NCBI GenBank assembly: GCA_947561395.2
Contig: OX387187.1
Location: forward strand, 21,185,829-21,249,828
DNA length: 64,000 bases
Direction of reading: 5' to 3'
Source of the DNA: Buxus sempervirens
Lineage: Eukaryota > Streptophyta > Magnoliopsida > Buxales > Buxaceae
Shown here: piece after piece, positions 1 to 64,000 of the stretch
Layout: every line of letters begins with the position of its first letter
How positions within the stretch are numbered: position 1 is the stretch's first letter
Notes under the pieces: model-generated
What the model was told of the DNA's origin: nothing
The model's input: the letters and a program-made list of their open reading frames with translations, nothing else
The model's database searches: none
Made by a program: the position numbers and the translations under genes

Positions 1-865
1 TTTTTACAAGATCAGGACAGAACCTGTACTCTTACTTGTTTCACTCATAACTTCATCATATGGATGAATTTTTTGAGTGATTACAATGGCATATGAAAGG
101 TACAGAGGTCCAATTTAATCCTTTAAATTTCGAGCAATTTATATAAAGCCGTTTGTTCACTCCATTTGATTGAAGTTGACAAGTTTGTTTCATATAGATT
201 GCTATACTTATCATTTTGATCGAGCACCAAAGGCTCATTTCAACTCTGTTCTAATTGATTCTTGTTTTTAAGTCTTTCTTTATGATCTAATTTCAAATCC
301 AAGTGGTTTTGTAATTTTTTGAGTCAAAATTGTGGTCTGTGTGAGTGATTGACCTTGTACCGCTCAATAGCATATTACAGGGTCAATCTGTGATTGAGTT
401 AGCATATTTATGAGTACACATAGACTTCATATGGATGAACTCAGGGCTGAGGCCTATGCCATTCAAAAGATGGTGTTTAGTACTCCATTCATACTAATTT
501 TCATGGATTTATATGGAGCCAAACTCCACGAATAAGCTTGTGAAGTGGAGTTGGTCATTACTTTATTTGTGATAGATCAACAACTTTGAACAGGCATATC
601 TCTCTTTATTTTAATCGGATTTGGATGAAATTTTTACTGAGTTTTTAACTTCAAGTAAGATTTCAAATGGCTTTCGTTTTGTCCAATTTGAGTTTGAAAT
701 GAATGAGTTATGGTCATTTTAAAGTGCATAGCTCAAATAGCTTATTCTTGCACTGATTTCTAGATTTGATTTTATCTTTGCTTATTTGATTTTCACCTTG
801 ATTTTTGATTTGATCAAGATGTCCTAAGAGTGATGAATCCACAGGGAGAGTCCAAATTGGTTGGA
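1..865 (+). mobile_element. Left part of an old family-A LTR
   Basis: There is no gene here. Several stretches align by eye with the family-A LTR at 33400-34220, for example the text around 280-330 (TTTCAAATCCAAGTGGTTTT) and around 600-720. The match resumes at 2556 beyond the solo LTR that splits it. The LTR start lies outside the window. It is strongly diverged, hence old. Confidence 0.6.
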
Positions 866-870
866 CAACT

Positions 871-2550
871 TGTGAGACATAGAAAATCAGCTAACTGACA
901 TCCTCATCATCACGCAGGATTAATAAAATGAAGGAGTCGCCATCATTCCTTTTTAGGTGTGAATGGACTCCACAATGATTAAAAAAAATGAAAAATAGAG
1001 TTAAAAGTAACTCTAATTTAAGGTTAAATCCAGAGAATGGGTAAGGATATTAGGTTATGAATAGGGGAAGGTGTTAGGCACCCCTATTCATCCACACAAG
1101 GTGGTTGCCAAGTGTTGTTCATGCTTGAAATACTTTCTTGATAATAAAATACTCAAAAAGTGATTAAAAAAAGACAAACACATGTGACATTTTTCATATG
1201 GGTAGCCCAATTGAATTTAGGCTCTCATTATGAATGTGTCTCTTCTAGGATTTAATCATCAGGTAAAAAAAACGAAAAGAAAACTTGAATAAAATCTAAT
1301 CAAATCAAATTTGAAAAGTTTAACCCAAAGATAAGCCATTTTGAAAACCTAGCTTAAACTGTGAGTATGTGCACTTAATTCATAGAATCTGAATCAAAGT
1401 CATCTGAAAATAGTTAGAAAATACTCAAAAAGAATTTAGGGTAAGGATTCTGCTCATAAATCTCATTGATTGAAGAGAATGAACCGAATATACCTGTATT
1501 GAGACAAAAAGCCCCAACTAGAGAGAGTAGACCATGAAGGTCTTCTCTTGAAGATGAGATCACTTAAAATTGACTTAAGAAATTCTAAAAGATTGATCTA
1601 AGGCCACTGATCTCAAATCTATCGTAGTGAACATGATAGATCCCAAATCTAAGCCTATTTTACACCAAATCAAGTGATATGTGTGTTTGTGTAAGAAATC
1701 AGATTTTTTTAGGAGAGAATGAAAATCCAATGCTATAAAGAGCATGATCCTGGTATTCTCTCCAGAAAATGAAATCAAAACTCACAATATTAACAAGCAC
1801 ATAGAAATATGAATCTACAGGTATATAATTCAAAATAGGTTCTATACCTAGGGTTCTATTCTCATTCTTGTTTCCCCTAGCTCTCTCTCTTCACGTTTTA
1901 CGGCTAGAGAGGGTGCTTGAGGTACTCGGAGATAGGTTTAGGGTTTCAAATACAAGCAGGCCTTATTCTACAGAAATAGAGAAGATTAGCCTACCCTAGA
2001 ATTCAAGAAAAGAAAGGGAGAAAGGAGAGGCTTACCTTGGTTTGAGAAAGCAAAGAGGCAGGGGTTCCATTCTTCTCTTGGAGCTCTTCAAGCTTCAATT
2101 CTCAGCCATTTGCTTGAGGAGAGGCCCTCTATTATAGGCAAGAGCATGGGCAATAAAGTCCTAAGGGTAGACACAAAAGTATATCTAGAACCTTCCAACT
2201 CAAACCTAAGGCTTGGATTTGAGGAATTTGGCCAATTTCGAAGGCTAATTTGGGGAATTCCCACCTCCCAGATAGAGGTATAGAAGTAAATAAGTGAAAA
2301 CTCTCGGGGTTTTCCCATTTGGGACAAATCATTTGTATCCGACAACTTAGGTCGGATACAAACAAACACCTTTGTATCCGAAACAATATTTCAGATATGA
2401 TGAAAAAGTTTTGTATCTGAAAACTATTTTCAGATACAGAGATAAGAACTTTTATCCAAATTTTAATTTCGGCTACAAACAAAATAATTGTTTTTTATGA
2501 TTTCGGCCAATTATTCATCATTTTATACAGTGTAATTTAGGGTGTCTACA
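871..2550 (-). mobile_element. Solo family-A LTR (A0) with 5-bp TSD
   Basis: On the minus strand it starts TGTAGACACCCTAAATTAC at 2550 and ends in TCTCACA at 871. These are the termini of the A1 LTR at 47745-49555. The flanks 866-870 and 2551-2555 are both CAACT, a 5-bp target-site duplication, and no internal sequence is attached. It is therefore a solo LTR left by LTR-LTR recombination. It keeps a dyad array (2335-2476), a TATA-like box near 2130 and a splice-donor-like GTAAGC near 2030. The short reading frames inside it are not genes. Confidence 0.92.
2335..2476 (-). repeat. 39-bp-period dyad array, 4 units, in LTR A0
   Basis: Four imperfect dyads start at 2335, 2374, 2413 and 2452. Each has a 9-nt arm (first unit GTATCCGAC), a 7-nt centre and a 9-nt complementary arm (GTCGGATAC), and 14 nt separates units. 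Arms change to TTTCAG/CTGAAA-like forms in units 2-3 while the symmetry stays. It lies upstream of the LTR TATA box in the LTR's own orientation. Confidence 0.85.
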
Positions 2551-2555
2551 CAACT

Positions 2556-2880
2556 CATGTTGAGAATCATACATTTATTGGCTTCTTTTTGCTTATTGTT
2601 TAATAACCTTACAAGCAATATTATAGCATGATAAGCATGTGACAATCATCTTGTATGGATGAATGGGGGCATCTAACACTTTCCCCTACTCATAACCTAA
2701 CCCCCTTGCCCAATCTTTGGTGTAGACCTTAAATTTGGGCTACTTTTGCTCTCTTTTGAACTTTGTATACACACTTTGGTGACCATCCACACCAAGACCC
2801 ATGGATGGTGTTGACTCTTGTTTTTTGTTGAATTCCACGAGGTATGTGAGGAATCCTTAGCAATTTCCATGGTCCCACAG
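2556..2880 (+). mobile_element. Right (U5) part of the old family-A LTR
   Basis: This continues the LTR interrupted at 865. The text at 2640-2720, about a TGTATGGATGAATGGGGGCAT stretch followed by CCCCTACTCATAACC, matches the U5 of A1 at 49317-49380 and of A2 at 37630-37690. The 9-nt TGGCGACTC element of the other copies is decayed here to TGTTGACTC near 2809. Confidence 0.6.
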
Positions 2881-2888
2881 TGAGTGTC

Positions 2889-2988
2889 TGTTGAGATATT
2901 GTATTCAGAGTCTCTATATACATAGTTACACATTCACTTATCAACTTAAGGTTTTAGGTTCAATTGGGTATTTTACATGGTATCAGAG
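2889..2988 (+). mobile_element. Short copia-like LTR and Met primer binding site
   Basis: The stretch from TGTTGAGATATTG (2889) to TTTTACA (2977) is followed directly by TGGTATCAGAG (2978-2988). That is the usual primer binding site for initiator tRNA-Met in plant LTR elements. The LTR would be only 89 bp, so it is either internally deleted or from a miniature element. The downstream text to about 3040 reads like a copia leader, but no coding region follows. Confidence 0.65.
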
Positions 2989-3418
2989 TAGGAGGATTTG
3001 TGTTTGACTCCTAGAGGCGAGTTGCCTTAATAGATAATAAGGAATATGGTTCGCTCTTTTTGCGCCTCTATATATTCTTCTGCTATGACCTGCAACATAA
3101 AATGGTTTATCTTCTCCATCTTGACTTTTTTTTTTTGCTTTCCGATTTTGGTGGCGTTTTACATTTTGATAATCGAGTTCTTTGGTGAATTTTCTGAGAG
3201 TGGCTTATTGGGGTTTTGTATACTGGTCGTGCTGGCCCGGGCATGCCTGAGGCACGACAAGGCACGGCCCGCCCCTTGGGGCGTGCCATGCCGTGCCTGG
3301 GGTCCTAGGGCCGCAGCACGCCAGGGCACGCGGCCCGCCGGACCGGCCCGCTTAGCCCACGAGAAAGCTAGCCGCTTCCCTCCAAAAAAGTGGTTTTCAA
3401 CCACTTTTTGCCCATTTT

Positions 3419-3540
3419 ACCCCCCCCCCCCCCAACAGCTATATAACAGCCATATTGGGGGGGGGGTATAGTTGTAATTGATTATTAAAATACCTTTTCT
3501 ACCCTTCTAACTGCAAAATAACAGTCATATTGAAGGGTAG
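3419..3540 (+). repeat. Two tandem hairpin modules upstream of the hAT TATA box
   Basis: Module 1 has C14 (3420-3433) and G10 (3457-3466) as arms. Module 2 has arms CTACCCTTC (3499) and GAAGGGTAG (ending 3540). Both enclose a related loop of the form AACnGCnnnATAACAGnCATATT. The arms differ between modules but each is self-complementary. Confidence 0.7.
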
Positions 3541-3568
3541 AGGTGGTAAAAAGCCACTTTTAATTTTC

Positions 3569-3576
3569 TATAAATA
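3569..3576 (+). promoter_or_regulatory. TATA box of the hAT transposase
   Basis: TATAAATA within CTATAAATAGG lies about 360 nt before the transposase ATG at 3932, downstream of the hairpin modules. This suits a plant Pol II core promoter with a 5' leader of about 330 nt. Inferred from motif and position only. Confidence 0.5.
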
Positions 3577-3931
3577 GGCTTACCCTTTCCCACTCCAAAC
3601 CACACATCTTCTACAATCTCCTACTCTTTTCTAATTGATTATCAAGAAATAGTTGCTTTGCTAATTGTTCTAATTGGAAATTGGTGATACTCTCTTCTAA
3701 TTGTTCAAACATCAGAAGTGGGAAATTGGACTCTGGAGGTTGAAGGCTTCAACTGCAAAGTTCAAGCTTCATTCTAAAGAGGTATTCTTCTATTTAATTT
3801 TCCGATTTTAAAATTAGTATAAATATTATTATTATAAGTAAGTCTCTCCTTCTACCTTTCTTATAAATTAGTATTACCAAAAATTTATTATTATATTATT
3901 TATTAAGAATTTGTTTTTCCAAATTTTGATA

Positions 3932-5992
3932 ATGGACCCTAGGGGCAATCCTATGTTCTTTAACACTAAACAAAGGGAATTTCTTAGACCCTTTTCTGAC
4001 CCAACCTTTTCTGATAATATAACCGAACCCCCATATGGTGACCCTCCCATCCAAGATCATGAAAGTGAATTGCCTTTCCAAGAGATGGGATCATCTTCCC
4101 TACCACCTAAGAGTGCCAAGAGGAGTAGAACCTCCAATGTTTGGCTCAATTTTACAATTGAAAATATAGGGAGTGAAGAGAGGGCAGTTTGTAACCACTG
4201 CAAGAAAACTTTTAGTTGTAAAGGAAAAAGTGGTACAGGCCACTTGCAACGGCATTTGCAGAAATGCCTTTCAAAACATGGCCAATTAGACCCTAGGCAA
4301 GCACAAATTTCCAGCAGTAGTGTTAATTTGAGTAATTTTATTTTTAATCAAGAAGAAACTAGGCTTGAAATAGTAAAGTGGGTAATTCAAGAAGAATTAC
4401 CCTTTAAATTAATAGAATCTAAAAGATTTAACCGTTTAATAACCAAATATCTAGCACCACAATTTAAATCTTTCTCACGCCACACTTTAAGAAAGGATGC
4501 TATAAAATTATACGGAAAAATGAAAACCGGATTAATAGAAACTTTTGAAAACAATAACTTTAAGGTAGCTTTAACTTCAGATATTTGGACAAGTAGACAA
4601 CAAATAAGTTATTTAGCTATAACTGCACATTATATAGATGAAAATTGGAATATGGAAAAAAGAATACTAACTTTTGAAGCACTAGATTCTAGCTATTCTG
4701 GACTAAATATATCAAATGATATAAGTAGAAATCTAAGAAATTATAAAATACACAATAAAATAATGGCTCTAGCACTTGATAATGCAAGTGCTAATAATGT
4801 TGCAGTAGGAATATTAAGACAACAATTAAACTTAAATATAGATGGAAGTTTATTTCATGTTAGGTGTGCTTGTCACATCTTAAACTTAGTTGTGCAGGAT
4901 GGCTTAAAAATTGTCCATCATCATTTAACAAATATTAGAGATGCAGTAAGATATTTAAAACAATCTAGCACAACCGCTAGGGAATTTAAATATTATTGTG
5001 AAACTTTAGAAAAGCAACCTAAAAAAATTACCCTAGATGTTGAACATAGGTGGAACTCAATATATTTAATGCTAGAAGCTGCGCTAGCATTAAGACAAGA
5101 ATTTACAATATTTTATAAAACTAAAGTGCCTGAAAGTGAACTAATAGACCTTGATTGGGAAATAGCAGAAAATTTTTTAAAGTTTTTTATGATGGAACAA
5201 GATATTTATCAGTGGTTTATTACCCAACATCCTCGAGTATTTTAACTTGTTTATATCAAATAAGTATTTGCTTTCAACAATATAGAAACATTCCCATTGC
5301 TAAGGATATTTGCCCTGCAATGGAAGCTAAAATTTTAAAATATTGGCAAGATATGCCTAATTTATATTGTTTAGCTACTACAATGGACCCTAGGATTTAA
5401 TTAAGAGTGGAAGACTTAATAGATGGAATAAATGAGAATATGAATTCTTCTTTTCAAATAGATATATGTAAAATAAGAACCTTATTAGAAAGACTATTTT
5501 ATGAATATGATACTAGTAGTAGTACACATGGTCATACTCAAATCCAACAAGCCCTACTAGATAATTCCCCTTGGAATTTTTTAAGTGGGAGAAGAAAGGG
5601 AAAACAACCAGCATCTTAGTAGCGGGGGATCATCTGAATTAAAGATTTATTTAGAAAGCCCCCCAATAAATTTCAATTCTATGGAAGAACGTAATTCTTT
5701 TAACATTTTGACATGGTGGAAGCAAAATCAGGTTAGTTATCTTGTGCTTGCCGCCATGGCATGTGATCTACTAACGGTTCCAGTGTCCACAGTTGCATCG
5801 GAATCAGCTTTTAGCGCATGTGGACGAACCGTGGACGACTACAGGAGTAGATTAACGCCGGAGATGGTGCAAGTATGTATCAGTCTTACAGATTGGTTAA
5901 GGGCAGAATTGAGAGATCAGGAATTTGAAGATGATCAACTTGCTGGAGACTTCGATGATTTGAATCTTGATGAATTTAGTCATCCAGATTAA
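3932..5992 (+). pseudogene. hAT transposase (zf-BED, DUF4413-like, hATC), frameshifted
   Basis: The product would be a hAT-family transposase, which cuts and pastes its own element through an RNase-H-fold core and dimerises through its C terminus. I chose the start at 3932 (MDPRGNPM); an in-frame ATG at 3911 adds seven residues unlike the family. The order seen is: a BED zinc finger at about residues 60-110 (CNHC then HLQRHLQKC); a long middle region with TSDIWTS and LDNASANN, matching the hAT core; a W near VEHRWNS; and the dimerisation region with VSTVASESAFSACGR near the C terminus, ending at 5992. The frame changes at about 5170-5180, next to T runs, and returns near 5600-5615. An in-frame TAA stands at 5398-5400, just after MDPRI. 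It is therefore inactive. Family identity is secure. Confidence 0.92.
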
Positions 5993-6468
5993 TCTAAGTT
6001 TTGTTATAATTTTTGTAATCAAAGTATAGGAACTTTACTTTTTCTTTTTTTTTTCTTTTAAACTGCAAATGAAAGATAGATGAGTGGGTGCCAACCTAGT
6101 TGGGATGTGCTTATACTATAGTGATGTAGTATTATTTGTTCAAGTAATTATGTATTCTTTGCAAAGTTGTAATTGTACTTGTGATAATTAATGAATTTAT
6201 ATTTTTTTGAACAAAATCTATCCCAATATGTGTAAGGCAATTTTGTGAATAATAAAAGTATTTTTCAGAATTTTTTGGGTATTTTTGGCATTTTTCTGCA
6301 GTTTTTATAATAAAAAAAGGGGGTTTAATACCCTTGGCCCGCCAGGCCCACTGGGCCAAGGGTCCCGGCTAAACGGGCCTAGCGTGCCGCAGCTTGTGGC
6401 ACGCCGGGCCCACGGCCCGCCTGGCACGCCCCAATCGTGCCTGGGCCGGCCCACCGAGCATCCCTAGT

Positions 6469-8083
6469 AAGGAATATTGTTCGCCCTTTTTGTTGTTGTT
6501 TTATTAATGATAGGTGGATTTCTCTTCTTTAAAGGGGATTCTTGGGATTCGAAAAATCGAAGTGAGTGGGTAATCTGTCTTACTATTGGAACTGTCAAAC
6601 AAAAGCAATGCAAAAGATTCGTAAGATATGTGCATTTGATTGAAGTAAGAATAGAGGTTATTGGGATTGGAATTCCTTTTATCTTTTGCAAGGGAGCCGT
6701 GACATTTTTGGTATTATTATTATTTTTTGTATTTTGTCTATTTTTAATTATTTTCCTGCATTTATACGCTATGATTAATGGACACTAGGTTTGTTTCTTT
6801 TTGTTGCCAATTCTAATTACCTTTTTCATAGTTGTTTTGAGATGAAGAAATTTCTTCTTCATCTCAATTGGCATTAAACGCTAAGAAGCAAAAGAACAAA
6901 AGAAACATAAGTATTGGAATTCAAGTTTCACAGGGAAAAAATAGAGAAAAGGAAAATTTTGAATTTTTTTTTTCTATGATGCATATTTTAGATCTTGAAA
7001 TCTGGAAATGGTCTCACCTAATTTTTTGATAGGTTTAGTATCATTTTTGGTGTTGAGAAGAGATATAGTTGGATCTTTGAATGCCTTTGGATAGTGTTCT
7101 CAAGTGCTATATATTATCTCAATTGATCCATTGTTTATTAACATATTTCTTTTGTTGTTCCTTATTCGCCCAGATGATGTTATTGAAACTGATCTATGTT
7201 GTATATTTTAAATTAGTTTTTTTTTAAGAGTTTAGTGCTAATTTTAACAATGTGAATTAGATGGTTTGTTAACGAGACTTTTGTTTAATTATATTTGTTG
7301 CATTTTGAGATTCTTCTCTTTTAGATCTTTTGGGTTCAACCGCTGTATCTTGTATTGGTTGTGAAACTTGGCAAGTTCAACTATATCCTTGACTTGCTAC
7401 TAGATGGCCTATAGCTGTGGAGCCAAACAATATGGTAATTATATGCATAAATGTCAAGGTGGTGGGCCTTGAGATTCTTCCAACAAGGTGATGAGTTCAA
7501 GAATATTCTTGAACCTTAGTAATGCTCACAACTTGTTTCATAGTTTATGGTTTGTATAGTGGTTGTGCTTTCGTTTAGTTATTTTTCTTCCTGAAAGTCC
7601 TGAATTTTTTGTGATTTGGTTTAGTTATTTTTCTTTCTTTTTCTTCCTAAAAGTCCTGAATCTTTTTACTTGGTGAGTTGTATTTTGTGTATTTTATATT
7701 GTACCTATTTTGTGTCTTCGTAACAGTTCTGTCCTATGGGGAATAGTCCCTTATTCACTTTTTTGATCCTATGAAATAAGGGACAGATACGTCCACGTAA
7801 AATTATACATTATACACATGCACATTACTGTTATGTAATTAATAAATTTTTTTATATGACTCCAAAATTATACATAGATTCCAACAATGAGTAATAGAAT
7901 GATGAGATCGAGATAGGCTACATGGCTCATGCTGGTGCTGCAACAATTATTAAAGTCTATGGAGCATACTATATGCAACATTTAGAACTCGAAATCGTTA
8001 TTCAACAAATAGGCTGTTCATTCAAGATTTAATGCTTAATAATGAAGACTGCTTTAATAATTTATGCATGAACATATAATCCT
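6469..8083. other. AT-rich spacer, no recognised gene
   Basis: Between the hAT element and the PIF/Harbinger relic I see no domain, RNA gene or terminal repeat. The 103-codon open frame at 6477-6788 is hydrophobic and AT-driven, and I do not regard it as a gene. A perfect 11-bp hairpin (GAGATGAAGAA/TTCTTCATCTC, 5-nt loop) lies at 6839-6865. Confidence 0.5.
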
Positions 8084-8635
8084 TTGATAGGTTTGTATAT
8101 TCTCAAAGCAAGTTGTAGGCTTCAAGATACTATGCATGTTACTGTGGAAGAACAAATAGCAATATTCCTACACATAGTTGCACTTAATGTTAAAAATCAT
8201 GCATGTAAGACATATTTCCGATGTTTCAAGGAGACAATAAGTCAGTATTTTAATATCATTATGCATTCAATAATTGGAGTGCACAAATCAATTTATAAAG
8301 CCTCTTGATCTTGAGACACTAGGAAAGATACAAGAAAATTCGAGGAAGTCATAGTCATCACAAAATGTGATGGCTGCATGTTCATTTGATTTAAAGTTCA
8401 CTCATGTAATATATGGATGGGAGGGTTCTTCTTATGATTCAAAAATTTTAGCAAGTGACCTTAATAGGGATTACAAGATTACACATCCTTTAGGTAATTG
8501 AATCTTATTTTCTTTATTTATTACATAGGATGCTTAAACTATTCTTTTTCTTTTAAAGTAGGAAAATATTACATTGTAGATGCTGGGTACCCATTATTGT
8601 GGAATTTTATAGCACTTTTTCGAAGTACCCGATAT
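8084..8635 (+). pseudogene. PIF/Harbinger transposase relic (DUF8040 and DDE_Tnp_4 parts)
   Basis: Three pieces of one PIF/Harbinger-type transposase are recognisable. 8105-8290 encodes the N-terminal helical region (VEEQIAIFLHIVALNVKNH, then KETISQYFN), typical of DUF8040. Another frame at about 8340-8493 encodes the DDE core (SQNVMAACSFDLKF, then GWEGSSYDSKIL), with a TAG at about 8352. A short intron with GT at 8494 and AG at 8560-8561 (68 bp) joins it in phase to YYIVDAGYP. The first catalytic D (DGTH motif) is lost in the damaged stretch 8310-8340. At least one frameshift and one stop make it inactive. Family assignment rests on motif order and is firm; exact ends are not. Confidence 0.82.
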
Positions 8636-9819
8636 CCCTAGAATGTGATCAAGGGAAAAATTCCTACAACAAAGGAATAGTTGTTCAACCACAGGCACTT
8701 GTCATTAAGAAACGCAATGGAACATGCCTTTGGGGTATTGAAGAAGCATTTTACTATCTTATGCGAAGAGCCAATGTTCTCATGGCGAACTCAAATTGAT
8801 ATAACGGTAATCATAAATTTAGTATCTTCTTTTTGTTGTATTTAAATGTATTTATGTATAAACATTATTTTAATCTTTGATAGCGACATCCAAATTAAAA
8901 AACCTACGATATAAGCCAAGACTAATGATAGAGGAGCTAAAAATCATATCTGGGAATGATGTTGCAACAGGCCAATGGTGTTAAAGAGGTTCAGACATCA
9001 ATGCTAGGTGACAAGCTAACTTAAACTTGGAGCATGTTAGCCCTGTTCACAATGAAAGTATGGTACTTGATGAATTTACTGGTGAAGATTATTGTGACAC
9101 TCATATGCCCGAAGGTAGTACTGCACCAGAAAATACACAAGCTCAAACTGCTGCAGAAGAACCAAGCGTTGACGGGGATCCCGATGAATTATTTGAGGCC
9201 TTACGGAAGATTAAGGATATGAATGATAACGCATTACAGTATACTTTTGAATATTTTATTACTAACAAAGTCAAGGCCAAAGCTTTCATACCTTATTCTC
9301 CCGAGAAGCAGAAGGGTTATCTAATGTGTGAATTTCAACCACGTAGAGAATGAATGCTTGAAATTTTTTTACAGTGAATGCAAATGCTTTCTAATGGTAG
9401 TTTGATGTAGTTAGTTGGTGGTCAAAGGTTCAATGTTAGTTTTTTTTTTCTCTTTTTTCTGAATGTGTAGTTAGATTAATTTTGTTTTATTATATTTGTT
9501 ATTTGATACTGTGGTAAATTCTTAAAGCCTATTAATTTTGTTTAAACTTGTTATTTGCTATTTCATGACTTTTGAAAGTTCAGGATGGACATTTGGTGGT
9601 CGTTATTTATATTGTTTTGATTGTTATTTGGTTGTTTCTCATCTCATTCTTTTTTATTTCTTTCTTTGTGTATGTTTTTCCTTTACAATGTTTAGACCTG
9701 TAGAGGTAATATGAATTCTATTTTGTAGATAGACTGCATAAACACTTTCCAACCAAATTTTATTGGTGAGAGTAAAGCTGTAGAATCTGAAAGGGAAACC
9801 TCGAAAAATAGTTTGAATT
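8636..9819. other. Downstream part of the PIF/Harbinger relic region
   Basis: No further transposase homology is clear. The stretch holds the acidic open frame annotated separately at 9027-9353. The remainder is AT-rich with no repeat or RNA gene that I can support. Confidence 0.4.
9027..9353 (+). CDS. Hypothetical 108-residue frame, possible Myb/SANT-like C-terminal piece
   Basis: The frame is acidic and Glu/Asp/Thr-rich in its first half (MEHVSPVHNESMVLDEFTG). It ends in a helical segment: LFEALRKIKDMNDNALQYTF, then EYF, a basic stretch and KQKGYL. That tail resembles the C-terminal helices of the Myb/SANT-like proteins encoded by the second gene of PIF/Harbinger elements, and a PIF/Harbinger transposase relic lies 400 bp upstream on the same strand. 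The likeness is weak and from memory of the family only. The DNA-binding Myb part is missing, so if the identity is right this is a fragment. Confidence 0.35.
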   Translation: MEHVSPVHNESMVLDEFTGEDYCDTHMPEGSTAPENTQAQTAAEEPSVDGDPDELFEALRKIKDMNDNALQYTFEYFITNKVKAKAFIPYSPEKQKGYLMCEFQPRRE

Positions 9820-10286
9820 AAGGGTGCAATTTGGGTTGGTTTGGTTTGAGTTGAGGTCAACCCAAGACCAAACCGAAAATATTTGTAGTCAACCCGAACC
9901 AAACCGAATTGAAAACCGAACCAAAAATATATAAGAAAACCGAACCGAACCGAGTTACATGAAATCTTCGGTTCAGTTCGATTCGGGTTAGACCAACACA
10001 TGCTTGTGCTCAAACAAGGGTATTGTTTGTAATATCCTCAAAGTTTAAAGGTAAACTTTCAGAATTTGATATATATTGTATTATATATATATAATATATT
10101 TGGTTCGGTTTGATGCAGTTTAGGAAAATATATGAATTTGGTTCGGTTTAACAGAGCATCCAATCCAAAACCAAACTGAATTAGTTTGGTTTATGGATTT
10201 TTGGACCGAAACCGAACTAAACAACTATAAAACCGAACCGAAGTCGGTTTGGGTTCGATTTTAAGCGGATCAAGTTGCAACCCTAG
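9820..10286. mobile_element. Non-autonomous hAT-like element, 467 bp, 8-bp TSD
   Basis: Imperfect terminal inverted repeats (AAGGGTGCAATTT at the left; the right end reads CTAGGGTTGCAACTT on the other strand) are flanked by TTTGAATT at both 9812-9819 and 10287-10294. The interior is made of AACCGAACC / GGTTCGGTT repeats on both strands. An 8-bp TSD with AGGG-type ends fits hAT. There is no transposase. Confidence 0.83.
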
Positions 10287-10294
10287 TTTGAATT

Positions 10295-10960
10295 CTCTAT
10301 CTATTCTTGCTATATCACCATCAATGATGGTATTGTTGTCGATCAGGAATGGCAAAATTGAGTTTGTTTTTTTAATGTTAAAGGCTGTGTTTTAATGTTT
10401 CCATGTTATGAATGATTTATTAAGCAAGTTTTGATTTGACTATCAATTACTGATATTAATTCATTAATATGCACAAATAATTAATGCTTAATTTACTATT
10501 GAATAGTTTATAATTTATATAATGCTTGTAAATAATCCCTCCGAAGACCCCTTGGCAACAGAAACTTAATTTATGGTTTCATGCATGGTGTATCAAACCC
10601 ATGTAGGTCAATGGACTACCATTAAAAATCTTGTGTCAATTATCTTTTTGATATACATGCTTTCTTATATTGAATTAAACAAGATTGTATCTCCACTACA
10701 ACTCTTATTTTGCGGTCTAGTTTCAATTATCTATCAATAATTGAAATATGTTATGTTTAAGTCCTTATCCAAATCTGAGATCCTATAATTTTCTTTGTTA
10801 ATTAATTCTTGTAAACATACCTTATCCAAATATAAGATCTTATAACTTTCTTTGTTTATTAATTCTTCTTATTTTAAATTAAAATTTGTAGGGAAATAAT
10901 TAATGTAAACCAATTGGTATTTATTTACTTATTCAAGTAAGAGAATTTTAAAGTTAATCC
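10295..10960. other. AT-rich spacer, nothing recognised
   Basis: I see no open frame, RNA gene or terminal repeat. A short imperfect repeat (ATCTTATAACTTTCTTTGTT-like) occurs near 10785 and 10835. Confidence 0.4.
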
Positions 10961-11093
10961 TTTTTTTCTTGGTAGGGAAACCTTATTAAATTATTACTGT
11001 TTGAATCTTCTTACAAAAGTTCCACCCGTAAAGTCTGCATACAAAATTTTGTTCAGAAACACTGGATGTTTCTTAACCCATACACACAAGAAA

Positions 11094-11588
11094 TTATTTG
11101 CAGCAAAATTCGCCAGACAATTGGCGGTGAAATTCCCTTCCCTGTAGATGTGACTTATCGAGCAAAAATAAAAATTTCTCCTTAGAAGCTAAGGTTAAAA
11201 AGATGATATTATCAATGGACCAAGGCTTGTCTCCATCTTCTGCATTCATGAGTTCAGCTATGATTTTCGAATTTGTCTCTAGTTCAATCCTCCTAAGGCC
11301 TAAAGATAATGCGATTCTTAGACCTTCTAGTAGTCCATAAGCTTCTGCAACTGTTGCTATCGACCAACCAATATACCATGATTCTGCTACAACAAAAATT
11401 CCTTCTAGTCCTCTACAAATGATTCCACAAGCAGCTTCTCCTAGATTTCCACGAGCATCTCCATCCACGTTTATTTTGAAGTTTTGGTTTCTTGGCCTTT
11501 CCCATCCGTTATACTTTTCTCTAATCTTCTTGCATGTTTTTTTTTTGGATATCAAGACACTCGAGTCCGCCTGCAATGAATTAAACAA
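11094..11588 (-). pseudogene. LINE RNase H domain (RVT_3-like)
   Basis: The frame encodes a plant LINE RNase H, which removes RNA from the RNA-DNA hybrid during target-primed reverse transcription. FKINVDGDARGNLGEAACG gives the first catalytic Asp, and AEAYGLLEGL gives the Glu. The third position reads ELETNSK where the family has E-S-D-S, so the catalytic Asp is Asn. The rest of the domain runs to about residue 150. Upstream it is separated from the zf-RVT frame (11622) by a frame change. Degenerate and probably inactive. Confidence 0.8.
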
Positions 11589-11621
11589 AGAAATACTTAA
11601 TTGGATGTTTGGTTTTTTCCC

Positions 11622-12100
11622 TTAAAAAATTACCTTATTTCTTGACTTCCAAACTATCCAACAAAGTTTTGCCCATGCTGCTTCTGAATGTTGATCAAAC
11701 TGATTCTCGTGGAGACGATTGAACCACCATTCCTTCAAGTGGACTTGGGTCTCAAGGTTTTCCAGTCTTCCTTCAGTAGTTGCAAACCAGAAGTCCCTTG
11801 TGAAAGTATATTCAGTGAATAGATGGAGACTGTTTTCAGCTACTAAATTGCATAGTACACATTCTTGAATTGGCAGTCGGAGTCTTTGATGCATTAAATC
11901 AGTTGTTGCCAGTCCATTCTGCATGCAATCCTCCAAAGTTTTTTCCATTAGTGATCTCCCTGCATTTCACTCTTGTTAGATAGAACATCATTGGAAGAAT
12001 TCACTGTGAGTTTACCTGAGTTTCCATCTTTCCAGATGGGTTGTCCCTGCCGTTGGATAGATAAAGATGCACTATTTTGACAATTTTCACAATCTCCACA
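11622..12100 (-). pseudogene. LINE zf-RVT region, fragmented
   Basis: The zf-RVT (PF13966-like) region lies between the reverse transcriptase and the C terminus of plant LINEs. The frame at 11948-11622 has MHQRLRLPIQECVLCNL followed by SLHLF and FW, matching the C-x2-C...H spacing of the family, and ends VWKSRNKVIF. The upstream frame (to about 12060) holds IWKDGNSGKLTVNSS, which resembles the W...SGKFSVKS segment preceding zf-RVT. The two are in different frames, so it is broken. Confidence 0.7.
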
Positions 12101-12246
12101 GGTCATAATGTAGGACCCCAGATTCTTAAATAACTTGCTCAAGTGCTTAAGCAAGAGATATTTGGCAAATTCTAAAATTCTATATTTTGTTGTGAAAGTG
12201 AAATGGGAGAAGCCCAAACTTGAACCACGAAAGCCAATCAGGTGGC
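12101..12246. other. Short unclassified segment, split by the Harbinger-like element
   Basis: It begins TGTAGGACCCCAGATT at 12109, which could be an LTR start, and appears to resume at 14407 after the insertion. No matching end was found. Confidence 0.3.
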
Positions 12247-12249
12247 TAA

Positions 12250-14403
12250 GGCCTCGTTGGCTTTCATTCTGGATTATGAATTCATTTTGAGAATGAGTTC
12301 TTGAAACTCATTTTGCGAATTGATTTTGAATGGTTCCTAATTCCGTTTAGTTAACACGTAACAAAACGAATTCTAACTTAGACAAGTGCTTGGTTAATAA
12401 GTAATAAAATGAGTTCTGTGACATTTTCTTATTTTCTTTTTTTTTTCCTTTTTCATTAATAATAATAGGAAAATTAGTTCAAAAAGAATATAGAAAATTT
12501 AAAACACCTAAAAAAAACTTAAAATCCTGCTTATAAATATATATTTGAATACAAATAATTCAATATAAAACTCTTACAAACAATATTTTCCATAGAAATA
12601 TGTCCTTTATACAAATTTAAAACACTTAAAAATGAATTAAAAAAATTGAATTATTTTTTGCCATAAATATTGGTTGAAAAAAGGATAGATAAAAATGAAA
12701 TTAAACATGTAATAAATAAAAGATGGGTTTGCTTATTACACTTTTGTAAGCGCAAGTAATAAAAAGATTTTTTGTATTGGCACGAAATGCCCCCATTTTC
12801 ATGGCTGGGCTCTTACTATTTTTACTTTCATTTTTATTCCTTTTTTTTTTTTGGTTATAATCACCTTTTTTTTGGGGCTCCCCTCCCTAATTTGGCTCTG
12901 ATAATGCAACGAATAGAAAATTGCTAAATTAACAAGTTACCAAATAAAAATTGCATTATATTTTCATTTATAGTTTTATCATTGTGGTAATAGTAAAAAG
13001 CAAACATAAGTAATAATGATTTAATAAGACTTAAAATATCCCTAATACTCCCAAGCGCCACTTTTTATAGGTAATAGTGCAATACAATAATTCTACATCC
13101 CGGTTAAGTGCACACTTCAATAAAACTCCAAAGTAAAAAATTACTCGTAAAGTTTTGACTTCATAGGCACCATTAATTGTTGAAATAAGACTACAGGAGG
13201 GTAAACATCTGGATTGCAAGCTACATTCCCTTCTGTGCAAGAGTCACCCTATCAATCCCTCCTCCATTCCCTTCTCTCTTTCAGATGACTTATAAAAGCA
13301 TCAAGGAATGGAAACTCAAAGCTACTGAAATCCAGCTGATTATGCTCAGTTTTATTCCAAATGCATGTGAAGGAACATCCCTGATGTTAAATCCACAACT
13401 ACCAAGCTAATATAACCTGACATGCTTCAATACATCTATCACCAAACCAGCACCTCCATCTTTACTATGCTAATTCTGCAATGAAAATATAGAGCAGATC
13501 CAAGCTCTACAAATGTTCTGCAATGAAAATATACATCTTTACTACGCTAATTTGTGGGTAATAGAGCAGATCCAAGCTCTATTACTAAAATGCAATGAAA
13601 ATATTAATGTAACTGGGTAATAGAGCAGATCCTCTCCCATTCCCTTCTCTCTTTCAGATCCAAGCTCCATGATTTTCTGAGCCTTGTCACAGGTGGGGTT
13701 CGAAAGATGAAAGACGTGGCCCTCCCCTTCGTTCTCCACGATCTCCGCCACTCCTTCCCCACCCACTCTTACCCAATTTCTCATAATAAAATTGTCCTCT
13801 CCCCTTCAAAAAGTCCTTCTCGGCCACAAACACCAAAACCCGGTCACAACCCAGGCGAGACAGGGAGGTCGGACTGGCACCTGGATTAATCAGTGGGTCA
13901 TCCTGCCCAATCAAGGAGGGGAACACAAAAGACCAGAACTTGTCTGTAGGTTCCTTGGGAAGATTAATCTCCGATGCATTGGCGCTTGAGGCTTCTTCTT
14001 CTCCCTCGAAAAAAGGATGGACTAAAGCAAGCCCCAACAGCTTCACCTTCCCGCCAACCTCCGTTCGCGTGAACCAGAATAATGGAGGTCAATTGCTTGT
14101 TGAAGAGGAAAGGATGTGCGTTGAAGAAGAAGTGTCGATTAGTATATTTACAATTTTTGCCTGGTAAAATTTTATGTTATTTACAAGTTTGCCACCGCAA
14201 AAAAAAAATCAAAACTCATTCCTAAATTCTAAAAATGGGGTCCAAGCCATTTCTACAAAACACGGTTTTTCTCATTCTCATTCTAGTAGAATGAGTTCTT
14301 ATATAGCTTACCAAACATCATTTTCTTATCAAAATTCATTTTAAACCTTGGAATTCATTCCAAGCCATGGAATGAGTTCCCAAAATGAAAGCCAAACGAG
14401 GCC
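12250..14403. mobile_element. PIF/Harbinger-like element carrying a gene fragment
   Basis: The left end GGCCTCGTT and the right end AACGAGGCC are perfect inverted repeats. The similarity extends inward (left GGCTTTCATT; right AATGAAAGCC) with a one-base gap. Both sides are flanked by TAA (12247-12249 and 14404-14406), the 3-bp T(A/T)A duplication typical of PIF/Harbinger. The 2,154-bp interior has no transposase but holds a carboxylesterase fragment (13663-14070, minus strand). Family assignment is from ends and TSD only. Confidence 0.82.
13663..14070 (-). pseudogene. Captured carboxylesterase (CXE, alpha/beta hydrolase) C-terminal fragment
   Basis: The minus-strand frame 14046-13687 reads LLGLALVHPFFEGEE, then DKFWSFVFPS, DDPLINPGA, and LGCDRVLVFVAEKDFLKGRG followed by YYEKLGKSGW. 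This is the second half of a plant class-I carboxylesterase (CXE, related to gibberellin receptors), which hydrolyses short ester bonds. After about 13755 the frame shifts and EGEGHVFHLSNPTCDKAQKI follows. The catalytic Asp (AEKD) and His (GHVFHL) of the triad are both present, but the nucleophile Ser (GDSAGGN region) and the oxyanion HGG lie in the missing N-terminal part. It is a transduplicated fragment within a DNA transposon, not a working gene. Confidence 0.85.
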
Positions 14404-14406
14404 TAA

Positions 14407-15011
14407 GTCAAGGGCTTGTCGAAGTGTGTAAAGGTAAGACGTTTTGTAGAACCCTAGATTTTCCTAATATAAAACAAATAAATAAACTAGAGAGATTTGG
14501 AAGTGTAAATAAATTTAAAAAGGAAAAGTAGGAATTAATTATAGTAATATAATTTATACTATAAGTGAGAATTAGTAGAACTAATATTTAGGATTTAAAT
14601 TTCAAATTAGGAAGAGAAATAATAAAAAAGAATATAATTTGAAGAATTGTGGAGAAATTCAATGATTGAGTATGGAAATTAAAGAAAGGGTATTTTGGTC
14701 ATTTCTAATTAGTCAAATCCATGAAAAGAATAAAATAATTAATTATTAAGTTAAGAAACTTAATTAGACCAAATTTTAGTCTAGTTGGATTTAAATAATG
14801 AATTTAAGGTTTAAAAGAAGGAATTAGGGCCTAATGGTAATTATGCTCAATTAGGAGCCTTAATTTTAGTAATATGGGAGGAAATTAAATATTTAGCTCA
14901 TATTTAAAATAAGGATGAGAAATAGAACAAAAATTAGTAAATTAAGAGTTTCTAATTCTAAGGGAATTAGGAAATAAAGTTACAAGGGAGAACTAAGGAA
15001 ATAGGTGCAAG
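14407..15011. other. AT-rich segment, nothing recognised
   Basis: This very AT-rich sequence has no open frames and no domains. It lies between the Harbinger-like element and LTR D2, and may be decayed retrotransposon sequence. Confidence 0.35.
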
Positions 15012-15096
15012 TGTCATGACCCTGAACCAGGTATGCCTCTCCAAGGCATCCCCCTATCCCTGGTCATCACAGGTTGGTTGTAACGCCCCAGATCTA

Positions 15097-15648
15097 GGTT
15101 TATTTAAACACATAAACCCAAATTTGGTTCGTTAGGGAAAATGGCCCAGAACAACTATTCCAGACTTAAACTATTATATCAAAGTGCGGAAATAAAAAAA
15201 TCTTTCAAGAAGTGCAGAATTAAACCACCAAAATAATCCATTAATATTTCATCTATAAAGTCTGGAAAGGTTCAACTAAATAAAATAAATAACATCCACC
15301 AAGGGTGTGGAATAAAGATACGAATAATCCTTCAAATTACATCAAAATCCTTAAATAAAATCCTCGGATCCAGGTTTATTTAAACACATAAACCCAAATC
15401 TGGTTCGTTAGGGAAAATGGCCCAAAACAACTATTCCAGACTTAAACTATTATATCAAAGTGCGGAAATAAAAACATCTTTCAAGAAGCGCGGAATTAAA
15501 CCACCAAAATAATCCATTAATATTTCATCCATAAAGTCTAGAAAGGTTCAACTAAATAAAATAAATAACATCCACCAAGGGTGTGGAATGAAGATACTAA
15601 TAATCCTTCAAATGACATCAAAATCCTTCAATAAAATACTAAAGTTAA
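15097..15648 (+). repeat. 276-bp tandem duplication inside LTR D1
   Basis: The text from 15097 (GGTTTATTTAAACACATAAA) recurs from 15373 at an exact offset of 276 bp, with about 15 visible differences over the unit. D3 at 21065 has only one copy of the corresponding region, so the duplication is specific to this copy or subfamily. Confidence 0.85.
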
Positions 15649-17530
15649 TTCCTAAGAAAATAAATCTAAATATCTCTCCATGTCCTCCTAAACCTACACA
15701 AGAATGAAATAATCTTCTTCCTAATAATCACAGTAATCCCTCGGAGTCTCTACCCCAGCAATGTCCTCTCCAGGAATATCTGAAAATAAAACCTATAAAA
15801 CAATAATGTGAGAAACAACATCTCAGTAAGCAGTCATGCAAATAGTTGATCACAATAAAATATGCAACGCTTAATCAGAATAATCACAATAAGATTCAAG
15901 ACAACAATGAAATACAATTTGTCCACCTCATGAGACTCATGAAATAGTATACCAGAAAAAGAAAGTAGACATGTGCCAGTATACTACCTAACCGAATTAC
16001 GATGGACCAGTCGCCCTGTAGTCTGGCTATTCAACACCAACGGAAGAACCTAACCATGAGTTAGCATGTACGGCCCAACCAATCCATGAGTGGGTAACGT
16101 AGCGACCGACCAATCCAGGAGCGGTACCATCCTCGAGATAATGAAATACCTTAGACACAGAATTCAAACCCCTTTAATACACATTTCACTTAGTAGCTAT
16201 TCTATGGATCCATATAACTGCTAAGCCCACTCAACAGTGAGAAAAACCAACCACGGTAATAGATATACTTCTCAATAACACCCACCAAATACAAAACCTT
16301 ATCTGTATAACTAAATCCGCCAATGCGGGGGAAACAATAAATTAGGCACCAGCCTTGTCACACCAGTGACCCAAAACCAAAATAGAATGCACTAAGTCAT
16401 ATGTCCAAAACTCCAGGTTTCAACGGGCCAATATGTCCCGAATATGTATCGACTCCATCGATGCACAAAATACCTTCATATCACCCAAATACAGGTGTAT
16501 GAACTCACAAAACTAACCTTGGTGAAAAGTAAAATCTTTTGGAACAATAAAATCAAGTAAAAGTGCCTCTTTAGAAACATCTACCCAAAATCTTTATAAA
16601 ATTGAATTTTAAACATCCACCAGTGCAAAAAAATTCCCAAATACCCCAATATTTATGGTACATAGGTTAAAATTGGATAAAAACACTTTATTAGTGAAAA
16701 ACTAGGTTGAAAAGCAAATTTCCAAAAATATGACAAACTGGTTGCTCGAGCGGCCAAGGGCGCTCGATCGGCCTTACACAATAGGTTGTTTCAGGGTAGG
16801 TTGCTCGATAGGTCGCTTGAGCGACTGTGCCAGCGACAGTTCAATCTGGGTAAAATTGCTCTTGGGTTTTGAATAAATACATAGGGCGCTCGAGCGACTG
16901 CTCAGGCAGCCCAATACATGAAAAATCCGTAACTTTGCAAAATTCAACAAAAATTCCACAACTCAATATTCAATTCATCAAAACCATTCTAAATCATTCT
17001 ATAACACTTTATAAACATGCTAGAACAATTCCTAACAATTAAAACATCATAAATAACAAAAACAACACATCAAATCATCGATTAACCATGTATATCGTCT
17101 AAACATGAATTTGTATTTTATGCAAGCGTCAAAGGGACTACTTACCTAGTTTTGGGAACTAAAACCTTCTCTAAAAGCTCTCCAAAATCACTCCAACGAA
17201 TGCCTATTCGATCACGACAAGCCTCTCTCCCTTCTGGATCAAAATCATGTCTTTAGGAACCAAAACACATCTAAACTTCCAAAACAGAAACCTTCTTATA
17301 GTTTGTTCTTACCTGGGTTTTTGTGCACGAAAATCTCCTTCTTCCTTCTTTAAAAACTACTCCTACAAGTTGCCTAGGGTTAGGTTTGATCTCCAGGAAA
17401 AAGAGAGAGAAGTATAGAGGGAATAGAAGTGGGCGTGCAGCTGCTTCTATTTTTCTGTTTTGCTCTTAACGTGAATAACCCATGCATGGTCTTAGGTTAT
17501 TTAATTTATTTAAAGTCTTTTACCAATCTA

Positions 17531-17549
17531 CCCCCCCCCCCCCCCCCCC
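17531..17549 (+). repeat. C19 homopolymer
   Basis: Nineteen consecutive C residues lie near the 3' part of LTR D1. The length is probably uncertain in the assembly. Confidence 0.9.
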
Positions 17550-20356
17550 ACCCACTAAGCCAAACCAATTAAGCCATGAAGCCTCAAACCGAATAAGCCT
17601 TTGGGTCAACCCCCTCTCTTTTGGGTTCGACCACTCCCCCTATGGTTTATCTTTTATCTTATTTCTAATTAGTTCTTACTAATACAACCCCTAGCACAAA
17701 TAATTATTATATCAAAATAGTACTTAGTCAATAATCATATACTCACCTTATATAGGCTCTCCTATTATCTCTGGTTCATCTTGAACTCCTCCGGGTTGAA
17801 CTAGAATCTCATCTCCTGCATATTATTAACCAATTATTCTATTTATTACTAAAATCTGGGATTTTACATTGGTATTTCGACCTAATAAAATGCGGATAAA
17901 AAAAACTTTTTCCCTAAAACAAGTGAAGTGAAAGAACAATTGATTCATGTGCATATCAAAAGTGTGTTTGTATAAAAGAAATCTAACAAGTCACGTGGAC
18001 TACAAAGTTAATTACAAAATAGTGGGTGACTAATCACTCCTCTCAATTAGAAGGTTTACAATCCAAAAAGTATAACAAAATAAAGTAACATCCTAAGTAG
18101 GCCTATAAAAGTCTTCCTTTCTATACCCAGGTGCCTTATCCTTTCCTTTGTCCCCAATCCGGTCATTCACACCGGACGTCGACGGCTCTGAAAATAAGAT
18201 GATAAAACAACTGTGAGACGAATGTCTCAGTAAGCAACACATGCATGCTCGGTGAAAACACAGTTTATGCAGATATTATTCGGTAAACCATGACATGCGG
18301 GTAGTTGAAAAAATAGTTAAAGCTGCAACAAATTGTGCAAGACAAATATTGCAATCCAGTGCATAGGTGTACAAAATAATCCATTTAATAAAACACGTTC
18401 GTGTATTCTTATCACTTGTTAATTAGGTTGTTTAGTATATATTGCACATGACCTCATCTAGCTTCACCGGTTCCACATGGTGGCTAGGCATCCTCACCGA
18501 TTACCCTTGACGTGGGCATCCATACGCCGATTACCCTTGACGTACAGGCATCCATTGCCGATTCCCCGTAGCAAATGGGCATCAGCCACCAATGTTGCTG
18601 GTGCCGGGATGATATAACAATAGAGAACAAGAACAATAACACTTGGTCATGGCATTTATATACAAACATTCCTGTTTAAGTTTATGGATCCATAGCTTAA
18701 GGGTTCATTATGCAAATATTCATTTCATCAATTCTACATCAAGTGTAAGATGCACTCATGCATGAAAAATCCTCAAGGGTAGCCTGTGGCTTTACCCGAG
18801 TCAATCTTGGGCCAAGCCCTCTTTCATTTCTCATGGAATTCCGAACCACTGCCCTCCATACAATACAACAATAACAGGCCACTGCCCTTTCCATATCATG
18901 ATCACAATATATGGCATGCTAAACAAATGGGCCAATGCCTTAGAATAAATTGCATGCTTACCAAGATAATCAAATAATAACAAATTCATTTCAACAGTAA
19001 GCCTTGCAATTCACGCTTACATGGCAAGCTAAGCCCCCAACTCTTTGGACATAGGTGCAACCTAAATTTGGCTTTGGTTTTCTATTTCCAAGGGGTCATT
19101 TGGAAGGTATTCCAAGTCATAGAATCAATTTTGTCCCACTTCTATAAGAATCTGGAACGTAAACTCTTTATAAAATCTATTTTAAGAAAACATACCCAAA
19201 ATCTTTGTTATTTGGAATTTTGAGATAATTCCAGTTGGTACACTTCCTAAACACCTAAATCCTACTTGTAACATTGGTTGGATTCCAATAAAAACAATCC
19301 GTAGTTTAATTTGGGCTAAAATCCGAAATTTTAGAGAAAACTGTTCAGGTCGCTTGAAGGCCGCGCTCGACTAACTCAATTTGACAACTCTCGGGTTCTG
19401 GGTTTCTAAAAAAGCACAGGCGGGGCGCTCGCATTCGCTCTCGAGCGGCCTTGCCTACTATCTAATTGCTATGCGAACGCCTGAGAGGGTCGCTCGAGCG
19501 GCTGTTCGGGCGCCCTTGCGATTTCTCAGGTTCACGAAAATCCGATTTTTTTCCAATTTCTAAGGTTTTTCAAATCTCACTCTTTTCTATGGTTTTTTGG
19601 TCTCTAAAGTGTCTCTAGCATGTGTGGTTACCTATTTCTTACAAAACCCCCAACAAAAATCTCTCCTATTTGCAAGGATACATAAATCTATATTCAAACC
19701 CTCAAATTCTTCACATGGCATACGAAAATGGGCAAAATGGAAATATAGGTTAGGGTGGTGTTGCTTACCTTTTCTAGGCAATCAAGCAAGCTTCCTAGCT
19801 CACAAACTAACCCACGAACAGCACCTTTTTGTGCTCTTCGATTGCTTGCTCCACCAAGCTCCAAGCTTCACCAAACGAAATCACTAAACCTTGGGTTCCT
19901 CCATTTCTTTTCTTGCAAAGACTTCTTCCCTCACTGTGCCCAAGAAAGATGGAGAGAATGGCGAGAAAATAAGAGTGTGAGGAGTGGGAGTGAAGAAGAG
20001 AATATGGAGAAGAGAAGGGATGGGGTTAGGTTCATACAAATGGGACAACCTCCTTCTTTTACTCTTAACCAAATTTCTCCAATGCTCTAGGACAAACTTG
20101 CAGTTTTTGCCCTTCTCCCATCAAACACCAAGATTCACCATCCTGCCACTCCTTCCACTCCACACGAAATCACCACTTAGCCATTTTTCGTCTCACAATT
20201 AAATTTATTCAAAAGTCTCGGGATTGCATACCTTCATCCGTTTCTGATAAGTCGGGACTTAGCCACTTGGCTGGCTTCAAGTATGGGCTTCTCCAGCTTC
20301 ACCTACAAAAATTACTCTATTTAGGGTGTGCTAATTGTATAAAAATCTGGGGTTTT

Positions 20357-20556
20357 NNNNNNNNNNNNNNNNNNNNNNNNNNNNNNNNNNNNNNNNNNNN
20401 NNNNNNNNNNNNNNNNNNNNNNNNNNNNNNNNNNNNNNNNNNNNNNNNNNNNNNNNNNNNNNNNNNNNNNNNNNNNNNNNNNNNNNNNNNNNNNNNNNNN
20501 NNNNNNNNNNNNNNNNNNNNNNNNNNNNNNNNNNNNNNNNNNNNNNNNNNNNNNNN
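20357..20556. other. Assembly gap of 200 N
   Basis: There are exactly 200 unknown bases. The round number suggests a placeholder gap size, so the true distance between the flanks is unknown. Confidence 0.98.
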
Positions 20557-21064
20557 TATGAGATTAGAATCAATTTAAAACTGTAAAAAGTAATTTATTT
20601 TTCGGAAATAAAAAAACCCAGAAAATATAGTGAAATTTGGCTGAGCGCCCAAGTGGCCACTCAAGTGTAATCACAGGCGCCTCGCCTGTGTATTTTATAA
20701 ACAAAATAATAGAACTCGGAAACTCAACGCCCCAGGAGGATGCTCAAGCGCGATCCCGAGCGACTAAGTACATTTTCACCCAGAAAGGGCGCTTGACAGG
20801 CCGCTCAAGCACAGTGTCGAGCGACCTCTATCAGATTTTTCAAATTTTGGGATTTTGTGCCCAAATCTATTTTTAATGATTTTTCTTGGAATTCTAATGT
20901 TGTAACACTGTAATTAGGTTAATTTGAGATGTAGGAAGTGGCGGAATTCAATTTAGACAAAAGAATATTAATTTGGAACAATGAATGTAAAGATGAACTA
21001 TAAGACGGTATTATGAAGTAATAAGTGGACTTAACCTATTTAGAATTTGTTTTGGTTAATATAC
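20557..21064. other. Family-D-like LTR fragment after the gap
   Basis: It contains GAGCGCCCAAGTGGCCACTCAAG-like and GCCGCTCAAGC motifs (20640-20830) in the same context as the GCTCGAGCG clusters of D1, D2 and D3. No gene is seen. Both ends are undefined. Confidence 0.45.
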
Positions 21065-22900
21065 TGTAACACCCCGGATCCGGACCTCATATCCAAACCC
21101 GAAGTGTTATATAATAGTGGCCCAAAAAACACACTAAACCAGACAATAATTAAAAATTGACTTTATTCATAATCAAAGTGTGGAAGAAAAATATGAAATC
21201 TAACAAAAACGTGGATTACATAAACGAAGTATCCAATAACTCCACCAATTAATAGTAACCATCAATAAAAATGTTTGGTATGGGTTTGTAACGACAGTAC
21301 TCTAAATAACCCATAATCAAAACTATACACTTCCTACTCAATTGAAATATAAAATAATATTGTTCCCTAATCCTACACAGTGGAAGTAGTCTTCTTCTCT
21401 ATAATCAAAATAGTCCCCTTGCGAATCAGGTTCCGCAACGTCCTCACTAGAATAATCTGAAAACAAATCCGATAAAACAATGTGAGAAAAATCTCAGCAA
21501 GTAGCCATGTAGAAAAGAAACATTTATATAGTTCTAAATATGCAAACAAATAATCAGATTAATCCAACAATCAAATCTCAAAATAAGCATTCATGATAAG
21601 TCTTGCAGGACTCATAAAATAGAAAATAGAGAAACGACAGGCTATGCCAATATGCAACCTAACCGGTTTACAGGTGGACCCGCCTCTACCAGTCAGGGCT
21701 ATAATCAACACCTAACGGAAGAACTCAACTGATACCGGAGTGAGTTAGGCCATGTACGATCCAACCAATCCAGGAGTGGGTAATGTAGCAACCGACCATA
21801 TAGGAGCGGTACCATCCTCGTGATGATGGAATGCTTATGACCCATAATCCGAACTCTAATAACATTCCACTTACAGCTGCTCTATGGATCCATGTAAGAG
21901 CTAAGCCCACTCAACAGTGGCAAACCAAAACTAGGTAGTAGACATACATCACAAAATCCGCATACGCGAGATAAATAATATAGGCATACGCCAAGTCACA
22001 TACATGATCAATAACCCACATACGTGGAGATAAATACATGTCCAAAATCATGGTTTTCAATAGGCAAATATGAACTGAGTGTAATTAAATCATTCAATGC
22101 TCAAAACATGTTTAGATGGTCCAAATACAAGTGTGGGAACTCTTAAAATCAAGTTTCATCTTAAAGAAAAGAGTTTGGAACGATAAACTTGGATAAAAGC
22201 TATTTCAGTAGAACGTACCCAAAATCTTTATAAAAATTCGTTTTAATTAACGGCCTTGTGCAAACAATCTCTAAACACTCTAATCTCATTGGTACATGAG
22301 TTTGAAATCAATAAAAACAATTTATGTTAAAAAAACTAGGCTAATTTCAAATATTAGAAAATACTGTGGGCGCTCGAGCAGCGTCCGTTAAAACAGGTTT
22401 TAAAGAGGTTCTTAGATGGTTGGTCGCTCGAGCGACAACTAGGGCGTTTGGTTTATCCCAAACTATCAACTCTCGAGTTTCAGAACTTAAAAAAAACATA
22501 GGCAAGGCGCCTCGTATAGCGCTCGAGCAGCAACGAGCGTCCGCTCTTTACAACTGGCGCCTGGGTGTGACACTCGAGCATCATCGCCAGCGTTCGTTAA
22601 AATTTCCAGATTTCCAGAATTGGCGATTTTTCCAATTTCAAACTTGTTTTTCCTGAACTTTTAACACCTTAAAACACTTCTAAATCGTGGGTTTTCATCT
22701 TCAAAACACTCTAGACTATTCTAGATGTTCAAATACATTAAACTGCATGTTTACACATCAAATCATTCACAAACAACAGGAAAACTATCGTTTAAACATG
22801 TTCTTCAATCAACCAAAGTATATCTGGTTTATGCAAGTTGTAAAGGACTACTTACCTCTCTTCTTGATTAAATCTTCACCAACAACTCTAGAAATCACCT
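21065..22900 (+). mobile_element. Family-D LTR (D3), 5' part, cut by a family-B element
   Basis: It starts TGTAACACCCCGGATCC and follows D1 in order: CACCCCGGATCC, a GTGAGAAAAATCTCAGCAAG stretch at 21481, the CCAACCAATCCAGGAGTGGG stretch near 21761, and GCTCGAGCG clusters at 22365-22600. At 22901 it is interrupted by the minus-strand family-B LTR. The text just before the break (GGACTACTTACCTCTCTTCT) matches D1 at 17137. The remainder of D3 is not found in the window. Confidence 0.8.
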
Positions 22901-23908
22901 TGGTGCGCGCGTCGGAAACGCGGCACGGGAAAATTCGGAGTTGCCACCGCCCTGATGGGGTGCAGGCGGACACCTGGGTGCCTAATATTGTCTATTGATC
23001 TGGTCTGCGGCTTGAGATTCTAAGAAAGGTCTTGGTTGCAGTCTGGGGAAGTCCGTAGACACCCCAGACCACCCCGTCGGATGACGGGTCCCATGGGTTC
23101 CCTGATTTGAGTCATCTTACTTTGGTTCTCACCCGATTCCTAATCCAGCATGCTATTCAATTAAGTCTGGCAGGACCACCTGGAGTGGTGTGCGTCCCTT
23201 TAATTGCTTTTATCTTGCTTAATTAGGTGATCCGAGTCTGATTGGGTGGGCCCCGTTGAAGACCCACGGTGTCCCTGGTGGGCCTCAGTCTAACCTAAGA
23301 GGCCCTTTGGGTTCAGGTTTAGTGAATCGATTTTATCTTAAATTTTAATTTAAAGATTTAAGTGGCTTTCATTTGCAAAAAATGGGTCTGCATTGGTTTG
23401 TGGACCCTTAGGTGGGCCCCCATGATGGTTGCCAAAGTGTCTTCGAATTTATCTTATTTAAATTTGCCAAGGTGAGTTGGACACTGGGCTTGGGGCCTGT
23501 AGTCCAAATTTGGGCTTGAAAGCCCAGTTCTTTGAAGTCTAGGGTTTGCACCCTTCCTTGGTTCGATTAGCGGGCTTTGGCGGGCCCGATAGGCCCCTAA
23601 CCCTAGGTCTTGGCCAAACCAGACGATTCAAAGACTCATTCCACACAACAAGGTTCGGGGTGGGCCGCATTGGGTTTGGCCCGCTCGGTTCGATTGGTTA
23701 ATTTTACTTAACTTGCTTATTTGCATGCTTTAGTGTTTGTTGGGCTTGGCTGGGCCCCGTTGGAAGGCCCACTAATTATTCCAAATTGGACCGGTGGTCC
23801 AGGTCCCATGTTGGGTTTCCGGGTGACCCGGAAACCCTATTGGTTTGGTGAAAATATCATTCAAATTCGACAAGAACCGGAGAAAACCAAAATTGGCATT
23901 TCTGCCAT

Positions 23909-23972
23909 GTAGCCGACACTACTTGTCGGCTACACACAAGTCCTAGGTGATCAGACCTGAGTTGTCGGATCA
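23909..23972 (-). repeat. 39-bp-period dyad array, 2 units (B1, downstream)
   Basis: Dyads at 23909 (arms GTAGCCGAC/GTCGGCTAC) and 23948 (TGATCAGAC/GTCGGATCA) have 7-nt centres and are exactly 39 bp apart. Lying downstream of the TATA box on the minus strand, this array would be transcribed. Confidence 0.85.
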
Positions 23973-24054
23973 CCTCAAAATTGCCTTTTTCGGGCCTTTG
24001 CGATTAGGGTAGCTCTTGTGGGCCCCTGAGAGGGCCCACATTGGTTCAGGTCTT

Positions 24055-24073
24055 GGGGGGGGGGGGGGGGGGG
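24055..24073 (+). repeat. G19 homopolymer
   Basis: Nineteen G residues lie in LTR B1. It is a possible quadruplex former; the length may be unreliable. Confidence 0.9.
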
Positions 24074-25696
24074 CTTCCACTTTAATCCCTTTTGGGGTTT
24101 TCCAACAGAGGCAAGGGTGCAAACAAGAGGACATGGGGTATGGCCATGCATGCGGGCCCGGTAGGCTGCCACAGCGGCTTGGGGCATTCTAACAGAAGGT
24201 GAAGAGGTTGGGAGACATGACTAAGCACACAAAATGGCATGTGGCTAAGGTGGGGGCAGCAACCAATCCACGGGTGGGGGAGCATAACAGTGGCTGGTTA
24301 GGCAGCTTGCCAACACCACAAACAATTCAAGTAACAAATAGCAGCAGATTTAGCAAATAAACACCATGAACTAAGCTTATAGGTGCTTCCTTAGCACCAA
24401 AAAAAGATGTACAGGCACATACAAAAGCATGATCCCAGGGGCTGACTTTCGGGTGATTAAGAACAATAGCTTACATGCACAAGAACCTGATTTAGCATGT
24501 ATAGGCAGCAATAGCTAGATGCTCACCAAATCCTAGCATGGGTGACATTAGGACAAGGAGAACCACATGCATGCATACACAAGTTATAGATAAAAAAACA
24601 TGCTGTAAGCAAGGTGGCAGTAGCAAACTTGGGGGGAAGGGAACATGCATAGTATCATGGGACAGCAAACGACATGGGGGGAAAAGCATGCATCCATGGA
24701 CCGATGGGCTAGGCTTGGTCATGGGCTTTAGGCCTGCTGGGACAGCAGCAAACAATGAAGGTTTGCTGCTGTCCCTAGCAGCAACTCACCTGTGTCACAA
24801 TGAAGAAAACATGACAATGGCTCACCATATGCTAAAAAGTACAGCAAATAACAAATTATCACTCAGAAAAAAAAGGAAGAGATTTATGCTTAGACATGCA
24901 AAACAGCAAGTTGAGAGAGAGGAGAGGGAGGGGGAAGCATGCTTATCATGCAATCTAACAACATGGTACACAAGGGAATGAAAAGCATGCATCTACACAT
25001 AAGAAAAAAACTGCAAGTTACCAGGGTACGGCCAGCAGCTAAATACCCAAGAAAACAGTAAAAAAAAAAAGGTGAGAAAGGAGGAGAAAGAAGAAGGGAA
25101 ATGGGGCTTATATTAGGATACATCAGATGGTAAAGGGAGGAACATGCTCCTCCTACGAAAGGATTAAAATGAACCCCTGGGCAGCAACTAAAAGATACTA
25201 AAAAGTGTGTAAAAATGGACTCCCATGCTTCCCTAAAGGAACCTACGTGGACTTCTTACTGGTGGTGGCCTTTTAGGCCATGAAAAAGACAGTAAATACA
25301 TGCTCAAGTCACCATGGGAAAGAGCTCATGCAAAGGAAGAAGAAAGGAGCAGAAAAAATAGTAAAAAATCTGGTTTTAATATATGTTAAACTAAATGTAA
25401 CCGGGAACCTCACCTGGTGGTTCTTGAGCTTTGGAGTAGGGTGGAGACCCCTTCTTGAAGTTGGACAGCAGCTGGAGCTTGCTTCTCCTTGCACCAACAG
25501 CAACTACTCACCTTCTTGTTGGAGTGTGAGGCCAAGGAAAGAAGGAGGACCAGGGTTTAGATGATATGGGAGTGGTGTATGATGGATGTGGGAGCAAATG
25601 GGGTTGGAGAGAGGAGCATTCGGATGGAGACAAGTGGTGGAAGGAAGCCAAGAATCAACAAAGGGAGCCAACCCAAAGAAAGGGGGCTGCTGGCCC

Positions 25697-25704
25697 CTTT
25701 TATA
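25697..25704 (-). promoter_or_regulatory. TATA box of LTR B1
   Basis: The minus strand reads TATAAAAG from 25704 down to 25697. The nearest dyad array ends 12 nt upstream (25717), the same spacing as in B3 and B5. Confidence 0.7.
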
Positions 25705-25716
25705 AACAAACTTAAT

Positions 25717-25819
25717 GTATCCGACCATATAGGTCAGATACACTAACCCCTTAGTGTATCCGACCTATATGGTCGGATACACCAAGTCCCATTTGTATCC
25801 GACATAAAATGTTGGATAC
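25717..25819 (-). repeat. 39-bp-period dyad array, 3 units (B1, promoter-proximal)
   Basis: Units start at 25717, 25756 and 25795. The arms are GTATCCGAC with GTCAGATAC, GTCGGATAC and GTTGGATAC in turn. Centres are 7 nt and spacers 14 nt. Confidence 0.9.
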
Positions 25820-25899
25820 AAAACATGATAATTTCGAAAATTAAATGCCGCCACGAATTTGTCGGGGATTCGGCGCGAATCTCACTGGCGGATCTCCTT

Positions 25900-25963
25900 G
25901 TATCCGATGAATAGTGTTGGTCACTCACAAAAATACGTGTATCCAACATTTAAGATTGGATAC
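25900..25963 (-). repeat. 39-bp-period dyad array, 2 units (B1, distal)
   Basis: Units at 25900 (GTATCCGAT/GTTGGTCAC, decayed) and 25939 (GTATCCAAC/ATTGGATAC) share the 9-7-9 plus 14 geometry. Confidence 0.75.
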
Positions 25964-27219
25964 AAATCCGATATTTACGGATTTAGCCCCTGGATATTCG
26001 CAGATTCATCCGATACTCTTAGATATTCACAGATTTGGTCCCTGCAAAATTTTGCTTTAAACCCTGGGATATTTTACATGTTTGGATATTTACGGATTGC
26101 CCCTCGAGATATTTTCTTGCGCCACTCGCCACGTTTGCAGCCTTTTGCCACGTGTGCAGCTTTTTGGGTTTTGTTGCTCAGAAACTTCGACAGCTCATAT
26201 CTCCTTCATCCGGACTCCGATTTGGGCAAACTCAGTTGCATTAGAACTGTATCGGAGCCCTCTATCCAGTGACATAAGGCTAAGCACCTGGCACGGGGTT
26301 CAGCGAAAAGTCAACTTTCGGCTCCCCTTCCAGTTTGACCGTCTTGCAGAACCTTCATCCGGACTCCGATTCCAGCAAACTAAGTTGCGTTGGAACCGTG
26401 TCAGGATTCTCTATCCATTGAGATAAAGCAAGGTGGCTAATTATCACTTGATCAAAAAGTCAACTTTTCACCCCTTAGGGTTTGACTTTCTTCCCGGGGT
26501 ATGCATTTCCGGCTCTTCCGGGAGCGCAAAAATGAGGTGCTTACAGCTATCCCTCTTTGCCGGAGTCACCTTGCAGATGAACGGCAAAGAGAAAAAAAAG
26601 AATCTTATTTTTGCGCCTGGCATTTCTGTCATCATGGTCGACGAGCTTAGTCCTTTGAAGTTTTCATTTAAAAGGGAAGCGTCCAAATGATATGGAGTCA
26701 CTTCCTGGCTTCAGAGTTTCCTGACCCTTTGCTTTTCGGGTTTTTGTAGGGCAACTCTTTAGCGTTTGATTTAAGTTTGAAAGAGATTAGATTGGACTTG
26801 AGCTCGCCAACCTGTTTCAGTGTTGATGCCAGACACTTGACAATATTCTTTTCTTTTTGTTTGTTCCATTAAAGCTTTTAGGTGCTTTCAGATTTCCTTT
26901 GTCTTTTCTTGGGCTTAGGACAATTTTCTTTTTTTAGCCGGGAGTTGGTTCAGACTGCGGAAGGAGGGAAGGGATGAGGCAGGAAGAGAGAAGGAGGAAT
27001 TGCTGCTGGTGAGGAGGTGCTTTCAGCACTGTCCGGTGCCTCAAGGAAGTCCACACACCTGCCCTACTCTATTTACAAAAGTGGGAAACAAAAATTACAA
27101 TGGGGGCCAATTTGCCCAATGGTTCTTCATTTCTTGATTGTTTATCATTTCCAAGAATGGAAACAACTTGTTCAGCTTCATGGAGACACTTTGCTCAGGG
27201 GACGCTGTGTCCTTTAGCA

Positions 27220-27960
27220 TTGGAAGATGCTTTACTCCTTGAGGACACATTCCTGTGTCATTTAGATGTGGGAGATCGCTTGCTCCTTGGGGATTTCAAA
27301 AGTGGGAGTCGCCTTGCTCCTTAGGTACTTCAAATGTGGGAGTCGCCTTGCTCCTTAGTATCTCAACTTGCTCCTTAGGGACACATTTCCGTGTCATTCA
27401 AATGGTGGGAGATGCTTTGCTCCTTAGGGACACATTTCCGTGTCATTCAAATGGTGGGAGACGCCTTGCTTCTTAGTATTTCAAATGGTGGGAGACGCTT
27501 TGCTCCTTAGGGACACATTTCTGTGTCATTCAAATGGTGGGAGACGCTTTGCTCCTCAGGGACACATTTATGTGTCATTCACATGGTGGGAGACACTTTG
27601 CTCCTTAGTATTTCAAATGGTGGGAGACGCTTTGCTCCTTAGGGACACATTTCCGTGTCATTCACATGGTGGGAGACGCTTTGCTCCTTAGGGAAATATT
27701 TCCATGTCATTCAAATGGTGGGAGAGACATATTTCCATGTCATTCAAATGGTGGGAGATGCTTTGCTCCTTAGGGACATATTTCCGTGTCATTCAAATGG
27801 TGGGAGACGCCTTGCTCCTTAGGGACACATTTCCGTGTCATTCAGATGGTGGGATATGCCTTGCTCCTTAGTATTTCAAATGGTGGGAGACGCCTTGCTC
27901 CTAAGGTTTTCAATCTTGGGAGACACCTTGCTCCATTAGTTTTAGGAGTCGCCTTGCTCC
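27220..27960 (+). repeat. 49-bp and 34-bp mixed tandem repeats
   Basis: The core text CTTTGCTCCTTAGGGACAC, followed by a CCGTGTCATTCAAATGGTGG stretch, recurs about a dozen times. CTCCTTAGGG starts at 27371 and 27420 (49 bp) and then 27503 (49+34). The shorter unit skips the GACACATTTCCGTGTCATT block. That block is itself a dyad (GACACATTTCCGTGTC). Confidence 0.85.
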
Positions 27961-28006
27961 AGGGATGCCTTGCCCTTTCAGTTTTGATAGACGCCTTGCT
28001 CTCTGT

Positions 28007-28374
28007 GGTTGGGAGACACCTTGCTCCATTAGTTTCGGAGTCGCCTTGCTCCAGGGACCCCTTGCCCTTTCAGTCTTGAGAAACGCCTTGCTCTCTGTGG
28101 TTGGGAGACACCTTGCTACATTAGTTTCGGAGTCGCCTTGCTCCATGGACACCTTGCCCTTTCAGTCTTGAGAGACGCCTTGCTCTCTGTGGTTGGGAGA
28201 CACCTTGCTCCATTAGTTTCGGAGTCGCCTTGCTCCAGGGACGCCTTGCCCTTTCAGTCTTGAGAGACGCCTTGCTCTCTGTGGTTGGGAGACACCTTGC
28301 TCAATTAGTTTCGGAGTCGCTTTGCTCCATGGACACCTTGCCCTGCTATCTTCAATTATCGGAGGCACTTTGCT
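28007..28374 (+). repeat. 92-bp tandem repeat, 4 units
   Basis: GGTTGGGAGACACC starts at 28007, 28099, 28191 and 28283, an exact 92-bp period with few substitutions. It follows the 49/34-bp array and shares the GGGAGACRCCTTGCTC core. Confidence 0.92.
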
Positions 28375-29758
28375 CCACTCTGTCTTCAATTTTTGGAGGC
28401 TTCTTTCTCCATTAGGATTGGGAGACACCTTGCTCCTTCTGTCTTGGGAGACACCTTGCTCCTTATGTCTTGATTTATTTCTCTGTCTGGGTTGTTCCCG
28501 AGGTTGCCTCTACCATTCTCCAACTCATCCGTCGGCAGCTTTGGCGTTAATCTCTTTTGTGCCTCATGTATGAATACATGATGACGGTTCTTCCTTTGCA
28601 TTAGCGTGTGACTATGCCATGATTCTTTTCTTGTCTACCTCAAGTTCTGTTAGTACCTGCAAAAGTTTAAGTGAAATTTAGTTAACTAGAATTTGCTTAT
28701 CATCAGAATTATGTGCAAATTCAAGCAATTGCTTTCTCTTTTCTTTTTTTTTTCTTTTTTTTTGATAGAAATCTTTTGGAAGTTCACCAAATGTTTGGAG
28801 TTTCCTCTTTCAAAGTGGGTCCATAGCAAGACCAGTAATCTTTGGGTTAGTTACCTGACACCCTCATTTAGACTTATAAAATGGTGCCTCCCGGCACTCC
28901 TTGTAAGGGTCTCAACATTTTTGCCTTCAATGGCTTGCCCTGGGTTGAATGAGGGGGATTGTTCCGGTTCAGGGGGTTTCTTTGGCACTACCCTCCCCTA
29001 GTTCTTTTTACTTTCTTTCTTGTTTTTTTCCTTTTTCCCACCCTCGGTTGGGGGTTGTGTAATGGTTTCTCTCTCAATTGGTTCCCTTTTCCAGGTTCTG
29101 TGCCTTGCCCAATCTGAGGGCCCTGTCAATTTCCACGGATCATGATCCAATGATCAGAGAAGACTCATTAGTAGGACAAAATGTAGGCTTTGGTTCCAGT
29201 GTTTAGAAATGAAGGATAAAACAGGCTCAAAACCTATGTGACTTCACGCTATGGGTAACCATCATGTCTAGCCAAAGTCCTTCTCTGCCTCCTTTTTTTT
29301 TTGGTTCTGTCATTGCCAATTTGTCCAAGATTCAATGTTACATTCTCTGTAATCAGAAAGGGCTTCACAGTAGGACGAAATGTAGGCTGGGTTCAAGGGT
29401 CCAGAAGAAATGATATGAATGCTCAAAATTGATGAATGGGGTAAGAGCCATGTCCTGTCCACTTTTTTTGTTAGGGCTTGCTTCACCCTTCGTTCCTTCA
29501 ACTTTGTGTCCAATCTTTGATTTGTAGCTTCTTTCTCCTTTTTCCATCTTTGTTCTTTTCTTTCTTTCCCTTCTTTCTTGGGTCTTTTGCCCTAATTCTT
29601 GATTCTTGCTTTCGGGGTTTGCCCCGGCTTTTGTATTTTTTTTCTTTTAAGGGATTGCCCCAGTTCCCTTTTTTGAATTATTGTTTTCTGGGGTTCTCCC
29701 CTTTCCTCCTTTCTGCCCCTCTGCATTTAGGGTGCTTTTCACTTTGCCCTGTCTTCGC

Positions 29759-31759
29759 TGTCTGCACCTCGGTCGCGCTGAAAAAGGGTTTACATGTTTT
29801 ATAGAGTCGCCACTACCTGAAATGGTGCAAGTAGACACCTTGTTGACTTTTGGTCTGAACCAGTGATTCCGGATAAGTGACCTGATTACAACCCCGGGAA
29901 GTCCTTGAACACCCTTGGTTGCCCCACCGAAGTGGGTTCCCTTAAATTAGTTGGATATTTAATGGGCTCTCTTATTATTTTTATTTTTAACAAATTCTAA
30001 TAATAACATATCTACATTGGGAGATTGGAGGGCCACTATGCACATCTCATGTAGTAAGAAAACAAAACAAGAACAAAAAAAAAAAAAATCACAAGAGACT
30101 AAAGAAGAAACATTTTCAACCATAAAAAAAAATAATCGCTTCAATGCTTGTCTCATTTGCTTTTTCCTTTTCTTATTATTTATTATTTTTCTTTTGTTTT
30201 GTTTTCTATTGTTTTTATCATGCAAGATTAACTAATTACTAATTTACAAGGCAAGAAAATGAGACCACCTGAACTACTTTTAACCATGGCCTAATTACTA
30301 ATTTACAAAGGAAACAAAAAAAAAATGAAACAACCTGAATTACTACGCTATCCACATTCAAAGATTCATATCTCCCTCAATTCTTAACCAAATTGTGCGA
30401 AATTTGATTCTTTAAAATCAAGACTTTAATCACTAAAATAATCTATAGCAGTTTTTAAAAATTCATTTTCATTTAAGAGATATGAAGCTCCAAAATTTAC
30501 TGTTAGACATTTCCAATTGAAAATCTGAACCAAAGAAAATACCTACTCATAGTGTAGGTCTCGAGCATATTTTTAGATTAAACTAAAATAAAAATACCAC
30601 AAATCTCATGGAGGACTCCAGACTTGAATCAAACTAGAACTAGGTGAAAAAAAATTGGTTTATCTAGAAAACAGTTGCAAACCTAATGCAGAAAAAAAAA
30701 CTCAAAACTTAACATCTGTCTTTTTTTTTTTTTTTACATGATAAAATTACCCAAAGCCATCAAACATATATACATGTCTCTCACCAATCATGTAATCTTA
30801 TCTCAAAAATTATAATGAAAGAGAGGTCTCATACAATGTATTAAACAAATGACTCACCTGTTATAGATTGACACTTCAAATCAGGTCTTGGAACCTTGGT
30901 GTGTCATGAACAACAGTTTTCCTTTCTCCCTCCTTGCTAGTAGACGTCCCTCTTCTTTTCTCCACTTCTTCCTACTTGCTACTTTTTCTTTCAAAGAACT
31001 CTCTTACTTGCTCTTTTTTTTTTTCAAAGAATTCTCTTACTTTTTCTCCTCCCCCTTTTGCTCCCAACTTCAAGCCCTTTTATAGAGAATTCCCACCCCT
31101 TCAAATTCTTAACCCCTAACCTTTCCTCTTCCTCTCCTAAACCCTTAATTCTTCCTCTTCCTCTCTTAAGCAACTAACCCTTCCTCTTCCTCTCTTAAAC
31201 ACCCTCATTCAATTAGATTTGGTCAAAGTCTATTTTGTCCCACATTTTTATTAGGCTTATATATTTTTTTTTCGAGCTTTGTCTCAATATCTCAAGAGAA
31301 TATGAGTTGGACCAATTCGTCCAACTCATTTCTCTTTGTTTATTTTTATTATTATTATTTTTTTAATCTTAAACTTTTATTAACTTTGTTATTTATTTGC
31401 ATAAGAAACCCCATTAGGAAACTTACTTATTTACTAAAACAACCCCACAAATTTTTAATTTATCATTGGTTACATGGCAGCCACCATGGCGTACACGTGG
31501 CTGCCATGTGGCATCCAATTTCGATTTTGTAAAAATCCCCAAACTACCCTTTATTTCTTTTATTCATAACTTAGCCGTTTGAGATCCGATTTGAGCACGG
31601 TTTGGTGCATCGAAATCGGCTTAGAATTCTCTTTATTATGGGCTTGTTATTTCAAGAAGACGGGTCCACTATAAAAACCTCAATTTACGTGCCCACATAT
31701 ATGCCGGTTTAAGATATGCTTCTTTGGCAATTTTATAGTGCAAAAATGGGGTGCTGACA
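29759..31759 (-). mobile_element. Solo family-C LTR, 5-bp TSD
   Basis: The minus strand starts TGTCAGCACCCCATTTTTGC at 31759 and ends GAGGTGCAGACA at 29759. The flanks 29754-29758 and 31760-31764 are both TTCGC, so it is a 2,001-bp solo LTR. It has a TATA box (31077-31084), a donor-like CAG/GTGAGT at 30858/30857 and the U5 element TGGCGACTC (29804-29812, minus strand). Confidence 0.9.
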
Positions 31760-31764
31760 TTCGC

Positions 31765-32061
31765 CTTCGTCCTTTTTGGGTCTGTAACTTTATGAAGCTT
31801 TTGTGCCCCAGTTTTGTAGACAAAACATGGTAGGGTCGATGAAGAAATTGTTAGGCTCGAAGCGTTTTGCTAGGGTTTCATCTTGTGTCAGATGATTTTT
31901 TGGAGAAAATCAAAGACGGCCTTTCATCCTTTTACAGAAGATGTAACACCTACTTATCTTTGCACAATTAACTGGCTCAAGAGCCATTTTCTTCTTTGTT
32001 CATTTTGTTTTTTCTCTTTTGCTTTTTGATTTTACCCCAGTTTGGGGTGGCTAGACATAAT
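31765..32061 (-). mobile_element. Family-B element interior, continued
   Basis: This resumes the interior split by solo LTR C. It contains no coding sequence that I can identify and is cut at 32062 by the start of the family-A element A2. Confidence 0.5.
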
Positions 32062-32164
32062 TGTAGACACGCTAAAATCGCGCTGGAAAAATAATGAACA
32101 ATTGGAAAAAATCATTCTTTCCTTTAAAACCAGCACAAAATTTGAAAAATAAGCATTTTTTATT

Positions 32165-32306
32165 GTATCCGACAACTCAGGTCGGATACAAGCATATTCT
32201 TTCATATCCGACAAAAGTTGTCAGATACAAGCAGGAATTAATGTATCCGACGACATATGTCGGATACATATATGTGTTCTTATATTCGATCTAAGTTGTC
32301 GGATAC
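32165..32306 (+). repeat. 39-bp-period dyad array, 4 units (A2)
   Basis: Units start at 32165, 32204, 32243 and 32282. Arms include GTATCCGAC/GTCGGATAC and ATATCCGAC/GTCAGATAC; all centres are 7 nt. It lies about 170 bp upstream of the TATA box. Confidence 0.92.
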
Positions 32307-32473
32307 AAGATTTTTGCTCAAAATTAGGGTTTTCCGAGGGTTTTCACTTTTTACCATCATATCCTTCATTAAAGGAGTGGAAATCTCGAAAATAGCCTTA
32401 GGGTTAAGTGTGGGGGGATTTTAGACATTATTTTGTGTCTAGCATCATGCAAACCCTAACCCTAGCCTTTGCC

Positions 32474-32481
32474 TATAAATA
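32474..32481 (+). promoter_or_regulatory. TATA box of LTR A2
   Basis: TATAAATA within CCTATAAATAGG lies about 100 nt before a CAG/GTAAGC splice donor. Confidence 0.7.
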
Positions 32482-34227
32482 GGATGCTCCTCCTTAAGCA
32501 AATGGCCAATAAGTTGGAGATCGAAGAGCTCTGAGTGAAGAAGGGAACCGCCGCCACATTGCTTCCAGAAGCCCAGGTAAGCCTAAAACCCCTCTTTATT
32601 TTTCTGTTCTTACATTCTAGGATTAGCTCTTTTTTCTACCTTTATGTAGAATAAGGCCTACTCTTTGTGTATGCAACCCCTTCGTCTACTTAAAGTACCT
32701 CAAGACTCCCCTTAGCCGTAAAACGTGAAGGCGGGATATAGGGAAATGAGATTGAGGATTGATCCTTAGTGTTAGAACCCTATTGAAAAGCCTTTTGATT
32801 CTATGAAAACCGTTTCATACTCAAAGTACCCCAAGATTATCTCGAAGAACCGTAAAACGAGGAGAGAGAACTAAGGGAAACGAGAATAGAACGGAACCCT
32901 AAGTCTTTTTAGAACCCCATTTGATTGATATGAATGCTATGTGTGGTTATATTTGAAGAAATGATTTTTACACATATACACATATTGCACTTGTTTTTGT
33001 CGGAATCGGCTTGTATTTCGGATCTATTGCATTCATTGTGATAGATCTGAAATAAATAGCCCCAACCAATTCTGGGATGTATCTAAAAGATTTTCAAAAT
33101 GATTTCAAGCAAGTTCTTTTTGAGTATTGAAGACCTCTAGGTCTAACCTCTCGGTTTTGGGCATTTTTGCTCACTTTTGGGGGTTTTTGGCATATTCTTT
33201 CCAATCGGAGAGAATGGTGAGCCAAACTTGTGCCCTATTTCTTTCTAGAGGTTCTCCAACACTTTTTCAAGTGGTTTTGATTCATATTACACTGATCACA
33301 CACACCTTATCACTGTTTTGAGTTGATTTTCTTTAAAAAAAGCTGAAATTGGAGTGATTCCAAAGCCATGGGAAAGTTGAGGCTGTCTAGTTTATGCCTG
33401 CAAAAGTTCGTCAATTTTTATGGAGTGGATTTTTGACACCTCTCAGTCGAAGTTGATAGGTCAGTTCAGGCTAGATTGTGGAACCCGTCACTTTGACTGA
33501 GCGCCATATGTTCGTTTTAAGTCCGATTAGAGTGATTCTTGTTTCTGAGTTTTCCTTTGAAAGTTTAATTTCAAATCCAGTTGGTTTCATAATTTTTTGA
33601 TTCCATTTGTGTCGTGGGTAACAGATTTACTCAGAACTGCTCAACAGCACTTTTTTGGGCTAATTTGTGATCCTCGAGGCCTGTTCGAGAGGTCACCCAA
33701 GGCACATCCGAATGAATTTTTGTATGAGGCTAGTTTTCTTTGAAATATGGTTCTACATACTTAATTCACACCAAATTTCATGGATTTATATGGAGCCGAT
33801 TTGTCTAAATGATTTTCCAAACTTGCCCACTTGTCACTTTTAACTATCTCCAGCAGCAGATTTCAAAGGAGAATAACTCCTAGGATTTTAACCGGAATTG
33901 ATTGAAAATTTGCATGAGTCTTCTATTTATCATAATCTTTCAAATGGATTTGGTTTGATTCAATTTAAACTAGATTTGAATGATTTCAAGACAAATGGCT
34001 CTATCTTTTACCGAATTTTCCGGATTTGACTCAACTTGGTTTTGTGCAATTTTTGCTTTGATTTCCATCTATTGGTGATATTCCAGAAGTGATATTGACA
34101 TAAAAGAGGATCTGGAATTCATTTGGATTTCTCATGTGAAGGTATCACACATTTGTTTAATCCTTTTTTAAGGTTTTTGATTATTTTAGCAAGCTTTCTC
34201 ATTTTCTTTAGCATGAACAACACTTGG

Positions 34228-37200
34228 TATAAGCACCTCATTTTTGCGCTCCCCGAAAAACCAAAAAATGCAAACCCTGGCCAGAAAGTCAAACCCTAAA
34301 GGGGTGAAAAGTTGACTTTTTGATCAAGTAAAAATTGGCCACCTTGCTTTATATCATTGGATAGAGAATCTCGACACGGTTCCAACGCAACTGAGTTTGT
34401 AGGAATCGGGGTCCGGATGAAAGTTCTACGGGCGGTCAAACTTGAGCAGAGCCAAAAGTTGACTTTCTGCTAAAATCCGATCCAGAGGCCTAACCCTAGG
34501 TCATTGGATAGAGAATCTCGACACGGTTCCAACGCAACCGAGTTTGCAGGAATCGGGGTCCGAATGAAGGTTCTGCAGGCGGTCAAACTTGAGCAGAGCC
34601 AAAAGTTGACTTTCTGCTAAAATCTGATCCAGAGGCCTACCCCTAGGTCATTGGATAGAGAATCTTGACACGGTTCCAACGCAACTGAGTTTGCAGGAAT
34701 CGGGGTCCGGATGAAGGTTCTGCAGGCGGTCAAACTTGAGCAGAGCCAAAAGTTGACTTTCTGCTAAAATACAATCCAGAGGCCTACCCCTAGGTCATTG
34801 GATAGAGAATCTCGACACGGTTCCAACGCAACTGAGTTTGCAGGAATCGGGGTCCGGATGAAGGATCTGCGGGCGGTCAAACCTGAGCAGAGCCAAAAGT
34901 TGACTTTCTGCTAAAATCCTATCCAGAGGCCTACCCCTAGGTCATTGGATAGAGAATCTCGACACGGTTCCAACGCAACTGAGTTTGCAGGAATCGGGGT
35001 CCGGATGAAGGTTCTGCGGGCGGTCAAACTTGAGCAGAGCCAAAAGTTGACTTTCTGCTAAAATCCGATCCGGAGGCCTACCCCTAGGTCATGGGATGGA
35101 GGGCTCCGATACTATTCTAATGAAACTATGTTTGCCCAGATCGGAGTCCGGATGAGGAAAATATGAGCTGACAAAATTCTCAAGCAGCAAAACCGGCAAT
35201 CTGCGAACGTGGCAAAAAGCTGCGCACGTGGCGAGTTGCGCAGGAAAATATCCCGGGGATCAAATCCGTAAATATCCAAACATTCGAAATATCCCAGGGA
35301 CTAAATCTGTAAAAATCCGAGAATATCGGATTAAACCAAAAATTGCCAGGGACTAAATCCGAATTTTTTAGATTTTTACGACCGGCGAGCGACGGCATTA
35401 AATGATTTTCATCATTATGCCGCTCGCGCGGACGTGGCAAGCGAGTGGGCGCCGCCTTTGTTTTTCCCTTATATAAGCCGCGCGAAATCTCGCGCAAGAG
35501 GGTTGGAAGATTTCGAAAAAAAAATCTAAGTGTTGGAAGAAATTTGGTTCGGAGGATTTTTGGTGCAGTGCCCAAGCTCCTTCCCCACCCGAACCTTACC
35601 TGTCTCAGTGGCTTCGGCCTCCCCAAGCTCTCCACCTTGATCCAACCCCCTATCCTTGCTTCTTCCTCGTCCCCGCACAACCAAACGAAGGCCGGTTGCT
35701 ATTGGAGGTGCAAGAGAGGAGAGTTCCAGCGCTCGTGCCACCTCGAGGAGGCTCCCTCACTCAGCTCCAGAACTCAAAGAACCACCAGGTAAACATCCCT
35801 GTTACATTGGGTTACACATATATGAATATGCAATGTTTTTTGTAAGCCGGTCTTATTCGGTGGCATGAGGCCACAGCCATGAAAACTTGCCATGTTTTTT
35901 CATTCACTTCCATCCGATAAATACCACCCTGCAAGGAAGAGGAAGATGCATGTGCTGTTCACGTCGAGAAGGGAGCATGTTCCCCAAGTACCCGCCATCT
36001 AATGTACCCCTGTAAACCCCCTCCTCCTTCCCTTCTTCGGATATTAGTGTGCATGCTTGAGGTCCAGTCGGTTGGAGGAAAGTGCATGTAATGTCTGCAT
36101 GCTGTTTTTTTTTGTTTTTATTATGCTGAACTTGCTAACATGCTATTTGCTGCTTGTGCACCCTTGAGCATGCTCCCATCACCCTCCTTTTTTAAGCTGT
36201 TAATGCATCTGTACCTGTTTTTTTATCGGGTTTGTTTTTTCTTCTTTTAAGAGATTTTGGGTTGTGGGATGAAGCATGAAGCATGTTTAGATTAATTTGA
36301 CTGCCAGTTTAAGTGTCTTCTGGGGGGTGGCCGAAGCCCTGGAAGGGCTTACAGAGCCTAAAAAACGAGTTACAGAGCTTAAAATCAGCTAAGAAATGGA
36401 GTTTGAAAGAAAACCGAGAGCATCGAGTGTCCGCTGAGTTCGCGCGAAGCTCGCGCGTACCCTTCTCGCGAGGCTCGCGCAAAGCTCGCGCGAACCTTGC
36501 GCCCACTTTTTTTTTGTGTTTTTTCGTTGTTTTCGGTCCGCCCATTTCGCGCCGACCCAACACAATGAGCCAGTTTTTTTTTCTCTGACAGAGTGTCTAT
36601 CTTGTGTTTTTTTTTGTGTGATTATTGCTAGATGTGAATGATATTTCCGAACCGGATAAACCAATAGGGTTTCTGGGTCACCCGAAAACCCGACATGGGA
36701 CTTGGACTCCCGGTCCAACTTGACTTCCAATGGGCCTTCCAACGGGGCCCACCAAGCCCAATAAACACCAAAGCATGCCATTAAAATAACTTAAGTAAAA
36801 TGAACAATTTGAACCGGGCGGGCCAAACCCAATGTGGCCCACCCGAGCCTTGTTATGCGAAATTGATGCATGAATTGCGTGGTTTGGCCGAGACCAAGGG
36901 CAAGGGCCTACCAGGCCCGCCAAAGCCCACCAACCGAACCAAGGAAGGGTACAAACCCTAACTTCCGGTAACTTGGGCTTACAAGCCCAGATTTGGACTG
37001 CGGGCCTCAAGCCCAGTGTCCAAATCACTTTGGCAAAATTAAAAAGATAAATCCAATAAAAATACTTGGACACCATGTGGGCCCACCTTAGGGGCCCACA
37101 AACCGGTCCGGCCCACTTGTGCATGAAAAACACTTAATCTTCAAATCTGAACTTAAAGTAAAATCAATTGAACTAACCAAAGCCCAAAGGACCTCTCAGG

Positions 37201-37623
37201 CTAGACTGAGGTCCACAAGGGTACACGGGCTTGACTAAGCCCACCAAGGATACCGTGGGCCTTCCAACGGGGCCCACCCAACTAGACTCAGATCACCTAA
37301 GTAATCAAGATAAAAGCAACTAAAGGGACCCACACCACTCAAGTGGTCCCGCCAGACTTAACCAAATTGCATACCGGATTAGGAATCAGGTGAGACCAAT
37401 GTAAGCTGACTCAAACCAGGGAACCCACGGGACCCGTCATCCGACGGGGTGGACCGGGGTGTCTACGGACTTCCCCGAACCACAACCGAGAACAGACTTA
37501 GAATCTCAAGCCGCAGACCAAAAAGCCCTAATAAGCAAGATTAGGCACCCAGGTGTCCGCCTGCACCCCATCAGGCGGTGACGACTCCGAATTCCCACGT
37601 GCCGCGTTTCCCACGCGCGCACA
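34228..37623 (+). mobile_element. Solo family-B LTR (B2) inside LTR A2
   Basis: It starts TATAAGCACCTCATTTTTGC (the TG end mutated to TA) and ends CGCGCGCACA. The 5-bp TSD CTTGG lies at 34223-34227 and 37624-37628. The A2 LTR text reads continuously across it. It holds a 147-bp tandem array, a TATA-like TATATAAG near 35470, a donor-like CAG/GTAAAC near 35788 and a GCGC-rich dyad cluster (36432-36505) instead of the GTATCC dyads of B1, B3 and B5. Confidence 0.92.
34354..35093 (+). repeat. 147-bp tandem repeat, 5 units plus a partial sixth, in LTR B2
   Basis: TCATTGGATAGAG starts at 34354, 34501, 34648, 34795 and 34942, and a decayed form (TCATGGGATGGAG) starts at 35089. Every step is exactly 147 bp. 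Units differ by only a few bases. B3, B4 and B5 show only one or two diverged units at this position. Confidence 0.95.
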
Positions 37624-37877
37624 CTTGGCAACCACCTTGTGTGGATGAATGGGGGTGCCTAACACCTTCCCCTATTCATAATCTAATCCCCTTACCTATC
37701 TCTGGATTTCATTTTCAAGTAGAGTTATTTTTACTCTAGTATTTGCCTTCTTGCTCTTTTGAATCTTTTGGTGTCCATTCACACCCTAAAATTGAATGGT
37801 GGCAACTCTCCCATATTTCGTTGAGCCCGTGTGATGACGGAAAGAATCATCTCGGTGATTTTTCCATGTCTCACAAC

Positions 37878-37896
37878 TGGCGACTCTGCTGGGGAC
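37878..37896 (+). promoter_or_regulatory. tRNA-Arg primer binding site (A2)
   Basis: TGGCGACTCTGCTGGGGAC follows the LTR end after two bases. It is complementary to the CCA-ending 3' part of plant tRNA-Arg(ACG), as in Tat/Ogre-type elements; one position differs from A1. Confidence 0.88.
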
Positions 37897-39641
37897 TTGT
37901 GGATTTAAGCCATTTTGTGTATTTGTTCATGCTTTTTCTTTACTTTTGAATGCTTGCTATTTTGCCTACTTTACTTGTGTATATTGAATCTCAAATCTGA
38001 TTTGTATGATTAGAAAAATCACATGGATAAAAGCATGGGTATGTTGCTTGATTGTGTTTAGGAATGTGTTTAAGGGAAAGCCCATCTTGTAATAAGACTT
38101 TGCTATATTTTGTGAGAGCATGTGTTATTTTGGGTTTCAATGCCATGAGTTGAACATGAAAAAGTTTTTTACCTGAAATCTGGAAATTTAGTGTAACTTT
38201 TGGGGTATTCGAACATGATTCCCATGAACAATGCTTTCTAGTGCTTAAATATTTTTTTTGGTGGCATGCCTTTGATTTGGGGTAGGGGATGACATGATTT
38301 GAGCAAGAAAGCAAGAAAAAAAATCTGGAAATTCAGTAGCCATTTTGGGGGTTTTCAAGCATGTTTTCCCCAACAAAACACCTTTTGTACAATGCATCTA
38401 GTTGTTGTATTTTTAGGCTTACATTTGGGTATGATTAAGGCACTTTGAGCATGAAAATGAGAACCATGAAACCCAGAATTCAGTAGAGGTTTTGAGAGGT
38501 TTTCAAGCATGTTTTCCCCAGTTAAAAGCTTCTTGTACAATACATATAGTTGCTGTATTTTTAGGCTTACATTTGGGCATGAATAAGGCACTTTGAGCAT
38601 GAGAAAAAAAGCATGAAATCTGGAAATTTAGGTAATGCTTTTGGGGTTTCAAGCATGCTTTCCATGTTTTAATTGTTGTTTGTACAATGTGATAACATGT
38701 TTGGGTGCCACTTTTGTGTATATGATGGTCATGAGCATGTTTGGGTGTTTATTATCTTGTGCTTGTGTTTTTAATTCCAATATGATTGTCATATTTGCCT
38801 TGACTTGAAATGGTATGCTTGGCTACGAAAAAGAGTGGCAAGGGGCTGGGAAGTTGTGAATGTACCTCAAAATTCAAAATGCACTTGAGCACTATAAACA
38901 CTTTGCACAGCCTACCCATTACCTATAGAAAGTTGAACCCGAATGTGTGTAGCTTGGCGCACCGAGGTCGATACTTCGGAAAGCAAAAGTGAAAACATTT
39001 ACCTTAGAATTTGAGTCAATAATGTGATGACAATGAGATCTGTGATTCGATTCCGGGCATCACTAGACTTGAGTTCTAAGTTGCCAATTAAGCCAAAACC
39101 CAAAAACCATACGCTTGAAGGTGGAGAAACACATTTTCAGCTAAAAGTACACAATTACATTTGGGGAATTAGGTGTAAATGTGGGAAGGCCGTTTGCATG
39201 TTTCACAGGCCAAGGTACAATACGAATACCATATTGAAGGTAACACAAGGTGGCAAGGTAAAGCCATGTTTTCTTTTTTTTATTATCTTCATGAAAATTA
39301 AAAGTCATGGTGTCCACATGGATGGGATGAAATTTTTTCCCAAAAATATTTGTAGCCTAAGGTTGGTGTAACCCATAGGAAGAGTCTCTAACTCTGCTTA
39401 GAAGTCATCCTACCCAAAGTCCATGCAAGAGGCAACCCAGTGTACCAAATCCAAGAATTGGTGTATAACTTTGGAGGGTACAAGTACCCTCATGAATTTG
39501 TGAATTTTTGCAAGTATGATGTCAAAGCCCAATTTGGGGCTGAATTTGAAGGCCAAGTCAAGGTGAACATCAAGGGGGAATGAAAATAACATGATCTGGT
39601 GAAAAAATGGGTCAAAAAGGGCCATTTCGGCATTAACCGAC
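37897..39641 (+). mobile_element. Family-A leader (A2), cut by LTR B3
   Basis: This non-coding leader is homologous to 49577-50740 of A1. A 101-bp block (38909-39009) is about 94% identical to A1 50099-50199, while neighbouring text is far less similar. Repeated short segments (GGCTTACATTTGGG, GCATGTTTTCCCCA) occur at 38350-38600. The gag-pol part is not present in the window because B3 begins at 39642. Confidence 0.8.
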
Positions 39642-40220
39642 TATAAACACCTCATTTTTGCGCTCCTGGAAGAGCCGGAAATGCAAAACCCGGCTAAAAA
39701 GTCAAACCCTGAGGGGTCGAAATTTGACCTTTTGATCAAATGATAATTGGCCACCTTTTTTATCTCAATGGATATGGAATCCCGACACGAGTCCAATGCA
39801 AATGAGTTTGCTGGAATCGGAGTCCGGATGAAGGTTCCGTGGGCCGGTCAAACGTGAGGGTGAGCGAAGGTTGACTTTTTTTGAACCCCGAGCCAGGTGC
39901 TTAGCTCTATATCATTGGATAGAGGGCTCTGATACGAGTCCAACGCAACTGAGTTTGCTCAAATTGGAGTCCGGATGAAGGAGATATGAGCTGTCGAAGT
40001 TTCCGAGCAGCAAAACCCAGAAAGTTGCACACGTGGCAAAAATCCGCACACGTGGCGAGTAGCGCAAGAAAATATCTCAAGGGGCTATCTGTAAATATCC
40101 AAACATGCAAAATATCTCAAGGTTTAAATCAAAATTTCGCAGGGACCAAATCTGTGAATATCTAAGAGTATCGGATGAATCTGCGAATATCCAGGGGCAA
40201 ATCCGTAATTTTTTGATTTG

Positions 40221-40284
40221 TATCCAACCAAATATGTCGGATACACATACCTCAGTGTATAACCGACACTATTCATCGGATACA
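40221..40284 (+). repeat. 39-bp-period dyad array, 2 units (B3, distal)
   Basis: Units at 40221 (GTATCCAAC/GTCGGATAC) and 40260 (ATAACCGAC/ATCGGATAC) have 7-nt centres and a 14-nt spacer. Confidence 0.85.
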
Positions 40285-40363
40285 AGGAGATTTTCCAGCG
40301 AGATTCGCGCCGATTCCCCGACAATTTCGCGGCGACATTAAAATTCGCAAATTATGATGTTTT

Positions 40364-40466
40364 GTATCCGATATATTATATCGGATACACTTGAAGGTTA
40401 GTATAGCCGGCCTTGGTGGCCGGATACACACATCCTCTAGTGTACCTGGCCTCCAAGGCCGGATAC
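40364..40466 (+). repeat. 39-bp-period dyad array, 3 units (B3, promoter-proximal)
   Basis: Units start at 40364 (GTATCCGAT/ATCGGATAC), 40403 (ATAGCCGGC/GCCGGATAC) and 40442 (GTACCTGGC/GCCGGATAC). The last unit ends 12 nt before the TATA box. Confidence 0.92.
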
Positions 40467-40478
40467 ATTAAGTTTGCC

Positions 40479-40486
40479 TATAAAAG
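40479..40486 (+). promoter_or_regulatory. TATA box of LTR B3
   Basis: TATAAAAG lies between TTTGCC and GGCAAA, a 6-bp inverted repeat that brackets the box. Confidence 0.75.
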
Positions 40487-41516
40487 GCAAACAGCAGCTC
40501 AATTTCGGGGTTGGCTTCATTTTTGTTGTTTCCCCCCTTTCCTCCCCCTTTGTGCCTACTCCGAAAACCCTTCTTCCACCTCTCCTTGCCCCCATATCAC
40601 CCAAGACACCACCTAAACACTACCCAACCCCTTTTCCCCTTCTTTTTCTCCATTTCCTCACAACCAAGAGAGGAGTCTTTGCTGTTGGTGCTACAAAAAG
40701 AGGAAGCTACAACTACTGTCCCACCTCCAGGAGGTGTTTCCACACTGCCTAAGCACCCAAGAACCACCAGGTGAGACTCCTTGGCATGTTTGGTTATACA
40801 TATATTAAAAAGGGAGTTTTCTATAAAAGTTCTTTGAGTTTTGCTTCTACCAAGCATATATCTGTTTTAGTGAATACTTGCATGTGTTTTCTTCCGTCTC
40901 TTGGTAGCATGGTGCTCTCCAAGGGTAATGGAGACCCCATGCACGACCCTAGGGGAGGGTGAGAGGCTTTATTGCTTCATTTTCGGCCACTGTTTTAGCA
41001 TATGTATGTTTGTTTTAAAGGGGAGCTTGTTCCCTCATGCTAGCTTCCCATGTATCCCAATGTAAACCCCCCACATTCCCTTCTCGTGGCTGCTCTCCTC
41101 TCTCCCTTGTCACTACCTCTCGGTTGTTCCTGGTGGTGGTTGTGAGGCTTCCCTCTCACACACTCTAAAAGCCAAGGTTTGTGACAATATATGCATGTGT
41201 AAGCACCCATTTCGCTTTATTTGTATAACTTTTTGTGCTTACTGTTTTGAGTGAAGTAAAAAACTAGAACAGGGACTCCTTGGTCCCTGTTCGACCATTG
41301 CATGCGATCCAAAACAGAAGAGGTAGGAACAAAGCCTCCTCCCTCCCTTTTTCCATGTTGTAGAAACCACAAAAAAAAAAACAAGAGATGAGGTGATTCC
41401 TCATCTCCAGAGCCAATGTGGGCTCACACAGGAGCCCACACAATCCCTAGAACACCCCAAGAGGCCTAAAAAAACCAACCCCAATGCAAGAATCCGGAAA
41501 CTTAGCTTCTGTAGGT

Positions 41517-41619
41517 TGATCCGACAACTCAGGTCAGATCAACAGAGACCTATTTGTAGCCGGCAAAAGATGCCGGATACACTGAGACCTGTGTGTAACC
41601 GGCATCTCAGGCCGATTAC
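41517..41619 (+). repeat. 39-bp-period dyad array, 3 units (B3, downstream)
   Basis: Units start at 41517 (TGATCCGAC/GTCAGATCA), 41556 (GTAGCCGGC/GCCGGATAC) and 41595 (GTAACCGGC/GCCGATTAC). The position is downstream of the TATA box, equivalent to 23909-23972 in B1. Confidence 0.9.
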
Positions 41620-42613
41620 ACTGCCAAATTGCTTTTTTTTTTTGCCATTTTCTGATCTTGTGTTTTTTTTTTTTTTGGTTTGTTTGATCAATCCGGATAA
41701 ACCAGAAGGGTTTCCGGGGGCCATGGACCAACCCGATCCAAATCGATTTCCAGTGGGCCTTCCAACGGGGCCCACCAAGCCCGACAAACTTATTTTTGCT
41801 AAATAAGATAATTAAAAGAATTGAGTGGGCCAGACCCTTTGAGGCCCACCAAAACCCAACTGGGGCAACATGCATGTTTAGATCTAGGCTTGGTTTGGCC
41901 GAGACTGCGGGTAGGGCCGATCGGGCCCGCTAAAGCCCATTGAACCATACCCACTTAGGGTTTCCAAACCCTAAATCAAGAAGTCTTGGGCTTTCAAGCC
42001 CAAGCCCAGGTAAAGGGCCCCAAGCCCAAATCCTGGCCCTTTTTGGCACAGATTAAGAAAGATAATCAAGATCACTTGGCAACCAACTGTGTGGCCCACT
42101 CAAGGGCCCAATTTTGCATGGAAGCCAAATTAAAACCTCCAACTTGAAATTTAATAAAATTGATTCATTGAACCAAGCCCAAAGGGCCTCCCAGGCCAGA
42201 CTGAGGCCCACCAGGGGGCATGTGGGCTTGACCCAAGCCCACCAAGGGATCCGCAGGCCTTCCAACGGGGCCTGCCCAATCAGACTCAGATCACTCTAAG
42301 TTAAAAAAGATAAAATCAAGTAAAGGGACTCACACCACTTCGGTGGTCCCGCCAGACTTAACCAAATGGCATGCCGGATTAGGAATCGGGTAAGACCAAA
42401 GTAAGCTGACTCAAACCAGGGAACCCACGGGAACCGTCATCCAATGGGGTGGCCTGGGGTGTCTACGGACTTCCCCAAACTACAACTGAGACCCTACCTA
42501 GAATCTCAAGCCGCAGACCAGACCAATAGACAAGATTAGGCACCTAGGTGTCCGTCTGCACCCCATCAGGCGGTGGCGACTCCTAACTTTCCCGTGCCGC
42601 GTTTCCGATGCGC

Positions 42614-42669
42614 GCACACTGGCGACTCAGGTCGGTTCAACAGAGTTTCCTTCTAATCCAACGTATTTG
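42614..42669. other. 56-bp spacer between tail-to-tail LTRs B3 and B4
   Basis: It begins CTGGCGACTC, as expected right after an LTR of this group, then runs into the inverted end of B4 (TGTGCGCGC). No other feature is seen. Confidence 0.7.
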
Positions 42670-45454
42670 TGCGCGCATCGGAAACGCGGCACGGGAAAGT
42701 TTGGAGTCGCCACCGCCTGATGGGGTGCAGGCAGACACCTGGGTGCCTAATCTTGTCTATTAAGGCTTGGGTCTGCGGCTTTTGAGATTCTAAGTAGGGT
42801 CTCGGTTGCGGTCCGGGGAAGTCCGTAGACACCCCGGTCCACCCCGTCGAGTGACGGGTCCCTTAGGTTTATCCTGGTTTGAGTCAGCTTGCTTTGGTCT
42901 CACCCGATTCCTAATCTGATATACAGCTCAGTTAAGTCTGGCGGAACCACCTGAATGGTGTGGGTCCTTTTAATTGCTTTTATCTTGATTAATTAGGTAA
43001 TCTGAGTCTGGTTGGGTGGACCCTGTTGGAAGGCCCACAGTGTCCTTGGTGGGCTTAGTCAAGCCCATGTACTCTTGTGGGCCTTAGTCTAGCCTAAGAG
43101 GCCCTTTGGGCTTTGGTTAGTTCAATTGATTTTACCTTTGGTTTCAACTTGGTTTTAAGTGGTTTTCATGTAAGGGTGGGCCGGATTGGTTTATGGGCCC
43201 ACATGGTAGCCAAGTAATTTAGTGGATTTATCTTTTGGAGTTTCCAAAAATGGGTTGGACACTGGGCTTGGGGCCTGTAGTCCTGATTAGGGCTTGAAAG
43301 CCCAAGTTACAGGAAGTTAGGGTTTGCACCCTTCTTTGGTTCGGTTGGTGGGCTTTGGCGGGCCCGGTAGGCCCTTGCCCTTGGTCTCGGCCAAACCACA
43401 CATTTATACATCAATTCACTAACAAGTTCAGGTGGGCCGCATTAGGTTTGGCCACCCAGTTTAATCAGTTAATTTTACTTATCTTGATTAAGTTACATGC
43501 ATACATTCCATTGTGTTTATTGGGCTTGTTGGGCCCCGTTGGAAGGCCCACTGGAAATCAAGTTGGACGGGGGGTCCAAGTCCCATGTTGGGTTTTCGGG
43601 TGACCCGGAAACCCTATTGGTCCATTGGGTTTGGTTTGAAGAAGTCACCCATATCCAGTAAAATCACAGAATATACAGAAATCACGAAATACACAAAATA
43701 TACACAAATCCCATAATCTGGGTCCAAGGGGAGGGACTTGGGGCTCCTGTGGGCGGTAAAGGGCATTTTCGGGTTTCCAAAAAATATAGCAATTCAGTAA
43801 TAAAAAAGGGGTGCGCTGACCTCAGGCGCTAGGCGTGAGGTCAGCGCGAGCTGGGTGGACCGAAACCCCACAAAAGACCTTTGCGCGAAAAGCGCCTCGC
43901 GAGAGCTTGGCGGACACCCTGATGCTCTATTTTTTTTCTTTTTCTCTCAAAGACTGGCTTGATTTCCAGTCTCTGTAACACCTCCCAAGTGCTTCTAGCA
44001 TCCCCAGAAGACACCTAAACATGCTTTGAAATTATTCTAACCTACTACAAGACACAACTCCATATCAAGAAACCAAGCTCGGTTATTATATGAAAAAAAA
44101 AAAACAACTACAGATACACTAACAGCTGCAGGGGGAGTGGGGGGGTGATGGGAGCATGCTCACAGGTGCACAAGAAGGAGACAGTAGGTGGCAGGGGGTT
44201 GGGGGAGCATGCTGGCAAGTCTAGCAAACCATAAAACAACAAACAAAAAACAATAACAAACAAAGATCGCCTACGTAAGATGGAAACCTAATTTTTGCAC
44301 CTACGCCTGCACCTGAACTCTATGCATGCACACAGACATTCGGAGAAGGGAAGGAGAAGGGGGGTTTACAGGGATACATTAGATGAAGGGAACTTGAGGG
44401 AACATGCTCCCTCTTTAACGTAGACAACGCAAGCATCTTCCTCTTCCTTACTTGGTGGCCTTCCTCGGGTAGAAATGAAAAGAAAAGGCATGGCAAGCTT
44501 TCATGACAATGGTCTTATGGCACGGAACAAGACCGGCTTATGAGATCCTTTAGAAAACATTGCATATTCATATATGTGTAACCTAAAGTAACAAGGACCC
44601 TTACCTGGTGGTTCTTAAGTTCTGGAGCAGAGTGGAGATGCCTCCTCGAAGCCGGACAGCAGTTGGAGCTTCCACTTTTACCGCACCGACAGTAGCAATG
44701 CTTCCACTCGCTTAGGTTGAAATGGAGGAGAACGAAGGAAGGGTGAGGCGCTTGGGGTTTTTTTTTTGGAAGCAAGGAGTCAACGGGAGCTGGGGAGAGC
44801 AGGTTTCCGGAAACCGAAGGCCAACGAGAGAAAAGCTTTCCCAAAAAAATTTCCAACCTTTCGCAATGGAGCATCGCGCGGTTTATATAGGAGAGAAAAA
44901 AGGGTATCCGCTAAGCTTGCGCTCAGCGCATATCGCGCTTGCCTTGCTTGCACAAGCGGCAAAATTATTGAAAAAACCATTAATGCGACTACTCGATGGT
45001 CAAAAAATCCGATTTTTTTGGATTTGGTCCCTGAGTATTTTCGATTTAATCCGATATTCTTAGAATTTTACAGATTTAGTCCCTGGGATATTTCGTAGGT
45101 TTGGATATTCATAGATTTGATCCCCGAGATATTTTTCTGCGCAACTCACCACGTGTACAGCTTTTTGCCACGTGTGCAGTTTGCTGGTTTTGCTGTTCGG
45201 AAAATTTGACAGCTCATATTTTCTCCATCCGGACTCCGATCAGGGCAAACTCAGTTGTGTTAGAATCGTATCAGAGCCCTCTATCCGATGACCTAGGGGT
45301 AGGCATCTAGATCGGATTTTAGCAGAAAGTCAACTTTCGGCTCCCCTAAAGTTTTACCGCCCGCAGAACCTTCATCCGGACTCCGATTCCTGCAAACTCA
45401 GTTGCGTTGGAACCGTATCGAGATTCTCTACCCAATGATATAAAGCGAGGTGGC
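42670..45454 (-). mobile_element. Family-B LTR (B4), inverted, cut by B5
   Basis: Reading on the minus strand it ends GATGCGCGCACA at 42670 and has U5 TGGCGACTC (42704-42712), a donor-like CAG/GTAAGG near 44610 and TATATAAA near 44890. Its first 100 or so bases are missing because B5 starts at 45455. It lacks GTATCC dyads and, like B2, has GCGC-type dyads, including a perfect 12-bp inverted repeat GCGCTGACCTCA/TGAGGTCAGCGC with an 11-nt loop near 43812-43846. Confidence 0.85.
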
Positions 45455-46007
45455 TGTAAGCACCTCATTTTTGCGCTCCCGAAAAAGCCGGAAATGCAAA
45501 CCCTAAATAGAAAGTCAAACCCTAAGGGGTGGAAATTTGACCTTTTGAGCAAGTGAAAATTGGGCACCTTGCTTTATCTCAATGGATAGAGAATCCCGAC
45601 ACGAGTCCAACGCAACTGAGTTTACTAGAATCGGAGTCCGGATGAAGGTTCGGTGGGCCGGTCAAACTTAAAGGAGAGCCGAAAGTTAGCCCTATGTCAT
45701 TGAATAGAGGGCTCCGATACGAGTCTAACGCAATTGAGTTTGCCCAAATCGAAGTTCGGATGAAGGAGATATGAGCTGTCGAAGATTCCGAGCAGCAAAA
45801 CCGGAAACTGCACACGTGGCGCAGGAAACTGCACACGTGGCAGCCAACGCAGCAAAATATCTCAGGGACTAAATCTTAAATATCCAAAAATCATCAAATA
45901 TCCCAGGGACTAAACCAAAATTCGTGGGGACCAATCCGTAGATATCCGAAAATGTCAAATCAGTCGAATCAGTCAAGTCGAAGGGCAAATCCGTAATTTT
46001 TTGATTT

Positions 46008-46071
46008 GTATCCGGTCATATATATCGGATACACATGGGTTTGTGTGTAACCGACATCAAATGCGGGATAC
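46008..46071 (+). repeat. 39-bp-period dyad array, 2 units (B5, distal)
   Basis: Units at 46008 (GTATCCGGT/ATCGGATAC) and 46047 (GTAACCGAC/GCGGGATAC) have 7-nt centres. Confidence 0.85.
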
Positions 46072-46150
46072 AAAGATATCTTCCAGCGAGATTCGCGCCG
46101 ATCGCCCGACAAATTCGCGGCGACATTTAATTTTCGGATGATTATGTTTT

Positions 46151-46253
46151 GTATTCGGCATTGAATGCCGGATACAAAGAGGCACCTGTGTAACCGGCCA
46201 TAGAGGCCAGTTATGAAGAGGGCTTAGTGTATCCGGCCTAAGTTGCCGAATAC
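46151..46253 (+). repeat. 39-bp-period dyad array, 3 units (B5, promoter-proximal)
   Basis: Units start at 46151 (GTATTCGGC/GCCGGATAC), 46190 (GTAACCGGC/GCCAGTTAT) and 46229 (GTATCCGGC/GCCGAATAC). The last unit ends 12 nt before the TATA box at 46266. Confidence 0.92.
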
Positions 46254-46265
46254 ATTAAGTTGGTC

Positions 46266-46273
46266 TATAAAAG
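46266..46273 (+). promoter_or_regulatory. TATA box of LTR B5
   Basis: TATAAAAG is bracketed by TTGGTC and GGCCAA. The arms differ from those of B3 but remain near-complementary (5 of 6). Confidence 0.72.
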
Positions 46274-47846
46274 GCCAACAGCAGCCCATTTCCGGGGGTT
46301 GGATTTTCTTGTGGGTTTCAAGCTTCCTTCCCCCATCAGTTTTGGTCCGAATCCCTCTCTCCTCAACCCTCTTTGCTTCCCCTACCTTCCTACATCCTCT
46401 CAAGACCATCTTGCCCAAGCCTTCTTCTTCCCTTCCCCTTCCTTGTTGAAACCAGAAGGAGAGAGTTGCGGGTGGAGCAAGAGGTGAGCATCCAAGGGGT
46501 TTCCAGCTGCTGTTTGGCCTCAAAGAGGTGCTTCCACACTACCTAGGAACTCCAAAACCACCAGGTGAGGCTCCTAACCACTTGGTATTGCACATATGTT
46601 AAAATAGGAATTTTATAAAATGATTTCCAAGCTTGTCTTCATTCTTTGCATGAGCTCACTCCTATATCTGTCTTCAAGCATGCATTTACCTCCCCTTGCA
46701 TGGCATGAGAACCACCGCCAGTAAGAAGTCTACGTAGGGTTTTTTAAGGAAGCATAGGAGTTTATTTTAACGCATTTTTAATCTCCTCTGGTTGCTGTCC
46801 ATGGGTTCATATTAAGTTTTTTCATAAGGAGCATGTTCCCTCTTACTTTACAACCTGATATACCCACGTATCAGCCCCCATTTCCTTCCCATTTCTTCTC
46901 TCTTCTCATCTTTCTCTATGCTTTTTTTGATGTTGGTTTGATTGTTCGTGGCCTTGCTCTAACTTCTTGTTCTCCTTTTAACGTCGTGTGCTTGTATGCT
47001 ACTCGTCATTAAGAGGGAATGCATCTTCTCTCTTCTTCCTTGAATCTGCTGATTCTTTTTTTTTTGTTATTTCTAAAACATTCTGGTTACCAATTATGTA
47101 GCATGACCTTGCATTGGTCACTTGCTTTTTTAGCCATATGCTTGCAACCATGCTCAACCCACCCCAGCCCTTCCATTGCTGTATTTTTTTTTTTTGACGT
47201 ATATGCTACTGATTAGGTGCATCGACAATGGCTTCCGTTACCCTTTTTTTTTTACATGCATGCATGCACAATCCCTCACCCCTCCTCACTTGCTACCATG
47301 GCTCATGCAAGCATGCTCCCACCATCCCTTATGACTCCCCCATGCAAAACCATGCAAGTTGCTGTAGGGAACAGCAATAGGCCCGGGTGCTACTGCTGTT
47401 CCCAACAGATTTGCACACCCCCATGCAACCCCCATGAGTGTAAACCTCCCACCCCCAGTAGCGGGTTAAGTCCCCCCAAGGCTCAAGCCAATTGTTGCTG
47501 TCCCCCTATTCACAGCAGGCCTTTGTTTGTCTATTATGAGCTTACAACATGTCTTGTTTACTTTTGTTTGTATGTCAAGATAGAAGTGCATGCTCTTCTG
47601 TTTTTTTTGGGTAACTTGCTTTTTTTTATACATGCCATGACCCACCTTAGCTACTGCTGGAAACAGCAGTAGCACTCCCATTGCTAGCATACTACCCCCA
47701 TGCATGATAGCCCCATGCATGGTACTTGTTGGAGCCAAGGGCACTGTAGACACCCCAAATTGCACTGCCAAATGAGAAAATAATAAAAACATGTAATTAG
47801 AGCTTAAAACAGGTCAAAAAGGCCTAAAAATAGAATGAACAGGCTT

Positions 47847-47951
47847 TGCCCGTATTGACTTCACGGGCCGATCTTGCCCGCAAAATATCTACGGGCAGCC
47901 GCGCCCGTAGTATCTATACGGTCCCCGTTGGACCGTAGTGTATTTACGGGC
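47847..47951 (+). repeat. 28-bp-period dyad array in the A1 LTR
   Basis: Left arms start at 47863 (ACGGGC), 47891 (ACGGGC), 47918 (ACGGTC) and 47946. Matching right arms GCCCGC, GCCCGT and GACCGT follow a 7-nt centre (6 nt in one unit). The ACGGTC/GACCGT unit shows paired change in both arms. Confidence 0.9.
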
Positions 47952-48152
47952 ATTAAAGACACGTGCAAGTTTTGTCATCCTCTCGATTTCCGAGCTTTAT
48001 TTGAAGTCCAATATATCTTTAAACGAGCGGATTATGTCTTTTATTCGCTGAAGTCACCTTGGATGGCTATGGATGGGCATCATCTCTGTATTTCACTCTA
48101 TCCTGAGAATCAGGATATATCCTTCTGGACCAGCATTGCCCCTGGGTGTGTC

Positions 48153-48160
48153 TATAAATA
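48153..48160 (+). promoter_or_regulatory. TATA box of the A1 LTR
   Basis: TATAAATA within TCTATAAATAGAGG lies about 200 bp after the dyad array and about 100 bp before a consensus splice donor. Confidence 0.75.
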
Positions 48161-49557
48161 GAGGCTCTTTCCTCTAGCTAAGGGCCACGAAATTTTGAAG
48201 AATCAAAAGCTACAAGAGAAGGAAAGGAATCCCTGCTGCTCTGCCTGCTCAATCCAGGTAAGTCCCCTATCCCTTTTTATTTTCTGTCTTCAATTCTAGA
48301 TGTAATAGGATCATCTCTATTGCTGTAGAATAAGGCCATATCTATTTTTGTATCCCTAAACTTGTCTCCAAGTACCTCAAGGGTCTCTCTAGCCGTAAAA
48401 CGTGAAGAGAGAACTAGGGGAAAGGGGAACAGGTGGATCCCTAGAATAAAACCCCATATCTGTTTTTTTGTTTTTTTCATAGAATAAGGCCTGTGATTGT
48501 GTTTGTGTAACCAAACCTATCTCTAAGTACCTCAAGAGTCTCTCTAGCCGTAAAACGTGAAGAGAGAACTAGGGGAAAAGAGAACAGGTGGATCCGTAGG
48601 GTAGACCCCCATGTGCTCTAATTTGTGAGATGTGGCTGTTTTGAATATCCTGATCATGTTTTAATGCTTTTTATGATATATCTGAATGAATAACATGAAT
48701 CTATGATGTTTATAGCATGAGATCCCCTATTTTTGATAAAATTTGGATTTTTGCCACTTTTGCACCTACAGCACTGTTTTCATGATTTTTGTGGTTTTAG
48801 GCTAGGATCTTGGATTTATCATGATCAATATGGTAGATCTGGATCTAGAAGCCTGAAAATAACTTCTAGGGTTTCATGAGATGATTTTTAAATCGTTTTT
48901 AATTATTGAGATAAGGCCCTACGGTCTAAATTCTCCCTTTTTGGTGTTTTTCATCAGCGTGGGTCTTTTTGGTTTTAATTTTTGGATTTAATGTGAAATT
49001 TGGGCTTTATCTATGTTCTGGACTGTTCAAGTTAAATTTTGAAATAGTTTATAAAAATCATATTTTTCTAGATTTCTAGAATTTTGACTTGAAGCCAGAT
49101 TTTTGGATTTTTCACTTTAAATTGATTTTATTTGATTTTATCTCAATTTTATTTTGATCATGGAACCCTAGGAATGGTATGATCATATTTGAAAGTTCTG
49201 GATCAATCAGAATATTCATATGAAAAAGCCATACAATTTTGCCTCTTTTTTGTGATTTTCATGATTTTTATAGCAAGCTTTTTCTTTATTTTAAACATGA
49301 ACAATGCCTGGCAACCACTTTATGTGGATGAATAGGGGTGCCTAACACCTTCCCCTGTTCATAACTTAATCCCCTTACCCATCTCTGGTTGTTTTTTTTA
49401 GGAAGGATATTCTGCCCTAAAATTTGCCTTTTGTGCTTATTTAATATTTTAGTGTCCATTCACACCTAAATTGAATGGTGGCGACTCTTTGTTTTATTTA
49501 ATCCCGTGTGATGATAGAGGAAATCATTAAGATTGATTTTTTCCCATGTCTCACAAC

Positions 49558-49576
49558 TGGCGACTCCACTGGGGAC
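49558..49576 (+). promoter_or_regulatory. tRNA-Arg primer binding site (A1)
   Basis: TGGCGACTCCACTGGGGAC matches the complement of the 3' end of plant tRNA-Arg(ACG) (about 17 of 19 from memory of that tRNA). It primes minus-strand synthesis and sits 2 nt after the LTR. Confidence 0.9.
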
Positions 49577-50098
49577 TTGTGGATTTGAGCCTTTTTAATG
49601 TTTGTTCATGTTTTTGACTTTTTGATTTGCTAGCTATTTTGTGTTTTTAGCATGTCTTTGTTTTGCTTGCTGTTTGGTGTTCTTAAGCATGTTGAATATG
49701 TTTTAAATCTGAATTATTGCTTAAGAATTCATGGGGGTAGAAACATGCTTAATTTTGATTTATAGGATTGTTTCTACAAACATGCATAGGGGAGGTCCGT
49801 TTTGCTGAAATATGCTTATTTCTTGCTATATTTTTAGGATAGCATGTTTTAATTTGCAGCATGATCTCCATGATGATTTTGGGTGTATAACATGATCATA
49901 TGTTTGCATGATAGATGATTTTTTTTATGAGCATGTTTTAGGTGCTATAGGATTGCTTTATTTACTTGTTTATTTTAAATATGCTTTCCTATTATGCCTT
50001 GGTTTGTTTATGCATGGCTGCGAAAAGAGTGGCAAGGGTTTGGGACGTTGTGAATGCACCCAATTTTTACAATGCACTGTGCACATTTATTTTTTACA

Positions 50099-50199
50099 CA
50101 GCCTACCCTTAACCTATAGGAAGTTGAACCCGAATGTGTGTAGCTTGGCGCAACGAGGTCGATACTTCGGAAAGCGAAAGTGAAAACATTCACCTTAGA
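50099..50199 (+). other. Highly conserved leader block
   Basis: These 101 nt differ from A2 38909-39009 at 6 positions only, with no indel, while flanking leader text has many changes and indels. It includes AGTTGAACCCGAATGTGTG. It could be a packaging or structural RNA element. An open frame common to both copies (...TYRKLNPNVCSLA...RGRYFGK) runs through it, but about half of the differences change the residue. Confidence 0.6.
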
Positions 50200-50828
50200 A
50201 CTTTGAGCTAATGATGTGATGATAACGTGGATCTGGGATTCTGGTCATCACTAGGCTTGACTGCTAAGTTGCCATTAAGCCAAAACCCAAAACCCCTACG
50301 CTTGAAGGTGGAGTTACACGTTTTTGGCTAAATTACACAATTACGTAGGAATATAGGGTTGTATGATTGTGGGAAGGCCGTATGCATGGCTTACAAACCA
50401 GGGCATAATGCGGATGCTATATTCAAGGTAAACAAGGTAACAAGGTAATCCTATTGTTTTGTATTATTTTCATGTCATAGGGGTGTCATGGTACCCATGG
50501 GTTTGGGATAAAATTGGTCCCAAAATATGCATATTTGCTAAAAGTTGGTGCAGCCCATAGGAAGAGTTTCTAACTCTGTTTAGAATCAATCCTACCCTAT
50601 GTACACACAAGAGGCAACAAAAGGGTATCAAATTCTTGAGTATGATGTCAATTTGGAGGGTACATGTGCCCTCCCAAGCATGTGTTTTACAAATAGGCCA
50701 AAGTCCACTTTGGGACAGTTTAGAAGCTCTGTAATGGGTGAACCGTACGTTTGGATGAGCAATTAAAGTGATCAAACCACTAAAAACTGGAAAAATATAA
50801 CAGGGTTCCGTAAAACCGCATTTAGTAC

Positions 50829-50946
50829 ACGGGCTGGGCTTGCCCGTATTGGTTATACGGGCTAGGCTCGCCCGTGGATTGCATACGGTCACGGCAGGCT
50901 CGTAATTTGAATACGGGCAGGGCTGGACCGTAATGTGTATACGGTT
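50829..50946 (+). repeat. 28-bp-period dyad array in the A1 leader
   Basis: Left arms start at 50829, 50857, 50885, 50913 and 50941, all 28 bp apart. The arms are ACGGGC/GCCCGT twice, ACGGTC/GCTCGT and ACGGGC/GACCGT, with 7-nt centres throughout. It lies in the transcribed leader. Confidence 0.92.
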
Positions 50947-51090
50947 TTCTCGGAATATTCAACTTTAATCAGTTTTTCCCACTAAAATATTCTTTTAACC
51001 TTTAAATAATGATAAAGGGAAACAAGTTTGAATAAAATGATTCAAAAAAAAAAATTAAAAGAAAAAATGTGAGAGAAAGGTTCCTTGGGC

Positions 51091-52015
51091 TTCTGAAACC
51101 CTTTGAATTTCAGACTTTTTCAAAACTCTTGGGCTTCTGAAAGCCTTTGAATTTCAGATTTTTCAAAAATCCTGGGCCTCTGAAAGCCTTTGAATTTCAG
51201 ATTTTTCAAAAAATCCCTCGGGCCTCTGAAAGCCTTTGAATTTCAGACCTTTAACTTTCGGGCCTCTGAAAGCCTTTGAATTTCAGACTTTCATCAAAAT
51301 ATCCCTGGGCCTCTGAAAGCCTTTGAATTTCAGATTTCTCAAAAAATCCCTTGTGCCTCTGAAAGCCTTTGAATTTCAGAACTTTTCCTTTTGGGCCTCT
51401 GAAAGCCTTTGAATTTCAGAACTTTTCCTTTTGGGCCGCTGAAAGCCTTTGAATTTCAGATCTTTTGGGCCGCTGAAAGCCTTTGAATTTCAGATCTTTT
51501 GGGCCTCTGAAAGCCTTTGAATTTCAGAACTTTTCCTTTTGGGCCGCTGTAAGCCTTTGAATTTCAGATCTTTTGGGCCGCTGAAAGCCTTTGAATTTCA
51601 GATCTTTTGGGCCTCTGAAAGCCTTTGAATTTCAGAACTTTTCCTTTTGGGCCTCTGAAAGCCTTTGAATTTCAGAACTTTTGGGCCTCTGAAAGCCTTT
51701 GAATTTCAGACCTTTTTCTTTTGGGCCTCTAAAAACCTTTGAATTTCAGAACTTTTGGGCCTCTGAAAGCCTTTGAATTTCAGACTTTTTTCAAAATATC
51801 CCTAGGCCTCTGAAAGCCTTTGAATTTCAGACTTTCACCAAAAATCCTGGGCCTCTGAAAGCCTTTGAATTTCAGACTTTTATCAAACTTCTGGGCCTCT
51901 GAAAGCCTCTGAATTTCAGACCTTTTCCAAAAATATCCCTGGGCCTCTGAAAGCCTTTGAATTTCAGACTTTTTTCAAAAATCCCCCGGGCCTCTGAAAG
52001 CCTTTGAATTTCAGA
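51091..52015 (+). repeat. 23-unit repeat, each unit a small hairpin, before gag
   Basis: The core TCTGAAAGCCTTTGAATTTC followed by AGA occurs 23 times with spacers of about 5-30 nt. Each core folds as TCTGAAA/TTTCAGA with a 9-nt loop. Most variation is in the spacers; a minority of cores differ (GCTGAAA, CTAAAAA, CTGTAAG). It ends about 250 nt before the gag ATG. Confidence 0.95.
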
Positions 52016-52269
52016 TCTTTCTCTCTTTTGTGGGACCTGTTGGAAGCCCTAGAATATTCCAACAATTCAAAAAAAAAAAAAGAAAAAAGAAAAAAAAAGA
52101 AGCAAATAAAGAAAAGAAACAAATCCAAACTCGTGTTCACCCAGCTTGCACATAGGCATTCTTAGGCATGTGAATGAGATTAAATTGGCACTGATATTTT
52201 CTCTTTATTTTTCCAGGTACTAACACACTTGCAATCATAGCTCCTGTAACAAGATCAAGAGCTCGAGCC

Positions 52270-55200
52270 ATGAATCCCATTGAAGATGAAGTTGATGCTC
52301 CTCATCCAGATGTTGTTCTACTCCAAGAACAAGTGGCAGGACTAGCCCGAATGCTAGAGAACATACTGTCAGTACAGGCCCAACAAGTGCAGGCCCAACA
52401 AATGCAGGCCCAGAACCAGGCATCCACATCCAACCCTGCACCTCCACCCCAAGTCAACGTTCCACCTCAAGTGCAACCAACTCCTGAACCCGTCTATGAA
52501 CCCACCCCTGAACCTATACTGACCAGGGATGAGACAGCTGAATCAAACAAGGCTAAGGAAAAAGAAAGGATAAGGGAAGAGGTTGAAAGAAAGTTCATGC
52601 ATAAGTTAGAAATGATCCAAGATGAACTTAGGGAAGTCAAAGGGGTAAACAACTTTGGAGGCACCAATTTTGAAGACCTGTGCCTATACCCCAATGTGAA
52701 CCTGCCGGCTAAGTTTAAGTGCCCAGACTTGGACAAGTATGATGGCACTGGTTGCCCCATGAGCCACCTAAAGTTGTATTGCGGGGCCCTATGCCAGTTC
52801 GGGCAGGACGAGGGTATCTTGATCCAACTTTTCCAAAGGAGCCTGACAGGAACCGCATTAAGATGGTTTGCTACTCTAGACCATGGAAAGATCAAAAGAT
52901 GGAAGGACCTAGCTGATGCATTCCTAACTCAATACCGGTTCAATTCAGAGATCATGCCAGATAGGTATGACGTCATGAGAATGAGCAAAGGAAGAGAAGA
53001 GACTGTAAGGCAATATGCCAAGAGGTGGAGGGAGACGGCCTCCCAGGTCAGGCCACCCATGCTAGAACAGGAAATGATTTCTACTTTCATAAGCACTTTG
53101 GGTCAACCATTCTACAGCCACTTGGTGGGTCAGACCACCACTAATTTTGCAGCTTTGGTTCAGGTGGCTGACCGAATTGAAGATGGAATAAGGTCAGGTA
53201 AGATAATTGACCACTCTGCCATGGTTAGCCAGCAGGACCCCAACCTAAAGAAAGGAAGCGGAACAAAAAAGAATGGGAACAAGAAGGAGGGTGAGGTAAA
53301 CATGGTACAGCCACCATCTGGCCCTAACAAGCCCATACAAATCAACGTACCTGCCCATTTTCCTACTCCATCTCCACCTACCCAGGCCCCTATGAGGGTT
53401 AATGTTCCAACAACATCTTCGGACCAAAAAAGGGTTTTTACCAAAGAGGAAAAGGATGCCTATTTTGCAGCAAGGAGAAATAGGGTTTTCACCCCTATTC
53501 CTATGACTCCTTCTCAATTGCTGTCCACTTTATTGCAAGGAGGGTATATCACCTTAAGAGAACCTAATCCGAATGCATCTAAGGGGAGAAATTTTGACCC
53601 CTCCACCACTTGCGATTACCATATGGGTGCACCTGGGCACCCTACAGACAAGTGCTGGCCTTTGAAACATGCCATTCAGGATTTACTAGACCAGAATACC
53701 CTGTCTTTCAATACAGGGGCTTCCAATCCTCCAAGAACAGATATTGGACAAAACCCACTGCCCCAACATCACGGGGCAGGCCCATCTAATGTCATAGGAG
53801 TCATCTCTTCTGACAAAATAACCTTTGACCCATCTCAATTAATTGCTCCCATAGGGACAACGGTCAAAGTATATTTTGACAGGAGAAGTGAAGGCAAAGA
53901 AATAAATATGATTTCAAAGGGGAATGATAGTGCTGCAAAGAACATTAGCTCATCTTTGGACAGGGTCTCATCCCTCATGGCCCAGATAAACATCACCAAG
54001 CCACCTTTGGTCATTAATTGCCATCCATCCACTTTTACTCCGCCCATTCAGTCTAAGCCACCGTTAGTCATAAATTGTGACCCCCTTAGTGCGTCAGTCA
54101 CTTCTGCAAATCCCCAACCAAAACAACTTCCTCCATTGGTTGTTAATGTTCCTATTACTCAGACTGCCATCGCCAAGTCCAAACTTCCCCCATTGGTGGT
54201 GAATGTCCCTAAGCCTTCCTACATTGAATCGGCGGTACCATGGAACTACAGTGAAGCATTTACCACTACATGCCCTGCAGTTGAAAGCAAGGAAGAAGTA
54301 AACCTTATGATGAGGTCAGGAAAGTGTGTAGGGGTGGAAGAAAAACAGAAAGAAACAGAGAAGGATAAAGAAGAAGAAAGAAATAAAGGCAAGGCCAAAG
54401 TAGGGGAAGAGGCCCCTCAGGTAACTAACAGTGAGGCTGCTGACCTCATGAAGGTAATAAAAAAGAGTGAGTTCAATGTCCTCGAGCAATTGAACAAAGT
54501 CCCTGCCCAGATCTCAATACTGAGCCTATTGTTAAATTCAGAAAAACATAGGGACTCCTTGTTAAGGATACTCCAGGGGGCCCATGTGCCTAAAAACATT
54601 GAACCAGACCAACTAGGCCGGATGGTTGGGCAAATATTATCCCATAATGTCATAACCTTTTCTGAAACTGAAATCAGTCCAGCAGGGTACCATCATGTGG
54701 ATCCTTTTCACATTGCTGTGCTCAGTAAGGGCTGCATGATAGCCCGGGTCTTGATTGATAATGGGTCAGCCCTCAATGTCTGCCCTTTAGTAACCTTTGT
54801 TAAGCTCAATCTGGAGCGAAACAAAATAAAACAAAATGGAAGAATTATAAGAGCATTTGACAGCTCTAAAACACACTCTCTAGGGGAGGTTGAACTGCCG
54901 GTCACAATTGGACCGTATATTTTCAACATCACATTTGAAGTGATGGATATACCTGCGGCTTTCAACCTACTCCTAGGAAGGCCGTGGATTCATACGGCTA
55001 GGGCCATACCATCTACCCTCCACCAGAGAGTCAAATACATTAGAGGGCAAAAGGTGATTACCGTCCTGGCCGAAAACTTGGTTCCCCCCATGTGGTCCCC
55101 TGATGTACCCTGTATTAGCATGGAAATGACTGCAGATAAGTTGACATATCACTCTTTTCAATTTGAAGCTGTGAATTATATACCTGGGGGGTATCAGGAA

Positions 55201-55902
55201 AAAGAAGGAAAGTTGACCTGTGCTGAGAGAATGGTCAAAAATGTATTAGAAAAGTACCATTTTCACCCTGGAAAAGGACTGGGGGTTAACCTACAAGGAA
55301 GGATAGAACCAGTACAGGTTAAGAAGATGGTTCACAGAGCAGGATTGGGGTCCAAACCAAGGAAATGGAAAAGTCAGGGACAGATAGAAGCTATGAAATT
55401 CCCGCACATCAGGGAAACTTTTCCTAAGCTGTCTCACATGATTCAGCTGTCTCCTCCTGATGATCAGTCCAAACCTCCATACTACAATATCAACCCATTC
55501 CAGAAACCCAAACCCTCCACCATACAACCATATGTTCCACCTCCACCTACACAAGCATCTGGTGGGCCTGGGCCACAGGCAGAACAGGAGCAGGACTTTG
55601 CTGAGGATGTAGGGGCATTCTTTGCCATGACAGAAGGCAACCAAGAAAAAGTAGCAGAGGAGCTACCTTTTATTGATTGGGCTGCAGTAGAAGTTCCATC
55701 TGGAACTGGCCCTACCGAAGAAGCAGGCAATGCAACTCACTCAGTACTGGTGATCTCAGATGCAGACCATGAGCTCGAGGAGCAGGCTTGTATCCCTGCC
55801 CCAGATTCTTTCATTCTGAATAATTGGGAGGAAACTCCCCTTACTTTTGAAGCCGCGTTTGTTTGGCAAACAGACATGGCTTCCAAAAAAAAACTCCATT
55901 AG
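52270..55902 (+). CDS. Gag-protease polyprotein of element A1
   Basis: This 1,210-residue frame builds the virus-like particle and matures it. The start at 52270 (GCC ATG A context) follows the probable splice acceptor. Seen in order: a low-complexity Gln/Pro N terminus (QAQQVQAQQMQAQ); the retrotransposon gag domain at about 135-300 (FQRSLTGTALRWF, then FLTQYRFN); a zinc knuckle near residue 448 (CDYHMGAPGHPTDKC); a Pro-rich linker with repeated VNVP motifs; an aspartic protease near residue 830 (VLIDNGSALN, the Tat form of D-T/S-G); then a G-patch at about 985-1035 (HPGKGLGVNLQGR, AGLGSKP). The frame ends 15 nt after an A9 run, where the next frame (-1) takes over. Gag and protease are therefore in one frame and the break comes after protease. 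Confidence 0.93.
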   Translation: MNPIEDEVDAPHPDVVLLQEQVAGLARMLENILSVQAQQVQAQQMQAQNQASTSNPAPPPQVNVPPQVQPTPEPVYEPTPEPILTRDETAESNKAKEKERIREEVERKFMHKLEMIQDELREVKGVNNFGGTNFEDLCLYPNVNLPAKFKCPDLDKYDGTGCPMSHLKLYCGALCQFGQDEGILIQLFQRSLTGTALRWFATLDHGKIKRWKDLADAFLTQYRFNSEIMPDRYDVMRMSKGREETVRQYAKRWRETASQVRPPMLEQEMISTFISTLGQPFYSHLVGQTTTNFAALVQVADRIEDGIRSGKIIDHSAMVSQQDPNLKKGSGTKKNGNKKEGEVNMVQPPSGPNKPIQINVPAHFPTPSPPTQAPMRVNVPTTSSDQKRVFTKEEKDAYFAARRNRVFTPIPMTPSQLLSTLLQGGYITLREPNPNASKGRNFDPSTTCDYHMGAPGHPTDKCWPLKHAIQDLLDQNTLSFNTGASNPPRTDIGQNPLPQHHGAGPSNVIGVISSDKITFDPSQLIAPIGTTVKVYFDRRSEGKEINMISKGNDSAAKNISSSLDRVSSLMAQINITKPPLVINCHPSTFTPPIQSKPPLVINCDPLSASVTSANPQPKQLPPLVVNVPITQTAIAKSKLPPLVVNVPKPSYIESAVPWNYSEAFTTTCPAVESKEEVNLMMRSGKCVGVEEKQKETEKDKEEERNKGKAKVGEEAPQVTNSEAADLMKVIKKSEFNVLEQLNKVPAQISILSLLLNSEKHRDSLLRILQGAHVPKNIEPDQLGRMVGQILSHNVITFSETEISPAGYHHVDPFHIAVLSKGCMIARVLIDNGSALNVCPLVTFVKLNLERNKIKQNGRIIRAFDSSKTHSLGEVELPVTIGPYIFNITFEVMDIPAAFNLLLGRPWIHTARAIPSTLHQRVKYIRGQKVITVLAENLVPPMWSPDVPCISMEMTADKLTYHSFQFEAVNYIPGGYQEKEGKLTCAERMVKNVLEKYHFHPGKGLGVNLQGRIEPVQVKKMVHRAGLGSKPRKWKSQGQIEAMKFPHIRETFPKLSHMIQLSPPDDQSKPPYYNINPFQKPKPSTIQPYVPPPPTQASGGPGPQAEQEQDFAEDVGAFFAMTEGNQEKVAEELPFIDWAAVEVPSGTGPTEEAGNATHSVLVISDADHELEEQACIPAPDSFILNNWEETPLTFEAAFVWQTDMASKKKLH

Positions 55903-56288
55903 TGGAATGCCCTTTTCCTGAAGGTTTTAATGAGCCTTCGTCTTCAGGGAAAGATTTTGTAGAAGGCTCTCAAAAAACACAAAAAGATTTTTCAGTTTTT
56001 TCTAGAAAAGATAAAGTTTTCAAAAAGGTCCAAACCATTTATGAACCATATAAGCAAACGGAATTGGATCAGGATGAGTATGACTTCGACCTTGAGCTCG
56101 ACTTTGACCTAATGGGGGTTGAAGAAGAGACCGAGGACGAAGAAAACGACGTTCCAATAGAAATCACATATCAATTAGAGCGTCATGAAAAAGGGGTCCA
56201 ACCCAATATCGAAGAGACCATATCAATCAACCTAGGGACCGAAGATGACCCAAAAATAGTGAAGATTGGGGTATGTCTATCTGAGGTA
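55886..56288 (+). CDS. Linker between protease and reverse transcriptase (-1 frame)
   Basis: From the A9 run at about 55887-55895 onward the -1 frame is open. It encodes an acidic linker (LELDFDLMGVEEETEDEEND) and then the conserved segment before reverse transcriptase (ISINLGTEDDPKIVKIGVCL). It stops at a TAG at 56289-56291, after which the same frame continues as pol. It has no plausible start of its own, so it would be reached by slippage on the A run or else is separated by a one-base deletion. Confidence 0.8.
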
Positions 56289-56300
56289 TAGCGGGATGAA

Positions 56301-59300
56301 ATGATACGATTTTTGGCTGATTATGAAGATGTGTTTGCATGGTCGTATCGGGATATGCCAGGGTTAGACACAGATATGGTGGTGCACAGGCTACCCATTC
56401 TACCAGACTCTAAGCCAGTTAAGCAGAAACTGAGAAGGTTAAAACCTGAGTGGACATTGAAGGTTAAAGATGAAGTGGTTAAACAATTCCAAGCCGGATT
56501 CTTAGCAGTTTCCACATACCCCGAATGGCTTGCAAATATAGTGCCAGTGCCAAAGAAGGATGGAAAGGTCAGAATGTGCATAGATTATAGAGATTTGAAT
56601 AAGGCAAGTCCAAAGGATGATTTTCCACTTCCACACATAGACATCTTGGTGGATAACACCGCTGTACATAGTCTATTCTCATTCATGGACGGGTTTTCTG
56701 GGTATAATCAGATTAAGATGGCTAAGGAAGATCAAGAGAAGACAACCTTTATCACCCCGTGGGGTACCTTCCACTACACTGTCATGCCATTTGGACTTAA
56801 GAATGCTGGGGCAACCTACCAGAGGGCCATGACAGCCTTATTCCATGATATGATCCATAAGGAGATGGAGGTTTATGTGGATGATATGATAGCCAAATCA
56901 TGTGAGGAAGAAGACCACTTGATCAACTTGAAGAAGGTATTTGACCGGCTTAGGAAATACAGTCTAAGGCTTAACCCTGCGAAGTGTGTCTTTGGGGCTA
57001 CATCAGGAAAATTGTTGGGCTTTATAGTAAGCAGAAGGGGAATTGAGATTGACCCAGCTAAAGCTAAAGCCATCATTGAAATGCCATCACCTAGAACCGA
57101 GAGGGAAGTTCGGGGCTTTCTTGGAAGGATTCAGTACATAAGCCGGTTCATAGCACAGCTCACCGCTATCTGTGAACCAATTTTCAAACTTCTAAGAAAG
57201 AATAACCCGACAGTCTGGAATGATGATTGCCAAGAAGCCTTTGACACAATAAAGGAGTATTTATTGAACCCACCTGTGCTAGTACCACCCACTCCAGGAA
57301 GGCCATTAATCCTATACTTGTCAGTTTTGGAGACATCAATGGGGTGTGTCTTAGGACAGCATGACGATACAGGCAGAAAGGAGAGGGCGATTTACTACCT
57401 GAGTAAGAAATTTACAGAATATGAAGCAAAGTATTCCCCTTTGGAAAAGACTTGTTGTGCTTTAGTATGGGCAACTCAGAGACTAAGGCACTATTTCCTT
57501 AGTCATTCCACCTTATTGATATCCCGCATGGACCCTTTGAAGTATCTATTTGAGAAACCAGCTTTAACTGGCAGAACAGCAAAGTGGCAGTTGTTACTCT
57601 CTGAATTTGACCTCACCTATATCACACAAAAGGCCATTAAGGGTCAAGCCATTGCAGATCACTTGGCTGCACACCCTTTACCAGAATACCAACCCTTAAA
57701 GACCAACTTCCCTGATGAGGCAATCCTGTTTGCTGAAGAGGAAGAAAATGAAAGCTCATGGCAAATGTTTTTTGATGGGGCCGCCAATATGAATGGAAAT
57801 GGAATAGGGGCTGTATTGATCAAGCCAGATGGGGCACATATCCCGATCGCAGTGAAGTTAAGGTTCCAATGCACGAACAATATAGCAGAGTATGAAGCAT
57901 GCATAATTGGGTTACAAGCAGCCTTAGACCATGAAGTAGAGGAACTTGACGTATATGGGGATTCGAGTCTTATCATCTTCCAAACAACTGGTGAATGGAA
58001 AACCAAGGATCACAAATTGATCCCCTATCACCAGTATTTGGAAGAAATAAGCACCAAGTTTACTCGAATTTCCTTCAATTATATGCCAAGGGCCAAAAAC
58101 CAGTTTGCAGATGCTCTGGCAACATTGGCTTCAATGGTCAGTATGCCAGAAGAAGTTGATATTAGACCATTGGAAATTGAAGTCAGGGATGAACCAGCTT
58201 ACTGCCTTGTTCTAGAAGAAACCCCAGAAGAAGAAATACCATGGTTTCAAGACATTAAGAACTTCCTAAATGATCGGAGCTTGCCAGAAAATGTCACCTC
58301 TACAGAAAAAAGAACAATACAGAGGTTGGCAGGACAGTTCTTACTAAGTGGTGGTCAGTTGTACAAAAGATCACACAATGATATACTACTCAGATGTGTT
58401 GCAAAGACTGAGTCAGAAAGGATAGTTGAGACGGTACATGGAGGAGTGTGTGGACCCCATATGAATGGGCATATGCTTGCCAAGAAGATCCTGCGATTGG
58501 GATATTACTGGTCAACTATGGAGCATGATTGCTATATGCACGTTAAAAGGTGTCATTTATGCCAAGTGTACGCAGATAACAAGAATGCACCCCCAAGTGA
58601 ATTACACAGTATGACGTCTCCGTGGCCCTTTTCTATGTGGGGTATAGATGTCATTGGAATGATCTCTCCGAAGGCATCAAATGGACACAGGTTTATACTT
58701 GTAGCAATCGATTATTTTACCAAGTGGGTAGAAGCGGCTTCTTATGCAAACATTACGAGTAGCCATGTTATTAAGTTTGTGAAGCACAACATCATTTGCC
58801 GCTATGGTTTGCCAAGTGCCATAGTAACAGACAATGCTTCAAACCTTAAGAACAAAGACATGAGGAAGATGTGTGAACAATTTCAGATTACCCACCACAA
58901 GTCAGCGCCTTACAGACCAAAGATGAATGGGGCAGTGGAAGCAGCGAATAAGAATATAAAGAAGATTATTCAAAAGATGGTGGTGAGTTTTAAAGATTGG
59001 CATGAAATGCTGCCACTTGCTCTACATGCTTACAGAACCTCAATTTGGACTTCTACAGGGGCAACCCCATACTCCTTAGTCTATGGAATGGAAGCAGTTT
59101 TACCAGTGGAAGTGGAAATACCTTCACTAAGAGTGCTAATGGAAGCAGAATTAGAAGAAGCTGAATGGATACAGTCTAGACATGATCAACTCAATTTAAT
59201 TGAAGAAAAGCGTTTGAAGGCACTTAGTCATGGCCAATTATATCGGAAGAGGATGGCTAGGGCTTACAATAAAAAGGTGAAGCCCAGAACTTTCCAAGAA

Positions 59301-59489
59301 GGAAATTTGGTATTAAAAAAGATTCTACCCTTTTTGGAAGATCCTCGTGGAAAGTTTAAACCAAATTGGGAAGGACCTTATGTGGTCAAGAAGGTCCTAT
59401 CAGGGGGTGCTCTCATCTTAACAGAAATGGATGGGAAGGATTTTCCTGAGCCAATCAACTCTGATGCAGTAAAGAGATATTTTCCATGA
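56301..59489 (+). CDS. Pol of element A1: reverse transcriptase, two RNase H domains, integrase
   Basis: The 1,062-residue frame copies the RNA genome and inserts the DNA. Reverse transcriptase: about 50-300, with KKDGKVRMCIDYRDLN, the FSGYNQI segment and the active-site YVDD near residue 192. The first RNase H (about 305-450) looks inactive, since its first catalytic Asp position reads LYLSVLETSMG. The archaeal-type RNase H follows (about 487-610: FFDGAANMNG, YGDSSLI, ADALATLAS), the Tat hallmark. Integrase: an HHCC finger near 710-755 (CHLCQVY), then D (GIDVIG), D (TDNAS) and E (GAVEAANKN) with 35 residues between the last two. A GPY motif (WEGPYVV) lies near the C terminus; there is no chromodomain. 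All integrase and reverse transcriptase catalytic residues are present. The in-frame TAG upstream separates it from the protease frame. Confidence 0.94.
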   Translation: MIRFLADYEDVFAWSYRDMPGLDTDMVVHRLPILPDSKPVKQKLRRLKPEWTLKVKDEVVKQFQAGFLAVSTYPEWLANIVPVPKKDGKVRMCIDYRDLNKASPKDDFPLPHIDILVDNTAVHSLFSFMDGFSGYNQIKMAKEDQEKTTFITPWGTFHYTVMPFGLKNAGATYQRAMTALFHDMIHKEMEVYVDDMIAKSCEEEDHLINLKKVFDRLRKYSLRLNPAKCVFGATSGKLLGFIVSRRGIEIDPAKAKAIIEMPSPRTEREVRGFLGRIQYISRFIAQLTAICEPIFKLLRKNNPTVWNDDCQEAFDTIKEYLLNPPVLVPPTPGRPLILYLSVLETSMGCVLGQHDDTGRKERAIYYLSKKFTEYEAKYSPLEKTCCALVWATQRLRHYFLSHSTLLISRMDPLKYLFEKPALTGRTAKWQLLLSEFDLTYITQKAIKGQAIADHLAAHPLPEYQPLKTNFPDEAILFAEEEENESSWQMFFDGAANMNGNGIGAVLIKPDGAHIPIAVKLRFQCTNNIAEYEACIIGLQAALDHEVEELDVYGDSSLIIFQTTGEWKTKDHKLIPYHQYLEEISTKFTRISFNYMPRAKNQFADALATLASMVSMPEEVDIRPLEIEVRDEPAYCLVLEETPEEEIPWFQDIKNFLNDRSLPENVTSTEKRTIQRLAGQFLLSGGQLYKRSHNDILLRCVAKTESERIVETVHGGVCGPHMNGHMLAKKILRLGYYWSTMEHDCYMHVKRCHLCQVYADNKNAPPSELHSMTSPWPFSMWGIDVIGMISPKASNGHRFILVAIDYFTKWVEAASYANITSSHVIKFVKHNIICRYGLPSAIVTDNASNLKNKDMRKMCEQFQITHHKSAPYRPKMNGAVEAANKNIKKIIQKMVVSFKDWHEMLPLALHAYRTSIWTSTGATPYSLVYGMEAVLPVEVEIPSLRVLMEAELEEAEWIQSRHDQLNLIEEKRLKALSHGQLYRKRMARAYNKKVKPRTFQEGNLVLKKILPFLEDPRGKFKPNWEGPYVVKKVLSGGALILTEMDGKDFPEPINSDAVKRYFP

Positions 59490-59969
59490 ATGAATATTAC
59501 TAGGAAATGATCTGAGGCCATTGTTCTTTATATCCCAAAATTTGAATCCTTAGTTAAACCAATTTGAGCCTGTTCGTTTTGTTGTCAAACCCAAACTGGA
59601 CTTACAGCCTTATACTGGGGCAAGGCCAATAAGGGCAAGGCCAATAGGGGCAAAAAGAAAAAAAAAAAAAAAGAGAAAAAAATAGGGGCAAATAAATGCC
59701 AAATACAAAAGAAAAAGAATGGGATTAAATTCACCATGACTGTAAGTCCAGTTGACCCATTTTCACACTTAGAAAATTTTGAGCCTTTAATACCTTTCTT
59801 TCATAAACCGAACCTAGCCTTTGTTTCGTCCTATTATTAAGACCTCGGTGATTTTAGTATATTCATTCAACTTTCAGAGTAAGATTGGTGATGACGGAAT
59901 GCAGAGGCCAACCCTAGTGAAAACCGTAATTGGCACTAGGGGCAAGAAGGGCAAAAAGAAAAAAAAAGA

Positions 59970-60001
<32 letters not shown>

Positions 60002-60511
60002 AAAAAAAAAAGAAAAAAAAAAGAAAAAAAAAAGAAAAAAAAAAGAAAAAAAAAAAGAAAAAAAAGAAGAAAAGAATCAAGGGTTGAGTTGATCATGGGG
60101 TCTAAGTTTCAAATCAGCATGAGCACTGGAAACTGAGCAGATTAGCAAGGCCAATCATGAAGGAAAAATCATTAGGGGATGATTCTAATGGTCACGGGGT
60201 AGACAAATTTGGTCTCTCCCTATTGCTTGGACTACCCTTTTCATTATTCAACCTGATTTTAATTCCTTTAATTATATGTGATTAAGTGTTTTGGATCAGC
60301 TTTCAAAAAAAAAAAAAAAAACTATACTTTGGCCAGTGATGAGAAATCAAATACTTTTTCATAAAACTTCTGTTTTTATAAGCATCTGAGAATTCTGAGG
60401 CCAATAATATAAAACCTATTTTTGAATTAAATCTAATATCTTTCCACCAATGGAGTTTGCTTTTGTATAAAAGTATGAAAAAAATGAAAAAAAAAAGAGA
60501 GATGAAAGAAT
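59490..60511 (+). other. Spacer after pol with A/G tracts
   Basis: There is no sense-strand gene. It contains short repeats (GGGGCAAGGCCAATAAGGG near 59617), two A-rich tracts of the form (A7-10 G)n at 59656-59690 and 59956-60074, and GAGCCT...GTTTCGTCCT text near 59780-59835 that resembles the family-B spacer at 29150-29440. Poly-lysine frames across the A/G tract are not genes. Confidence 0.6.
59956..60074 (+). repeat. (A7-10 G)n tract
   Basis: Runs of 7-10 A are broken by single G over about 120 bp. It is low-complexity, purine-only sequence on the sense strand. Confidence 0.9.
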
Positions 60512-61537
60512 CTAATCCCTACTCCCTAACTGCTGCTCAAGCTCCCTAATCCTAGCTGCCTGAGTTGCAATGATTCCAGAAGCACCCTCTGCATCAGGAT
60601 CGCTCAAAAAGGAGATGACCTCATCTGAAAAAGAAAGCTTGCTCTTCAACGCCCTAAGGTCAGCCAAGGAATCCTGATACTTCTTCCGCATCACTCGGAC
60701 TTCAAAGCGACGAGCCTGCCTTTGTTCTTCAAGTTTCTTCTCCATGGCAATGCGGCCAGACTTCTGCTCTTCAAGCTGCCTCTCCAAAACAAGGACTTTT
60801 ATCCTAAGTTCTTGAGCCTCCCGTATCCATATTTGTTGAAACCGCCTATGGGTTGCCCTTTCTGACTCCAGAATGTCCTCATAGGTAGGAGGAAGAACTG
60901 CAGGTGGATCCTCTGGTACTGGGGCATGACTCTGCACCTGTTCTTTGATCCAGAAATGATAGTCCTTCACATGGGACTCAGAAAAGACTGGACCCCGCAG
61001 AAAGCAAACATAGGACCACTCTTTCATTAATTGAGCATTTAGCCCCATGGTGGCTGATGTAAGTGGCCCTATAAAGTTCTCATAACCTGTGGGAATCATA
61101 ATTCCCTGGGTCGCTCCAAATTGCCGAAGAACCCTCAAAGGAAGATAGAGAACAGCAGATTTCAAGCCTGCTAGGGCCAGAAAATTTTTATCCCTAAAGC
61201 TAATCACTGTCTCTGGAGTAGGCTGATAAGTGCCAGGCCATCTCACTTGATCATCCTGGAGAGTACCCAAGAAAGTGAACCAGCCTTGCTTGCCACCTTG
61301 GATGTTAGGACATCCCCTATTGCTCATCAAAACAGGAACTTTCAATCTTGGAAAGAAGCGGCGAGTTATTTCTTCTACCTGGCTAAGATGGTCAACCAAC
61401 CAAAGCTGCAGAAAAAGGGAGTATTTTAATTTATTTCCAAAAAGAAAAAAAAGAAAAAAAAAAGAAGAAAAAAGGAAGAAGAAGAGAAAAAAAAAAAGAA
61501 GAAAAAAAAAAGAGAAGAAAAAAAAAAGAGAAGAAAG

Positions 61538-61572
<35 letters not shown>

Positions 61573-62383
61573 AAAGGAAGAATAGAAAAAAAAATATAGA
61601 AGAAAAAAAAATACATGCATATTTTACCTGTAGGATAGGGGCGCAGGCAAGTTAGCGTTTCTTCTTCCTGAAATAACAATCAGTAAGAGCCTGATATATC
61701 TCTGCTAGGATCATAGGGGCCAACCTCTCGCGTTCCCTAACCTGACAGATAACTGAGATGAGAGCCAAGTCAACCTGGTCATCACCCCGTGGAAAAAGCA
61801 GCTGATTGACCACTATCAGGGTCAATGCATTAAACCTAGAGTCCTTGTCATTACTCCTCAGAAGTTTTTCAGTCAAAAAGGTCTTGGACAAGGTCAATAG
61901 TGCATCAGAATTTCCTAAGTCCTTCTTCCCTATACCCAAGAAAGTGGAAGCCTCCTTTTTATAACTAAGCTTTAGGGGTGGGTTCACAACTTTTTCAGAA
62001 AATCTAAGGCCAAGGATGGTTTCAATCTCTTCTATGGTAGGAGTCATCTCTTTATCATCAAAACGGAAGAGATTCAGCTCAGGTACCCAATGGCCTATCA
62101 AAGCTTCAATGATTTCCCACTTAAAGGGAATTTTAGGGAGGTGTAGGATGTGCCCTAAGTGAATGGAATCCCAACGAATCTCCTCATCAAGGGTCATGGA
62201 GTTAACCCATCTATCATAAAAGGAATCCACAATATTGTACCTGGTAAGATTAGGAGGTTTTGATCTAACAGGTTGTCTTGCAGGAGGAGATTCAACGGCA
62301 GGAGAAAGCGGTGTAGGGGAAGCCATGGAAGCACCAAAGAAGCCAAGGAAAGCGAGAAAAGACGTGCTCAGGGAGTTTTTCAA
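60512..62383 (-). pseudogene. Antisense DUF7745 gene, two exons, with one in-frame stop
   Basis: This gene lies on the strand opposite to pol. Exon 1 (62383 or 62326 down to 61628) has the DUF7745 N half: HWVPELNLFRFDDKEMTPTI, then ALTLIVVNQLLFPRGD and MILAEIYQAL. A TAA at 61654-61652 interrupts it; beyond the stop the same frame reads on to CAPILQ at the donor (CAG/GTAA, 61628/61627). The intron to 61406 is phase 0 with a TTTTTCTGCAG acceptor. Exon 2 (61405-60512) continues LWLVDHL, then GWFTFLG and LPLRVLRQFGATQG, and ends in a long coiled coil (RQLEEQKSGRIAMEKKLEEQ onward). Met20 (62326, MASPTPLSP) is the likelier start, because the TATA box at 62426-62418 leaves almost no leader before 62383. 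Antisense genes with such domains are known from Tat elements; function unknown. Confidence 0.88.
61406..61627 (-). other. Intron of the antisense DUF7745 gene
   Basis: 222 bp, GT-AG, phase 0. On the minus strand it is nearly all pyrimidine (T7-10 C repeats, 61436-61613), which supplies a strong polypyrimidine tract. On the plus strand the same DNA is an (A)nG tract. Confidence 0.75.
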
Positions 62384-62417
62384 TTAATAAAAGTGTCACA
62401 ATGATGTTCCCTAGGAG

Positions 62418-62576
62418 TTTATATAGAAAAAATCGTAAGACAGTAAATTCCGTAATTATATTACAGGCAAGGCTCGCCCGTATAGGAATTACGGACACGC
62501 CTGACCGTGAAAATTTCACGGGCAGCGCACGCCCGTAATAACTTTACGGGCACAGCCTGCTCGTAGTATAAGTACG
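62418..62576 (-). promoter_or_regulatory. Antisense promoter: dyad array plus TATA box
   Basis: The minus strand carries four dyads at 28-bp steps (27 in one) from 62576 down to 62459, with arms ACGAGC/GCCCGT, ACGGGC/GCCCGT, ACGGTC/GTCCGT and ACGGGC/GCCTGT and 7-nt centres (6 in the third). It is followed by CTATATAAA (62426-62418) and then the DUF7745 start. The array is the same type as in the LTR and leader of this element. Confidence 0.75.
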
Positions 62577-62784
62577 GTTCCTTCGAAAAAATGCAAAAAA
62601 AATGGGAATTTTTAATTTCTTTGGTTTCCCTAAGCTTCACCTGTCCCTGTTTTAACATTCATCAGATAATAAATACTGTAAATAAAGAAGAAAGAACACA
62701 AATGGAAATAAAACAAACTTCTTTTATATATATGAATGTTTACATCACTTTTGCAAAAAAAATACAAAGGTACATGGAAGAATC

Positions 62785-64000
62785 CTAATCTAATGGCCAT
62801 GCAGGTCCGCTCCTACGGCCACGGCCTCGTCCTCTGCCTCGACCACGGCCTGTAGATCGCCTACGCTCAAAGACATGCCGTACAATATTGCGGGCCGTGC
62901 TACGCGTCATCCTGCTCAAAACAGACTGAATATCATGCCACATATATAAAGGCACAAGGCCAGCAGTGGGATGATCAGGAGGGACGTACCCTGAAGTATC
63001 TACATATCCCGTAGAATCGGGATCAGACTCTGTACGGGAAGAATCCGCAGAAGGATCAACAGCAGCATGTGTCACCTCCGCATCCTCCATATCAGGACTA
63101 ACAGGACCAGCAGGAGCAGATGTCCCAGGTACATCAACCTCCGGCTCCACAGGCTCGGTAGCAGTCATCTCCACCTCGGGCTCTACAGGATCAGCTGTAG
63201 CCTCCTCCATCACGGCAGTCTCCACGGTAGGCTCTACCACAGCGGCGTCCACAGCTGAATCCATATCAACATCAGCAGATGTAGCAGGAGCCGTCTCAGC
63301 CACTGGGGCAGACTCTGGCACGTCCTCAGTAGCAGGTACAATATCAGCCTCGACCTCGGGTTCTGCTGCAGGAACCTCCTCTGGACTAGGAGACGTCACG
63401 AACTCCACCCGTGCCACAGAAAACACCTCATCCCGGAAATGCATAGGCACGGGTGAAGCAGGTAAAGAGGGACCAGCTGTGTACTCCTGAAACTAAGAGA
63501 AAAATTCAGTCAGAACAAGACAAACAAATACAAAAGCAGGAATGGAAATAAAAGAAGAAATTAACCTGAGTATCGGATGGACCCGCCTGGTCCTGTGCAT
63601 CAGATGGACCCGCCTGATCATGTACATCAGATGGACCCTCCTGGCCCTGGGCTCTGGCTAGCTGCCCCCGGAGATCTGAGATGGTAATATAGAGGGCATC
63701 CCGCTCGGCGATCGCGGCGTCACGCTGGCGCTCTAGATCAGCATAGCGAGACCGGATCTCTGCCAACTGAGCCTCCTAAAATAAAGAAGAAAGAAGTCAG
63801 AAAATGCTAAGGACAGATGAAATAGAAATAGAAGATCACAAAAGAAGAAAGCATACCGTAGTGTCATAGGCCCTAATCACTACCCCTCCTATCTCCGTGA
63901 CTCCGCCACGGACAGGCATGGGTGACATGAGGCACCCAACAGAAGATCGCCTGAACCAGGCATCATAGTCACCCTCCTCCAATAATGTCTCTGCCTCAGT
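62785..64000 (-). CDS. Second antisense gene: acidic/RG-rich protein, C-terminal exons
   Basis: Three minus-strand exons join in phase 0: beyond 64000 to 63857 (YDAWFRRSSVGCLMSPMPV), 63775-63566 (coiled coil AEIRSRYADLERQRDAAIAE, then repeated AGPSD) and 63486-62785. The introns are 81 and 79 bp with GT-AG ends (ACG/GTATGC, TTTTAG/GAG, CAG/GTTAAT, TTTCAG/GAG). The last exon has an acidic Glu/Pro/Ala/Val repeat region, then VPLYMWHDIQSVLSRMTR, and ends in a basic RGRGRGRGR tail. The Y-x2-WF segment and the overall plan resemble the C-terminal part of plant mobile domain (MAIN-LIKE) proteins found as antisense genes in Tat elements, but the diagnostic domain would lie outside the window. Exon structure is firm, identity tentative. 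Confidence 0.65.

Follow-up and report, generated by a model that had tools for sequence, protein, structure and literature searches.

The palindromic repeats that come closest to those described here are the RM boxes of the Sireviruses, which belong to the Ty1/copia elements (PMC2829016, Bousios et al. 2010). They are dyad-symmetric, carry a CGG-CCG signature in 12 of 13 cases and, in the parts of that paper considered here, are clustered upstream of the LTR TATA box with at least eight copies per element. In nine ENV-bearing Sireviruses they are also present in the linker, where nearly all of them lie upstream of ENV, and the motif is absent from the classic (non-Sirevirus) Ty1/copia elements compared. 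Because CGG-CCG palindromes are thus repeated ahead of the TATA box in Sirevirus LTRs, the view of an earlier note on this DNA that no described LTR element shows such a pattern is not supported. The VANDAL elements are DNA transposons with tandem arrays of short target motifs in non-coding regions, which differ between related elements; VANC binding and demethylation have been demonstrated for them, and the VANDAL motif is present in one unrelated element, AT9TSD1 (parts of PMC5735166 and PMC10398659). The words palindrome and inverted are absent from the main text of PMC5735166. In Ogre/Tat elements, RNase H and integrase are separated by an additional RNase H, with an extra ORF of the plant mobile domain (PMD) type in Ogre (parts of PMC6317226), and Retand has internal tandem repeats as well as ORFs that follow pol in antisense orientation (parts of PMC11963269). 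The main-text parts of the latter two papers considered here do not mention dyad arrays ahead of LTR or antisense promoters. In the host, the PMD proteins MAIN and MAIL1 are linked to a promoter motif of the genes depending on them, which is carried by 25 of 26 genes in the core set (parts of PMC7156037 and PMC9899485).

The window, which is the whole stretch of 64,000 nucleotides analysed, contains 28 dyads in ten arrays that belong to two LTR families, A and B:

32165 to 32306, plus strand: family A LTR array, 4 dyads GTATCCGAC-N7-GTCGGATAC with period 39; LTR start TGTAGACAC at 32062, TATAAATAG 167 bp downstream of the array
2335 to 2476, minus strand: second family A LTR array, 4 dyads with period 39; LTR start at 2550, downstream TATA degenerate (TATAATAG), next TATAWAW 1821 bp on
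40220 to 40283, plus strand: family B LTR, upstream dyad pair
40364 to 40466, plus strand: family B LTR, proximal 3 dyads, ending 12 bp before TATAAAAGG (40479)
46008 to 46071, plus strand: family B LTR copy 46, upstream dyad pair
46151 to 46253, plus strand: family B LTR copy 46, proximal 3 dyads, ending 12 bp before TATAAAAGG (46266)
25900 to 25963, minus strand: family B LTR copy 25, upstream dyad pair
25717 to 25819, minus strand: family B LTR copy 25, proximal 3 dyads, ending 12 bp before TATAAAAGG
41517 to 41619, plus strand: family B downstream array, 3 dyads, situated about 1.0 kb downstream of the TATA box, with none near after it
23909 to 23972, minus strand: family B downstream array, 2 dyads, situated about 1.7 kb downstream of the TATA box, with none near after it

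Family A LTRs thus have four dyads each, and family B LTRs have five, to which two of these LTRs add two to three downstream. Two more LTRs of the family B type (34228-37625 and 45454-42668) do not contain arrays, and in parts of their promoter regions (35370-35800 and 44560-45010) there are no other dyads with at least 8 paired positions, up to one mismatch, a centre of 3-14 and at least 40% GC. By eye, these parts show only a long imperfect inverted repeat.

After the register of one array had been corrected by 1 bp, all 28 dyads consist of a 9-nt arm, a 7-nt centre and a second 9-nt arm, and all 18 steps within arrays are exactly 39 bp. The corrected array had been noted as 40221-40284, a register in which only 2/9 positions match per unit, compared to 8/9 and 6/9 for 40220-40283. 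The earlier description of ten arrays with 28 dyads of this geometry was borne out, every array lying at or at most 1 bp from its noted position. The two arms agree perfectly in seven dyads and differ by one mismatch in 11, by two in five, by three in four, and by four in one, so that 215 of the 252 arm positions are paired. The centres and spacers, which were supposed to be free in sequence, are not entirely so. The first base of the centre is A or C in 27 of the 28 dyads and the last base is T or G in 25, and the spacers are alike within an array. A scan with a half-site matrix resulted in 27 dyads at centre 7 and in no more than one at any of the remaining centre lengths between 0 and 30; at a spacing of 14 it gave 18 everted pairs. 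With a looser cut it listed the 28 known units and no other; the matrix was built from the arms of these units, and the scan is therefore not independent.

Comparing orthologous copies, the arms are kept best (267/342 identical positions, 78%), followed by the centres (81/133, 61%) and the spacers (82/168, 49%). The consensus arm contains a CpG, yet the arms are the best kept part among these copies. The arrays of 142, 103, and 64 bp do not contain a single internal indel across copies, whereas their flanks do have indels. In addition, the arms change together: 21 cells are changed on both sides against 5.4 in shuffled data, a value reached by none of 500 shuffles, and orthologous dyads show 14 co-changes against 6.4 expected, 11 of the 14 being symmetric. 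The proposal that the partner arm changes with its arm holds beyond permutation and in orthologous dyads, and selection on spacing and symmetry is supported by the indel-free arrays, by arms kept better than centres and spacers, and by the covariation. Within one array the spacers are 50% alike, which is above the 29% of shuffled letters (10 pairs; none of 2000 shuffles came up to 50%), and the arms and centres are 78% and 37% alike, respectively. The units therefore probably arose by tandem duplication, which accounts for part of the regularity.

The architecture is wider in scope than the two families it had been noted for. A third, related LTR element in the same window (element C) has arrays of the same kind with another half-site (GCCCGTA) and a period of 28:

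47848 to 47951, plus strand: family C LTR array, 8 alternating half-sites GCCCGTA/TACGGGC forming 4 dyads with centre 7 and period 28, one step 1 bp short; LTR start TGTAGACAC at 47745, TATAAATAG 201 bp downstream of the array
50828 to 50946, plus strand: family C leader array in the untranslated leader (PBS-gag interval), 9 alternating half-sites, every one of the 8 steps being 14 bp; no TATA box follows nearby
52195 to 59489, plus strand: element C gag-pol, open in separate blocks that comprise gag, RT, RNase H, the additional RNase H, and integrase
60515 to 61417, minus strand: antisense coding block 2, resembling the C-terminal part of DUF7745 weakly and below threshold
61655 to 62326, minus strand: antisense coding block 1, 224 codons, ATG at 62326
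62418 to 62425, minus strand: TATA box TATATAAA of the antisense gene; the array at 62448 to 62579 ends 22 bp before it
62448 to 62579, minus strand: family C array before the antisense gene, 10 half-sites, 5 dyads

The half-sites of element C follow each other in steps of 14 bp in 22 of 24 cases and of 13 bp in the other two, and they form phased runs of 8, 9, and 10; 30 dinucleotide shuffles gave no run of at least 4. In the window, centre 7 has 17 dyads of this code, 13 of them inside the three arrays, whereas each other centre has 0-4. The visible part of the element thus has 13 dyads, four of which lie upstream of the LTR TATA box; these counts leave out the out-of-phase 5/7 half-site matches (three in the LTR, one in the leader, and one in the antisense array), the four centre-7 dyads outside arrays, and a weak run of 4 at 62848. 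The core CCG-N11-CGG is the consensus of both codes. It is exact in 10 of the 13 dyads of element C; among the 28 dyads of the 39-bp code both triplets are exact in 10, one in 16, and none in two. The agreement of the two codes in N11 could be a coincidence, though a rather improbable one. Families A and C can be aligned at the LTR start and again from the TATA box onwards, with no alignment in the interval, and their divergence extends from the array all the way to the TATA box and is not confined to the array.

The domain order of element C (RT_RNaseH 335-439, RVT_3 494-612, rve 779-876) is that of Ty3/Tat, in which an additional RNase H separates RNase H from integrase, a mark of the Tat clade. 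TGGCGACTC after the LTR end is presumably of the tRNA-Arg primer type. Block 1 of the antisense gene matches DUF7745 (6.9e-18) and PMD (1.9e-10) above the Pfam cut-off, so that an extra ORF with PMD is present as in Ogre. Blocks 1 and 2 may be separated by an intron or a frameshift. After its DUF7745 part, block 2 continues with a long charged region that looks coiled-coil-like by eye. A homologue search with block 1 gave 186 candidates, none of them at E <= 0.001, and its single-sequence structure model was uninformative (pLDDT 38.7). Block 1 has no match among PDB sequences at E <= 1, and the three antisense blocks have none in NCBIfam at E <= 0.1.

Compared to the described systems, the arrays share with the Sirevirus RM boxes the paired CGG/CCG triplets, the sequence differences between elements, and the extra copies before an accessory gene, which are the five dyads before the antisense gene of element C (parts of PMC2829016). 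They may also correspond in being clustered before the LTR TATA box, where Sireviruses have at least eight copies per element; element C has four of its 13 visible dyads there, and family A and B LTRs have four and five dyads each. However, the triplet order is CGG-CCG in Sireviruses and starts with CCG here, the accessory gene is ENV there and an antisense gene of the PMD type here, and the palindromes in Table 3 of that paper are compact (10-20 bp) with no fixed period or 7-nt centre apparent. By its domain order, element C is Ty3/Tat and not Ty1/copia. Judged by their sequence, the arrays are a Ty3/Tat version of Sirevirus-type palindromic repeats with rigid spacing. Element C resembles Ogre in its additional RNase H and PMD-type extra ORF, and Retand in its internal tandem repeats and in the antisense ORFs behind pol (parts of PMC6317226 and PMC11963269). 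As in the VANDALs, the motifs lie in non-coding regions and differ between related elements, here A and C, but VANC binding is demonstrated and protein binding to the present arrays is putative (parts of PMC5735166 and PMC10398659).

In all three family B promoters bearing dyads, 12 bp separate the last dyad from the TATA box. A TATAWAW lies within 210 bp of six of the ten arrays tested, for which the three upstream family B pairs were left out, and the corresponding probability for a random plus-strand position is 0.14. The four arrays with no near TATAWAW are those at 41517, 23909, 50828, and 2335, the last having the degenerate TATA. In element C one code is found at two predicted promoters, that of the LTR and that of the antisense gene.

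We consider it likely that the arrays are cis-regulatory rows of putative sites for a sequence-specific protein acting as a symmetric dimer. CCG-N11-CGG would be the core recognised and the flanking bases would be family-specific; from its place before the LTR TATA box, the dimer would switch on the transcription of Tat-type (Ogre-like) LTR retrotransposons or release it from repression. Because the same sites are present at the LTR and antisense promoters of element C, both promoters would obey one factor, which may be host-encoded or the element's own antisense protein. It is from the geometry, the conservation, the position relative to the TATA box, and the one code at two predicted promoters that we infer protein binding, a dimeric state, promoter activity, and an activating direction of the effect. 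Several observations fit this explanation less well. The arm-arm covariation in families A and B exceeds what independent recognition of half-sites would need, both triplets are exact in only a minority of the 39-bp dyads, some tested arrays do not have a nearby TATAWAW, the divergence of A and C spans more than the array, the likeness of spacers assigns part of the regularity to duplication, two B-type LTRs do without arrays, and the two codes could agree in N11 by coincidence.

The earlier note had left the choice between half-sites for a protein and a cruciform or hairpin. It is improbable that the arrays act as structure, in the form of RNA hairpins or DNA cruciforms that are, for example, sources of small RNAs, although the largely symmetric covariation is in favour of it, a flanking T...A pair lengthens the arm to 10 nt in 23 of the 28 dyads, and palindrome-rich regions of Sirevirus LTRs are small-RNA hotspots (parts of PMC5311732). 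The sense-strand arm mismatches comprise 11 G-U and 17 A-C, which is no wobble preference and bears on RNA but not on a DNA cruciform; the stem is not extended inward beyond base composition, the first base inward of each arm shows constraint but no tendency to pair (14/28 paired versus about 12.7 expected from base counts), the arms of element C show no covariation (75/91 versus 74.5, p 0.51), and a hairpin would not need a 39-bp period. Thus, with wobble bias, stem extension, and sister-array covariation all against it, an RNA hairpin is not favoured, and Rfam gave no match at gathering score in the whole window. Protein half-sites fit better because of the missing G-U excess, the unpaired constraint beside the arm, and the missing covariation in element C, whereas a DNA cruciform is less well excluded. 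Tandem duplication together with quasi-palindrome correction by template switching might also have made and maintained symmetric repeats that have no function. It would predict spacers that are alike, it would equalise the two arms of one dyad as is observed, and it agrees with B-type LTRs existing without arrays. However, it is quite improbable given that orthologous arms are kept better than spacers, that arms within arrays are far more alike than centres, that period and centre are constant in LTRs with indels elsewhere, and that the TATA-proximal position is fixed in family B.

Concerning the protein that would bind as a dimer, it is well possible that host stress or developmental transcription factors recognise the arrays and that the element merely borrows them. 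ACCGAC or GCCGAC, the DRE core, is found in four of the 56 arms of the 39-bp code, but it is restricted to these, and 20 arms have TCCGAC or TCCGGC instead; the sites of NAC, ARF, and DREB factors were set aside as candidates, being unsuited in spacing or core. The palindromic repeats of Sireviruses mostly matched stress-related sites (parts of PMC2829016). A fixed host factor fits poorly with two codes of one geometry in related elements. Tentatively, and with less likelihood, the factor could be the element's own antisense PMD/DUF7745 protein, in a VANC-like loop as an autoregulated activator or anti-silencing protein. This would suit the same code at the LTR and the predicted antisense promoter of element C and a code that differs between related elements which have their LTR ends, TATA region, and leader in common; the motifs targeted by VANC likewise differ between related VANDALs. 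PMD is found in the extra ORFs of 57% of Ogre elements (parts of PMC6317226), the Retand antisense TRP28 proteins, which have another domain, are predicted DNA binders (parts of PMC11963269), and the promoter motif of MAIN/MAIL1-dependent genes provides a host parallel. However, this DOWN motif, which reads CATGCAGTTT in the MORC1 promoter, has an unrelated sequence, and direct binding was not demonstrated there (parts of PMC7156037 and PMC9899485); the parts of the literature on PMD proteins considered here report no DNA binding, block 1 has neither a homologue at the threshold above nor a confident model, and the reading depends on element C, the antisense genes of A and B being outside the window. 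A more specific version is doubtful, namely a private control loop of Tat elements in which the antisense PMD/DUF7745 protein would bind the CCG-N11-CGG arrays of the LTR promoter and the leader as well as those at its own promoter and counter silencing by the host, the half-site code would shift by family with the geometry kept, as in VANC, and family B and others may tap the code of family A.

The additional antisense genes that Ogre- and Retand-type elements carry are not known to have a function. Matching arrays at the LTR and antisense promoters would offer a direct, testable substrate for the antisense protein. Together with the Sirevirus RM boxes before ENV, they suggest that unrelated plant LTR elements have converged on one layout with one dyad code, two promoters, and one accessory protein. 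If true, sequence-specific self-activation would extend from DNA transposons to LTR retrotransposons.

Outside the window, the viral_contigs collection gave 0 matches to two-unit patterns of the 39-bp code or to a three-half-site pattern of code C, and the dyad pattern was not matched at its related RT loci. A single exact dyad in an IMG/VR contig of 61% GC has no neighbouring second unit by eye and was taken as chance. Within the window, an unbiased search for at least three near-dyads in phase, which the four two-dyad arrays cannot satisfy, recovered five of the six arrays with at least three dyads, one of them only at centre 3, and missed the array at 2335; 20 single-base shuffles in 300-bp blocks gave no rows. 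The same search also returned unrelated rows with periods of 31 and 62 and, in the leader repeat at 51 kb, of 34, 40, and 47. This leader repeat (51086-52020) has a dyad inside but was left uncounted because its step varies between the latter three values.

The dyad arrays exist as described. Nested LTRs, an ORF of the plant-mobile-domain type and a Ty3-type polyprotein that has an additional RNase H suggest that the sequence is plant DNA. The window, AT-rich with 40% GC, contains 28 dyads in ten arrays, and the geometry claimed in the earlier note (9-nt arm, 7-nt centre, 9-nt arm; 39-bp period) holds for 28/28 dyads and 18/18 within-array steps, one array starting at 40220 and not at 40221. 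In a half-site matrix scan with a stringent cut, a centre of 7 returned 27 dyads and every other centre from 0 to 30 none or one; the matrix being derived from the same arms and units, this is evidence of exclusivity and no independent discovery. An unbiased scan for at least three near-dyads in phase, to which two-dyad arrays are invisible, picked up five of the six arrays having at least three dyads, missed the one at 2335, and found nothing in 20 block shuffles. It also returned unrelated rows with periods of 31, 62 and 34-47. The arrays lie in the following LTRs of two families.

Family A LTR, start 32062, plus strand: begins TGTAGACAC, four-dyad array after the start, TATA box 167 bp further
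Family A LTR, start 2550 and running downward, minus strand: begins TGTAGACAC, four-dyad array after the start, TATA degenerate (TATAATAG)
Family B LTR, start at or near 39637, plus strand: dyad arrays
Family B LTR, start 45455, plus strand: dyad arrays
Family B LTR, start 26545, minus strand: dyad arrays

Family B LTRs have the order two dyads, a gap of 79-80 bp, three dyads and TATA box, and the last proximal dyad stops exactly 12 bp upstream of TATAAAAGG in all three copies. Two of them carry extra arrays (41517, 23909) 1.0-1.7 kb 3' of the TATA box, after which there is no nearby TATA box. TATAWAW is found within 210 bp of six of ten tested arrays and is absent at four (three upstream B pairs excluded). 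A dyad search in parts of the promoter regions of two further B-type LTRs found no dyad array; these copies have a different, GC-rich promoter region (35370-35480 and 44880-45010), in which by eye a long imperfect inverted repeat is followed by a TATATAA box. Family B LTRs also contain 147-bp type repeats (34288-35175, 39759-40012, 45573-45797), tandemly repeated in one copy and present as pairs in the rest.

Identity between orthologous arrays is 267/342 in arms, 81/133 in centres and 82/168 in spacers over seven pairwise comparisons, which are non-independent because three B copies are compared among themselves. The arrays compared have no internal indels, whereas the flanks of the array-bearing LTRs do carry them. 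Within one array the mean likeness among units is 78% for arms, 50% for spacers (29% for shuffled letters) and 37% for centres. Therefore, the units probably stem from tandem duplication, after which probably only the arms were held. Positions 6 and 7, which form the CG step, account for many of the arm differences, as would be expected from the decay of methylated CpG.

Partner arms of one dyad agree at 215/252 positions, compared to 185.8 when partners are re-dealt at random (0/5000 reach the observed value) and 198.7 when they are re-dealt inside one LTR copy (p 0.0004). A pair-count test found 21 both-side changes versus 5.4 expected (0/500 reach the observed value) with slid controls far lower, although related units may exceed shuffles in this test without any structure. 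Between orthologous family B dyads there are 14 co-changes versus 6.4 expected, counted over three non-independent pairwise comparisons; 11 of the 14 are symmetric in both copies, and nine affect arm positions 8 and 9. The proposed arm-arm covariation in families A and B thus exceeds shared unit ancestry.

The constant geometry had been read in the earlier note as pointing either to half-sites for a protein dimer or to a hairpin or cruciform. Of the arm mismatches on the sense strand, 17 are A-C and 11 are G-U, which shows no preference for wobble pairs. Immediately inside the arms, one side carries A/C in 27/28 dyads and the other T/G in 25/28; these bases could pair in 14/28, close to the 12.7 or so given by base counts. 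Mismatches and inner bases look like half-site recognition and not like pairing, whereas an outward T...A pair, which lengthens the arm by one base in 23/28 dyads, fits either. Accordingly, protein sites are favoured over an RNA hairpin, and the earlier interpretation is partly supported.

Palindromes of maize Sireviruses and small RNAs were reportedly the subject of a 2016 paper. The claim that no LTR element with this pattern had been described is not supported, since Sirevirus LTRs are already known for palindromic CGG-CCG repeats before the TATA box: according to Bousios et al. 2010, repeated palindromic motifs occur in 13 Sireviruses, with a CGG-CCG signature in 12. The motifs are clustered 5' of the TATA box, and the nine ENV-bearing elements have extra copies in the linker, 77/79 of them upstream of ENV (PMC2829016). 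By eye, the citrus Sirevirus consensus given there resembles the GC-type arms of our arrays. VANC targets are tandem motif arrays that differ among related VANDALs (PMC5735166, PMC10398659). Among the matches listed, which covered few subscription papers and passages of the main text of the Retand survey, nothing described dyad arrays in LTRs of Tat/Ogre elements or at antisense promoters.

Element C, a related Ty3/Tat element, has no 39-bp dyads; its code consists of alternating half-sites GCCCGTA/TACGGGC.

Element C: LTR start 47745, TATA 48153, PBS 49558, gag-pol blocks 52195-59489
47848-47951: array in the LTR, 8 half-sites
50828-50946: array in the leader, 9 half-sites
62579-62448, minus strand: array upstream of the antisense gene, 10 half-sites

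A centre of 7 gives 17 dyads of this code (13 within arrays, four elsewhere) and other centres 0-4; the half-site steps are 14 bp in 22/24 cases and 13 bp in two. Runs of at least four half-sites were absent from 30 dinucleotide shuffles; the window itself yielded, besides the arrays, a single weak run of four (62848). The dyad centres have 22% GC, the following 7 nt 58%. The arms do not covary (75/91 agreeing versus 74.5, p 0.51). Aligned on the CCG triplet, both codes have the consensus CCG-N11-CGG, exact in 10/28 dyads of the 39-bp code and 10/13 of the C code, and their periods (39 versus 28) differ by 11 bp, about one helix turn; this agreement is suggestive only. The leader of element C also contains a tandem repeat (51086-52020) with the dyad CTGAAAGCCTTTGAATTTCAG at steps of 34, 40 and 47 bp.

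Family A and element C have in common the LTR start and the TATA region as well as, at 75% identity, sequence 3' of it (1871-2154 and 48423-48135), at 79% the LTR end together with the PBS, and at 77% the leader. The region 37626-39491 would be part of the family A LTR at 32062, interrupted by a B-type LTR. With gaps scored as differences, identity of this LTR to element C drops to 20-45% per 60 columns from the LTR start to the TATA box (23-37% in the array region) and is 55-65% in five windows from the TATA region onward. Judged from these alignments, the whole upstream region including the array has diverged or been replaced with its layout retained. Both also have a duplicated LTR segment with CCGTAAAACG 3' of the TATA box (48347-48612, about 32700-32890), preceded, by eye, by a splice-donor-like AGGTAAG.

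The antisense gene of element C lies on the minus strand 3' of pol, its first coding block having an ATG at 62326. Its matches to DUF7745 (6.9e-18) and to the plant mobile domain (PMD; 1.9e-10) both exceed the curated cut-off; the second block, which lies in a different frame, through an intron or a frameshift, and was analysed separately, resembles the remainder of DUF7745 only weakly and below threshold (8.6e-4). Because its five-dyad array stops 22 bp before TATATAAA (62425-62418), one dyad code is present at two predicted promoters of element C; after a plus-strand position picked at random, TATAWAW follows within the next 30 bp with a probability of 0.023. Further antisense ORF blocks upstream of this gene (62785-63775, minus strand), one of them acidic and ending in an Arg/Gly-rich stretch, have no Pfam matches above cut-off.

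Probably, a symmetric dimer would bind the dyads in phased rows close to the TATA box and, once bound, would probably boost or protect transcription. The element's own antisense protein would be an attractive candidate for this factor, because the code is also found at its gene's own promoter and because 57% of Ogre extra ORFs contain a PMD (PMC6317226) and MAIN/MAIL1-dependent genes share a promoter motif (PMC7156037, PMC9899485). This role we can only infer, since the literature covered contains no demonstration of DNA binding by a PMD protein, and homology searches and structure prediction for the antisense protein returned nothing informative.

Elsewhere, the window contains remains of a hAT-type transposase (3872-5992), namely a BED zinc finger block and a C-terminal dimerisation block, and compound tandem repeats (27182-28472) with periods of 34, 49, 83, 92 and 132 and a GGGAGACGCCTTGCTCC-like unit.
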